Part shown: piece after piece, positions 1 through 64,000 of the stretch | Position numbering within the stretch: position 1 is the stretch's first letter | How the letters are laid out: every line of letters begins with the position of its first letter | Assembly (NCBI GenBank): GCA_002189035.1 | Contig: NEEC01000015.1 | Coordinates: 248,001-312,000, forward strand | Reading direction: 5' to 3' | Source of the DNA: Utricularia gibba | Lineage: Eukaryota; Streptophyta; Magnoliopsida; Lamiales; Lentibulariaceae | Length of the DNA stretch: 64,000 nucleotides | Translations under genes and position numbers: made by a program | Notes under the pieces: model-generated | Told to the model about the DNA's origin: nothing | The model's database searches: none | The model's input: only the letters and a program-made list of their open reading frames with translations

Positions 1-2751
1 TAATGATTCTTCAGCATTAGCTAAAAGAGAACTCACATTTTTTTCACACAACATACCCTCTTTATTCCAGCCGAGTTGATTGGTGCCTCAGCTGATGCAG
101 CATTGTAGATGCTGAATCACGGTCCCCGAGCTCCAAAAAGCCTTTGATGAATGAATATGTCAATAGATTGCATGTGAGACACTCACAGACTCCTGTTACA
201 TGGAAACATTAAACGCCTTAGACTTCCTACGATTGCTTTTCAGATGAATAACATCACGTGCGAGATTGAGATGAGAATCATAAATGGAAGATCTACATCC
301 GTTGCAGCTCTGCAGATGCTCAACCGATTGGCGATAACATCACTACATATCCAGAAAATGGTTAGTTAATGTTGTGTAGTTCGAAGAGAAATGGTGGATC
401 ATCGAGAAAAGAAAAAACGCTACTTGGATTGGTGATTATAGGAACATGGACAACTGACTAGGCCACATCTCGTCAGGGTATGCATGTTTGATGAAACTGA
501 CTGATGGTTGATTCATACTTAGAGTAACTAGAACACCAACTAGATGTCCTTGATATAGCACACTCCAAGCTCGGACACCAAGAATCTCTGCCTGAAGCAA
601 ACCTGGATCAGGAATGGAGAATTTACATTAAACTCTCTATCCCACTACAATCAGCAATAGTTAGTCTATAAGAGCGTGACTCAAAAGAAGAGATTCAAAA
701 TAAAAATCATCTTCAGAGGAAGCACTGCATATTCAACCGTAGCCTCAACACCAGACCACTAATTCTACGCAGAGTTAAGCATACTTGTAGTTGAAATCAC
801 AGCTTGGAAAAATTACGTCGATGTTATTTTGACAATATGTGGTGCAAATTAACGTGCCATAAGGTGGAAACATCTTGGCAATTTATCTGACCATAAATGC
901 CTCCTTGAAAGTTCAGAACGTGTGAACGCCGTACACGAGAATCGAAGCTGGCTAGTGCCACACTCTTCATAAAATGAGGTAATCCGGAAGTACTGCGACG
1001 GCAACAAAACGCGATCTAAGAGAGGTACCGTAGGGCCTTGACCTTGAGTGATTTCCCCGTGTAGATCGGGATGCTTCCTACGAATTGTACACTAAAGCGT
1101 TATTAAACTGAAAATGAACCGCCGCTGTCGTCATCTCCATGAATACTAGGCATTTTACTCCCGATCCATGAGAGTTCAAGCGCCCACGAGTGAAGTAACG
1201 GCGTTTTCTAAGGTTTCTCGGTTATAACACCTTCTCGAAACGCTCTTTCTGGAAACAATCGCAACCGGAAGTGATCCGCGCAAAGCGTTGAAAGGATTCT
1301 CATCCTCAACACACGATAACTCCTCCATGAGATTCCTCACCTTCACCCGCCCCTCGGCGACCGCCTCTTTTTTCCCGCTGCATTTCGGCCAATGGCTCGG
1401 TCAAGTTCAGAATTCAAAGTTCTTCTTATAAATTAATTAATGAAAAAACACACAATTTCTTTTTTTTTTTCCTACCTATCAACTAAATATAGCATCTTAT
1501 CCAAACACGGCAATATTGGAAAATAGAACAATTTATAAATAAATTAATCAACCGTACGTAATTCCAAATACCTGCATCTGTGAATAAACACATGGCATGA
1601 CTTGAGGAGATCGATTCATACTAAGGCACAGGCAGGGGTTTGATGGTAACACAAGAAGTAGGAATCGGGTGCAATCTTTATAGGGAGCAGATCACCTGGA
1701 AGCAACTCCGGTTTCAGAGTCTGCAAGTTCAACAGATTCCCATTGAGCAGATCAGCATTGCTCTGGATGTGTCCAACCATGGGACTCACATAGTGTTCTT
1801 CTCTTTTGCTTGAGGCAGCAGTCTTCATGTCGCCTCCAAGTTCGAGTCATTCGGTACCCAAACTCCGAATCTCATCGAATTCGACAGGTGATCTGACGCA
1901 GTGCCACTACATTCTGTGAAACAAACTCATAATTATGTAATAGTGATCTGAAGCTGCGTTGATCTGATGGGAGCACTGGACTTGATAACATAGCATCTGC
2001 TACTCTCATATGTTAATTTAGGTCAAGGCATAGCTTGTAGCTCTTCAGCTGCTACTCTTCACTAATTGAGCCATTTCTGTGGGTATGTACTTACTCATGG
2101 TTCCAAATAAGAGCCAGATCACCTTCAGCTCCGTTCTTCAGAAAGCTGGCAAAGCAAACTCCCAGATACTGGAAACCTAAACTGAAATGATCAATTGGAT
2201 TACATCAAATCTTCTTCAAAGCATGCCTCCTATAAGAATATCAATAGTTCATTGTATAAACCTTGAAACCGAAACTGAAGCTATCATATACTCCCATTGT
2301 ATCTAGGAACTCTAAACCGTTATATCAAATCCTCTGCAAAATATGCCAAAAATGAAATCTATGATCCCATCCACGCAACCAAATAACTAATTATCTATAC
2401 AGCAAGTGTAATGAAATATCAGTATCCATTTCATTATGTAACCAGATCTCAGCACCCCAAAACTCAGTGTTGATTTGCCAGGGGATCTATGCTGCACCGA
2501 TGGGGTATGAGATTTATTAGTGTAGGATCTACACATTGGAATGAATAGCTGGTATCACAATTTTTGGTGTGAACAAACCGCAATTACAACCATCATATAC
2601 CAACCATGGCTTCCCAGGTATATATACAGTTCATTGCATTCCAATGCCTAACACATTGAATGGAAGCAAAGTGGTGAAATAAATTTTCTTGCTGCAGCTC
2701 AAGGATTTTGAAAAAAGGGAAACCAGTACAAGGATACTTGGGAGAAATCTG
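1..2751. other. Region with no recognised gene; possible exons of an unknown minus-strand gene
   Basis: I recognise no gene family here. On the minus strand about 1380-1190 stays open and reads like protein, with the stretch VRNLMEELSCVEDENPFNAL, so it could be a first exon of a gene running leftward out of the window. A second protein-like minus-strand stretch lies near 590-530 (LQAEILGVRAWSVLYQGHLV). Neither is joined to a convincing start or to any family I know. A 70-codon minus-strand ORF with a true ATG (1616-1828) is listed separately. The rest is moderately AT-rich with a T run near 1460. Confidence 0.3.
1616..1828 (-). CDS. Small 70-codon ORF, unrecognised
   Basis: An ATG-to-stop minus-strand ORF of 70 residues starts MKTAASSKREEHYVSPMVGH and ends in a TGA. 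It has no signal peptide or transmembrane segment and matches no family I recognise. The middle is leucine/asparagine-rich (NADLLNGNLLNLQTL). It may be a terminal exon of a longer gene, a small orphan gene, or a chance ORF. Its codons look fairly normal for the window, but length alone does not separate it from noise. Confidence 0.2.
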   Translation of the reverse strand: MKTAASSKREEHYVSPMVGHIQSNADLLNGNLLNLQTLKPELLPGDLLPIKIAPDSYFLCYHQTPACALV

Positions 2752-4814
2752 CTAAAACAACATGTCTGAATCAGAAAGCTCGAGGAGTTTGTGTTGGCCA
2801 ATTGGTTTGGTGCCTGGTCGAAATGAGTTCCCTTCAATGTACCTGCGTGAGAAATATTTTGTAAAATGGATTGACAATGCGTCAGCCGAATAATTTGAAA
2901 CGGAATAAGAGGGAACTTACATTTCCTTGAGAAATGGATGCTTGTAAAATGTATCAGGAATTCTACCAGAGAACTGATTGTTATCCAAGTATCTGAGACA
3001 CGAATGCCGAGCGATTCATTGTCATAGTGAGGATAACAGGAGCTAGGAGGTTTAGGTTTCTCTAAAGAGACAATATGCTTACAGGTATGTTAATCGAGGA
3101 ATGTGAGCAACCGCAAATGGAATTGCCCCCGACATTTTGTTGTTTGATAAATATCTGAGGAACAATGTAAAATCACTTAAAAGCAGGTCATTTAAACGGG
3201 TTGCAGAAAGAACAATGAGTTATCAGGTGAACAAACTCACAAGAGTTCCAAGTTAGTGAGATTTGCAAGCTGCGATGGAATGCCTCCGGTGAAGTGATTG
3301 TTATTAAGATACCTGTAACGTTATGCCAGGGACTGTTACTAACACTTTTCATTAAGCACGCATGATGTATAAAAAGAATTGAAAGACGGCTACAAAAACA
3401 GAAAAGAGGCATACAGGTTACGAAGAGCTGGGAAGCATCCCTCTAGGCGAATGAGTTCACGTATGGTACCAAACAAGTGATTGTTGCCCACATCCCTACG
3501 GAACACTCACTCTGGATAAGTCTAAGAGGAAGAAAAGCCGCAGATGAAATGCATTAAGATAGCTTTAAATATCTTACAGGTGCCGAAGCTTCTGTAAATT
3601 TCCCAGCTCAGCAGGAATTCTGCCTATTAACCTGTTCTGATGAAGCTGGAGATTTTGAAGCTCAGGTAGATTTGAAAGCTCCCTTGGGATTTCACCCTTC
3701 AAGTTATTAAAACTCAAATATCTGCAGAGATTTCACAGAACGCACATCCATAATGAAAAACTAAGTTAGATGAAGGGCATTTCCAATAGTTCAAAACACA
3801 GCTACTTACAGATGCGTTAGCTGCTTTAGTTCACCAATTTCAGGGGGAATGACGTCTTGCAATTTGTTCCATCGCAGATTTCTGAAGCATAAAGATCACG
3901 AAGCACAACAAATTCGTAAACCACCAAGAGGACAAACGCATGCAGTTTGCACGATAAGAAAAGAAGTCTGCTGTACTCAGTAAGATCAGGCATATGTTCA
4001 GACAATGATGTCTTTATACGAAAACATACATTATGCTGCTAAATGTTATGCACCCAAATCCTAAACAAGCATAGTATTTCTGCTTTATGAGAAATTAGGA
4101 TCATTACAGTATCTTGAGATGTTTCAACCGTCCTATCTGTGACGGAATTGGCCCAGTCAGTTTGTTGTTGTGCAAGTCCCTGTGAGAGGAAACCATTTTT
4201 AGAGTGTGCGAAAGGCAGAAAAGAAGAGAGCTGAAAGACATTGCGTAAGCCCTTACAGTCTTCTAAGATCAACTAGGTTGGTAATTGCAACAGGAATCGG
4301 ACCAACAATCGAAACTGCATACACTTCCCTGCCAGGAGAATGAATCCGCACAGGAAGACACAAAGAGTTAACACATATCTCCAATCGTAAGTATGAAAAA
4401 TGAGACTAGAAACCCACAATTCAGTAACAACTCTGTAGTCAGCACCGCTTACAGAGGAGCATGTTACTCCAGACCAGGCCGGCAAATCACCATCTCCACA
4501 AGGATCATCACCAACCCATGCATACAACACCCTCCATCCAAGCGATGCTTTTACTTCATTCAATGCCTTCACTAGAATTAAAAACAAAAAACAAAATATG
4601 AACACACATCGCCAAGATCTGAAAAAGGCGTAGATCATGCACTAGACAATGACACCTAATGAAGCGAAATGCAAAATCAAAATCATGGAAGCGCAAGAAA
4701 ACAGTGGATCTAATTAGTACCATCACGCTTGAGCGTTTTCCCATGGGCTACAGTATACGGGATCAAGACGAGAAGAAGACAGATAGAGAGAGCTGAACGA
4801 AGAAGCGCCGCCAT
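2752..4814 (-). CDS. Secreted leucine-rich repeat protein (At5g61240-like)
   Basis: This is a kinase-less extracellular LRR protein of about 325 residues, split into about ten exons. The first exon (4721-4814) encodes a clear signal peptide, MAALLRSALSICLLLVLIPY. The second (4418-4571) carries the LRRNT cap with VGDDPCGDGDLPAWSGVTCS. Later exons each hold about one plant-type LRR (for example VGPIPVAITNLVDLRRL and LDNNQFSGRIPDTFYKHPFL). The last exon ends KLLELSDSDMLF followed by TAG. Every junction I traced has GT-AG ends and keeps the frame. The order and wording match, from memory, the Arabidopsis At5g61240 family, whose biochemical role is poorly defined. The protein probably acts in the apoplast or at the cell surface. 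I chose 4814 because it gives the signal peptide and no upstream in-frame ATG is better. There is no kinase or transmembrane tail, so it is not a receptor kinase. Confidence 0.9.
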
Positions 4815-5583
4815 GGGCTCCCCCTGGTCACAAACTGAAATATGTGACTTCCACTTCTTGCAGAGAGAAGAGATCTGCGTCTTCGGTCTGGCGAATCAAC
4901 CTGCTGCTATATCTCGCCGTCGTCCGCCCCGCAGCCAAATTTTCTTTTTCACCTCCGCACCTGAAAAGCAAAATGCAACCATATATTTCTTAAAAAAAAC
5001 GGTGTAAATTTTTTTTTTAAAAAAAATATAATATTCTATCATTATCACGTTTAATTTATTAATTATATCTGCATAAATTATGATATTTTATTATTATTAT
5101 GGGCTTTAAAATTGAATCATAAGCCCAAACGGTTTAGTAAACTTAGGGCAAATCGGCCCATCGCTGGCCTTTCAGCAAACGCCGATAATACCCTTTGTAA
5201 GAATAGGCCCCACGCCGCATCTGGTTTTACTTCCAAGTCAACCTTTTTAAAAAACTGAACTTTTTCTGGTGGTTTGAGGACTACTGGTTACCATACCCAT
5301 TCTCATTTTTCTAGTAATTTTCAAAAACCAAAAGATTTGATGCAGGAGGGCATGGTTCAGAGTAAAAGAAGAATCAATCAGAATGAATGGTTTCTATAGT
5401 TTCGTGAATATGTAAGCAGACTGACAAGGAATGATGAAGATGATGATCAATGACAATGAGAAATTTACCACAGCAAAGGGAAGCATGCAGTTGATACCTG
5501 ATCCTTATCGTGCTTAAGAACGTAATTAAGAGGTAGTGGCTGCATTTCCTTGCTAACACGAAGCCTCAGCAGAGAAAACTTCT
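4815..5583. other. Spacer between the LRR gene and the C2H2 gene
   Basis: This spacer holds the presumed promoter and leader of the LRR gene and the 3' end of the minus-strand zinc finger gene. About 5000-5100 is a very AT-rich stretch with A and T runs. GGCCCA/GCCCA-type site II motifs occur near 5120-5160 (aagcccaaacgg, aatcggccca), a common setting for housekeeping plant promoters. No gene is seen. Confidence 0.4.
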
Positions 5584-6966
5584 TCAACGGAATCGGCCAT
5601 GGACGCCATCTTCGCTTTCTTCAGGAGCTGGAAGATTGAGATCAAGCTGGTCATGCTTGATCAGTGTAGCTCTGTTCCTGGTTCCCTCATGGGCGTTGAT
5701 GAAATGGGACCTTTTGTGCCCGCCCAATGCCTGCCCGTTTTTGAAGACGCGATCGCAGAAGGGGCAAGCATGAACCCTGTTCTTCTTTAGAGTGGCTTTC
5801 TTGTCACAAGAAGCCTTGGAGGCTGCTTTATTATGCCTGAGGGGCTCTGCCAATTTGTAAGCTCGATCATCTTCTGGGCTGTTTTCGTCACTCTCGTACC
5901 TATCGGCATTGCTGTTGAGTCTTCGATGGCACGGCCGGTGTCCTCCGAGAGCTTGGTACGAATTGAAGGTCTTCTTGCAGTTGAAGCATTCGTATTTGCT
6001 TCTCTTCGGGACACTCTCAGAGTCTGGTGCATTCTTCCCTGTCTTAGCAGCAGTCACTTTGCTTGATTCAGTCACACTGAATCTTTTGAAGTTACTGTCC
6101 CGAACTTGCACACGGTATTCGGATTCCGATTCGGTGTCGGCGTTCTCATCCAGGAAGTATCCTGAATCAGAATCCTCCTCCATTGCAATCTTCTTCATCT
6201 TAGAGAACTCTTCAGAGGTCTGTGCGCCGCAGCCGAGCTGCTTCTGCTTGCTGATTTTCATGTCAATGGATGAAGACTTAGTCTCCAAAACGACAGAGTT
6301 GTTGTCGGAAGACTCCACAGCCGAGTATCCGCTCCCCCTATTCATCTGATCCCTGGACAGAAGCATCAAACACCTTGCAACCTCCACCTGTTCCTGCCCA
6401 TCGATCTCGAAGAGAGACGAAAACGGTGAATCCTCGACGGGTTTCATTCTCTTCTTGTTCACTGATGATCTTCTGCTGCTGCTCAGGTTCTTCCGATCCG
6501 ATGACTCCGTATCTGAAAAACCATCCATCACCATCTTATTGTTTTCACTAGTCCAAGAAATATCATCCTTCGGCACTCTTTCTTTCTCAGAATGGCAAGC
6601 CATGTGCCCACAGAGTGCTTTCAGAGACTGGAATGCCTTCCCACATTGCTTGCAAATTCTTGGCAATGAAGGAGTTGGTGTTGAATCAGCAGCTCTCCAT
6701 GTTTTCTTGGGATTCTCTCTTAAACCATAGCCACCACTTTGACCTTCACCTAACTCTGCAAATTCCCATGAATCTCTCATTAACTGATCTTCTTCTTCCT
6801 CTTCTGTTACAGAAAGCAACTTCTTTTTCGCCGCAAATCTCTCCTCTGATTCGCCTGAATTCGCAACTTCATGAGATCTCATATGTGCCCCAAAGGATTT
6901 CCCACTCGGAAACCTTTTGTTACACAGATTACAAATGAATCTCGATCGCTGGCCCTCTTCTTCCAT
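5584..6966 (-). CDS. ZAT-type C2H2 zinc finger transcription factor with EAR motif
   Basis: A single-exon protein of about 460 residues with four C2H2 fingers. Finger 1 near the N-terminus is CNLCNKRFPSGKSFGAHMRS. Finger 2 is CKQCGKAFQSLKALCGHMAC. Finger 3 is CFNCKKTFNSYQALGGHRPC and finger 4 is CPFCDRVFKNGQALGGHKRS. Fingers 3 and 4 carry the plant-specific QALGGH signature; fingers 1 and 2 carry SFGAH and ALCGH variants. A C-terminal LDLNLPAPEE is an EAR repression motif that in this family recruits TOPLESS-type corepressors. Acidic (EEEEED) and serine-rich linkers separate the fingers. The layout matches ZAT1/ZAT4/ZAT9-like repressors acting in the nucleus. The open frame continues upstream of the start but looks like leader. 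I prefer ATG at 6966 (MEEEGQRSR); the ATG at 6972 adds two residues. Confidence 0.9.
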   Translation of the reverse strand: MEEEGQRSRFICNLCNKRFPSGKSFGAHMRSHEVANSGESEERFAAKKKLLSVTEEEEEDQLMRDSWEFAELGEGQSGGYGLRENPKKTWRAADSTPTPSLPRICKQCGKAFQSLKALCGHMACHSEKERVPKDDISWTSENNKMVMDGFSDTESSDRKNLSSSRRSSVNKKRMKPVEDSPFSSLFEIDGQEQVEVARCLMLLSRDQMNRGSGYSAVESSDNNSVVLETKSSSIDMKISKQKQLGCGAQTSEEFSKMKKIAMEEDSDSGYFLDENADTESESEYRVQVRDSNFKRFSVTESSKVTAAKTGKNAPDSESVPKRSKYECFNCKKTFNSYQALGGHRPCHRRLNSNADRYESDENSPEDDRAYKLAEPLRHNKAASKASCDKKATLKKNRVHACPFCDRVFKNGQALGGHKRSHFINAHEGTRNRATLIKHDQLDLNLPAPEESEDGVHGRFR

Positions 6967-8876
6967 TAACATTTCGATGGCTGTGTGGAGAAACTCGACA
7001 TCGCAGAAGGTCAAATGCAGCAACGCACAGCAAATCACTGACAGGGTAAAATAAAACACAGATTAAAAGAGGCGTCATTGAATCAACAAGAAACTTGAAG
7101 GAGATGCAAATCTGTAGAACAAACCAGCGAATTCGGAGGATGTTGGAACTGAAGGGAAGGAGATACAAATCTCTAGAACCCCATCTTTATAAAAATCTGA
7201 GAAACAAACGCTTCAAGATTGCGAAAGGGGGGAGGAAAGGCGAAAACACCAACAAGCAAGAAAACAAAACAAATTTAATGTTGCGAAAAGAATCAAACTT
7301 TTCGAGGAGATGAATCGTTGAGCGATAGCGAGATGGAGAATCAAAACTGAAACCAAGAAACTTTTTCTTCTCCCCCTTTCGGTTCCACTACTCTTTTCTC
7401 TCCCACTGACCAACAAACACTTCTTGTTTGTTGCGGAAGCTGGAAGAAGAATTCCATGCATGAAAAGGAACTACACAGCTCTGTAGATAAGTCAGAGAGT
7501 GAGAGGGCAAGATCCTGAAATGGGTAACACGTGTACTCATTAGATGAAAAAGTTTGTTGCTTCTGGGATCAAAACCTTGACGACTTCTTGGATTTCAAAT
7601 CATTTTTTTTTTCCCAATGGCAAGATTCTTGGATTCATATCGCGGTTTTGATAAGTTCAAAATCCCATCTTCAAGAAAAAAAATCCGATCTTTAGGGGTT
7701 TTCTGTTGAAAATTATCCTAAAGTACGATTTTTTACTATTAACCATCCATCTTCTGCATCTCCAGTGCAGAAATGTGATGATTACCACCATCACAACTCT
7801 CCATGAAATCTCTACAAGGTGCTTCGTTTTCAGAAAGTCATGATCTTTCTGTTTGCGCCTGCGACCCAAAAGGGAAGTTGGGACACCAAAGAATGACGTT
7901 TCACTAAAGTAAAAAAATATATACATACTCTGCATCATACAGCAACCCATCTTTGCTTGAGTCGCAGTAGGTGAGATAAATGTTAAAGAGAGGCAAAGAG
8001 TGTAGGGTTGAAGACTAATGTGCTCACCCAAGATTCAATGATTCAACCATCCATAAACTCTTCTGCAATTATGGCACCTTGCATTTATCCTTAATGGTTA
8101 CATCTACACCCAAGCCTAAGAAAAAGCTAACATATTTTTGTATAACCCCCTCTACAGCCTAAGAAATTATTGCTAAGGCTTCTCGTGACTGATCACATGA
8201 GATGGGAAGAATCCCATTTACGTGTCCTGTGGAGAGGACAGACAAATGCTTTCATATTTTGAACTATACGCTTGCTTGTGAAGTCACTTACAAGTTGGGG
8301 CATTGATGCGGAGCCACTTATGATCTGTGCAATGAATGTTGAGCAACTTTGATAATGGCCAAGCTACTTTTTTCTGAGAGGGAGTTTGTTGTTGGTTGTG
8401 GTGGGGGCGGCTACACGGCTTACTGATTAATTGAACCCAACTCCAACTTCTCATTTCATTATCTGCATCTACATACTGATCAATTGAGGGCTAATAACTC
8501 TCTGTATTTGACTAGCAACCTCTTCAGAATCCAACTTCTACTGTTGTACTGAGGCTCCTGTCTGAAATATGGTCCTGGTGAACATCCACCTTCTGGTGGC
8601 AATCGAAGGTCTAGAGAAACCAAATCTGTAGCCACAGTGGTCTGCAAAACACTGTTTTAACAGCAAAAATCTAATACTATACATCACGAAATTTGAAAAA
8701 AAGGATACTTGCAAGTTCCAGCTGCTCGAAGTCCGAGTATCTCAACAACAATACAACGAGGAGAGAGGAGGGGAAGGAAAGAAAGAAACTTTGCCTTGAT
8801 TGCTCTGCTGCTGAGATGTCTGAGAGACAACTCTGCTGAGATGTTCTTAACTCAGGTGGGGAGCTTTAGAGATTAA
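6967..8876. other. Leader and promoter region of the ZAT-like gene, then spacer
   Basis: This is the upstream side of the minus-strand zinc finger gene and the downstream side of EAF7. An 82-codon ATG ORF on the minus strand (7213-7461) lies in the probable leader; it is leucine-rich with no family match and could be an upstream ORF or chance. The region from 7600 to 8870 is AT-rich. No RNA gene or repeat family is recognised. Confidence 0.35.
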
Positions 8877-9944
8877 TCATTCTTCATCGTCCGAGAAATA
8901 ACTCTGTGGCAATCTGAATTCTTCCTCCTGATTCAGGAACTCGGAGTCTTCATCATCTGGTTTCTGAAATCCAACCAATCAAAGTAGAAACAGACCGCCT
9001 TCGTTGGGAGGGAGGGATGAATCATCAGTTAATGTCAATGTTATGGAGCCATACCAACATTTCTAGGTTATAGAATCGCCCGAGCAATGTCAGAATCTCC
9101 TCAGCAGTAAAAGGGCGGTTGAAACTGAAAGAGGGGAAGAAAACAGAGTGCTGATGACAAGCAAAAAGTTGAAATTGCATACGAGAACTAACCAACCTTC
9201 GCCTCATATGCTCTGTCATACCGTAGATGACAAAATGCCGATGGGGGCCTGAAATAAAGAAAGGATAAAACTTGGATAGCATGACCAGAACATAGATTCC
9301 ATATGCATAAACCCTGGAAAAACTCTTTGAGTAAAGATAATGTATGGCAACAAGATTGAGGTACCGAAATGGGGTATCACATTCGACATTCTTGTAACAC
9401 TAAAAAATCTTTCATTAGATGCACATGTCTTCCTGAAAGCGTTATAACGTAACATTACTGCTGGTCTGCGTAAATAATCTTTCCTTAGGACATGAACATG
9501 ACTTTTTTCTCGAAAATGAAATTGTAACTTTGAATCATATCCGCACAACGCCGATCAAGTGTGATGATACCAATTGGAAACAAGAAGGAAAAAAAGGGGG
9601 TGGGGGGAGAAAAACCTCGTAATTTGGCCGGAGGGTAAATTTCGAGAGACTCAAGCAACGCTAGCTCCAATTCCACGTCCGATTTCTCCTGAAATCTCGC
9701 AGAAATCAGACTAAAAGTGACAGCAATGGTGAGCGAGAAGAAAGCGAACCTTGCGCAGTGAAGAAGAATTGATCTTGCAAGGGGAGTGTACGGATAATCC
9801 ATCTTGGTCCTGTTCCTCTTCATCATCATCCCCAGTCTCCTCTTCCTTGTGAAATTCTTCTTTCACTTGCTGCTGCTTTTTAGATTTACCGCTTGTCATC
9901 TGCCCCATGCCGCGCCTACCGTCGATTCTCGATTTCAATTTCAT
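8877..9944 (-). CDS. EAF7: EAF7-like subunit of the NuA4 histone acetyltransferase complex
   Basis: Five short exons encode a small acidic protein of about 160 residues. Exon 1 gives a basic then acidic N-terminus (MKLKSRIDGRRGMGQMTSGK, followed by DDDEEEQDQDG). The next exons give the CT20/EAF7 core: DVELELALLESLEIYPPAKL, then RGPHRHFVIYGMTEHMRRR, then FNRPFTAEEILTLLGRFYNL. The last exon ends in an acidic tail, QSYFSDDE, before TGA. The core is the family signature shared with yeast Eaf7 and animal MRGBP, which bridge MRG-domain proteins to NuA4. The protein is expected in the nucleus, linked to H4/H2A acetylation. All junctions I traced are GT-AG and in frame. The ATG at 9944 is preferred; an in-frame ATG 13 codons later (MGQMTSGK) is an alternative. 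Confidence 0.88.
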
Positions 9945-11230
9945 CAATTAGGGTTTTTGTTTTCTTGTGATCATCCCGCATCCATCTCCCAACTACAAGT
10001 GCCTTCATTTCCCTACGCTTCCTTGCCACATGGATGATACTTACACTCGCGTACCACCTCCATAATTTAAAAATAACAGCATTTAAAAAAAAAATTTGTT
10101 AGTTTTTAATGATAAAAGGATTTAGAAATAACTAACATCAATTACAAAATTTAAATAACAATTATATTCTATAATTATTAAAAATATTAAATGGACAAGG
10201 AATTGAAGAAATTTATATCATATAGTTAAACATTAACATTTTATTTGGTGCATATGTTTTATACATATGTATTTAAAATAATATTATATTTGATAGACGT
10301 GTTTAGAATATATGATTTATAACTTGAATTGCTTAACAAAACTCATTTAGCTTGTAAGTTTATAAATATCCAATTTAGAGTGTTTTACAATTATTTTATA
10401 TCATACTCGTATATTACTAAATTAAATTATAAAACATATATTATTAATAATATACATATGTATGTTTAAATATCTATCAAAAAAACTTCTAAATATAGAT
10501 TAAAACTAAAGACAGATAGATATCCGTATAGCCTTCACTTTTCCAAGGCCTTTTTAGGGTATCTGTTGGGCCCAGAAACGTGGGGCCCAACTTCACATGA
10601 GAAGGAAATTATCAGGTCAGTGTTAGGGTGGATTGGGCCGCTTTGCGTAGCCCAAGATCAATAATTGTGCCATCGGATCGGAGTCTTCCTTCTTCAATCC
10701 TCCTCTTGCATGAAATGCTGCAGATCTCTTCCTCATGAATGAGAGCTGTTGCAGAAGACAGCGACGGAGGAAACTTCGAAGTAACTTCCTTGAGGGCAAT
10801 TGCATTCAACCCACGACAATAAATAAGTAAAAATGAAACCTACAACTAACGTAATAAAGCCGCAGCGCAGCCCCATCAACGCAGACAGGGCATGGACGTG
10901 GACTCGGTCCTCGTCGTCCCCAAACTGACTCCCTATTTTCAAAGTTCATCTCTTTCCTCCGAGCTGACGGCACGGCTTTCTCGTCCGTAGAGCCGTACAT
11001 CCGGTTTATCTTTTTTATTCGGGTTCACATGATCGACTATCAAGAGATGGCACTGAGATTCCTCTGCTTCAACTTGCCCGTCGAGAAAGCAAGTTAGTGA
11101 GTGGGAAGCAATATATTTACACCCATGGATACAAACAATATTTATCCAGGAATCAAGCCAACTGCTGATCCTGAATAGGACTAACTCGATTTCCTCAGAC
11201 TGTACAGATGAAGCAGGGGAAGAGAGCATT
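9945..11230. other. Spacer between EAF7 and ACR4, very AT-rich
   Basis: About 10060-10510 is extremely AT-rich with no coding signal. It is followed by a GC-richer stretch at 10550-11200 carrying site II-like GGCCCA motifs, including an inverted pair listed separately. Several overlapping ORFs at 10610-11230 have no family resemblance and look like noise in the 3' flank of the ACR4-type gene. Confidence 0.4.
10564..10591. promoter_or_regulatory. Inverted pair of GGGCCCA site II-like elements
   Basis: GTTGGGCCC and GGGCCCAAC form a perfect 9-bp inverted repeat separated by nine bases. TGGGCC/GGCCCA motifs are bound by TCP-class factors in plant promoters of housekeeping and growth genes. The pair lies about 620 bp upstream of the EAF7 start codon, so it could serve EAF7. 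A further TGGGCC occurs near 10635. Function is inferred. Confidence 0.4.
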
Positions 11231-13027
11231 TTAGGGGTAGGATCGGACGGGGCCGAAGTTGCAAAAAGATCTCGACTTGAACAGGCCGCCGAAGAGGAAC
11301 CTGGTGGGAGATTCTTGCGGAGGACCTTCCGGGCAGCCCTTCACTTTTAGTATCGTTTGGCCGATCGTTTGCCGGATGGAGTCGATGGTCTTAGGATCAA
11401 CCGGAAGCCCCGATGAGTCTCTGACGTAGAACGTATTCACGGCCTTCCCGGATTGCGTGGAAACTTCTGCTCGTGTCACGGTTAGACCGTTCTCCCGGAA
11501 GATTCTTGTTACATGGGACAGCAGCCCTACTTTGTCATTGGTACAGAGTTCGAGCTTCAGCCCCTGAAGATCAAGGCAACATTCCATTGCATTTATCGTC
11601 ACTAACATGAGTTCAAAAAAATGTAGCAGTCAATAGAGATGTTGAGCTGTGCTCACTTGCGAGATTCTTCTCCGTATCGCTGCTTCGAGGCACTGCACGA
11701 TGCGTTGTCGCTCTGCATCCGATTTCACGGGTGATCCATCGGAGTTCCTTATGCAATACTCCTTCACAAGGGGAGTCCTTGTGAGAGTCAAGGAAATGAC
11801 ATCAATGCCGCACAGAGATGAACATAAGAGAGCTGGTTACCTGGTAAGCTTGGGGCCCCTCGGAATCGAGATTCCCGTGAAAGACTACATATTGCATGTC
11901 TGTCAAAGTGCAGACTACATCAAACAGAAGCTTAGGCCTGTCTCTGCACCGGATCGTCACGACAGAGTAATCTCTATCCTGCCAATTAACAACACTGACT
12001 TTCGGCTTTTCTTCCTCCGCTGAACAGGCACTGCCCATCTGCTCGTAATCCCTGTCATCGAACATCATCTGGTGCAGCCTTCTCTCGGTGTGAGTCGTCC
12101 CAAGAGAGACTCCGGTCTTCGCTTCCCTCGATCGATTGCTACCCTTGAGCACATTGCATAAAAGCTTCTTCACCATAGCTAGCTTGTCGGGATCGGTTAT
12201 GGCACCGCCGCTTTCAACGTCTGTCACTTGCATTACAGCTGCTGCTCTTGTGTTGTGAGTCCACACCTCAGCATTCACAACATTGCAGCTCAGGCTTGTT
12301 AAAACTGCACTCACTTCTGAAAGGAGGCCCGGCCTATCGGTTCCAATTAATTCGATAAAAGTCCGGTCAGTCCTTGAAGTCACCCCCACTGATCTCCTCA
12401 TTGAAGATGAGAAGTAGGAATCTGGTCCAAGCGACTGTAAAGAAAAAGAAGAAGAATTCAAGATGTGTGTTTGGATGGCGTTAAGAAATTACTGATCATC
12501 AACAAACAACACACCCTCTCAATGTATCTCAGACTCTCTTCATCAGTAACCTTGTTTCCATCTGGATCTGTCACATTGAAAACTGGAAACGAAGGATCCG
12601 CCATTACCATTAGCAAATCGAAATTGGGATCACTTCGAACAACTCTCTAATGGAAATGCAAGCTTTACTCACCGTTCATGAACCACCCCCATCAGAGCAA
12701 ATGTAGGCCTTAGTTACGGTAAGATTTAGATCGGTGAGAATCTGCACAACCTCAAGCAGCATCCCCTGTTTGTTTAGACTGTCTACCTGAAAGACAGGAA
12801 ATGAAGTTTGGGATTGAGAACCGATACGGGTTTTCAGACATGAATGAAACACAAGGATCACCTGAATGACAGTTGCATTTTTGCAAGAATCGTTGTCAAT
12901 CACAACTCTGCCAATCAGCAGTTTAGTTAGTTGGGGAGGCAGGTATGAAAATAACTAGAAAAGCTGAAGGAAACGGATACCTGGGGGGATTCATTCTCTT
13001 GATTAGCTTTTTATATTCATCATCCAT
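11231..13027 (-). CDS. ACR4: ACR4-like ACT-domain repeat protein, frame broken by one base
   Basis: This is an ACT-domain repeat protein of about 440 residues with four ACT domains, a family of cytosolic or membrane-associated proteins thought to sense amino acids. The start is [15 protein letters not shown] (ATG at 13027), then [20 protein letters not shown] and [20 protein letters not shown] (ACT1). The 11802-12435 exon gives ACT2 and ACT3 ([20 protein letters not shown] and [20 protein letters not shown]). The last exon, 11231-11600, gives ACT4 ([20 protein letters not shown]) and the ACR4-like tail [14 protein letters not shown]. At 12686-12690 the minus strand has only five Gs where the family motif SDGGWFM needs six. 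As printed, the frame hits a stop just before the donor at 12677. One restored base rejoins all downstream exons in frame. The gene is therefore either a frameshift allele or an assembly error. A long leader intron probably lies upstream. Confidence 0.88.
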
Positions 13028-16000
13028 GTCTTTGGAGGAGCTCACAGAAACCTCTGAAGAAAAATTTGAAGGCTAAGAAAGTGATTCGAAACCAATCAAG
13101 AGTGAAAGAACTGGAAATAGAAATGTGTCAATGGAAGAAACTAGATATCTGAAGTGATCCTTAAAATATCAACAAGGACAACCAATCAAGCTGGCTTTCT
13201 CAAAACCTGAAAAAGGTCCATGTTTCCCTCTGTGAGTGCGGTGGCCCTGTGGGGCTTCAGCAATTTAATGGCAAGGTTTTAACAGCTCATGACTCACACG
13301 CAAACACAAACAGACCGTACCACGAAGGAAACACGTCAAAGAAGGAGTGAAAAGAAGACAGGCTGGAAAGATAGTGAGTACACAAAAAAAGAACAAATTG
13401 GGATTCACACAGGAACAAAGGGAGACACAACTGCAAAATCACAAGAACTTTAAAAGAAACCCACAAATTGATTGGAAGAAAAGCAGTCCCAGCGAGAAAG
13501 AAGTTGCCAGAAACTTGAAAAAGAACATCTCATCATGACCTAATTAAACAGAAAAAAGAAACCAGAGAGGAATTGGAAATGGGGCAAACAGAGCAGCAAA
13601 ATATGTCGCGTACCCATTAAAACTCAGGGAATGAAATCGACCTGCGGCAACAAGAATTTCTTGATTTCCACAGCTGGGAACGAGTTGCAGAATGGAAAAA
13701 AAACCAAAAAATGGACAACACCCACAAACCAAAAACCAATAAATGTAGTTTCCCAACACAGATTGGATCAAAACACACCCCCATAAAGCATTCTTATTAG
13801 ATTTCGTGAAAGCGTATCACACATTTCCCCCCTTTCCCACGGCGAGATCACAGACAAGTGTGAACCTTTGAGAAGCACCTCATATAAATAGAAGGTTTTT
13901 CCTCGACGGCCTTAATGGGATTTCTATTTCAGCACTTGTTTGAAAAATCCAGCCTTGGGTTTCGTTTCTTTGCCTCCCCACTTTCCAAATTACAAAAGCG
14001 AAAAAACAAATGAGCCCTCAGAAGCTTCAAAGGAGGAATTTCTTTTTTTCTTTCTTCCGTTCCGAACATGCTAGTTAACAGACAGCGTAATTTAGCAGAG
14101 GGTCCCACATTCCGGTACCATACCTAGTGTAGACCCGCTAAAATGCGCCACAACTTGCTCTTTTTTTCATTTTGACATTGGAAATCGCAGAGGGTGGCGA
14201 CTTAGGGCAAAATTTTCATGGGCCCCACATCAACTTGGTAGTTCAGTAATTACTATTACTATTATTATTACTTAAAAACTATTGTGTGTTTTTCTAAAAG
14301 AAGATATTATATGATAACATAAAAGGTACATTTTATTTCACCTTGTTTTTTTTTTGCCTGAGACAGAGTACGGTGGGTTTAATTACCCTCCTAGTCCTAT
14401 CTATCTAACGGTTTTTAGTTCTAACCCCGACCTGCCACGCCGGCACCCGGTGAATAGTAACTGGAATTAACTAACCCCAAGGCCAATAATTTGGTGACAG
14501 CTGTGGCATGACGAAGCATTTTGACCGTGGCACAGTATTTACTGTCCCTGGAATCCAATGTTTTTACCCAATTATAAATACACCCACCCAATTCCACAAT
14601 ATTTTATTTTTACCATTCATTCTTGGGATGCCCTTTTTCCAATTCTTTTAATTCTAGAGTTCTTAGGCTACCTGCACACCTACCCCGTAGACCCGGTCCA
14701 AAATCATATTTTATTTTTTAAAAAAAATCCATAAAATCGTATTTAGATTTTATTTTTAAGGATTCGTCAACCATCTTAGAATACGTACCCATCAATCAGA
14801 GTAGCCAAACACATTATATTATTATTATTATTATTATCTTGTTCAAAAATGTCAACACTACCCGTACTAGGAGAGTTAATGTGGTAGCCGCCCCCGCATG
14901 GGATTATCTTAACAAGTTTTTAAGATTTTTGGGCCTATCCTTCACTCCTATCACTTTAAACCAAAAATCCCGAAAAATAAAAGTCCCTTAAAAAACGGGT
15001 GATTTGGAAAATTACTTTTCTTCAATTTATTTTATTCATTAATAACCACTTTTCTAAATTATCCCTTAAAAACCCGGGATTATGTGGATGCATACAAGGT
15101 TTTAAATTCCAAAAAAATTTGGATTTTGAATTTTGACCAAAATACGGAATTTTAGGAGAATTTCGTATTGAAATACCACTTTGTTTCATAAATTGACTTA
15201 AATCTAAATTTGTATTGAAATAGTATTTTTCATCGGGCTCAATATGGCCAATAATACAGTGAATTCCGATAAAACAATGGATAGAGGTTGCGTAAAATGA
15301 TTGACCAATAAGATAAATTCATTTAGTAGCGATCTTAATGTCACGATCAATTCTTTTTGCTTAGGACATCAAATCTTGATGATTTCACGTTGTTTCCCAT
15401 CTTTAATGCTATATCGCACACATGCTTAATTTTGAAGCTAAAGGAATGGCATGAGGTGTGTATAATACTTGTATTTAATTCTTTTTTTCTTTTCCCCATT
15501 GTCCGTAGTAAATGACATGGAATTCGCATGTGTCAAATTTACAGCATTAATGAGAGGTGTGTGGCGTATTTGAATATTTGATTTAAAATATAATAAGTTT
15601 TTAGATTATGTTAATAGAATAAAATTAAAATTATAATATTTTTTATTGTATAATATAAAATTATATTATAAAATTCAATAAAATAGTTTATAAAATTTAA
15701 TATATTAAATTAAATATTATAATACATTAATACAATATAAAATGTAATAAATTTAATATTTATGAAGTAATTAAAGATTAAATTTCTAAAATTTTAATAA
15801 AATTAATTCAACAACTTATGTTTATCTTATTATTTCCTACCTTTGATAACACGATGTTACCCTCAGGTAAACGCATTTCCTTTAGCTTGTTTAACCCGCG
15901 GGTAATCAATCTGCTATAGACTTTGGGTGACGTGTGCGGTTTTGATTCGATGTGGGAGATTTACTTTAAGTTTTGAATAAAAGAATGGGAGGGTATCCGT

Positions 16001-18837
16001 TTCAACACTGACAGTCAAGATCTCTTGGTGCTTCTTCACGTTGGGGTGTCTCTCTTGCACATGCCCTCTCTGCCGCATACTTTGTCCTGTTGTCCCCCTC
16101 CCCTCACATGGAATGGTTTTCTTTCACACCCTCCTCTCCAAAACTTTCCCTTTTATCATCGTTTTTCTTATGGTTTTAGTGTATGATTAATAAAATGACG
16201 TCATTTTCATAGAAAGTGGATGCCATGGAGGAGCATCGGTCATGCTTCTGAGGGAATGTTGGTTTCGAACCATGGCGGTGGAAACCCTAACCACTGCAGT
16301 TCATTTTTATGCTGGAGGGTATTGATGAGCTCGACGACGTCGCTTTTAGGAGGAGATATGGGCGTCAACAGGCAAATCTGCAAGGCGAAGGGATTGTCAA
16401 TTGTGAGCCGGCAAGATTAGGGTTCGTGAACCGGCGGTGTGTGTTTGTATGCGGAGGGAAAGCGACCAACGACGAAACTCTAAACCGCGCAGACACGGCT
16501 TTGAACCAAACAGTGACGTGATACGAAGAAGGTTTCTGGTGTCTCCACCAGCAAAAAGATGGTCAAGTCAATTCTCGACGATGCGCGAAATCACCTCAGT
16601 CCGCCTGCCCAAAACTATTCGCGTTTCCACACACACCCCAATGCTTCGTGTTCGCATACCAAATCCAATTCACAGTGTCACGAAACCATGTTACACAGAG
16701 CTGGGGATTTCTTTATTACAATACCAAATAGATCCACCCAAGTGGGCAGGCGGGCAGAGCATGCCACAATGAAGTCTCTAACAAAGTATCAAACAAGCTG
16801 CGGCATGAGATCGAGCAGGGAGCTTCGAGAGATTATTTAGTGAAAATGTGTGGTGGTGAGGTGACGGTGGGAGGATCGGGATCTGGTCCATGGCCACGTT
16901 GTGCTTGCAGGGAATCACGAGGTGGCTGCACTGCGCAACCTTTTCCAAAAGGTACACAAACCAGCTGCTACTCCTGCTACCGCTACCGCTTGAGAAGAAA
17001 ATGGTGCAAGTCATTGAACTATACATACTGGTTATTGTTGATTTAACCCTCTGTATACAACTTATTTACCGCCTAAACAAACACCACAAGACTGGAATGA
17101 AACGGGCGCCTAGTTTATTCATTGATATTGGAAAGGTAACTTTTTTACAAAGGGTAAAACAAAAGAATGAATGATGGGGCAGGGTGAATCTTTGAAAGGC
17201 AACTTTTTAACCACTAAAGCGGTGAAAGCGGCCAACAGTCGGTCCAAATACCCATCCCCAGGATACAACCGTAAATAACAAGCAAGAAGGAGGGTAAATG
17301 ATTAAATCAATACAACGCAGACATACGGACAACAAGGGGAGCATAATTTAATTATCGAATGTTTAGAAAAAAAAAAAAAAAAAGAATCGGTTGGCGTTGG
17401 CGTAGGGAGGGGGGTTCAGTAGATCTCTGCAGCAGATTCTGATTCGCATTCTCACGCTTTTAGACCATCGGTCTCTAGCGCGTTTTCTTTTCTTAACTTC
17501 CGACAGAGACCCCAGGCCTTGTCCATCACCCACCCCAACCCTAACTAAAAAGAAGCACAAACGGAGGGGAGGGGAGGGGGTTTATGGACTAAATGATGCT
17601 AATTAATTAACCTCTAATCCATTTTAAGGGTGGACAAAACAAACACGTGGTGCTCACCTTACACGGATTGCTTCAATCCTAAGTCCACCCAATACTTCCC
17701 ACTGGTCAAAAAAGAGGGGAAAACAATTCTGGGTTTGGTGAGATCAATCTTTGTAATCATTAATGTGTTGAAAAGTAGACTGCTCATGTTTTGGAGAAAA
17801 ACAGCAGTATATTTTATTCGTATAATATTATAAATATAAAAACAATTACAATCTGTTATTTAAATCACTTTTTTTAAGTGAATATTTTTATAGATTTCAA
17901 TTCATCGTATTCAAAAATTATGAATTCACATTTTGAATTAATTTTAGATTTTTTTTTAATTTCTATTGTAATTATAAAAAGTACATTATTCATTTTATAC
18001 ATAAATTTAAATTATATTATTAAACTATATCTTAATTTAGTATATAAAATTCTATAATATAATAATAATTTAATAATGACTCACACCAGATGTTATCCAA
18101 CTTTTACGAATATACAATTATAAAATTATTATATTTAAAGATATTTATTTAATCGTTAGTAACTAATGTGGAATATTATTATTAGACAATTGATCTTAAT
18201 TTTAAAAAATAATTTATAATTTAAAAATTTTAATTTATTCATAAACCTAAAAATTTGCAGCACAAATTTAAAAAAACTTATTATTTTCAATAAACTTAGG
18301 AATCAATTCTGGAATCAAATAGAATAAAGTTGTGTTCAACGTAGTTGGACGGGTCAACATGGCCCACTTTTTTATTATTATTTTACTATCAAATGTTCTA
18401 GAGGCCAGCCTCAGACCCAATGACGTGTCGCCGTCGGAAGAAGAAGAGCTGCCGAGTTTTAATGAATAGCCCTGGCCCGAGTCTCCACAAGGGAGGCCCA
18501 ACAAGCAACTTACTGACGGTGCTGGAATTTATTTATTTTTAAATAAATTTGGATATTATATTTATTAATTCTTTTCTGAATTCCCTAAATCTCACCATTC
18601 AAAGCGCAGAATATTGTTTGTTTTGGGATATCATCCATCGTCTTGCTTGGAAGGGGCTTCCGGGAAGACTGAAAATCCTGGAGCAGTCAGACGCCGAGCA
18701 AGTCTAAATGAACAGGTATCAGTTTCCCTCCCAGATGGCGGCACCCGCCACTGGCTTCAACCGCGTCCAGGGCAACAAGTGATCAGTTATACAACATGGC
18801 ATGGCGATCACCATAAACTTGAGAGGCCTACCGATTC
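13028..18837. other. Long AT-rich intergenic region with an unidentified GC-richer island
   Basis: About 13030-13900 is probably ACR4 leader and intron sequence. 14200-16000 is AT-rich with a TTA microsatellite at about 14817-14836 and no coding signal. A GC-richer island at about 16200-17570 holds several overlapping ORFs on both strands, none longer than 111 codons and none recognisable. An A17 tract follows the AT-rich end of this island at about 17367-17383, which could mark an old retroposed copy. 17800-18300 is again very AT-rich. GGCCCA-type motifs cluster at about 18360-18500 upstream of nothing obvious. Confidence 0.35.
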
Positions 18838-20987
18838 TCATGTCTTCTGTCTTTTCTGAGCTCGATCCACACCTTCACTGCCACCAGCTTCTTGAAAAGC
18901 CCCAGCGTCCTGGTGAATCACTGGAATGGCATGATCCTGGTAGGTATAGTTTGCGGCGGCAGCAGAGAGACACAGTGGAGTTTCAGTTAAGGACCATCAG
19001 GGTGGCATCCCCCAATTTTCTATTTTAACACTCTACCACGACTTACCTTGGGACTTCTTATCCCGGAGATGGAACTTCCATCCACTTGCCTTCCGAGATT
19101 GATCTGAACTGAGACAGTGGCTTGTGAGAGATCCAGACCTGTGAGCTCGAGAGCTTGAGTCAATGAATTCAACAACCTGACAATGGTTTGGGGAAAAAAG
19201 TGATGAGGTTCAATAAAGTATGATACTCACGACCCTCAAATGGATATAAAAAACTACCTTTGGGAGTAAACGCTCGAGATACTGATGGTTCCCCCTTCGA
19301 CTGTCAGCTCACCTTGATGGTTCAGTGCATCACAAGCGCTGGGACATTCTGTTGGTGGTCCATCCGGAAGAGGACCATGTAACACATGGGAAAAGGCACC
19401 ATCAGTCACACTGGGGTTTGGCAAGTTGGCTTGCAGATGCAATGGGATTCCCATTGCACTGTTGGATAGCTCAGTTTCTTGGTCTATTGATCCACAAGGT
19501 GCTTCCAGTTCCACGGGATTCTGCTGACCCGAATGCCTCAATGCACTATTCTCATCGACTCTTCCGGGAAATGTTGCACAAGGGCCTGACTTTATGGTCT
19601 GTGGCTGGCTAACAAAATTATGGGCAGGCCAATGACTGTTTCTCTTTTCCAGAAAAGAAAACATAAAGTCAGATAGATGACGATAAATTTGAAGGGGAAC
19701 AACACGCATTTCGAGACCTGCAATATTAAGAACATGAAACACATGCTAAAGGTCAATAGTTTACCCATGGCATCAGCTTTGTAGGCTCTGAACTCCATGT
19801 TTGATATGAGCCCTCGTACTTTTGAACCTTCTCTTGTAAAAATTGTACATAATGAATCACCTGCAATGGTTGATCATCGTTCAGGTTACAGAAGCAGCAA
19901 ACTAATAACTTCACAATACATTCAGATCACACGAGTGGGAATGCCAAAAATTCATCTTGTAAATAACAAGCAGCCGCTACAAAAAAAAAAAAATAAAGGC
20001 TTAAAGTAGCATGATACCTCTAACAAAAAAGATGCAGTGTCCCGCTTCTGATCACTGTCAGGTATAAGCCCTCTCAGTATTTGATACCTGAAGCACAGGA
20101 AAAGAAGTTTCCTGATCACACTGTGGTAACAAACTTAAATGGAAAAAATTGCATTCATCCATTTCTACAACGAAGTTGGGGAATGGAAAAGTAGGAATTT
20201 TGCACCAATTTCTACAAGAGAGCTCAACAAAAAACCCACAAAAAGATCGGCAGGCAACTTGGATGCAGATAAATAAAGCATAAGGGATGAAGAAGCCCAT
20301 AAGAAGTAAGGAGTTGCAGGTACAGAAGTACAAATATGCACGCCGAACTCCTTCTTGAACTTTACAGGATATGTCTTTGGGACAATCCAGACATGTCCGA
20401 GTTTTCTCTTGGCGGATTTCTTTAGCAACTACATAGGGGACAACACCAAAATCCTTCATTTTTTTCATTACATAGATAGCAATTGTTACTTCTAGCATAT
20501 GGCGTCCATGTAATTACCAGCTACAAGCATGTCATCAACTAACAACAAAACGAATATGCACGGATACTGTCTCAAAGATAATGTGAAACTGAAACATATA
20601 CTTTCATATAACTCCAACAGTTGTACGAAATTTCACTACCTTTCGTTTATCTTGCTTCTTCGTCTCTGCTCTGTGACGGAGTGTTTAGACCTCGTGACAT
20701 TCGCCTTGTCGCTGCTTTTTCCATCTGACGCAAGTTAACAAGATTTCACTTCATCAAATTACAAAATCCCAACCTCCCCACCCCCAACCCAAAAGGAGAA
20801 AGATTTAAAAAAAAAAAAAAAGAAACGGTGGGTCATCACGGATTCAGATCGTGCAAACGGTTAAGGAAACAAAAAGCCGGTCCACAAAACCTTTGCTGAG
20901 ATTCGTTGATGGCATGGCATCTCTCTTCCCGCAAAATTCTTCATCCTCCTCCTCTTCCTCTTCCTGATGATTCTTCCCAGGTTTCAT
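18838..20987 (-). CDS. BIM2: BIM-type bHLH transcription factor (BIM2-like)
   Basis: This is a bHLH factor of the BES1-INTERACTING MYC-LIKE group, which binds E-boxes with BES1/BZR1 in brassinosteroid responses. Exon 1 (20891-20987) encodes [18 protein letters not shown] and closely parallels the BIM2 N-terminus. Exon 2 (20640-20724) holds the basic region [18 protein letters not shown]. The next exon gives [20 protein letters not shown], then [19 protein letters not shown], the helix-loop-helix. The large exon at 19260-19620 has the family motif [14 protein letters not shown]. The last exons give [20 protein letters not shown] and the basic tail RAQKRQKT followed by TGA. Splice junctions are canonical and phases agree throughout. 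The tail is characteristic of BIM proteins and has been seen as ACT-like. The start was chosen by the match of exon 1 to BIM2; the overlapping 73-codon ORF in another frame is a shadow. Confidence 0.9.
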
Positions 20988-21765
20988 TCCTCTTCCAGCT
21001 TTCGTCGCTCTCCCTCAAAATCGAAGCTTTCCACTCCGACACCGCGGAAAAGCAGGTAAGAAACGCACCCACAAAATTTAAATCCAATTTCGCCGTCCGA
21101 TGTAGCAAAAGTACGGCGGAAGAATCACAGAAATCAAAAACAAAATACGACGGTTCTATCAAAATGCTTCAGTTATTGCTGCACTGGCTCCTGACCTTCC
21201 TCTCGGTGTACCGGCAGAGATGAGCTGGTCCTTCCCTAAAAAATGACACCATTCTTTTCGATAGACTAAAAATGTCTTTCTATAAATATTCTCCAGTTGG
21301 GCAACATTTTTCAGGAATAAATTTGCATATTAAATTCAATTTTACATTACTCAAAAATAATCTCAAAATTATTTTTTATTAAATAATTTAATGTTCCTGC
21401 CTTCCTGCCCACCAAACAGAAAATAATCATAAGAATAATAATGCATAGTCTTTGTACATGTCTCGATATATCCACACACACACACACACACTGTGATCTT
21501 CTTTCTTGCCAGCAACTTCTCGTACATGAACCAAACGTCTCATGCTTATCATGAAATGGGCGCCCTCGATCCTGTTCCAAGAAGCAACCGCAGATACTGC
21601 TTGTTCCCTGCTGCTGGCTTCCTTGTTGAGCTTCGGTTGGTTCTATGGTTGATGGGTGAAAGAACGATGGCTTGGCCTGTGCAGAGATGGGATGATGGAA
21701 TCGATCAAGATAAAGCAATTTCTTCGAAGGCGTTGCTGATCTGATCACCTAATTAGGTGTACCTT
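20988..21765. repeat. Spacer with a CA microsatellite
   Basis: The gap between the two bHLH genes holds the BIM2 leader and promoter and the 3' end of the subfamily XII bHLH. A (CA)n run of about nine units lies at 21473-21491. 21300-21440 is AT-rich. ORFs in this stretch have no family match. Confidence 0.5.
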
Positions 21766-23501
21766 TTACATCTTCCCCATGTGAACCATGTTGTGAAGCT
21801 CACCTTCCCACACATCAGGTACCTGTTTGTGTAAATGGCTCAGAGAATGGGTAATCCAGCACTCCTTTTTTTACATACTGAGGAGGAAGTGTTACTTGAG
21901 GTGCAGGCTCTCCAGGCGGGAGGTTCATCGGCCTTCGGATGATTATAGACGAGCTTCCCATTTGCATGAATCCATGTTGCGGGGGTGAAGTGGAGCAGGA
22001 AAGGGAACTGCCCCCGGTCGGCTTTGAAATCCCTGCAAATACAGGCACACTTCGCACGACTCGAACCAGAACAAAACAGGGGATTTCATGCGTTGGGAGT
22101 GTTTTCTTACATCCGTAGTTGAATATTGTTCAAGGTTAAACTCCAGGTGAGGATACACCGCTGCGAGTTTCAATGACAGTAACTGAAACAGAGCAGAAAG
22201 GATCCAGTGAAGATAGCTATCTTCTTCTCAAGTTCAAGATAAGATAAGATGATGCCTTAGTGATTGGAAGAGTCCAGCACCTCAACCTGCCGCTGCAGGG
22301 ATTGAACATAGTTGATGATTTCATCAAGCATCACGGCTTTACCAGTGACCTGAAAACTTGTATACCAGTTAGTTAATATTGTATGGAAAAAGGAGTTAGC
22401 ATAGAAGATCTTCATACCTTATTACATCCAGGCACAAGATCCTGAAGAAACTTCATCCTTTCACTGATCTTCTCCCTTCTTACCTGAATTGCAATGGAAG
22501 TTTGAATGAACTCAGCCTTTTTAAAGTTCAAATGGAATGATCGAGTTTTCCTCACTCGTTCAGCAAGACTATGGCTGTTCGTTGCCTGGCCTCGTCTTGC
22601 TCTAACATGAACGTAGCCTTCTTTTGGAAGATCCGAACCATGAGCTTTGGCATGGTTGCCCCCAGAGGCATTTGCTGTAGTTAGATTGGAATCACCTTTT
22701 GGTTTTGTGTCCTCATTTTCCTTGCCTCCTTCGCTTTCTTCATCCTGGCAAAGAAGACAGTAAGCTCATTGAGTGATTCAAATCTGATGAATGTGAACCA
22801 TGCAAGACCTGTTGTTCAGAAGGCTTCTTTCTCTTCTTAGAGTGAAGTCCTTTAGGAGTCAAATCCTCCGGCTTCCCCTCCTGGCTGTATTCAGTATCAC
22901 CAGACTCATTTCCAGATACACGACTTCTTGCCTCACGAAAAGGGTTCATAAAACTCCTGCATTCTCTAGTGTTCTTGAGCAGCCTTCCATCTTCAGCTAC
23001 GTTGTGTTCATCCCGTTGGGACTGCATCCCAGTTTCTGCTTTCAGAGCAAAGGGATTCATGGAATGGGCAAGAGGAAGAGGACTCAACCATTGAGCACAA
23101 CTCCCACGGAATGATGATAACCTTGCGGCTCTTTCAATAAAATCTGAATCAGTTGGAAGATGAGGTACAGTCTGAGATACAAGAGAGGGAAAACTCAGCT
23201 GAGAAATGTTCTTCCCCAAAACCAGATCTTGGTGCAATCCCAGATCAGCTCTTATGGAAGGAGAGCCAGGAGAAGTGCCAGCATTATGAAAGTTCATATC
23301 GGAGTAGCCGAAATTAGAAGCATCTAAACGGTGCTGCCATACAAAAGACTCAACTCCAAATGAATCAATCATTGGCGCAGATAAATCCATCACCATGTTT
23401 TCCATTGAAGCCATGGACGGAGTTGGGAGATTCTGATAGTTCATTGGTTTGCAGCTGCCCTCTTGCTGGAGCTCGGCATCTTTTCCGGCCATCAAATCCA
23501 T
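21766..23501 (-). CDS. Subfamily XII bHLH transcription factor (bHLH62/77/78-like), frame broken by one base
   Basis: A bHLH factor of about 440 residues. Exon 1 (to about 22745) encodes the long variable N-terminus, ending near [11 protein letters not shown]. The following exon carries [20 protein letters not shown] and [20 protein letters not shown], the subfamily XII basic region and first helix. Next are [20 protein letters not shown] and [16 protein letters not shown]. The second-to-last exon starts [17 protein letters not shown], then the family text continues in another frame as [20 protein letters not shown]. The shift sits at a C5 run on the minus strand (plus 21981-21985); a sixth C would join the frames. 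A 73-bp intron then leads to the final exon, [16 protein letters not shown], with TAA at 21766. Relatives are CIB-type and bHLH62/77/78 factors in light and growth control. Function of this copy is inferred. Confidence 0.85.
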
Positions 23502-26500
23502 TTTCTCTGCACAAAAAGAACATTAGAATCCATTTCAAATCCTTAAAAACACCCTGAACGCAAGCAAAATGAAGCAACCAACTAACCAAGACGAACACTG
23601 CTTTTTTTTTTTTCAAATGTAAACTCAAAGCAGCATAAGCTGAGAGAAGTAGTCTGTTTTAAACGTCTAGAGCTAAGGAGAAGGTGTGGCTTTTCACAAT
23701 GAAAACAACGAAAAGCAGACTCTAACAATATGCAATGTGCTCCTATTGATAAAGCCGAGCAAATTGCAAATCATAACTCATATCCAGATTCATGATGCAT
23801 AAATTCAAAGAAACCGCGAAAAGAACCAGAAATGTGCAACGAGAACACCAACACTCTGCACTACTTCCAGCACCATTCCCAAAGTAGTTCACTGAAATTA
23901 AAGCACCACAACCCATTAATGCCCAGAAGAAAAAAAAACGCGGGCGATGGACCCAGCATATGGGTGGAGTGTTCAGAAGCCAAACCAGTCAACAAAAACA
24001 AGAACATTAATTCATCGCCATAAATACCATCAACGCACGCATTTACCCATATATAAATAAAAACCTTTGGTCTGAGAGAGGATAAAGTGTCCCGCTGCGC
24101 CGTGGAAACAGACGTAAAAGTGGGGAAACGAAAGAACAGGTACCTATTTCAGATTGCAGACTACTTTTAAAAGTCCATGTTATTGAAACTCCTAACCAAT
24201 GGATGGCTGCTACTTAAAAAAAAAATTGAACTTCTGGCCACAAGGTTACTGTCCGTAGTCCGTCGAGACGAGGCTGCTACCTGTACTACGTACTGCGCAG
24301 TGAATTTAAGACAGCAATAAAGTTGGGCAGAAAGAGCAATGGAGGGGAAGATCAAGGAAAGGTAGACGGAGGGGAATGGAGAAACGAAAACCTCAAAAAA
24401 TGGGAGTTACTGACTCGCAAGACCCCCATTTTTGCCGCGACGCTTTGCCTAAAAAACGAGACAGCGCTTCATTATTGACCTCGAGACGCCCCCATCCTAT
24501 GCCGGACGGAATTCATTCCTTCAGAAGGTAGATGATGATACGGGTGCCGCCACCCCGGTGGCAAGTTCATGACTTTATTCCGTGTTTTTCTTAAACCACA
24601 ACACGTACACACCATCTCGATAAATCCTTAGCTACCACGTTTACCGATGAATCCACCCTAGATCATTTGTTCCGTTTTGGTTTGGCAGGAGGGCGGGTAG
24701 CTTTTAAAGTCATGGCTCTGGTTATACCGATTTTGATCCGACCAAAACCCGATTGTCGGGTCCATCCATTGGTCAATTTGAGCCCTTGTGGAGGAGGGAA
24801 TTTTGTCTGTGACTGTGCAACTTGTTGAAATTATTAGCGTGACTTCATGAAATGCTATCGGTTTCCGCCATTGATCGGCAACTGGGGCGGCCGAGATGTT
24901 CATCTTCTTTTCCACCACACAAAATGCTCATTGTCGAACCATTCCGATCAGTGTTGAGCATGCTCCTATGTTCCTTCGAATGGCAATGCCAAGAAATTGC
25001 TTGAAAAATATTATTATGTATTAAATAAATAATGAATAAGATATTTATCATTGTTATGATAATTTTGTGATGGATCAACATGAGATTTGAGAGTGATAAC
25101 CAACTATTATATAATCAATGTTATTAAAAATTAAAATTATTATCAAATAATCTCTATTATTTTGAGTTATTTGAAATCCAAAAAATGATAAATATTTTTT
25201 AAAATTAAATAAACGTGAATAAAATTATTATTTTATAAATAATTTAAAAATAATATAATAAGTATTATTTAAATTTTATTAATAAATAAAATAAAATTTA
25301 TTCTATTTTTAAAATAAAAAAATCTTTATAAGTGAAAAAAAAAGAGGGGGTGAAAACCTGACAGGCGGCAGGGTAGGGGTGTGGGGCCGGGGATTAATGG
25401 CTGCCCGTTGTCGTTATTTCGTAGCCCTTGTCCTAATCATTTGGTCCGTAAACGTTCCACGGATGAGGTCACGTTGTACGGATTACGAGAAATGAGGTTT
25501 CTATGAAGTGAATAGATTATGGGCCGGGCTCACCTAATGAGTAAGAAGATGGGCCCGATTATTTGGCCACGGGCCCATCCCACACAGTCGTCGTTACTCT
25601 CGAGAAGGGGTTTTTCCATTTCAGAAGACGTGGCGAAGTTTTGTGTGAATTCGAAACCGCCTATTGGGGAGACGGATGGCGATGCTGATAATGGGCATTT
25701 TGGGTTTCGTTGATGTTTGGATTGGTGGTTTTTGCTTCCGTTGCTTCGATTCTCTGCTCAATGGCTTTCTGGATTGATGTTCACGAGCGATGTGGGTTTG
25801 TAGGGGAAGGCCAAATATCTGATATGTTGGAGAGTCTTGAATGTTCTGGGGGTTCGTAAGCTTGTTTATGAATTGATGTTTTTTACAATTGATCATGCTA
25901 TTTCGATCCTTGCGTAGCCGGAGGGTGTAGGTTTCTTGTGGCATATGTGGTTGGCTGGATCCTTGCTGCTATAAATCTCAGAATGCCAACGACATTTGTG
26001 AAATCCGTAGAAACCATGGGGCATATTGCTCCTTTAAGTCAGTCGAATGCACTGTTTGGTTGCGTGAAAAAATTAGGTATGCTGCAAAGATGGTTTCACA
26101 CGGAAGTTTTTTCCAGGGAAACAGACGAGAACAGCATGACCATGTGGTGATAATTTTACGAAGTTTCTGTACATTTGACACGAAATGCAGTTATACCAAG
26201 TTGAGTGCGAAAGTGGGGCACACACAGTGATAAAAGTAGGACTGAGACCACTCAGCACAACTAAAGATGTTCGAGGAACATGATCATTGCCACCTGTATC
26301 GTTACTAGTGGAAGTTTGGAAGGCGATGAACTTAAAGAGGACAAGAAAGAAAAGGGCCTTCCACACATGATGTGCAGCAAAATCTTTTGAGCAAAGTTCA
26401 CAACTTTACTTGGCTGTGAGTATTTCCTTTGGGTTTTCAATCACTTCAATTTTTGCATGCTTATCTATCTACCCCACAGGAGGAGCACCAGAGTAGTGGA

Positions 26501-26760
26501 TTTTTTGTGTATTAGCAAGAGGAGAAACGTGAAACTCACGCTAATCTTATCCTGCAAAGAAAGTGTAAACCCTGCGTGTTGTTCCATCTTTCGTAGTCGG
26601 TAAAATCCTTTCACAATCAAAACCATGTGATTCTTGGATCCATCTCCCTGTGCTTTTTCTCTCACGTCATGGTGCCTTTTTCCCGTTTTAACTTCTCATT
26701 TCCCTGAATTCTGAATATTTTTTGCCCTCTTCTCATCAGTCGGAAGAACCAGGGGCAGCC
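23502..26760. other. Intergenic region between diverging genes
   Basis: The left part is probably leader, intron and promoter of the minus-strand bHLH gene. About 24990-25340 is extremely AT-rich. From about 25340 the sequence becomes GC-richer, with three GGCCC/TGGGCC motifs at 25510-25580, and likely includes the promoter and a non-coding leader (with introns) of the plus-strand gene at 26761. ORFs here are short and unrecognised. Confidence 0.4.
25510..25580 (+). promoter_or_regulatory. Cluster of TGGGCC/GGGCCC site II elements
   Basis: Three copies occur within 70 bases: atgggccggg, atgggcccga and acgggcccat. Such clusters usually sit within about 200 bases of transcription starts of plant housekeeping genes. 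This suggests transcription of the gene at 26761 begins near 25600 with a long, spliced leader. This is inferred from motif content only. Confidence 0.4.
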
Positions 26761-27705
26761 ATGAAAGAGAAAGGCAAAGCGGTGGAGTTTTTCAGTAAAG
26801 ATTTTTCCAAGTTCAACTTATCCTCTGATACGGGAACGTCATGCAGGAAGCACCCGAAGTCATCTTCTGTGGGTGTTTGCCCCGTCTGCCTGAAAGAAAG
26901 GCTTTTGAAGCTGGTTTGCTCCGAGTGTGGAGAGAAAAGGCACTCTTCCTGTTCTTGCTCCTCTATGGAAGTTGGAAGGATGTCCTTTTTGCTTGAAAAC
27001 GACACGAATGAATCTCAACCAAGCAATACATTGGCTCGTATCAAATCTAGAAGAGAAGAGAAACCAAAGCAAGTGGAGGGACTCAGGAGAAGCAGCAGCA
27101 GCAGCTGTAAGGAAGTTAACGAACACAATGGTTTCTGGGCACTTGAAAGGCTGTTCAGGAGGAGAAGGGACACCAAGATTGAGAAAGATAACGTACGTTT
27201 TGATGTGAAGAGTGAGTTTTGGTTTTCTGAGAGTGACTCGGTGGATGTTTTTTCAAGGTCTAGATCACTCTGCAGTTTCAGGGGCGATGACAGTGCAAAA
27301 ATCTCAGACGCTACAAATGGTATCTTTCTCGGGTCAGGCAAACGACTTTTGTGTACCGAATCTGATTCGGATACCCTCCCTAAACAAGCTGCTACAGGCA
27401 CCACCCAGCCTCTGGAAGAGGAGTTGGACAAGGCTACAAAGAGAACTGCCCTCCCTTCAACGGAAAATGACTTGTCCATCATGGATGAATCTGAGCTCTT
27501 TGATCTGAGTTTCGATTTTCCGGTTGATAGGAAGCCGGAAACCTCTACTTCTGATCATGGATTCAATGTTCCCGACTCTGCTTGCAGGAGGTCCTCGAAG
27601 AATGAGAGACGGCAAAAGAGGGAGAGCGGAAGCAGCCGCGTTTGGAGGTGGGTTTTCAGGTACCGCCGCCTGAACAAGGAAGCACGTTGCCTTCATGGAT
27701 CTTGA
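26761..27705 (+). CDS. Uncharacterised plant-specific protein with a KHPxSxxxGVCPxCLxERL motif
   Basis: A single-exon protein of 314 residues starting MKEKGKAVEFFSKDFSKFNL. Residues about 28-50 hold CRKHPKSSSVGVCPVCLKER, followed by LLKLVCSECGEKRHSSCSCS. This cysteine pattern recalls a small family of Arabidopsis proteins of unknown function (At3g50640/At5g66800 type, from memory) and the N-terminal box of OCTOPUS-like (DUF740) proteins, which act at the plasma membrane. Other features are a serine run (RRSSSSSC), the block GFWALERLFRRRRDTKIEKD and SRSRSLCSFRGDD, both typical of that family, and a basic tryptophan-rich end, RVWRWVFRYRRLNKEARCLH. The open frame extends 13 codons upstream without an ATG, so 26761 is the start. 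No enzyme motif, signal peptide or membrane segment is seen. Confidence 0.75.
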   Translation: MKEKGKAVEFFSKDFSKFNLSSDTGTSCRKHPKSSSVGVCPVCLKERLLKLVCSECGEKRHSSCSCSSMEVGRMSFLLENDTNESQPSNTLARIKSRREEKPKQVEGLRRSSSSSCKEVNEHNGFWALERLFRRRRDTKIEKDNVRFDVKSEFWFSESDSVDVFSRSRSLCSFRGDDSAKISDATNGIFLGSGKRLLCTESDSDTLPKQAATGTTQPLEEELDKATKRTALPSTENDLSIMDESELFDLSFDFPVDRKPETSTSDHGFNVPDSACRRSSKNERRQKRESGSSRVWRWVFRYRRLNKEARCLHGS

Positions 27706-30600
27706 CAAAGCATCGCCGTCTCAAATTATTTCAAACGGAAGAAAAGGCTATCCATCCATTTTTTTAGCATTTTTTAGTATTGGGACGAAGTCTGCAAGAA
27801 ACTTGCGTTTGTCCGAAATTGGGGACATAGACCCTCAACCCTCAACTAGTTCATGATCATGCAATTAATTTGCGGGGTGGAAGCATGGAGACTGCTTAAC
27901 TGCCCTCATTTCCATGACGCCGATCGTTGCATTGAAGGTATTCACATTCTTTCACACCCAGACCTGAAATCTACGTCATCATCATTGTCTTCAATTTGCC
28001 TGAAGGAAAAAACCTTCGTCTTGTACTTGAAGAATGAATGGTTTGGTGATGTGGGTAAAGGCTCCTCTACGCTTTTTGTCTGAATATTTCAGTCGGGGGT
28101 CCGAATCAGTCAAGAGAGCAGCAAGTAGGAGAATGAGCCAAGAACATGGTTTTGTTATTGATTTAAATTCAGTGTTTTTTATAATGAATTGAATCGAGTT
28201 TATTAATTTAAATTAAATTTGAAAAAATAAAAAATGATTTTTGATCGTTTTTCCAAACTCTGTAGTTTTCCTTTGGGGTGTGATTTCTTGATTTCTATGA
28301 AGAAATGTTGGCGGATTGTGTGTATGACGACGCTTTGCTTTCGGGATTGTGTGTTTGAGTGGGGAATACTCGCCGGAACAGTGAGGGTGGTTACACCGTC
28401 TGCTTTCGGTATGGACAATGGCGTGGGAATGGGATAGGATTTTCCAAACTCCATGAAAATCTTGATCTGCTTAAGGAGGAGGTTTTCTTGTCGGTGGATT
28501 TGATCATGTCGGCTCTCCGATCACCATCGCATCGATTGTGTTTTTCACCAGGTATTCACTTTTTCACCTTTGGCGTGAGCATGGGGTTTTCTATTGTCCG
28601 TTTCGTTTCTGTGGTGAATCAAAATTGGATTTCACCAAGATTTGTTTGAATTTGAACAAAATCGGCTACACAGGGGACGATGAAATCTTACATCTCAAGA
28701 GGATCGGCGCAAAATATATAATGTATTTCATATGGTTCCGGATATGTGGAAGGCTACTGCTGAAAGATACTGTTTGTCGCTGCACCCATGTTCTCAGGGT
28801 GCTTCCACAATGTTACCTCCTTCATCTTCCCCTGCGCTACACATCAACTCTGAACTCCAATGTATCTCAGGGTCTTGCAAACTAGATTGATACTGGATAG
28901 CGCAGCAGCTAGCGGGGAATTGTAAATTGCAGGAATCTTCAAGCAAATTGACGATGTTGTCCCATAGAATGCAAGCTTTGTAGTACTCCCTTTTCGATGC
29001 ATCTTGTCCCACTCTGTTGCAGTGCCCACCTTCATAAACAGAGATGCATAAATCATCGGATTGCACCAGTGGCATGCCACAGGGAAAATTCCTTTATTTG
29101 TTGCATCTCCTTGGGCATCATACTTCCATCCAGCGTTTAAAACCTTGCTTTCTTGCCAGTAATGATTACAGGGCGAGGCTCTGTGCATTGAGTTGCTGTG
29201 GCTCCTTCGACCAAGGGAATAAATAGCTATGGGGGGCTCCATCTGACTGTCTTCGTTCACGTAGGTATGTCCTCTACGTAGGTGTGCCTGAAATTGGCAT
29301 TATGGTTATGCAAACTTAACTCTTTAATGGAAGTGACTGATCCGATATGTCGATTTGCTTCTCCATATTCACATGTTCACAAGGTCCAAAATATGTAATT
29401 CAAAGTTGAACTTCTGAATGTTGTTGTTAACTTGATGCAGAGTTTTGAGAAAGCCAGCTTGATTGGTTGTCCTTGTTGATATTTTAAGGATCACATCAGA
29501 TATCTAGTTTCTTCCATTGACACATTTCTATTTCCAGTTTGTTGATTGGTTGGTCCATGAACTGGTGCACCTATCTGTGGACCACCGCGTGCACCAGCTG
29601 TGCACCATAATCAGAGGCCCAAAAGGAGGCCCAAAAAGCGGCCCATACCATACGTAGGTGAATGGGGCCCGTGATTGAATTTAGTTGCTCCCCAAAGCGG
29701 CTGGTGCATGAGTTGGTGCACGGATGGTCCATGACCTGGTGCACCTAGCTGTGGACCGCACCGTGCACCAGATCATACACCAGCTGTGCACCATAAATCA
29801 AAGCGGCCCATAGCTTCAAATATCACAGGGCTGAGCTCATCGGCCCGTGTTCGTCTGCGTTTGGTTCAAACTACTATCGAAGCCCACGCCTACGGGCACC
29901 AGCCACCAGCGAACCTTTTGTTGCAACAATAACGAATTTAATGCCACTTGTTTCAAATGTAACCTTAGGACGTTATTTTAAAATCCTAAGATAGAAAAAG
30001 GGCGGCTGGCGGGAGGCTGCCTGTAATAACTAGCTACCATATGATACAAAACTGAAGACTTGGTCGCCTGCTACTCACTCCCACTGGGAATATGAAAATC
30101 TCAGAACCACCACCGGGCTCATCCCTGCATTGCATTCCGCCGGGTCAACATGGAAGCCAGCCAGCCAGCCAGCCAACCCACACTGGAACAATAAGCATCT
30201 CCTATACATACATTGAAGGGAAGTAACAAAAAGATGGTGCTAAATGCGGGATACTCACTGTGCATCACTGGACTTGCTTGCCACTGATCTTGTTTCTGCA
30301 GATCAAAACTCTGAGGGCAGTGCAACCCGATTGCTGCGTGCAGTGTTGCTGTACACCTCCAAAATGCACTGGACTTGCTTCCCACTAGTCTGAATGCAGC
30401 ATCTCTGTTCACTTGCCCGTGATGAAAGGGAGGCAAAAGGCCTGGGATGCACTCAATCTTTTATCAGGGTCCAAAACAAATATTTTTTTCAAAAAGATCA
30501 TTAAAATTAGCAACTAGTTTTGAATCATCTCCAGCGGATCCAGCGATTAATTACCAAGAAACTTCTCATTTTCTGCGATAGTAAATAGGAAACTAAGGAA
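27706..30600. other. Intergenic region, several short unrecognised ORFs
   Basis: Short ORFs occur on both strands at 28200-29260, the longest being 138 codons on the minus strand at 28844-29260. None has a recognisable domain, and their overlap in several frames suggests non-coding sequence. The TGGTGCAC repeat cluster at 29551-29800 is listed separately. GGCCCA motifs are dense at 29610-29680. A short (AGCC)n run lies near 30153-30172. Confidence 0.35.
29551..29800. repeat. Two direct copies of a TGGTGCAC-rich unit with internal inverted motifs
   Basis: Copy A (29551-29613) and copy B (29725-29800) share tggtccatga, ctggtgcacct, ctgtggacc, cgtgcacca and cagctgtgcaccataa in the same order. 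Copy B has about a dozen extra bases (agatcatacacc). Between them is a partial third unit, ctggtgcatgagttggtgca (29701-29720). GGTGCAC occurs in both orientations, so each unit can fold back on itself. This looks like a degraded foldback or MITE-type element or a short tandem-amplified unit. No coding capacity. Confidence 0.6.
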
Positions 30601-30617
30601 ACAAACCAGAGATAAAA

Positions 30618-30717
30618 GCAAAAAACTAGGTCTCCAGACTCTACTCTATTTCGGAAAGCTGAATCTTTATCCATGGCAAAATCCTTTTCCTATCATATGC
30701 AAAAAACTAGGTCTCCA
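30618..30717. repeat. Perfect 19-bp direct repeat
   Basis: gcaaaaaactaggtctcca occurs at 30618-30636 and again at 30699-30717, with a 62-bp spacer. It lies at the downstream end of the PRP4-like fragment. It could be a slippage or insertion footprint, or a local duplication. The copies are identical. Confidence 0.6.
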
Positions 30718-32229
30718 TTAGGATCTCCCCTTCAGTTCTGTTGCAGTCCCTCAGCCTTTCCCTTTCTCTGTCCATCTCTCGTTCACTCACTCTATCCGCT
30801 TCTCTTATATCCCCTTCATCATCTTGTTTTTCAGTTCTCCCCCTATTCAACTTCCCTTTTCCCAGGATCCTCCCCCAACAACCTTCTCTGTAAACAGCCC
30901 AGCTCTCCTCACTGTGATACCTTCCAATACGTCTGCTGTAGCTTACATCGTCTTCTTTCTCCTCTGCATAATCTATGCTGCCCTTCGCATATTGCTCAGC
31001 ACGTGAAGCCACCCTCTCATCATCAGAGTCATGTGAGTTTTTCCCGTCAATATAGGCAGATGCCTCTCGTAACCTACTCCTCGACCCAGACTTTCTCCTA
31101 GATGTCTCTGGTGACTTTGATAGTGAATTATCTCGGCTGGGCCACTTCTGCGTAGACCCAGGTTTCGATAAGATTTTTATGAGCATTTTCAGGGAAACAG
31201 CAAAACGTTCAATCATTTTTTAATCCCGTTTTCTTGACTCACGAGAACTATGTTCACAGTCCCAATCTTCAAGCTCAACAGCCTTCTACTGGTTTGCTGC
31301 ATCGTTCCCATCAATATTGTTAAGAGTCCTTTCCATGTAGCTTCATCTTTTCCTTAAATCCATCCAAACTATTCTCATCAAGAGCCTCGAGTCAAAAGAC
31401 AACAGAACGATTTAAAAAAGACAATTCTCATCATAAGATTGAAAATGCACACAAAGCATAAACAACTCTTACGATCACTGAAAGCCATCATTTTCAGCCT
31501 TCATGAAAGTGGATATGCGTAGGCAAACTTTTCCTGGCATCAAGAAGTGAACAGAAACATCTACCCAAAACATTAGTGTGTACATTAAGTGTAGCTACAA
31601 TATGTACAAGACATATAATTATTGGAAAATCCTAGCATATGCATATTAACCAAGAAAACACGTTGAAAATAAATGATTCAGAAATATACAGTCTTTGCAG
31701 GCAAAACGCCAGAAACGGTATACAAAGGTTGCAACATTGAAATCGCACAAAGAAAAGAGCATCTATAACTACTAAACGAGAATAAAACGAGGGGAAACTG
31801 AACACACCATGTGAAATTCATATCCATTCATCTCAAAGTCTCCAGTTTCCACATCCGGCTGTAATCTCTTCACGGATTTCGATGAATCCCCGCCAGGAAC
31901 AACTGAAGCACCACCACCATTATCAATGATTTCTCCCCCTCCATCTCATACCCCAAACCGGAAACGGTAATCGAACAAACCCCCTTGGACCCAACCGACG
32001 GCCTCCACGCCCTCATCATCTTCCGATTCTTTCCTTCAAAGTCAACGCTACTAACCTTATCGCCTTCCAATTCTGCATTATCTAAAATTCACTCTTGCTC
32101 TCTCCGTCCTTCGATCTCCGGTACCATTACGGTGACGGCGGTGCTCGGGACGCTGGAGCGCTCCTCCACCACTTCATCGGAAGCGCAGCGGTGCTTGCGA
32201 CGCTCCGGATCACTGGAATCACTCGCCAT
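30640..32229 (-). pseudogene. Broken N-terminal fragment resembling PRP4-type pre-mRNA-processing kinase
   Basis: A minus-strand series of protein-like stretches is interrupted by stops and frame changes. It begins MASDSSDPERRKHRCASDEV (ATG at 32229) and meets a stop after about 45 codons. It resumes with a YEMEG...EIIDNGGGASVVPGGD segment and DVETGDFEMNGYEFHM (about 31955-31810), then LEDWDCEHSSRESRKRD (about 31260). It ends in a 169-codon ORF (30707-31216) with KNSHDSDDERVASRAEQYAK, GSIDYAEEKEDD and a long RE/RD-rich tail. The SDSSDP...RRKHR start, a MEEGEI-like box and the RD-rich tail recall the N-terminal region of plant PRP4 kinases (nuclear, spliceosome-associated). No kinase domain follows to the left; the frame runs into a 19-bp direct repeat and unrelated DNA. 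At least two in-frame stops are seen. One frame change, at the C5 run 31935-31939, could be a base under-call, but the stops would remain. Confidence 0.45.
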
Positions 32230-32564
32230 CAACGAGCTCAATTAAGGATTCCAGATACAGAAAAATTTGAATGAGACGTGACTGAACCTCGTAATTGTCG
32301 TCAGATGCGATTTTCTTTACTTATATATTATAAACCATATTCAATCAAAAAAATTAGCAAACACCCGATTTCATGGTTATTACTACAGACAGATGTCGGA
32401 AAGTGTAGTTCTGTCAGGAGCTTAAATTCATCTAGAAGTAAATGTCAAAACAAAGGAGCAACTGCTAACGAGTTCACAGGCATATTCACGCCAACTCACC
32501 AAGAATTACTTGAACACGGAAATGATGAAAAGAATCATAGAGGGAGGGCCATGTTCCATTGACT

Positions 32565-35068
32565 TCAAGCCCTGTCATCTTCAAATTCATGGCCGTGATC
32601 CAAGAGATAGTTGGCAGCCAGTTCCTCGTTCTTGTTGCAGGCAAAGTACACCTCCAGCACCAGCGCGCGGTCGAACCCCATGGCCTCGAGCTGCCAAGTT
32701 TGTTGTGGCAAATGCATTGTTTTTTCGACATGTGGGGAAGGTAGTTTAAATCGGCCGGTAAAAAGGAAGCTTACCCTTTCGATTGCTTCACCCTCCTCGG
32801 GAGTTACTGTTACTGCCTGTGGCATTGTGTCAGCAAGTTCTCCAAGAACGTCCCTGCAACAGGAAGAGAAACCACAGAAACTCCTCTTGGTAAAGATGGA
32901 AAATCTGGTGTTCTTTAAACGAGAAAGGCAACGGTGGAATGATGGATACCCTTCTCCACCCTCAACGTTTTCGTTGATAAGACGAATGAAGTCAGCTTGG
33001 TGGTCTTGGATCACTCTAACCAGTTGGGGATTTTGCTTCCCCAACTCTTGAAGCATAGGCTGCCAATGTAAGTCAAATCAGTCTTCCCGACAAATGAACT
33101 CGAATAGTAAGTTAGTTAGCATTTGTAACAAAAACCTGCAGAATTTGTGGGTTGGCCTGCACCATTGCTCTCAAGGCTTGGAACTGAAACACATAGTTTC
33201 AAGGCAGCAGCACGGTATAATAAGTATTAAAAAGCAGAAACGCCATAAATTCAAGATTTGTTTGTTTCCAATAACATCACACAGTACCTGCGAACTATTT
33301 CGAAGGAAGTCCAGGGTGTTTGCCCCGCCAACATTTTGACCAAGATTTGGAACACCCTGCATGAACAAAACCAACCTTGATAGCATATACCGCGCACGCT
33401 CAGAAAACAAAAAGTGGGTGGGGGGAGGCATTAATCAAGTGTGAACCTGTGGGAATAGATTCAGTGGATTTGCGTTTGGTCCAGTTGGCGGTATAGATGC
33501 TGATTGATCTTGTTGTGGAGCAGACACATTAGCAGTTTGTCCACTAGGTGAATCTGGAGACGTATGGCTAGCCTCGACCAACTGCGGGATGCCCTAGAAT
33601 ATGATCCAGAAAGTAAATTATGGAAGAATGAACCCATGAACAGCTTCACAGGAAGTTTAAGCTGCGCTTTACTAACAGAATACAAATATTCGACTGCTCT
33701 CTCGGGATTGTTGTAAGCAGCACGAAGTGCACGGACAACTTCATCCCTCTCCCACGTTCCAGCACCCATATCAAGAATCTGCTGGATTGATCCCTCAAGG
33801 TTGCTTCCAGGAACAAGATTGGGGGGTGCTTGACCAGGGGATCTGACAGTAACCTGAGTAAATGCATCAATTGAAATGAAATGAAACCCCTTGGCAGGGC
33901 CAGAACAGGGGCGCTAATAGGTGTAGAATTGTGCAGCACGGGATTTCATGAAATTAATGATTCAAAAAACGCAACACTGGTAAGAATAAACAGATAAATA
34001 AACAGCAAACAAGTGATGCTGAAACATATGAGGCTTTTTCAAAGTGGTTTCTGGAGAAAGAAATCTCACTCTGAAGCACGGGGCTGAGTTGGGTGAACTG
34101 GAACAACGCTAGGAGGTGGCGCATTTCCATCAGGTTTCTGTGAGGCAAGAGACATAAGCATAGTGGCATTGAGCCTTTCAAAGTGTCTCACTTTACAAGC
34201 AGGTAATTGAAATTGTTCTATAGTTAACACACAAATAAAGTCACAAATCCCCAGGGCTTGCCTTTGAGATCATTGTTAAATGGCAAAAAGGACAACAATA
34301 TCCAGAATTACCTTTGCAGTAGAAGTACTAGATGTTGTTGAACCTTCACTAGAGGGGCTTTGTTCTATAACAAACCAACAGAGGATGATTATCTCAGTAC
34401 TCAAAAATAGCAAATTTAGAATACATGGTTGAAAGAATAAGAGGCAGAACGAGACGCAGAAGATAATTAGGTATGCTGAAGCAATTGAAGTGCACCTTTT
34501 TCAACATAATGACAACAAAACTGTTTTCCGCAACATTATTCTCTTCTAGAGTTGACGAGTCTTCAAGGACCTTTCCCTGATGGATAAGCATCTGTTCTGA
34601 TGCCGGATAATCTCCCTTCGAAGTTTCTATGATCTTCTTCACATCAGCAATCTGAAAATAAACTGGTAAGCGTCAAGCCACCACAACCGTGATGGTCAGA
34701 ATTCTCATATTGCACTCATGCAGTGACCAGTACAGCCCCAAAGACATGTTTTTCCCAATCACCGGAAACACAAGAAATCGACACATTATCGGAATGCAGC
34801 ATATAAACAATATTACCGAAATCAATTGCTACATTCTCGAAACAACAAGAAGAGATGGACTCCAAACCCCAATTCCACCAACAAAGAACATCGCACTTTG
34901 GCGCAGCAACAAAAAAAAAAAAAACCACTTCAATCCGAAAAACAAATACGACATTAAAATCCAATCACTAGAAGAAAAAGAAAAAAAGGGTAAGGGACAA
35001 ACGGTATCTTCCGGTTTCACTTCGATTTCAAAGCGAGTCCCCTTGAGAGTTTTGACGTAAATCTGCAT
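32565..35068 (-). CDS. RAD23: RAD23-like ubiquitin receptor, frame broken in the linker
   Basis: A UBL-UBA shuttle protein that carries ubiquitylated substrates to the proteasome and helps nucleotide-excision repair. Exon 1 (35003-35068) is [20 protein letters not shown]. Exon 2 (34496-34651) completes the UBL with [23 protein letters not shown]1 is near 33840-33660: [20 protein letters not shown], then [20 protein letters not shown]. The XPC-binding segment includes [20 protein letters not shown]. The last exon has UBA2, [20 protein letters not shown], and ends [10 protein letters not shown] followed by TGA. In the linker, exon 3 reads NKA then [14 protein letters not shown] in another frame; one extra base in the G4 run at 34354-34357 joins them. 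A second one-base mismatch appears at the next exon end (near 34069-34083). All other junctions are GT-AG and in frame. The domains are complete, so the locus was recently functional. Confidence 0.9.
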
Positions 35069-36221
35069 CCTAAGCCCTCCTGCGAGTAATCCGGCGAATG
35101 AATTCTTCGAAACCGCCCACGGAATCGGCTCGAAAAACGCCACCTAAACCCCACCGACCGCCGTGCAGGTAATAACTAAACTCTTTCATTCTTCAACCGT
35201 AACTCTATGCATGTATATATAGAATAAAAATTATACGACGGGAAATTTTCCCTGAAATACAATTAAAAATAATTAGCCCCATAAATATTAAATATTATTA
35301 AGAATTTAAAATCGGACATTAAAATTAAATGTAAGAAGGTTTTAATCCCGAGCCACACAGCATACTTATCCCTAGCCGTTGGATTAGCGCACGTGCAATA
35401 CGCGCAACTATTCTTGAGCGTTGATCTGCCGGTGGGCCAATTTTATAAGGCCCGCAAGGGAGGTGATAAATAGCCCAAAATATCTGCACTCTTGTGGTGG
35501 CCCAAATGGGTGGAGAATGTCTTTATTTCATAAATGTTTTAGGTGAAAATCAGGCTGCTAGAACGAAGGAACCCCGAGGGGTGAATCGCAGTTGGAGGGA
35601 GGTTTTACCCGATGCTGGAGTGAGTTTATGGGTGGGTCAATGGCGGCTCATGTGGAATGAGAACGCCATGGAGTTTTTAATAAAGATACCATCTTTGTCT
35701 GTATTTCTAGGCGGTTTTATTGCACCGGTGACTTTTGTACCACTTTGTTTGCAGCCCACGTTTCTCAGTTTTATATTGGCAAGAGACGTGGAGGGTTCTG
35801 GGCAGTACAAGGGAGTGTTGTCGAAGTGGTCCATATCGCCAATTTCAATCTTCCGTTGATAGAAGATTCTGATCTTCAACCACCGATCTCTGTTCCCGTC
35901 TTCTGGTTGATGGGTACTACTCTGTTTCTCTGTATGGATTCTTGTGTCTGATTAATTTTGTTTCGTTCCTCTTTGCAGGGATTTTATGACGCACAGTCTT
36001 AATTTGGATTCTGTTCTTCCGGCCTTTTCAAAGCTCTGTTTGTTGAAGCAGAGTGAATCGATGCGTTTGAGGCCCAGAAGGTTAGTGGAGAGTTGATCCC
36101 TCTTTCTCTTCTTTCTTGGAAACTGTTCCTATCTGCGATTCCGGCCGTGTTTCAGAACTTGTACGGGAGTCGTATGTTTTGGGTGTCATCACATACAATC
36201 GATCCATAAACCACCGGCACC
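35069..36221. promoter_or_regulatory. Divergent RAD23 / ERF upstream region with site II motifs
   Basis: RAD23 (minus) and the ERF (plus) diverge from this 1.15-kb interval. Between 35426 and 35515 are gtgggccaat, aaggcccgca and tggcccaaatggg, that is TGGGCC/GGCCCA motifs typical of plant housekeeping promoters and probably serving RAD23. 35220-35340 is AT-rich. ORFs from 35494 to 35951 have no family match and likely lie in the ERF leader. Confidence 0.4.
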
Positions 36222-36848
36222 ATGAAGAAACTTCGAATCATCTGCGCCGACCCTTATGCCACTGACTCATCCGACGATGATGAGTACAACAAAATCAAGA
36301 ATGTTGTTTATGAAGTTTGTTTCCGATTCACCGGCACCGGGAAATATAGAGGCGTCCGCCGTCGGAAATGGGGAAAATGGGCTGCTGAAATCCGTGACCC
36401 GATTCTGCGGAAAAGGGTCTGGTTAGGAACTTACGAAACTCCAGAGGAGGCATCAGAAGCCTATGAACTGAAGCGATTGCAAATCGAAGGACTGGTTAAT
36501 TCTCAGCAGCAAACTCATATTCCTGCTGTTTCTAGCGAACGAGTCCATGAAACAAGCCTTGTTGATCACAAGGGCACTGAGTCGGCCGCAGATGAGGGGC
36601 TAACGCGTTTGGCACAAATCGGAGAAGAATTGGATTTGGATGTCGATATCCATTCTCTGCTAGCAGAGGATTTTATGCATCTCAGTAAGGCTCTCGATGA
36701 TCTCCCTCTTTTTGGGCCTGAGGATCCTGGCTTCCTGCAGGCATTGCCTGACTTCGACTTCGATTTCGACGACTCTTGGATCCAAGATCACGAAGCTCCC
36801 ATGCCTCACAGAACAGGTGCATCTTCATTCAACATAGCATGCCTGTAG
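36222..36848 (+). CDS. CRF-like AP2/ERF transcription factor
   Basis: A single-exon protein of 208 residues. The N-terminus, [20 protein letters not shown] (residues 2-21), is the CRF domain of ERF group VI (cytokinin response factors and the VI-L branch). One AP2 domain follows at residues about 41-92: [20 protein letters not shown], then [20 protein letters not shown]. The usual VRQRPWGKW is VRRRKWGKW and the usual A/YDxAA helix is [11 protein letters not shown], as in group VI-L proteins. It is expected to bind GCC-box or related DNA in the nucleus. The acidic C-terminus ([15 protein letters not shown]) is a likely activation region. The ATG at 36222 directly opens the CRF domain. A decayed copy of the last 40 codons lies about 170 bp downstream. 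Confidence 0.88.
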
Positions 36849-36896
36849 TGTGTTGCAGAGCATTACTGCTCTAACTCTGCCGCGTCTCGCAATGCT

Positions 36897-37020
36897 GGTT
36901 TTTTGCAAGCACCGCCGGGCGCAAATACCGGATCCAAAACGAAACCTCCGATGACCCACGAAGCTCCGATGACTCACGAAACAGGAGCATCTTCATTCCA
37001 CACACCATAACTATAATGTG
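36897..37020 (+). pseudogene. Decayed duplicate of the 3' end of the ERF gene
   Basis: The stretch reads GFLQAPPGANT, then PPMTHEAPMTHETGASSFHT and a TAA in one open frame. It parallels the ERF C-terminus GFLQALPD...[17 protein letters not shown]. Nucleotide similarity is clear over cgaagctcc-atg-ctcac-gaaacagg-gcatcttcattc and over the region around the stop. Only the tail is present, without CRF or AP2 domains. It is a tandem partial duplication now in the 3' flank or UTR. Confidence 0.75.
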
Positions 37021-38877
37021 TTTGTTACCAATACTGTATTATTTCCACCGTACGGCTCGCTGTACGGCTTTGATGTACCATTGCCGCCGTGATTTTGTAA
37101 ATATTCATTCTGTTCTTGGTTTATTGTCTTTTGTAAAAAAAAAAAACCCTAAAAAGGTTTGGGCCGAAGCCCTAATGATGCTTTGGGCCCACGTCTGATC
37201 CCATACCGTTTTGAGAAATAAGTGCACCGGCCCAAAGGCCTCAATTTGATGAATACTGATATCACGATGGAGGGTAGATGTCGTTTATTAAGAAAAAAAA
37301 AAAAACAGAACCGTCATGGATGACGTCATTCACAAAAATTTCAAATTCCCAAAGGACGCCACCTGAAATTTTATATTAATTAAATTTAATGATTTCGTGG
37401 CGCAATTGTTTAAATTAATAAAGATACGGACTGGCAGTAAATACCAGAATTTTATAATGAAATAAATTCTCGGGCTTGTGACAAACACAATTCCCCAAAA
37501 TAAAATAAAAGAAACTTATTATAATTATTTGGTACAATTTAAAAAAATGTCTTCTTTGAAATATATATTTAAATGAATAAAAATAGAAACAAACTTAATT
37601 GAATACTTATTTTATGAATTAAATGAATCGTATACTAAGACGTATTTTATAAGGGATATAAAATTATTACTTTATTAAAAAAAAAAATTTCTCATCCATG
37701 GAGGCCATGTGTCCACTAAATGTAACATAACATTAGGTGTCCGCCCTGTGCGGGACAAGCGGGCTATAAAGTATTCGTACGATAATGTTGAAATAATAAA
37801 ATATAATATAAGATCGGATCTAGCCTGCCCTTTTCGTCGTCGTTTTGTGTTGGGAGAAAGTATGTTAATAATGGAAAATCAGATGTTCACAGGGGCTGGG
37901 GTGTAATTTCATGGCCCCACAAGCCACATCCTGGGATGCTGCTGACCTGGCGCCAGCTATCCCTCTTTTTCTTTTTCTTCAATTTTATTAATTTAACAAA
38001 ACACCCACATTGCTACTAATTACCAATCATATTATTTTTAAAAAATGTCTTTCAACCACAAAAATTCATCAAAACGGTTGTATTAGATTTTAAATTATTT
38101 TTGAAGAGAAATAAACATGTTATTTTGGTAAATACAGGAGTTGGTACCGGACTCGGTTGGGAGTAAAGTCATCCACACCCGAAACCGCGGCTGGATGCTT
38201 CCTGGAATCTTTCTTTCTTTCTTTCACATTTTAATTAATTATTGGAGAATTAAATTATTTATTTTGTGTTTATTAAAAGTGTGGACAAATATGAACTGAA
38301 ATGGAAGTGAAATGTGACATGGTGGATTTCACTCTCACACATGATGGTCAAATTTGTCTATATACGATTTCCACTTTTCTCATACATTCAAAAGATATTG
38401 ACCACGTTTGTAACACATCCATTGTATATAATATGGTGCTGGTGCATGGGTAATTGGATGGATCCATCCCTATTGTATTATTTTTTTCCGTGTATTATTA
38501 TTGTTTTTGTGTAATAGTACAAAATGACAGCGCAGCTTAATTATGAAAACAAAACATATCTGCCATGATTTCAGACTGGAAGGTGGATTCATTTCATTAA
38601 ATCCACAGTTTTTTGTAAGAAAAATAAAAAAGTGAGTGGATTAATTTGTGAGGTAAATTTATTTTTGGTATAAATTGGATTTGCTGAGTGGAGGTTGAAG
38701 GGGTTTGGAGAATCTGCAGCAAATTTAGGGAACTCAAAATTTCTCCACCATCTTCCACTGGACGGAGGGACGGAAGGAGATTGCTCAAACACAGGGCAGA
38801 TATTGAGTGAGCATGCCGGTGGCGCCACCCGTATGCTTCCGTTACGGTTACGGACAAATCTAGGAACTATCTAAGGA
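37021..38877. other. Intergenic region, AT-rich
   Basis: Mostly AT-rich sequence with A runs near 37136, 37292 and 37677. TTTGGGCC motifs occur at 37150-37190. No gene is recognised; ORFs of up to 86 codons show no domain. The right end is the 3' flank of the LBD gene. Confidence 0.4.
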
Positions 38878-39585
38878 TTACACATTTTTGGGCCAAGAGA
38901 GAGTCAACTCCAGTCCGAGATCAGGGGAGGGAACCTCGTCGGGTAGCCGGGAAGCTGGGGCTGTGGTCGGGTTCCGCCGCGGTTTACGGACATTCCCGGG
39001 AGACGGAGAGGGACTGTCATCTCCTCTGCCTTCCCATCCCGTGATCGTGAACTTTTCCGGCACGTCTATTGTGGGGTTTTCGGCGGCTGAACTGGACGCC
39101 GGAGACCGCTTAATGCGGCGGATGTTGCAGCTTTTAACTGGGTCCCGCCGGAGCCCTTCAGAGTGGGCGTCTTCTGAGATTTCTTCCATCATGAGCGAAG
39201 AACCTTCGAGCACGGCGTCGACGGCTGCCTGACACCGCGCCCATTCCCCGGAACCCATCAGCCCCGTCGCTCCTCCCACCGGATTGATTATACGCCCACA
39301 GGCTTCATACAACAACGACTTGAAAATCTCTGCAAATTCAACATTTGTCAGCTCCCAAATTTTACTCCTCTGCTACATAAAAACCAGGGTCACTGAGTTA
39401 CCGGGGTGGAGATGGTCGGGGCCAGCGTTGATGAGGTTGACGAGGCCGGCGCGGCCGTAGAACTTGGCGAGGAAGACGACGGCGTTGGCCTGGGACTCCG
39501 GGGAAGGTATCCAATCAAGACAGGGCCTAAGAGTACAATCAGGGGAGCAGCCTTTCCGCAAAACTCTGCAGCCGTTGCAGCTCAT
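38878..39585 (-). CDS. Class II LOB-domain (LBD) transcription factor
   Basis: Two exons (39402-39585 and 38878-39329) add up to 636 bases, 211 codons plus stop. Exon 1 has the LOB zinc-like motif [15 protein letters not shown] (C-x2-C-x6-C-x3-C), then [20 protein letters not shown] and [19 protein letters not shown]. Exon 2 gives [20 protein letters not shown] and [11 protein letters not shown]. The lack of the class I leucine zipper and the shape of the core place it in class II (LBD37-42 type), whose members repress anthocyanin and nitrogen-response genes. The end, [17 protein letters not shown], carries an LxLxL-like EAR motif. Relatives usually start MRMSCNGC; here the first codon is GTG, so the next ATG (39585, MSCNGC) is the start. 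Confidence 0.9.
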
Positions 39586-41867
39586 TCTCACGCCAAAAGC
39601 CAGGAGAAGACGAAAGATGGAAAAAAGCGAAGCAGGAATCTATCGGGAACCAAAAGTATGCCGAGAAAATGGAGGAAAAAAAGGGAGAGGTATGTATTTA
39701 AACACACGAGTAATAAATACCTTCAAACAGATCCTCAATGGAAACACATGCAAAGCAAATAATTTGCAAATAATTTTATATTTTAAACTCCAACACATAA
39801 TACTAAACACTCCCTAATTTTAAAAAATGTGCAGATTTTATTCAAAATCGAAAATTAATGAAAATTTAAGAATATTTTATTTCAAAAATTCCATATTCCC
39901 AATTTAAAATTAAAAGTATCAACAACGGCAATCTGGGCTCCTGGTTGCTGGGCGGTCACGTGAGCAGTCCCAGGTGCTACATGTGGAGTTGTGGACTCGC
40001 GTGTGATTACACAGCCACGCGTCGTCATTTCCCGACCCTATACGATGCGCGCCCACAAAGCTGATTTGAGTATTTTTTTTATTTTTTAGTATTTTGGGAT
40101 ATGAGTTGATAATAAAATATTTTTAAAGTATTTGGATCTGTTTTGTAAACATAATTTCCTAAATTAATAATATTTAATTTTTGAAAATTTTAATCTTGAA
40201 TCATTTTGTAGTCAAATTGTTTTTGAGATTATAATAAAATTATAATGTTATAATTAACTTTTCAAAAACTATTGAATTTATATATTTAGTAATTAAATAA
40301 AAAATAATTAGAAAATTATATTAATTTTTATTCTAAAAATATATTTATATCATAATATTAAATTATATAATAAAATATTTTCATGAATCATAAATTGATT
40401 TTATTCAAATAATCTCAAAATTAATTCTATTTTATATAATCTAAATCACTAATTCAAAATACAAAACACGTTCTTTATACATGAATGGAATCTGTTTAAA
40501 ACGTAAGGTTTGGACTATTTTTGAATCATTTCACATAATATTTTTAAAACAAAATACATTCACATGAGCCTTCTATTTGGGCCGGGGTACCCCGCGGACC
40601 CTACTGGGTTCTCCCCAAGGCCCAAACGCTCCCTCTAGAAACACACACACACACGCACACGCCCACATGGTCGGTAAAAGGCATCCAGTAAGAGATGTGG
40701 TTTGAAAAGGCAGGAGTGTTTTTACCGCAACAGCGAGTTAGGAGGATGAGGGCAGGAGGAGTTGATCTGATCTAAGCAAGGTAATGGTCCCCCTCGTGAC
40801 CTGAAATAATTGGGTAAATAAGAAGATAGAAAAGTACAGGTTTGATAGAAACGCAACACAGAGTACAACACCCCTCCTCCCTTAAAAACACCAGCATCCT
40901 CTCCCTTTACATCAAATCTTATCATTACTCTTCGCTCCTACACCAAATGCCAAAACCCACTGTCTTCCAAGATTACACACTAGCTTTGTGTCACTTATCC
41001 CCACTCCTGAAACTCCCTCTCTCTCGCTCTCTCTCTCTGTGAAATGGCAAGTGCATCTCTCACCCTCTTACCCCAGCTAGGCCTCCCTGTGTTCCAAGTT
41101 TCTCGCATGAAGGTAGGTATTGGTGATGATCATGTGAATAAAACTAGTTAACTTTGCTGCGATTTTTGGTGTATCATCCATCCAAGTCTATGATTCTATA
41201 TAGCGTGTGTGCTGGTGCAATAAAGTTGAAGTTCCTTCTCCCCCAGTGTCTATCTAAATATGTACTCTCATGATATATGTTGGAACCGCGAAATTACGAC
41301 GCTACCCCCTTGGCTAAGCCATCTCAGAAACCCTAAGATCAGCATGAATCCATCCTCCACTCTCAGCATCATTATAATTTGTGTGTGTGCCTGGGTTTGT
41401 GTTTGTTTGTATATATGGGTGGGTGGGTGGGTGGAGTATAATGTAGATTGTGCATGCAGGGCTAGGGTATATAGGGCAGTAAAGCTAGCAAAAGAGAGAT
41501 CAGGCAATGTCCTTCTCAGGAAATCACAAGAACCAGAGCAAGTGACATTACCATGCACCTGCACAAAGAGAAAGATAACCATCTCCTTCCTCCGCATCAT
41601 CTCAATCTCCTTTTTGAAGTCACGAGACACTTCTGCCCTCTCTTCTTCTTCTCTATCCCCTCTTTCAATTCTCAGTGAGAGAGAGAGAGAGCGTATAATG
41701 GCAGGATATTAACTGATAGAACGACTTCCTTCAAACCCCATTTTTTTCCTTCGACTCCAGTCCCCAAACTGAAAGTTCACCTCCCTCTAGTCCTCTGCCC
41801 TTCTCTTCTTCTCCGCCCCCGGGATAGAATTTTGATAACTACCCACAAAAGTTTCCGCTGTTTTTCC
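39586..41867. other. Intergenic region upstream of JAGGED, AT-rich with low-complexity tracts
   Basis: 39780-40560 is very AT-rich. 40640-40665 has an (AC)n stretch. A small open stretch with a good ATG and donor starts at 41044 (MASASLTLLPQLGLPVFQVS, then gtaggt at 41114), but no downstream partner exon was found; it may be an upstream leader exon. A (GTGG)n run lies near 41418-41434 and a (GA)n run at about 41674-41692. The rest is probably JAGGED promoter and leader. Confidence 0.4.
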
Positions 41868-43094
41868 ATGTATGTGAAATATGTCTAACTAAGAGTACCA
41901 ATCCTCAGCTGCTCCCTCCGTCTTCAGTTTCTTCCTTTTACCAATGTTTTGTGTTGGTTTTGGTTTGCAGGAGACCCGAGGGAAATCCACTAGACCTCAA
42001 CAACTTGCCTGAAGATTACACCAGAGATGGTAAACAGACTTCAGAAGACACTTCTTCTTCTGTTGGTACACCCCTTTATCTTTAGTGCTATTCACCTCTT
42101 CCCTTCACATTTCCCCCGCTAAGTCTCGCAACCCTCTCCCATTCCGTACGATCCTACTCTAATCATCTTCTCCTTATTACTAATTGAAATTTCCAACCTT
42201 CGACCTGTGTGATTTCCAAAGGGTCTAGTCTAGTGATAGTAGTGTGAGTGTGAAGAGAGCAGCGAGAACGGAACCCCAGAAAGTAAGATCAGATGACAAG
42301 ACAGGAGGCGGGGAAATGGGGAATATTCATTCATTCATGGGGAGGGGAAAAACTAGGGTTTTTTGGGTCTAGGTCTACATTGCAACACAAGATTTGATTA
42401 GTCTCATCAAAGTTGCTTTAATTGGCATTTCTGCAGATGTCTACAGGAAAAAGAAAAGCGGCGTTAAGGAACCAAAAGATGAGCCCTCCAAGGTCTACGA
42501 GTGCAGGTTCTGCTCCCTCAAGTTCTGCAAGTCCCAAGCCCTCGGTGGTCACATGAACCGCCATCGCCAAGGTTCCCTCAAATCCCTTCCTAAAACGCTT
42601 CCATTTTTTTTTTCTTCAATCTCGGTTTCGTTTCAGAACGGGAGACGGAGACACTGAACAAGGCTCGGCAGCTGGTTTTCACGAATGATTTGGTCACGCC
42701 GCATCATCTGGGTTATGTTTCAAGTTCCGGCGTTCCGCCGGTGCCACACGGTGGGTATCATCCTTCGGCCGGCGTGGCATTCAGATCGCTATACCCTACG
42801 AGACTCTTTCCACCGAACACCAGTCTGCTTCCTCCGCACGCGCCGCCATCAAGTCATCCTGCTGCCCCACCGCCACCGCCCTTCATCTACGCCTCCCCCC
42901 AACGCCTGGTCCCCATATCCACTCCACCGGCGACGAATGACTACTTTTTCGGGCAGGTTCTGTCCTCAGGAGAAGACGGGAATTACACCTGCATCGGCGC
43001 ACCCGTCGTCGTCAACGGCGGCGGTGGAGGTGGGATGGACCTCGCACTCCATCACACCCATGAAGAAGCGGGGATTAACTGGCGCCCCAGATAA
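41868..43094 (+). CDS. JAG: JAGGED-like single C2H2 zinc finger transcription factor
   Basis: JAGGED promotes lateral-organ (leaf, petal) blade growth. Exons 41971-42065, 42437-42571 and 42637-43094 join in frame. They encode RPEGNPLDLNNLPEDYTRDG (an N-terminal EAR-type LDLNNLP box), then KVYECRFCSLKFCKSQALGG with HMNRHRQ (the single C2H2 finger with QALGGH), then ERETETLNKARQLVFTNDLV, the JAG signature. The rest is proline-rich with YTCIGAPV near the end, followed by TAA. The N-terminal arginine codon directly follows an acceptor at 41970, and the initiator codon appears split: AT at 41868-41869, then a 101-bp GT-AG intron, then G. With it the coding length is 690 bases, divisible by three. 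The C-terminus (GINWRPR) is shorter than in Arabidopsis JAG. Start confidence is lower than family confidence. Confidence 0.87.
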
Positions 43095-44692
43095 ACCAAA
43101 ATTTCAATAAAAAAAAGAAACAGAGAGAGAACACGATGAATCGAATCTTCAGTTTGAAGTTTGGTTCAGCTGGTTCGCTTGTTTTCTTGTTCCCTCGGTA
43201 TTTTCTATGCAGTAATTGCTGGTTGACAAGCCACCCTCATCCACCACAGAGATATCATCCATCGGAAAATGACAAACCCTCCATTATATTATTTATTCAG
43301 CCACAAAAAATGCACTATATTTATTTTTAAATATTGAAATTTTTTTTTTACAGTTGCAGGTCCCCGTTCAGACACGAGCTCTCACCTTCATCATATCTCT
43401 TACCTTGCATGCGAATTTGTCTTATTTTGTCGGACGCCATTAAATTAATTCGCATTTTCATCAACGTCCGTCCGAAGAAGGCCCAGAGGGGTATTATCGG
43501 TAAGTAGGGCAGATGCAGTAGCAGACGGCGAGGGCCGTTGGAGCTGTAGCTGCTGTGGACAACAAGTGCAATAGAAAGAGAGACGACAGGGGTGGGTGGC
43601 TGGGTATCTTTGAAATAGGTGGAGACACGATCGGATCTGCAGATGGGGAATTTTTTTCAACTGCAGAACAAAAATTTCTCTCCCTCTCTCTCGCATGTAC
43701 AGCGGAAAGGAGGGTGTTTTTGCTGGTGAATGTGAGTGCAATAGGAATAGGCCCTGGATTGCTGTTAGGGTTGTCCAGATGCTTCCTTCTCTCACTTATT
43801 TCAGTGCCCTGATCCTCAGCTCACCTCAGTTCTCTCCCCTTTTCTATTTCCTCTACACCCTCCCCCACTGGTACACAAGAGAACCGGAGTTTCATATTTG
43901 TAAAACAATTGACTTGTGTTTTTGAACGTGGGGTACCGGTATGCTGTGTGGAATTTATTGTTTGTCGATGGACTGAGGGGAAGGAAGGGGATTCCATCAG
44001 GAGGACCACATCACTGCGTCTTCAAGTCCCTATCTCTCTGTTTGATGTGAATGTCTCTGGATCCCACAGATATACACACATATGTATACACACAGATTGA
44101 TATACACAAAATATACCAGAGCTGAGCCGGGATCCCGAGGCCTGGTTTCATGAAAGGAACAACACTTTCCAGTTTTGCTCCTTTTTAAATGCATTCCCCT
44201 TTTCATTATCTTAAATTTCGAGACGATTGGTCTATTTCAATGCCTCCAGGATGTTCATCGCAAAGCATTAGGCAAATGGTGGAGAAGTGAAGCATAAGAG
44301 GAAAAACAAGGGCAGGGAGATAGGGTAGGGTAGTAGCAGCAGTGAGTGACTCGACTCGGAGTGGGTCTGAGAAAGGGGGTCTAAGAGAGTAGAGGGGGGA
44401 ATGAATGAATGAATGAAAGCGCATTAGTGGTGGATTTGGGAATTGGGGTTAGGGATAAAGCCGGTGGATCATAGGGTGCGTGCAAGAAAAGAGAGTGGTC
44501 TTGCTTATTTATTCATTGCAGGGCTAGTTTAGGTTCAGGGCAAAGGAGGCCGGCGAGTGAGTGTGAATAAAGTAGACAAGACATTTGATTCATTATCACT
44601 GCACTGCACTGCACTGCAAGCACAAACACCAACAGCCCCCCAGCTGCCACCTACACCTCTCGTGCTTCGCAAAAAATTCACACCAGCCAGCA

Positions 44693-44708
44693 CCCCCCCC
44701 CCCCCCCC
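44693..44708. repeat. C16 homopolymer tract
   Basis: A run of sixteen C residues sits in non-coding sequence between JAGGED and the MBL gene. Tracts of this length are unstable and can form i-motif or G-quadruplex structures on opposite strands. The exact length should be treated with caution, given the apparent short G/C runs in coding exons elsewhere in the window. Confidence 0.8.
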
Positions 44709-46209
44709 TTGCTCCTCCGGCTCCCTCATGGAGTCGGTGCCCAAGCTTCACTAAAAAATGTATCTTGATGTGTTTGCAGCATTATCTGCGCTTTGTGCTT
44801 GTGAAAACTGTGTTCAAGATAATAGTTTTGGAGGAGGGAGAACTGTGAGGCATCTCTGATCTCTCTACCCCATGGCTGGTAGATGGTATGAAGTTAATAA
44901 TCACCTTGATTTACGCAAACCTGGAAGTTACTTTTTATAACCGCCTTGAATTGGTGAAACATGGGTGACATCTGCTGTCAAATCTGTTAAAAGTTAACCC
45001 ACCTCGATCGAGCTCTCGTATCTTTCTTTATTCATTCACCCGAGAGGCCGTCAACTCTCTGTAAAATTCATTACCTTCTCATCTTTATTCTTCCCCTTGT
45101 TTTTCGTGTACATGCAGCTGGTTTATCTTTTAAAATTCCCCCTGGTTTGCCTTCGCAAGCAAGAGATGAAGAACTTGGTACTCGGTAGCATGGATGCAAC
45201 GCCATGTTTTTGAATGAAAGATGTAAATCAACAATGGAGGAAAGAGCCAAACACACAACCTCGAAAGTACACCGCGCGATGCATTTGGTGCACAGACAAA
45301 AGAAGCAATGCAGGCATGTGTGAAATGGATTTACCCTTCCACTCCATTTTATTTAACCATGATTCGGTAAATTTTCCTGTCACTGGGGTTTGTTCACTGC
45401 CAAGGCAGCTTGCAGGTTTAGTATGCTATACTCCCGGCTCCAAGGAACGGTAAACGAATGCAGGGTGCCCTTCAGAACATCATGAAAACAGTTTTCACTG
45501 CTAACCAGCAAGCACTTGGTGTAGCATGGCATGCGGTAAAAACCTTTGAAGTGATTATGAAAAAGATTAAACTGGGGCATTAACCGCGACGACCCTCTCC
45601 CTGATAGGAGTCTTATCATTACTGCTCTCAGAAGGAAGACATCGGGCAGCGTGTCCACAAACAGACCCAAGTATGGGGTTCCATGGAGAGGAAGCACGTG
45701 AAGCCAAGCCATCCATCCGAAGTCGCACGTGCCAGAGGGCTGTGTGTGAATGAATGATGGAAGAAGAAACAGATTCCAGGTTGTTTCAGATGAAATCTGC
45801 ATAGCAACTCAGCAGGATGCGCATCATGATGCACAGTTCCTTCTAAATAAGAAGCAAAAAAGCAAAGCTGGGGAAGCATTCATGCCCCTCTTTGTCATGT
45901 TATGTCTTTCGGGAAACAAGATGTACCATCCCCACTCCCTCCCCTTCTGCACCACTCCTCTCCTCCAGCCACATTCTAAAACTACCACAGTCAATTTTGT
46001 TTTCTACTGCCGCAGTTAATTTGTTTACACAGCGAATGCTTCTTTCTGCACATGGACTTGGAGTGTGAAGGTGGGAACATGGCGGTTTGATACAATCCTT
46101 GGGTGCAGGCCCATCAACTTGGATACAGTACGCCAGTTCATGGATTTTGTTTTCAAGGATATTCCAGCATCGCCGTGCATGGGAGTTTTGGCGGCGGCGC
46201 TCGTCGCAT

Positions 46210-46295
46210 TTTTAAGTGGGTCGCCGGAAAGCCCAATGTAGGAATGCGATTAGCCCAATTCAAGTATAGCTTTCGATGGGCCTGGGCCTAGATGC
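46210..46295 (+). promoter_or_regulatory. GCCCA/TGGGCC motifs upstream of the MBL gene
   Basis: Four motifs (aaagcccaat, ttagcccaatt, gatgggcc, ctgggcct) lie within about 80 bases, some 250-330 bp before the MBL start codon. This is a typical site II cluster for a constitutively expressed plant gene. Confidence 0.4.
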
Positions 46296-46537
46296 TACGT
46301 AATTAATTCATTTTTTAGGAAACAATTATTTGGGAAAAAAGAAACTAATCGTTGCCTTCTTCATTAATGACCTACCGGCTAGCCTGTTTTCTTGATTTGC
46401 AGACAATTACACGGAGGAAATCCGGGAATGAAAAATTGAGCCGTTGATGGGGAGTGAGGTGTAGGCAGCGCCGTTGATAAGCTATTTCAGTTGTTCGAAC
46501 TTGATGCTTTTTGCCGGGAGGTGCTTGTGAATCACAA

Positions 46538-49500
46538 ATGGCGACTCAAAAGGTGAACTTGGCGGTGATCTTGAAGGTCCCGGTAGTCGATGACGCATTT
46601 CTACTCACAAAGAAGAGTCCACCGCCTTGCTTCAATGACCCCGAGTATGATTCTTACAAGGATTCGGATCTTTGGGACCTGCCGTCTGTTCAGTTGTCAC
46701 CGAAAAGTAGCGCAGATCATGGCCACGAGATTCATATTGAAGGCTTGGATGATTCTTCTGTTGAATTTTTGAGGCTTTTTGACATCGATTCCGCTTTAAT
46801 CCAGGTATTCACACGCCTGAAAGGTCATCTCATTCTAGTCTTTGAATGGAGCTTGTGTAGATAGTTGACGCTTCCTTTGAATGGCTTTACGGTAGGTTCT
46901 TCGATCAGTGGGAATCGCTGACGTTGCAGGCATAAATTGGTCTTTCACAAAAATTGTTGAGGAACCAGAATTTGGACCTGGACTCCCAGAAAAGACGGTA
47001 TATCTTTCTGGAGCCACTGAACAGCGTTTTCAGTTGGAAGGTTCGTTTGATCTTTAAGCAAAAGGGCTAATATCTAGTTTGTACGGTTTCGGCTCAATTA
47101 GTCTGTAGTGAGTGTGCGTAGTGTTATCATGTAGACAATATGAAAGGGATGATCCACAGCATTTGCAGGAGAAAACTTGAAGCTCTTTCGAATGACGTTA
47201 ACGTTCACATGAGATTTTTAATGAATGTTCTTGAAGTTGTGAACATGTTATGCATCATTTATGCATGGACACGAACTATAAAAGAATATATTCTTGAAGT
47301 GGTTATTTGCGTCTGCTTTGAGCTATGTGTTTGTCTGATTGGAGGTTTTTGATATTAAGAAGTGATTCAATGTGATATTTTCGTGTGCACAGATCATTGT
47401 AAGTGGATGACCAACGATGCCTGTGATGCTTTGCTTCAACAAGTAAAGCCTCAAAATGATCGTATTGGTCCACTTGTTGTTGTTGGTCTTCTGAATGACT
47501 TGAAAAAAACTTCTGATGTTGCCCCCAACTTGAGATCCCAGGTTTGTCCCTTGCTAGTTCCGCTATTTGGTACTAGAGGAGATTTTTGGGCATCTCAGTT
47601 TTAACTTACACGAATCATGGAATTTTCTTATGAGTTTATATCCAGGAATATCCTCCGGGCATTAAAGTTGTGCCTATGAGAAGCAGAACTGGAAAACCTT
47701 TTTATACCACAAATTTGATTGTGCTTGTGCCTGCGAACAAATGTGGTAGCGTCAGTGGGGATGATTTTGTTGCAAGCGGAGATGCACTTATCATAGATCC
47801 GGGATGCAGCTCTGTGATGCACAAGGAGGTATTCTAGTATACACATTAGAACATATCATCTTTTTAATTTAGAATGTGATTGTTCAGTATGGATGATTTC
47901 CTGCTGCATGCACATGCTACGAAACAACTATGCCTAGTCTATTTACACTCCCAGAATCATTTACTGATGCATCGCATGATCAGCTGGAGGAAATTGTTTC
48001 TGCACTCCCGAAAAAGTTACTCGTGTTTGTAACCCATCATCACTATGATCATGTTGATGGTAAAATGCCTTTACCACATTTCGAAGATACTGCTTCACCA
48101 TTTGAGTTACTAGTTATATTTTCCTGTTGCCTCACAGGTCTCTCTGTTGTTCAAAAATGTAATGCTGATGCAGTTCTCTTGGCTCATGAAAACACGTGTC
48201 GCCGAATCTCAAAAGGTGTGTTTGCTTTTAAGTTTATGGCCTATACAGTTGTTGTCGCAAGATCTAACAGCACAAACCATCTTAAGAAAAAAGCATGTGA
48301 TCCTGTTGTTTAACAGAAGATTGGTCCTCGAGGCATATTCCGGTAGTGGGGCTTGAAGAAATCTGCATTGCTGGTCAACGTCTCAGAGTCATTGCAGCTC
48401 CGGTAGACTATCCTATGTTTGTTGTACATGTATTTATGTGCCCATTTGTGATTTTTTTTTTATCTGACTTTCATATAAGCTGCTCTATCCTACAATCTCA
48501 TTAGGGACATACAGATGGTCATCTAGCATTGCTGCATGTGGCTACGAATACTTTGGTCGTTGGAGATCATTGTGTTGGGTAGGTTCCCCGTAAATGTGGA
48601 TGCTAATCTTGAAAATGAAGTTTGCAATGAGTTATAGCTGGACTGTATAGAGGGGCAGCATGAAATTGGTGAAATATAACGTCTTGCACGTTTCTAGTCA
48701 TGCATAATTGTTTATAGGAATTTTTTTTGTTACCTGGATGCAGTCAGGGAAGTGCTGTATTGGATATAACATCTGGTGGAAATATGAGTGTAAGTTCAAA
48801 ATCAAGGGACCTAATAATTGCCTTTTCTTGTTCACTGCGTTTATTTTTTATGTCATGGACTCGTGATTGTTGTTTTGGGCTCGACACAACTTGCTTATTA
48901 TTTTCTCTGTAGGATTACTTCCGAACGACGTACGAGCTTATGGACATGTCACCACATGTTCTAATTCCAATGCATGGTAGAGCAAATATGTGGCCAAAAC
49001 ACATGCTCTGCAGCTATCTCAAGTCAGTATTGACGCTTCTGAACTAGTTGTTTGATGCTTGGTCCTTAGAAACTTTTGTTTCCTAAAATTTTCAGAAACC
49101 GTAGAAAACGAGAATCCACCATTTTAGATGCCATACAAAATGGAGCAAGAACTCTGTTTGATGTTGTTGCGTATACATATGCTGATGTTGATCGAAGTCT
49201 ATGGCTTCATGCTTCCTCAAATGTGAGACTGCACATCCAACACCTCGCTGTGCAGGGTAAATTACCTGAGGTAACATGCTTGAGCTGAAAACACTTGCTG
49301 ATTCTTCTGCCTTCTTGTTAGGCAGAGTTAGCTCTAATTTTGGTTTGGTTATCAGTTATCACAAAAAAATAAGGAAAAAAAAAACCACATGATTTGTCCA
49401 TTGAAGACACACAAAAACTCTTGGGTTTTGAAGTTACTAGTGTTTTTTTTTTTAACCTGAACATGCAGGATTTCTCTCAGAATTTCAAAGGCAGTTTAGT

Positions 49501-49910
49501 TGAATTTGAATCAAGTATGCGTAAAGTAAACCCCTGAGCCTGAAGAACGCTGCTCCTTTAAGAACTTGCCTTTGCTTCCTTGCATTTCTAGGTTGGACAG
49601 CCTTCTCCATGCTGATGACTTATTGAGGGTTTTATTGCCTATAAACTACAATTTTTGAATCCTTTTTTCGTCTTAGTCTCATGATCTCCTGGACATGATC
49701 CTTGAAAACACCTTACCATGTGCATTCTCTTTCCAGGAATTTTCATTGCTGAAATTTCAGTCGTCTTGTAAGATGAACTTCTTTCTGCTATGGATATGGG
49801 AGTGTTTGCGCCACCGTCTCCCGGCAGCGAACACCATGGTTGCCGGAGCACTCGCCACTGCGGCCGTCCTATATCCCGGTAAGGTTATTCTCTCAAGAAA
49901 CACAGAGTGA
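46538..49910 (+). CDS. Metallo-beta-lactamase-fold protein (LACTB2-like, At4g33540 type)
   Basis: A multi-exon gene for a protein of about 530 residues. Exon 1 (46538-46823) starts MATQKVNLAVILKVPVVDDA. Exon 2 (from 46909) gives VGIADVAGINWSFTKIVEEP. The catalytic metal site is HHHYDHVDG (HxHxDH motif), followed by GHTDGHLALLHVATNTLVVG and DHCVGQGSAVLD (later metal ligands), then HVLIPMHGR. This order matches plant LACTB2-like hydrolases; relatives in animals are mitochondrial endoribonucleases, but the plant substrate is not known to me. After KLPE and SSMRK, a GTAAAC donor joins at phase 0 to a last exon at 49738-49910. That exon adds LLKFQSSCKMNFFLLWIWEC and a hydrophobic tail (MVAGALATAAVLYPG), suggesting a membrane anchor. 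Without that splice the frame would stop at 49537. All junctions are in frame; no frameshift. Confidence 0.85.
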
Positions 49911-50020
49911 TTGATGGATGTACCCAAGTTGCTGACACCATGAGTCATCCATCCATCCATCCTAGTGTTCTATGCATCCATGAAAACATAAATTGAATTC
50001 CCTTTTAATGAAAGAAAGAA

Positions 50021-52181
50021 TTAGTGACTAGAGCGGCAGGGATCTTCAGACACAGAAGGGGAATCCGAAACAGAATCTATGGCAGATTCATGTGACTGCG
50101 AATCTTCGTACCCACGAAGCTCTTGTATCATCTTCAACACGTGGCTCATCTTGGGCCGTTGATCAGGTAACGTCTGTGTGCACGTCATTGCAATCTGCAA
50201 CAAACCGACCATATCTTCTTCAACATCTCTATACCTCAAAAGCTCCAAATCGAACACCTCCGAAGTCCACTCCTCTCTCACAACGGACTGCACCCACTTC
50301 GGCAGATCGACAGCTCCGAGGTTCCCGGCGGCGACACCGTTGTTTTCGACGGTAAATGGGCACTTCCCGGTAAGCAATTCGAGTAAAAGGACGCCAAAGG
50401 AGTAGACATCAGACTTCGCGGTAAGCTTTCTGGTGTCAACCGCTGCCTCTGGAGCTCGATAGCCGTTGGATTTGAGTGATGCGAATGCCGATAGGCCGAA
50501 GTCGGAGAGTTTCGCATTCCCTTCTCCGTCGATGAGAATGTTGGTTGATCTGATGTTGCCGTGGATGAGCCGGAGCGATCTGCATGCACTGTGGATGTAG
50601 GCTAAGCCACGAGCTGCGCCTATTGCAATTTTGAACCTTGTGGCCCAGTCTAATGGGGTTCTTCCCGGTCCTCTATTTCCTGTCAGTAAAATGGTGAAAG
50701 AAAACGAGAGATGAGAAACCCGAGTAAGTATGGTGATGGTAGCACATGGACAGGATGCGACAGGGTTAACTAACAGAACCCCATGTGGTAAAAGAAAAAA
50801 AAAAGTACAGCGAGGTACCGTGAAGAAGCCAGAACAGACTGCCGTTGGGCATATGATCAACTACCAGCAGCTTCTCATCTCCGGCGAAGTAGTAAGCTTT
50901 GAGATTAACTAGATTTGGGTGTCTTAATCGCCCCAGAATCTGCATCTGTTGCTCAAATTCTCTCCTGGAAACCCGTTCAAATCCTTTAATCTCTTGACTG
51001 CAACCACAGTCCCATCATCCAGCATCGCTTTGTAAGTTGTCCCGAATCCACCTCTTCCCATCATTTCAGCTGAAGCTCTCAACAGATCCTCCAATTCGAA
51101 TGTTCTTTCCCCGTACAAGAACACAATTTTACTCCTCGAATCGGAGAGGGATTGTAGTGGACAGGGGTGTGGGGGGTTGGAGTACGAGTAGGGGCTGCTA
51201 GCTGAGTACATGATCTTCTCTGCTTCGTTGTTCTTATTCCCGGATGGCAGAAAACTTCTGGAGCCTTTCCCCAGAAGTAGCAGTACAGAAGCAGGAAAAC
51301 TGCCCCAGAACAACGGCGTCTCCGATTATTATACAGAGTAATGCCAAAGAACTTATTTTGCTGCGGTGGGGTTTCGCTGGAGCGCCGATTACACCCGGCA
51401 TTGTGGTCGGAGAAGAGGCGATGGTTGTGTTCGGGGTGAGCGGCGACGCCATTGCTCCGCCGGGGTTGGAGGAGGGAGGATTAGAAGTCGCTGCACATAG
51501 ATTATCCAGCGGCCGCCCGCATAAATTAGGATTATTCGAAAATGCCGTCGCCGGAAAAGCGGAGAGCGAGGCGGGTATCTCTCCGGTGAAGTTGTTTCCG
51601 GTGACATTGAAGTCCTGTAGATTCGGTAACCGCAAAAAGGAAAGAGGACCCGAGAGTCGATTTTGTTCGAGTCTCAGAGTAAGCAAACGTAGGAGACCGA
51701 CGACGCTGAACGGGATTTCGCCGGAGAAGTTGTTATACGACAGATCGAGACGATTAAGCTTGAAAAGAGAGGTAATCGAAGATGGGAAGTCGCCGGAGAA
51801 GCGGTTATGGGAGAGGAAAACGAGTTTGAGGTTGGAGAGTGGAGAGAGATCCGGAATCCCACCCCAGAAGTCGTTTTTCTTGAGACTCAGAACTCGGAGC
51901 TGGGTTAAGGAGACGATTGGTCCGGGGAACGGCCCCGTGAGATTCAAATCTTCGAGGACCAAATGGGAGACGCGGTTGTGGAGACAAGAAACCCCGCGCC
52001 AGGATGCGGAAGCGTTGCATGGGTTTGAAGAAGCGTTCCACGACTTGAAGACGGCGTCGTTTGGATCGACGGCGGACTTAAGGAGTAGAAGAGAGGGTGC
52101 GTCGGGGTGGTGGTCCCCAGCAGCGGTGCAGTGAAGAAAGAAGAAAAGGAGCACCGCGGCCGTGAAGCGAACCACCACCAT
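50021..52181 (-). CDS. LRR-III receptor-like pseudokinase, frame broken at three sites
   Basis: An LRR-RLK of subfamily III (At5g67200/At1g68400 type) of about 650 residues. A signal peptide ([20 protein letters not shown]) precedes LRRs such as [20 protein letters not shown] and [20 protein letters not shown], a Ser/Pro/Thr linker and the TM region [17 protein letters not shown]. The kinase has [10 protein letters not shown] (lysine), then [13 protein letters not shown], where HGN replaces catalytic HRD, then [12 protein letters not shown] and SNGYRAPEA. It is probably catalytically weak or inactive, acting as a scaffold. Three single-base frame breaks are seen: C4 runs at 51303-51306 and 51269-51272 and near the C3 at 50972-50974. 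One extra base at each restores [25 protein letters not shown] and [13 protein letters not shown]. An in-frame ATG at 52229 gives a proline-rich extension; I prefer 52181 for the signal peptide. Confidence 0.87.
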
Positions 52182-52229
52182 TCGTCTCTGGAGTACCTCC
52201 CGCAATGGCGGCGGCGGCGGCAGCAGCAT

Positions 52230-52743
52230 TGTCGTTGAATGCCAGAGACTTGCGGCGGCGGTCCGGGGGGTCAGAGGGAGTGGCGGGCGCGGAGTTTTAA
52301 CTGTAAAGCGCCGCCATTAATTCTCAGAAAGCGGGCTTCAGAAAAAGCTATGGGTAACCACCAGTAGTACTCCGCTCCATCGATTTACCAGCTTTTAAGA
52401 GCGTTGGGTGAAGCAATTACAGAACCTGCATCTGTACGTCCCTTCCCTTTAATACTCCCATTATTAAATATATTTTTACTTTTGTTTTGTACGGTGCATC
52501 CTTTTCCTTTAAAAGCACGTGCGGTGTTTGAATAAGTCACGTGCCACAGGGGGCAGTTAGTCTTAGATGGGAAACACTTTGTGCCAGAGTGAAGTGCCAT
52601 TTTTGGGCAGGCGATGTCCGAAAAGGTACAAAGAATCAGGGAAGAGCCAAATAGGACAACGAATTCTTGATGAATCAATGAATGATGATGGAAGAAGAAG
52701 AAGAAGAAGAAGAAGAAGAAAGGGAGAGCCAGCCACTGCCTTG
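52230..52743. repeat. Spacer between RLK and PP2C genes with GAA microsatellite
   Basis: The gap holds the RLK promoter and leader and the PP2C 3' flank. An (GAA)n run of about ten units lies at 52691-52720. A G/C-rich stretch at 52250-52300 precedes the RLK start. The overlapping ORFs of up to 185 codons are low-complexity shadows around the GAA run and the PP2C gene. Confidence 0.5.
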
Positions 52744-54635
52744 TTATACGACTTTGATTCCACTGGGTCGTTTCCCTTCCATGGCGTCCTTCTTGTTTCT
52801 GCAGTCTGCACACAGAAACGGGCCTTGCCATGGCTTCGAGCTCATCGAGAATATGGAGCCCGCGTGAACGGAAATCCCCTCGTGCGGGGCGAGATCCACC
52901 TGGCAGATGGCGCACACGAACAACCCATCGTTGGCGTCAGACCCCGCGTCATCGTTCCCCAGCCTGTCCAGTTTCAAAGAAGATCAGTGTGTGTGCATCC
53001 CCAATCCATCCCGTGTGAGAATCAGAAAACCAAAATGCGAACCTCTCGGCAAGCATTGCTGATCCCTCTTCGAACAATTCTTCCACAATCCCAACTGAAG
53101 ACAGTTTCTTTGATAGTTTGTTAGCAGACCAAAAACGCTGCTTCCCTGAAAACAAAGCTTTAAGCTTGCTGTACTTTTTCAGTGGAGGTAGAGGGGGGAG
53201 CTCGGTCACAGTGCTCTCCGGAGGGATTATGTCGACTACAATGCATGTTGTGTCATCCTTCAGCCCATTTGTGCGTAATGTTTCCTATATGTCGCAGTGT
53301 ATCAGATTTTACTGAGTCCGAATTTCATCATCAATCAGGGTTAGAAGCAGATGATTACCTTGACAAGTTGTCTAGCAGCAAGTTCTGTGGGCAACCCACG
53401 GCAGCATTTTGCTGCAGTTGCTGATGAAAGTGCATCCCAGACGCCATCAGAGGCAATAATCAGCCTTCCCCCCGTGCTGGATAACTTTACAAGAATGGAA
53501 GATGTCAGGGCTGCATAAGCACACAGTAGTAAAACAGGGAATTGGGAGCTTACTTTAACTTGCTTGACATATGGTACGGGTACAATGAATTCGCCTACAT
53601 CCATGTCGCCAATTGATCTCGAGAGGCATAGACCTCCGGGCCAACAACGAAGAGGACCAACCTAAAGTTGTGTAACATTAGGGGTACTGTGGGTGCTGTG
53701 AAAAGTCTTATCACACAAATAGGCTTGCGGGCATCTCACCTCAGTACCACCACAAAGACTAAGCCTCCCAACTTCACCTCCACTTGCTGTTACACGTTCC
53801 CTTCTGCGATTTTAGGACATAAAATTAATGGCCAACGATGAAGTGGAATCAGGATAGACAAAAGCAAATAAGCATACTCTTCGGCATTTTCTTCAAGCCT
53901 ATGATCAACTGTGAGGACAGATACTCCACTGCCAGGACAATCTAGAATACAGCGTGAATCTCCAACAGATGCCACGGTAACCGTCCAACCATCTACTATC
54001 ACGAATGTTGCTGTAGTCCCAGAAGTTTTTCCTGCACATTGGGGAGAGTTGAGGTATCAGCTTCCATGAACAACTACTCATAAAACCTTCTCCAGAACAG
54101 AATAACGTGCCTTTACTCTGAAAAACCTTGTCAGTTTTAACAAATCCAGCTACTAGAGCACGTGGTAAGGCATGAAGCCATTCATCCCGATCGAGACCAC
54201 GAGGGATGGCATCTAAGACATAGTTTAACAAATGATCTCTTGAAAAAATGGCAGCCGCGTTCCCGTTATGTCCATCAAAAATCTGAAAAGAGGGAATGTT
54301 AATACAAGAAAAATTACAAGCTACTACCATGGACATTTGATATGCCATTCACAGGTTTGACATTTCATCAGGCATATCGAGAGGGAGATTATAATCCTTG
54401 AAATCAACTAGGAATAGCGTACCCCAAAAACAGAGAATGACGACGACGGATTGCCAGGAACTCGCTGGCAATCACTTCTCATCAAGAAATAATCTTCCCC
54501 TTTCCTAGACTGTGCAGCAGAGCCGCATCTTACTGTTGGCTTCTCCAGCTTCTCATGCTTAAACTCCCTTGATATCAGTGAAGCTAAAGGCACAAGAGCT
54601 CCTCGACTACTATTCTTGTCTTTCCTAGATCCCAT
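52744..54635 (-). CDS. PP2C protein phosphatase with C-terminal Cys-rich module (At1g47380 type)
   Basis: A PPM-family Ser/Thr phosphatase of about 400 residues. Exon 1 (to about 54422) gives MGSRKDKNSSRGALVPLASL and KGEDYFLMRSDCQRVPG. The next exons encode IFDGHNGNAAAIFSRDHLLN (metal-binding DGH), LPRALVAGFVKTDKVFQ, then SGTTATFVIVDGWTVTVASV with GDSRCILD, VGPLRCWPGGLCLSRSIGDM, FIVPVPYVKQVK and LIIASDGVWDAL. After DDTTCIVVDI comes a basic linker (LKALFSGKQRFW), VEELFEEGSAMLAER and a C-terminal module, FVCAICQVDLAPHEGISVHA, ending in DCRNKKDAMEGKRPSG. The order and C-terminal cysteine module match the At1g47380 (PP2C 12) branch. Metal ligands appear intact. The first-exon donor gives FG|IFDGH in phase 0, matching the family. 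No frameshift. Confidence 0.9.
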
Positions 54636-55434
54636 CTATGAACACCTTATATCTAACTAACAATTACTGGAGTTAAAAGTCAGAATTATTAGTAGAACAC
54701 AACAGCAGACACCATCTTTGATGCCCTCCTCCCTGAAATTCGATCTCTACAAAACCAGGGAAAAATCGAAGTCCTTTTTATTCAATTTCCCACAAACCCC
54801 ATACCACAACTAAAGCGCAAAAGCATCCACACCCCACAACCTCCGATCACCTCAAATCCTCCTCAAGATTTCACCTGCAATTTTAACATAACAATAAGCT
54901 CCAACACCGCAGGACGCCAAATCCATGAAAGATGACGGCGAAAGGAAAACATTCCACAAAAAGTCAAACCTGCAATAACCCGCTGTACTACTTCCTCAGA
55001 GTTCCAAAAGAACACCAGAGGCAGATCTGATAGCGACCGCTCAACTTAGAAGAAGCCACTGATAAATAAAAGCCGGAAAGATTCAACCGGGAAAGCGTGT
55101 TGCCGAGCTGTGAACGAAAGAACAAGCCCAAAATCAACGAAAACCCATCCCCAGCTTTCGCATTGAATAACAAATTCAGAAATTAAATATACATTCTCCG
55201 AAGATGTCATTCCATGGCACAGATCAGCATTGCGGAGGCTGCAATGGCGATATTTCCTGCTGTTCGGATACATTGGACGACAGCTGGCACTGACCCATCG
55301 TTCCCAGTGGAGCGCATTCACTTCCCCTCTTTTCCTTCCCAATTCCTCCCTCCCTCTCTGGAAAGCTTTTTTTTTTTTTATATATTTAAAATATATATAA
55401 TATTAAAACATCGTACGGTTTTCATTTTCCAGAT
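54636..55434. other. Spacer with the PP2C leader and LRK10L 3' flank
   Basis: Probably the 5' leader, including a leader intron, and promoter of the minus-strand PP2C gene. The right end, with a T run at about 55367-55379 and AT-rich sequence, is the LRK10L 3' flank. Short ORFs lack domains. Confidence 0.4.
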
Positions 55435-57689
55435 CTACCCCTCTGAGCAAGTGTAAGCTGTTGAACCAGAGCTACGCCAACCATCAACAACCGCCTTCGG
55501 TGAATCCTGAAGCTTCTGCTGGCTAAGCAGCCATGCCTCGTCCATGTCGAGAAACCGACTCGACCTGCGACCGCGTTCATCGCCGCCTTGAATGCCCTTC
55601 AGAATCACTACGATCTCGTTCATAGAAGGCCTGAAGTCGCTTTCCGTGTGCAGGCATCGAAAGGCCAGCTCCGCCACCGCTTCGGTCATCTTCGTGACCT
55701 TCGGATCCGACCCGAATCCGATACGCGGATCAATCAGTTCGTGAAGCGCGGATCTCTGGATCCTGTTGACGGCCAAGTTCGCCAAGCTCACTTCGCTCCT
55801 ACTGCGGGTGATATCAACGGCAGGCATTGAGGAAATGAGCTCGATCAGGACAACTCCAAAGCTGTAGACATCGCTCTTGTCCGTCAGCTGGTAGCATCGG
55901 TGGTACTCCGGATCCACGTATCCCGGAGTTCCCTGCGGCGCCGTCGAGACATGGCTCACGTTGTTCGGAAAAAGCCTGGAGAGACCAAAATCAGCCACCT
56001 TCACGCAGAAATGGTCGTCCAGCAAGATGTTGTCCGTCTTCACATCGCGGTGGATGATGTCCGATTTGTGGAGATACGCCAGCGCGCTAGCAGTTTGCAC
56101 CGCGATCTCCATACGAACCTGCCATGGAAGCACATTCTCCTTCGACTTCTCGCCGTGTAGATGATCCGCCAGCGTGCCGTTGGGGATGTACTCGTAGACG
56201 AGTAAGAGCCCCCGGCTTGTCCTCGAGGTGCACCCGTACAGAGACACCAGATTCGGGTGCCTTAAGCAGGTCAGAGTGTTGACTTCGTTCATGAAATGAT
56301 CCATTCTCTTGTGGTTCCGCTCGTATAACCTCTTCACTGCAACTTCTCTTCCATCTCCCAGTTTTCCTGGCACAAGCCCCATTCAAAACATAGCACCCAA
56401 CGAGCACATTTTGTGACACAACATGCAGTGAACCCCTGTTGGTGAGTGATGAAAGGCTTACCATAGTAAACAGTTCCGAAGCCGCCGTCACCAAGTTCCC
56501 TGGAATCGTCGAAGTTGCAGGTGGCTTCCTGAAGCTCTCTGTATGAAAATATCTGAACTCCATGTAAGCTTGATGCTTCGACTTGTGAAGAAGAGGTGAA
56601 GGAAGATGCACTTCTAAGGTACACTCCCCTGGTTCGTATACATCTCCATTGTCGCCAGAGTAGGAACATCACTGCTACGAGTAACGCAAGTATCACTACA
56701 GCCGCAGGTATCACTGTAACAATGAAGACAAAAAAAGGGGAAAAATAGAATTAACAAGGCATAGGATTAGATATAGAATTCAAAATAGATGACACTGCTA
56801 CTTACTTATAGCAAGGAGGAGTTTCCAGTTCCGCGGGGATTCTGAGTTCAACATGCGAAAAAAAAACGCAGTTGTTAATTTTATTAGTTACCAAAATGAA
56901 TTTTATTAAAAAAAATTAATTGGAGAAAGTGATTACCGTCGCAGGTTCTCCAATGCGGCCCATCAGGGCAAAAGCACTTGAAAAGGCGAGTCGTTCTGTT
57001 ATACCCACAGCGGCCGCCGCTAACTTCACAGCGGTCGCATTTACTTGCGGTCCAGTTCAGGGAAAATCCATTCCGCAAGTACAACGAAGCAGCATTCGCC
57101 GATATATCCCCGCCGCTGCTGCCTCCATCTTTTATCGGAACAACAACGGTTCGATCACAATTACTGCTCGCGGCTACGTCGATCACATTTCCGCCTCTCT
57201 GAGAATAAGCCCAACCCCAATTTGAATCACACCCTCGTTATACGACGGGTCCTGGTCGTACTCAGGATCTTCGCAGTGAATGAAAAAATTCAGATACGAT
57301 GTATTATCGCCATACCGGAAATTCTCTGGAAGAGTGGTGTTCGAAATATTTGATGCAATACAGCCTGCAGAATTAGTTGCGTTCCACAGTCTCACACTCA
57401 AAGATTTTTCCCCATAAGAAATTTCTCGAATCTCGTAATCGTTCCCAGAAATGTTGAGAATCGGGAACCCTGCCCGGCATCTTACGGCGAATCCGTCGAA
57501 GGGGTAGCCACAGTAAGGCGGCTGCTGATTCACAAGGTAGAATGGGAAGCTGATGTCTGGGGCCTCGGAGGAGTTACTGCATCTCGCCCGTTGGCACGCT
57601 TCGAACCGTGAATCATCGGTTGCAATCGCCGATGAGATGATTACAGAGACGAAGAACAAGTTTACGGTTGCTGCTACAAACTTGGGCAT
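55435..57689 (-). CDS. LRK10L-type receptor kinase (LEAF RUST 10-like), frame broken in ectodomain
   Basis: A WAK-associated receptor-like kinase of about 650 residues. The signal peptide MPKFVAATVNLFFVSVIISS precedes a GUB_WAK domain (SFPFYLVNQQPPYCGYPFDG, GFAVRCRAGFPILNIS). After a one-base shift, NWGWAYSQRGGNVIDVAASS continues to the WAK_assoc C-terminal motif CEVSGGRCGYNRTTRLFKCF. A TM segment (MIPAAVVILALLVAVMFLLW) precedes the kinase: LGDGGFGTVYYGKLGDGREV (glycine loop), VAVKRLYER, IIHRDVKTDNILLDDHF, VADFGLSRLFP and GTPGYVDPEYHRCY. All catalytic residues are present, so an active kinase is expected at the plasma membrane. Stop TAG is at 55435. The shift maps to a short G run (C3 on plus at 57232-57234); one added G gives EGCDSNWGWAY, a sensible cysteine in this domain. 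An upstream ATG at 57767 is in frame; 57689 is favoured for the signal peptide. Confidence 0.88.
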
Positions 57690-58113
57690 ACTGACCTGGA
57701 AAATTCCGCGATCACCAGCTGATAAGCAACGATCGGAAAATGGATTGAGCTTGGGGAGGAGACTCATCTCCTCCAGGTTGGATTAGATTCCGCGTGAAAA
57801 AGTGGCGCTCAAGTCATCCGTCTACTTGACTAATTTCCGAAGACGAAGCTTCTTCTCTGTAGGATATGTTTGAATTTTCCCAAGCCTGTCGTTGTCTGGT
57901 TGGGTTACGACTTGGTCACATTAAAAACATTGCACTGCAAATGTTCAGCAGCTTTAACTTAAGGGAAGAAACTAGCAGCAGACGCCGGTAAACTTTTCTG
58001 CCTGAACCAAATGGCTAACCAAAGCTAACGGTAACCAACAGTCATGGAGCCGAAGAAGCCCCCATTGCCATTGAAAAGCTAACCTACTCAAGAGTTTGGA
58101 CCTGGATCTGGGC
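57690..58113. other. Spacer upstream of LRK10L
   Basis: About 420 bases with the LRK10L promoter and leader and the 3' flank of the acidic protein gene. An in-frame alternative start (57767) lies here. No other feature is seen. Confidence 0.4.
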
Positions 58114-58770
58114 TCAATGAAAGATCAGCCATCCCGAGACAAGTTCGTCGAGGGACAGGTCGTTTGAGGCCTCAAAATCTTTCCAGTTTTGGGCTGTGGG
58201 ATAGGACGAGCTTCCATCAAGAACCTTAGTGAGCTGTTTAACGAGGGGCTCCTCTTCTTGGGGAATGTCCAAATCCCATACCTTGAATATGTCGTCGAAT
58301 AATGAATCGGACGGTGACGGTTCGTTAGACAAATCAGTATCAGGATCATTGCCCCCCGTGTCTATTGCTTCACCTTTGTAAGTTGGAAGAAAGACGGCAG
58401 TGGCTTTATCTTCTGACCAGGATTCATCCACCAACTCAGCAGTCAGCTGATCCCTATTGCTAGTGCTCATGTAGCTGTTTACTAAGTAATTTGAAGTGGG
58501 TATACCCTCATCAGAATGGGGGATTGCTGATCTTTGGCCTTCGGAGGGGTTACCATCTTCACGGTCTGAAGGGTAATGCTGAACCTCTGCAGTTTCCATC
58601 AGTGCATCCATTAGGGAATCCCAGCCACTGCCTAGTGCCTCAGCATCTTTGCTCAGACAGGAATCCACCCACGCCAAATCTTCTTCTGACAAAACGGATG
58701 GTCCAATCTCCACATCATTCTCAGGAAAGGAAGAACCAAGGCTTCCAGATGCACCATCATCGACTGCCAT
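58114..58770 (-). CDS. Uncharacterised acidic plant protein
   Basis: A 218-residue, single-coding-exon acidic protein starting MAVDDGASGSLGSSFPEND. It contains PSVLSEEDLAWVDSCLSKD near residues 24-42, WDSLMDALMETAEV, and toward the end LFDDIFKVWDLDIPQEEEPL followed by VKQLTKVLD. These look like short amphipathic motifs in an otherwise disordered Ser/Asp/Glu-rich chain. I believe similar plant proteins of unknown function exist but cannot name one. A TTTTTCAG acceptor sits just before the ATG (minus strand), so a non-coding first exon likely lies upstream, as is common for such genes. No membrane or signal sequence. A transcription-related or adaptor role is possible, but only by its acidic composition. 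Confidence 0.6.
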   Translation of the reverse strand: MAVDDGASGSLGSSFPENDVEIGPSVLSEEDLAWVDSCLSKDAEALGSGWDSLMDALMETAEVQHYPSDREDGNPSEGQRSAIPHSDEGIPTSNYLVNSYMSTSNRDQLTAELVDESWSEDKATAVFLPTYKGEAIDTGGNDPDTDLSNEPSPSDSLFDDIFKVWDLDIPQEEEPLVKQLTKVLDGSSSYPTAQNWKDFEASNDLSLDELVSGWLIFH

Positions 58771-60520
58771 GGCTGAAAAAGTGAAGAAATATCAGCTTTC
58801 ACTTCCCCTGATTTAGATACACCAGAAAACAAGGCGACCGCCTCACACCGAAACAAGATCAGATAACTATAGTCATCAGTTCAGCGGCAACACACATCAG
58901 AAATACTAGCAAGCAGGGGGCTGGAATGCATAAAAAGAGCTGGTTCTCGCTCTACCTAGTTTCGCATCTTGCTTTTGCTTTTCCTTTAAACATGTTGAGT
59001 AGCGTTCACTGTTTAACAAACAGTGCACAAAAATATGGATGACGAATCATATTCCCCCAATTAAACAAAAAAAGAAAAAAAAACAAGACACACAGGTATG
59101 TGATTCAACAGTGCAGGAAATCGAATCCATGGAAACCAGCAAGCTCGTCAGTCATCCCATCTTCACAACAAACAAAAGAAGATACAAATATTATGAAAAA
59201 AGAAAACTTCCTATGTTGGCAAGGGATTACAACAAACAAAAGTTCGATCAAAACTCAACCCCCGAGCTAGGGCTCCTTCACCTGTTTTTTTTACTCAATC
59301 GATTCAGGAACTCGATACGGAATCGGTGTAATCAGATATCCTGTACTGATTCAGAGGAAAAACGGAACGGAATTCACATCCCACTCAGTCAGGGAGGAAG
59401 AATCGAACGGCGAAATGGGGATAAAGATGAACAGACGACGAATATTCGTGATTACGCAAGAAACGGCGTCGTATTACCAGACAGATCCTCGTGCCATTTT
59501 TTTGGACTTGGCTGTAATATTTGTTATTTTTTGAAATAGCTGGGGATATTTTCCAAACCACAAGCTTCAAATAAAAATCCATATAAAAAAATTAGAAATA
59601 TAATATGAAAAACTCGAAAATAAAATAGGGCTGGGGGTATTTTTTTTTGGAAAAAATAATAAAAAATTGTCAGAAAATATGGACCAAAAAACATTGGCAT
59701 TTATTAACATCAAAATCAATCACAAAGCTCCTACATAGTTTAAATTTGTCATTTTTATTTCATTAGCCTTCTTCTGTCTTTAATGCTGTGTGGGGACACC
59801 TTTGTCGCTGTTATTCCCGCTCATTCTGTCAGTGAAATTTTTTGAATTGAATTATTTTATCACCTGAAATTCAAGTTATAAAAATCTTATACATTTACTA
59901 ATCTGCCCCTGTAATTTGATTTCTTATTCAATTTCTCAAAAATTCCGATAATTACGAGGTGAAAGTAAGTTACTAGGGATGAAAGTAGTTGATTGACGAG
60001 ATTAGGTCAGATTATTGACCAGGAATGCATGTAAGCTTGTACGTTGTGCAGTGGAGGTTGTGCGCTTAGTTACCTGGCACGCAAAAACTCACCAACAATC
60101 TTATTTAATTATTTGGATTTCAAGGTTCGTTGCGTGTGAGCCAGTTGAATGCAAGTAAAAGGAAAAGCTGTCTCCGTCGTCGCTGCTCGCCACCCGTTCT
60201 CGTTTCATTTCTCTCTCTCTTTCTCGGGTCTCCAATGTCTTGAAGCATACGGAAACTAGGAGTGTCGGAGGGGAAGAAGATCATGTGCGCGGGTGTGAAT
60301 CTGAAGGTTTTTGTATGGTTTTGAGGCGCAGGACGGAGGACTTTGCTGGGGATGAGGCTTTGAATGTTCGGAAAAATGGAGCAATGGAGCTTGCTTTGCT
60401 TGTTCGAGGCCGTTGAAATCGAGCAGTTGATTCCTCTTCAATGCATCATTCGTTGTGTTGTTGTTTCATTGTTTCCATGTTAATTGGAGTTGAAACTTGT
60501 GAAGTAGGAACTAGGAGAAA
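58771..60520. other. Divergent upstream region of the acidic protein and kinesin genes
   Basis: This interval separates two divergent genes and probably holds both promoters and their non-coding first exons. 59560-59960 is AT-rich. A 166-codon plus ORF at 59039-59539 is Lys/Asn-rich and shows no domain, so it is not called. The plus-strand leader of the kinesin has a T/C-rich stretch at about 60200-60230 typical of plant start regions. Confidence 0.4.
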
Positions 60521-63500
60521 ATGGCGGCGTCATCTTCACGGGGAAGAAGTAGCTCACCTTTTAGTCACCGGAAGCCTTCAAGTCCGTACTCTTCGATTTC
60601 GTCGTCGTCGTCTTTGATGAATGCGCGACTGATTCCGCGTTCACGCTCTGCGACGACGCCATTTTACGGTAGTGGAGCTCATGTCTCCAGATCCACAACG
60701 CCGAACAGAAATATAGGAGATTATTCTCGGAGTAGGACGCCGGTGAGTTACCCGTCAATGGAAGAGCATCTGATTGAAGAGAGGACGGACGGCCAATCGA
60801 GATCGGCAGATTGTATTTCCGTTACCATTAGATTTCGCCCGTTAAGGTTAACTGTAGATCTTGGCTGAATCGCTTTTTAGCTCTCATGCCTATAAAATGA
60901 TTTGAAGCGGAATTTGTGTAATTTGAGTCATTTGTTCATCGTGGTTTCAGTGAAAGAGAGTATGAGAGAGGAGATGAGATCGCGTGGTATCCAGATGGGG
61001 AGAAAATTGTTCGCAATGAGTACAATCCAGGAACGGCATATGCATTTGGTAAGCTTCTCAACTTTCTTTTATTTTTATTGCCCCATGATCTTACTCTGTA
61101 TGTCTACTTAGCAGTAAAATGTCATGGTAGCACTGTGGATGGAGTTCAAAACTTTAGGAGCTGAATTTCATTTGCCTCCCAATTTTGCACCATTTAGCCT
61201 TGTTCCCATAGTTTTGATATGGTATCTGATTTAAGTAGTTTGTAAGACCGGGGAGCTCAAATCGTTTCCTGTATCCAATTATAGATAGGGTTTTTGGACC
61301 AAATACAAGCACCGATGAAGTTTATCAAGCAGCTGCTCGGCCTGTAGTCAAGGCTGCCATGGAAGGCATAAATGGTATGAGCAGCTGATTTTCTTAATCC
61401 ATTTTCTTATGTCATATGGTTCATTTTCCTTTATATAGAATGTCTTGTGCTGGCTAAGCCATCAGTTAGATATCTATTAATCTTCTGGGATTAAATCTAG
61501 GCAACTTGGTATGCAGGAACTGTTTTTGCTTATGGTGTAACTAGTAGCGGAAAGACACACACAATGCATGTCAGTGTAATTTCACTGTTATGTGGTTCAG
61601 TAAATTATCACTTGCTGCATGTGCTTTGAAAAGTCCATGCCCTTATCTTGGTTCCGGTGTTTTCCTTTTTTTTTTTTATGATTTTTAGGGTGATCAAAGT
61701 TCTCCAGGAGTCATTCCCCTTGCTATAAAAGATGTTTTTAGCATCATCCAAGATGTAAGCTCCCTTTTATCTTTTTGACCATGGAGGTATTTTGTCTATC
61801 ATTTTATGTTGGTGGGTATACAAAAATAAGATCAATGCATCAGTGATGTTGGTGACTTTTTTTCAGACTCCAGGCCGTGAATTTCTACTCCGAGTTTCAT
61901 ACCTTGAAATCTACAATGAGGTTGGTGACTGTGGGTTTACAGTGATTTTGTGAAGTGTCTTGGATCTTGACAAGTCATTACATTGATCTCAGTAGTGTTT
62001 CAAAACATCGTTTTGTAGTGTTTTCTGTTTTCATGTACATATCCCTTCTACCTCCAGGTGATAAATGATTTGCTAGACCCCACTGGCCAGAATCTGCGTG
62101 TGAGAGAGGATGCACAGGTTATTTTCTACTTGCAATTTGTCTTGACATCTAGGCCGTTTTGATTCTGATTCCTATATGTCTACAGGGAACATACGTTGAA
62201 GGCATTAAGGAAGAAGTCGTTTTGTCCCCAGGGCATGCTCTATCATTTATTGCTTCAGGGGAAGGTAATATTTCATGAGTTTTGGTTCTTTCGTTCGTTC
62301 ATATAAATGTACTCACCGATCCCATAATAAAATAAAACTGAAGTTCTTTGATAGGTGACTGTTCTATGCATTTGCTCTACCATGTTTCATGACCTCTAAA
62401 GAATTTTGTAACAACCCTTGATCTTTGCAGAGCATCGGCATGTTGGATCAAATAATTTCAACCTATTCAGCAGCCGTAGCCATACCATATTCACTTTGGT
62501 ACGTAGAGCATGTTTTATATATTCACTGATAAATAACAGAGATGGGCATGGTGTGCTTTAGCTTAATTACCATATGCTTGAAATCAGTGGTCCTCATAAA
62601 AAATATTTCTTTCATCCTTTTAGCAGTTTTTATGTTGTTGATAAATGTTGGTTGGCTTCGCCATCTGGTGTGTTGCAATTTTTTTCCTCTTTAAAGGGTA
62701 TATGTGAAGGGATTGAAAAATAAAGTGAAGATTTTGAAATGAGTTTTATTTCGAATTCCATGATAAAGGCTCATTGGCATTGACATTGCATGCGTGTAAC
62801 GTGCTTTTGAGAGGTGAGATTTTGTTGAACCTTGAAATTGCCTTCACACAGGGAGTAATTGTTTTAAATGATGTATTCTTTTCGGTAAACTCATAGCCCT
62901 TGGTATTTTCAAGTTTGTTGGTTATCTTGACACATTCTCATTATCTTACTAAAATATCCTATACCACAACCTCCTTTCCTTTTGGAATAATTGCAATCGC
63001 AGCCTTGATTATTCTTGTTGTTTTTAGAGCCCTTCTGACATTTAAACTCGCTTGCTTTAGATGATAGAGAGTAGTGCACATGGGGATGATTATGATGGAG
63101 TGACGTTTTCACAACTGGTAATTATTATTATTATTTTCTCGTCATCTGGAATTGTTGGCAGTGATTGTTAGCAGAATTGCAGAACATAAATTTTTGGCTT
63201 ATACCAGCTCTCTGTATGCAGAACCTGATTGACTTAGCAGGATCCGAAAGTTCTAAAACTGAAACAATTGGCTTGAGAAGAAAGGAAGGATCATACATCA
63301 ATAAAAGTCTGCTGACGCTTGGCACTGTTAGTGATTTGAACATGCTCTGAATGCTCTGCGTTTATTTCCACTCTGCACACTTACGTGATTATATTTTATT
63401 TATATTGTATCCCACCCTCCTGTAACTTGTGAATTGTCTGATAATTAGGTTATTGGGAAGCTTAGTGAAGGAAAAGCATCCCACATTCCTTATCGGGATT

Positions 63501-64000
63501 CTAAACTTACACGGCTTTTGCAATCTTCTCTAAGCGGGCATGGTCATGTTTCGGTGAGCAATGAGAGCTCATCTTTCTCTTTGCACAGTTTGTTATTGAG
63601 TTGGCGACTGTCTGTTTGTTGTGTTGCACATATGACTTACCGAAGCAATATTCTTATCCTGTCAGCTTATTTGTACGATTACTCCAGCATCAAGCAACAT
63701 GGAGGAAACGCATAATACTTTAAAATTTGCCAACAGAGCAAAATGCGTGGAAATTTATGCATCACGCAATAGAGTGAGATTCTTTCAATTTTTAATTCAA
63801 GTGTTCAAAACTGTAAAAGGAGCTGCACTGAATGATACTCATTTCAGATAATTGACGAGAAATCATTGATCAAAAAGTATCAAAAGGAAATTTCATGCCT
63901 TAAAGCAGAGCTTGATCAACTCAAAAGGGGAATGCTTGCTGGTGCCAGCCAAGAGGAAATTATGGTCTTGAGGCAGCAGGTTTGGCTCTCTTATTTTGAT
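60521..64000 (+). CDS. Kinesin-7 motor protein (KIN-7C/D-like), 3' end beyond the window
   Basis: A plus-end microtubule motor of the plant kinesin-7 (CENP-E-like, MKRP) group. Exon 1 (from 60521) gives a Ser/Arg-rich N-terminus, [20 protein letters not shown], ending in [13 protein letters not shown]. Short exons follow with [36 protein letters not shown] (P-loop), [29 protein letters not shown] (switch I), [15 protein letters not shown] (switch II), [20 protein letters not shown] and [16 protein letters not shown]. After the motor comes [20 protein letters not shown], the start of the coiled-coil stalk. All catalytic motifs are intact and junctions are GT-AG and in frame. The closest fit is KIN-7C/KIN-7D; a serine-rich N-terminus like this is reported as organelle-targeting in some relatives. 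The coding region continues past 64000, so length cannot be judged. Confidence 0.92.

Follow-up and report, generated by a model that had tools for sequence, protein, structure and literature searches.

Frame breaks in five genes of the window

In the assembled genome of Utricularia gibba, five genes of one stretch lose their reading frame within conserved sequence, which raises the question of whether the plant carries these lesions or the assembly introduced them. The window, meaning the whole stretch of DNA that was analyzed, is 64,000 nucleotides long and corresponds to C412:248001-312000 of a 516-contig, 100.09-Mb assembly. Single-base losses in five genes had been claimed from the sequence alone. 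Three-frame reading confirmed this, with seven frame breaks in five minus-strand genes, each step corresponding to one missing base. The splice phases are consistent both upstream and downstream of the breaks in all five genes, so the earlier statement that the repairs give correct downstream splice phases was borne out as well.

The broken genes are ACR4 (one break), a subfamily XII-like bHLH gene (one), RAD23 (one), an LRR-III receptor-like kinase (RLK) gene (three), and LRK10L (one). Pfam hits in the window to ACT, kinase, LRR, UBA/XPC-binding/ubiquitin, and WAK-associated domains support the family assignments. The names ACR4 and LRK10L, which are finer than the Pfam-based family calls, and the subfamily XII label of the bHLH gene are putative assignments, made by likeness to known members of those families. 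The break sites are listed below, with the runs given as they stand in the assembly, on the plus strand, and all genes on the minus strand.

ACR4 break: CCCCC at 12686-12690, minus-strand gene; GGGGG on the gene strand, one base short (SDG-GWF); from the frame change, homeolog L072, and frameshift alignment
bHLH break in the last exon: GGGGG at 21981-21985, minus-strand gene; CCCCC on the gene strand, one base short; from frames and homeolog L022
RAD23 break in exon 3: GGGG at 34354-34357, minus-strand gene; CCCC on the gene strand, one base short; from frames, splice phase, and homeologs L021 and L024
LRR-III RLK break 1: CCCC at 51303-51306, minus-strand gene; GGGG on the gene strand; from frames and frameshift alignment
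LRR-III RLK break 2: CCCC at 51269-51272, minus-strand gene; GGGG on the gene strand; from frames and homeolog L012
LRR-III RLK break 3, in the kinase domain: CCC at 50972-50974, minus-strand gene; GGG on the gene strand; from frames and homeolog L012
LRK10L break: within about 57180-57260 (about 80 bases), minus-strand gene; from domain frames

Two further frame changes in the bHLH gene, at about 22740 and 22540, were rejected as breaks, as they are ordinary GT..AG introns. In LRK10L, no intron separates GUB_WAK_bind from WAK_assoc, and the two domains are read in frames that differ by -1. No paralog in the same genome covers this site in the homeolog comparison. Because the evidence consists of domain frames, without a covering paralog, the LRK10L break is located only to the interval of about 80 bases, in which the most likely run is CCCC at 57215-57218 (plus strand; GGGG on the gene strand).

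Rfam and tRNA searches found no Rfam family and no tRNA within the window. A 98-bp element occurs at 13109-13206 and 29442-29539 as an inverted pair 16 kb apart, with 97 of 98 bases identical; one copy sits just upstream of ACR4, and the element has no match in Rfam.

Homeologs and selection around the breaks

Homeologs turned up in DNA searches of the genome for ACR4 (on C3), the bHLH gene (on C375), RAD23 (on C451 and C2), and the RLK gene (on C451). At six of the seven break sites, the homeologs hold the missing base or keep the frame, LRK10L being the exception. The homeolog DNA is one base longer at the ACR4, bHLH, and RAD23 sites (in two homeologs for the last) and at the second and third RLK sites. 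Frameshift-aware alignment of homeolog proteins to the window DNA independently recovered the ACR4 break, placed at 12690, and all three RLK breaks, the first placed at about 51293.

The segments flanking the ACR4 and RLK breaks have dN/dS of about 0.07 to 0.18, with dS above 1.2, and the relaxed selection expected of a pseudogene is not seen there. The RLK homeolog is itself broken by -1 at ACGGGGAG, where the window sequence is intact.

Window positions 19 to 55 kb are largely collinear with an inverted homeologous block at C375:2918381-2981266, as expected after whole-genome duplication. In the PP2C region (window 52742-54930 versus C375:2918381-2921146), the homeologs are 77 to 83% identical in DNA, above the RLK pair (69 to 76%), and the matches occur in several frames and on both strands. 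No near-identical second copy was found in the same assembly for window positions 11200-13300, 15300-35200, and 50000-57800.

Breaks in conserved families across the genome

As a genome-wide control, we used profile searches with GRAS, HSP70, BAHD, and HSP90. Many genes of these families were split into two adjoining pieces separated by a gap too small for an intron. Where the pieces lay within 60 bases of each other, the junction offset was -1 in 28 of 34 cases (binomial P = 2e-4) and +1/-2 in the other 6. Two of these six have gaps of 55 to 58 bases and may be introns; also among the six are a junction that consists of two -1 steps, another close to the end of a contig, and one in a decayed locus.

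Thirty breaks were then placed by alignment in GRAS, HSP70, HSP90, RLK, and ACR4 sequence. This set leaves out loci judged to be intron bearing, decayed, or at a contig end, some of which held other step sizes; the GRAS loci C4:1155k, C375:103k, and C1:1229k (introns or uncertain) are among those omitted from the counts. Under-calling in the assembly is expected to give predominantly single-base losses, and all 30 breaks are of this direction, 27 losing one base and 3 being net -1. Errors are also expected to concentrate at homopolymer runs. G/C runs of at least 4 are present at 53% of the 30 breaks compared with 8.4% of positions drawn at random from these sequences, and the mean G/C run length at the breaks was never reached in 20,000 resamplings; A/T runs of at least 4 are not enriched (10% versus 9%). 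Together with the junction offsets, these figures agree with the earlier view that the repeated losses exceed chance.

Six GRAS genes have the junction of their profile pieces close to one shared, conserved RPGGPP-like motif, whose codons form runs of G and C, and in most of the six, the located break falls at this motif. Such recurrence is what a context-dependent error would give. BAHD sites read by eye again showed G/C-run losses in most cases, plus one larger deletion. The sequence-only reading had placed the losses mostly at runs of three to five G or C; genome wide, the affected runs can be as short as one or two G/C, as at CCG[G]AT in an HSP70 gene, and as long as six, and the lost base need not copy the run base.

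Across 5,679 codons in 16 broken GRAS/HSP loci, we counted 24 breaks and not one in-frame stop, so the mixed lesions expected of pseudogenes, including nonsense changes, are not what these loci contain. The HSP70 and HSP90 copies with a break are 91 to 98% identical around it to an intact paralog.

The break density in the GRAS loci is roughly 0.3 per kb (17 located breaks, about 59 kb of coding sequence). For the window, with 7 breaks and a coding length put by eye at a rough 17 kb, it comes to roughly 0.4 per kb. By this measure, the window does not stand out from the rest of the assembly, and the neighbor genes listed earlier as unbroken are therefore no surprise.

Long G/C runs are scarce in the assembly

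Homopolymer runs were counted in 290 kb sampled from the genome. For G/C, there were 987 runs of length 4, 205 of length 5, 58 of length 6, 3 of length 7, and none of length 8; such runs came back only at 12 and longer, and A/T runs fell off smoothly with length. Whole-genome counts, made in this assembly alone, were 14,854 at length 6, 2,706 at length 7, 214 at length 8, and 98 at length 12, a sharp drop past length 6 to 7.

Genome wide, G/C runs are thus scarce at length 8 yet persist at 12. The window itself has a run of 16 C at 44693 and no G/C run of 7 to 11.

The same DNA assembled twice

Consensus errors of this kind should leave indels, not substitutions, between duplicate contigs, and two contig pairs have this pattern. 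C422 and the end of C414 differ by no substitution and 11 indels over 1.6 kb, almost every indel being a loss in C414; this replicate is a contig end, unlike the window. Over 4.1 kb, C316 and C412, the contig that contains the window, differ by 1 substitution and 10 indels, each indel being a loss in C316. The losses include GG to G, CCCC to CCC, and CCCCC to CCCC, and an open frame of 615 codons in C412 is broken to 412 codons in C316.

The next 6 kb of C316 and C412 have 11 substitutions and 4 indels, and the pair is therefore partly allelic. We used it as a replicate over the first 4.1 kb only and dropped the further 10 kb, which consist of these substitution-rich 6 kb and a remainder of rearranged repeat. 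C241 and C304, identical over 1.8 kb, have one HSP70 break in common. A systematic error could account for this, and so could a real lesion or the use of the same reads in assembling both. With identical sequence and a common break, this pair was set aside as a test of random error.

Origin of the breaks

The seven breaks are almost certainly consensus errors of a long-read assembly and not biology. The base caller or the consensus step would leave one base out of a G/C run, or now and then drop a lone G or C, and so shift the frame of genes that the plant carries intact. We favor this explanation because the losses go in the -1 direction and lie in G/C and not A/T context, because the broken GRAS/HSP loci have no nonsense changes and the ACR4 and RLK breaks are flanked by sequence under purifying selection, and because the same lesions occur in unrelated conserved families genome wide. 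The shortage of long G/C runs argues for it too, as does the finding that near-identical contigs differ almost only by single-base indels. Against it, some losses occur at a single or double G/C, which are not true runs. The platform was probably PacBio continuous long reads, and each window site, taken individually, is presumably an error. Assembly under-calling of G/C homopolymers had been proposed as the simplest cause for the five genes; our results support it and extend it to the whole assembly.

It is highly improbable that the window copies are real recent pseudogenes, decayed by small deletions after whole-genome duplication. Four of the five broken genes do have homeologs, and the genome holds some decayed copies (GRAS loci L068-L070), but the breaks at the GRAS/HSP loci come without any nonsense change, they run in one direction only, and dN/dS around the ACR4 and RLK breaks is low. 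Moreover, neither RLK copy would be intact, since the homeolog bears its own -1 break.

If a mutational bias of this lineage were really deleting single bases from G/C runs, for example through oxidative damage or weak mismatch repair, the breaks would be true, and both the preference for G/C runs and the rarity of long ones would result as well. We regard this as very unlikely, as lesions are found in strongly constrained genes (HSP70 and HSP90) and contigs that hold the same DNA have few differences other than indels. It is equally hard to credit that a lineage-wide G/C-run deletion bias is tolerated, or repaired at the RNA level, in this miniature plant genome. The chance that real DNA breaks are repaired by insertional RNA editing or by programmed frameshifting at translation is practically negligible: the sites are in unrelated genes and share no feature beyond G/C runs, they differ between contigs of the same DNA, and the homeologs encode the base in DNA.

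With consensus under-calling as the explanation, any gene loss, pseudogene, or truncated protein claimed straight from this assembly should be verified with short reads or cDNA, since there is a fair chance of a false frameshift in an intact gene of 2 to 3 kb. The truncation of U. gibba DCL3 has been confirmed by RNA-seq and 5' RACE (PMC8333044), and on that evidence we dropped it as a candidate product of assembly losses.

Comparison with known assembly errors

Similar losses are known from PacBio consensus sequences. In a PacBio/Quiver assembly of a 2.9-Mb chromosome and plasmids, 561 single-base homopolymer deletions were present before Illumina correction, about 0.2 per kb (PMC4888979), and homopolymer errors outlast Quiver (PMC5458083). 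The U. gibba breaks resemble these in being single-base losses that break conserved frames at a similar density. They differ in that G/C runs are hit, A/T runs are not enriched, and some losses fall outside runs. Kastor (PMC12007338) deals with gene-fragmenting errors in long-read assemblies and was built for small genomes, whereas the present case is a plant genome; in both, frameshifts mimic pseudogenes.
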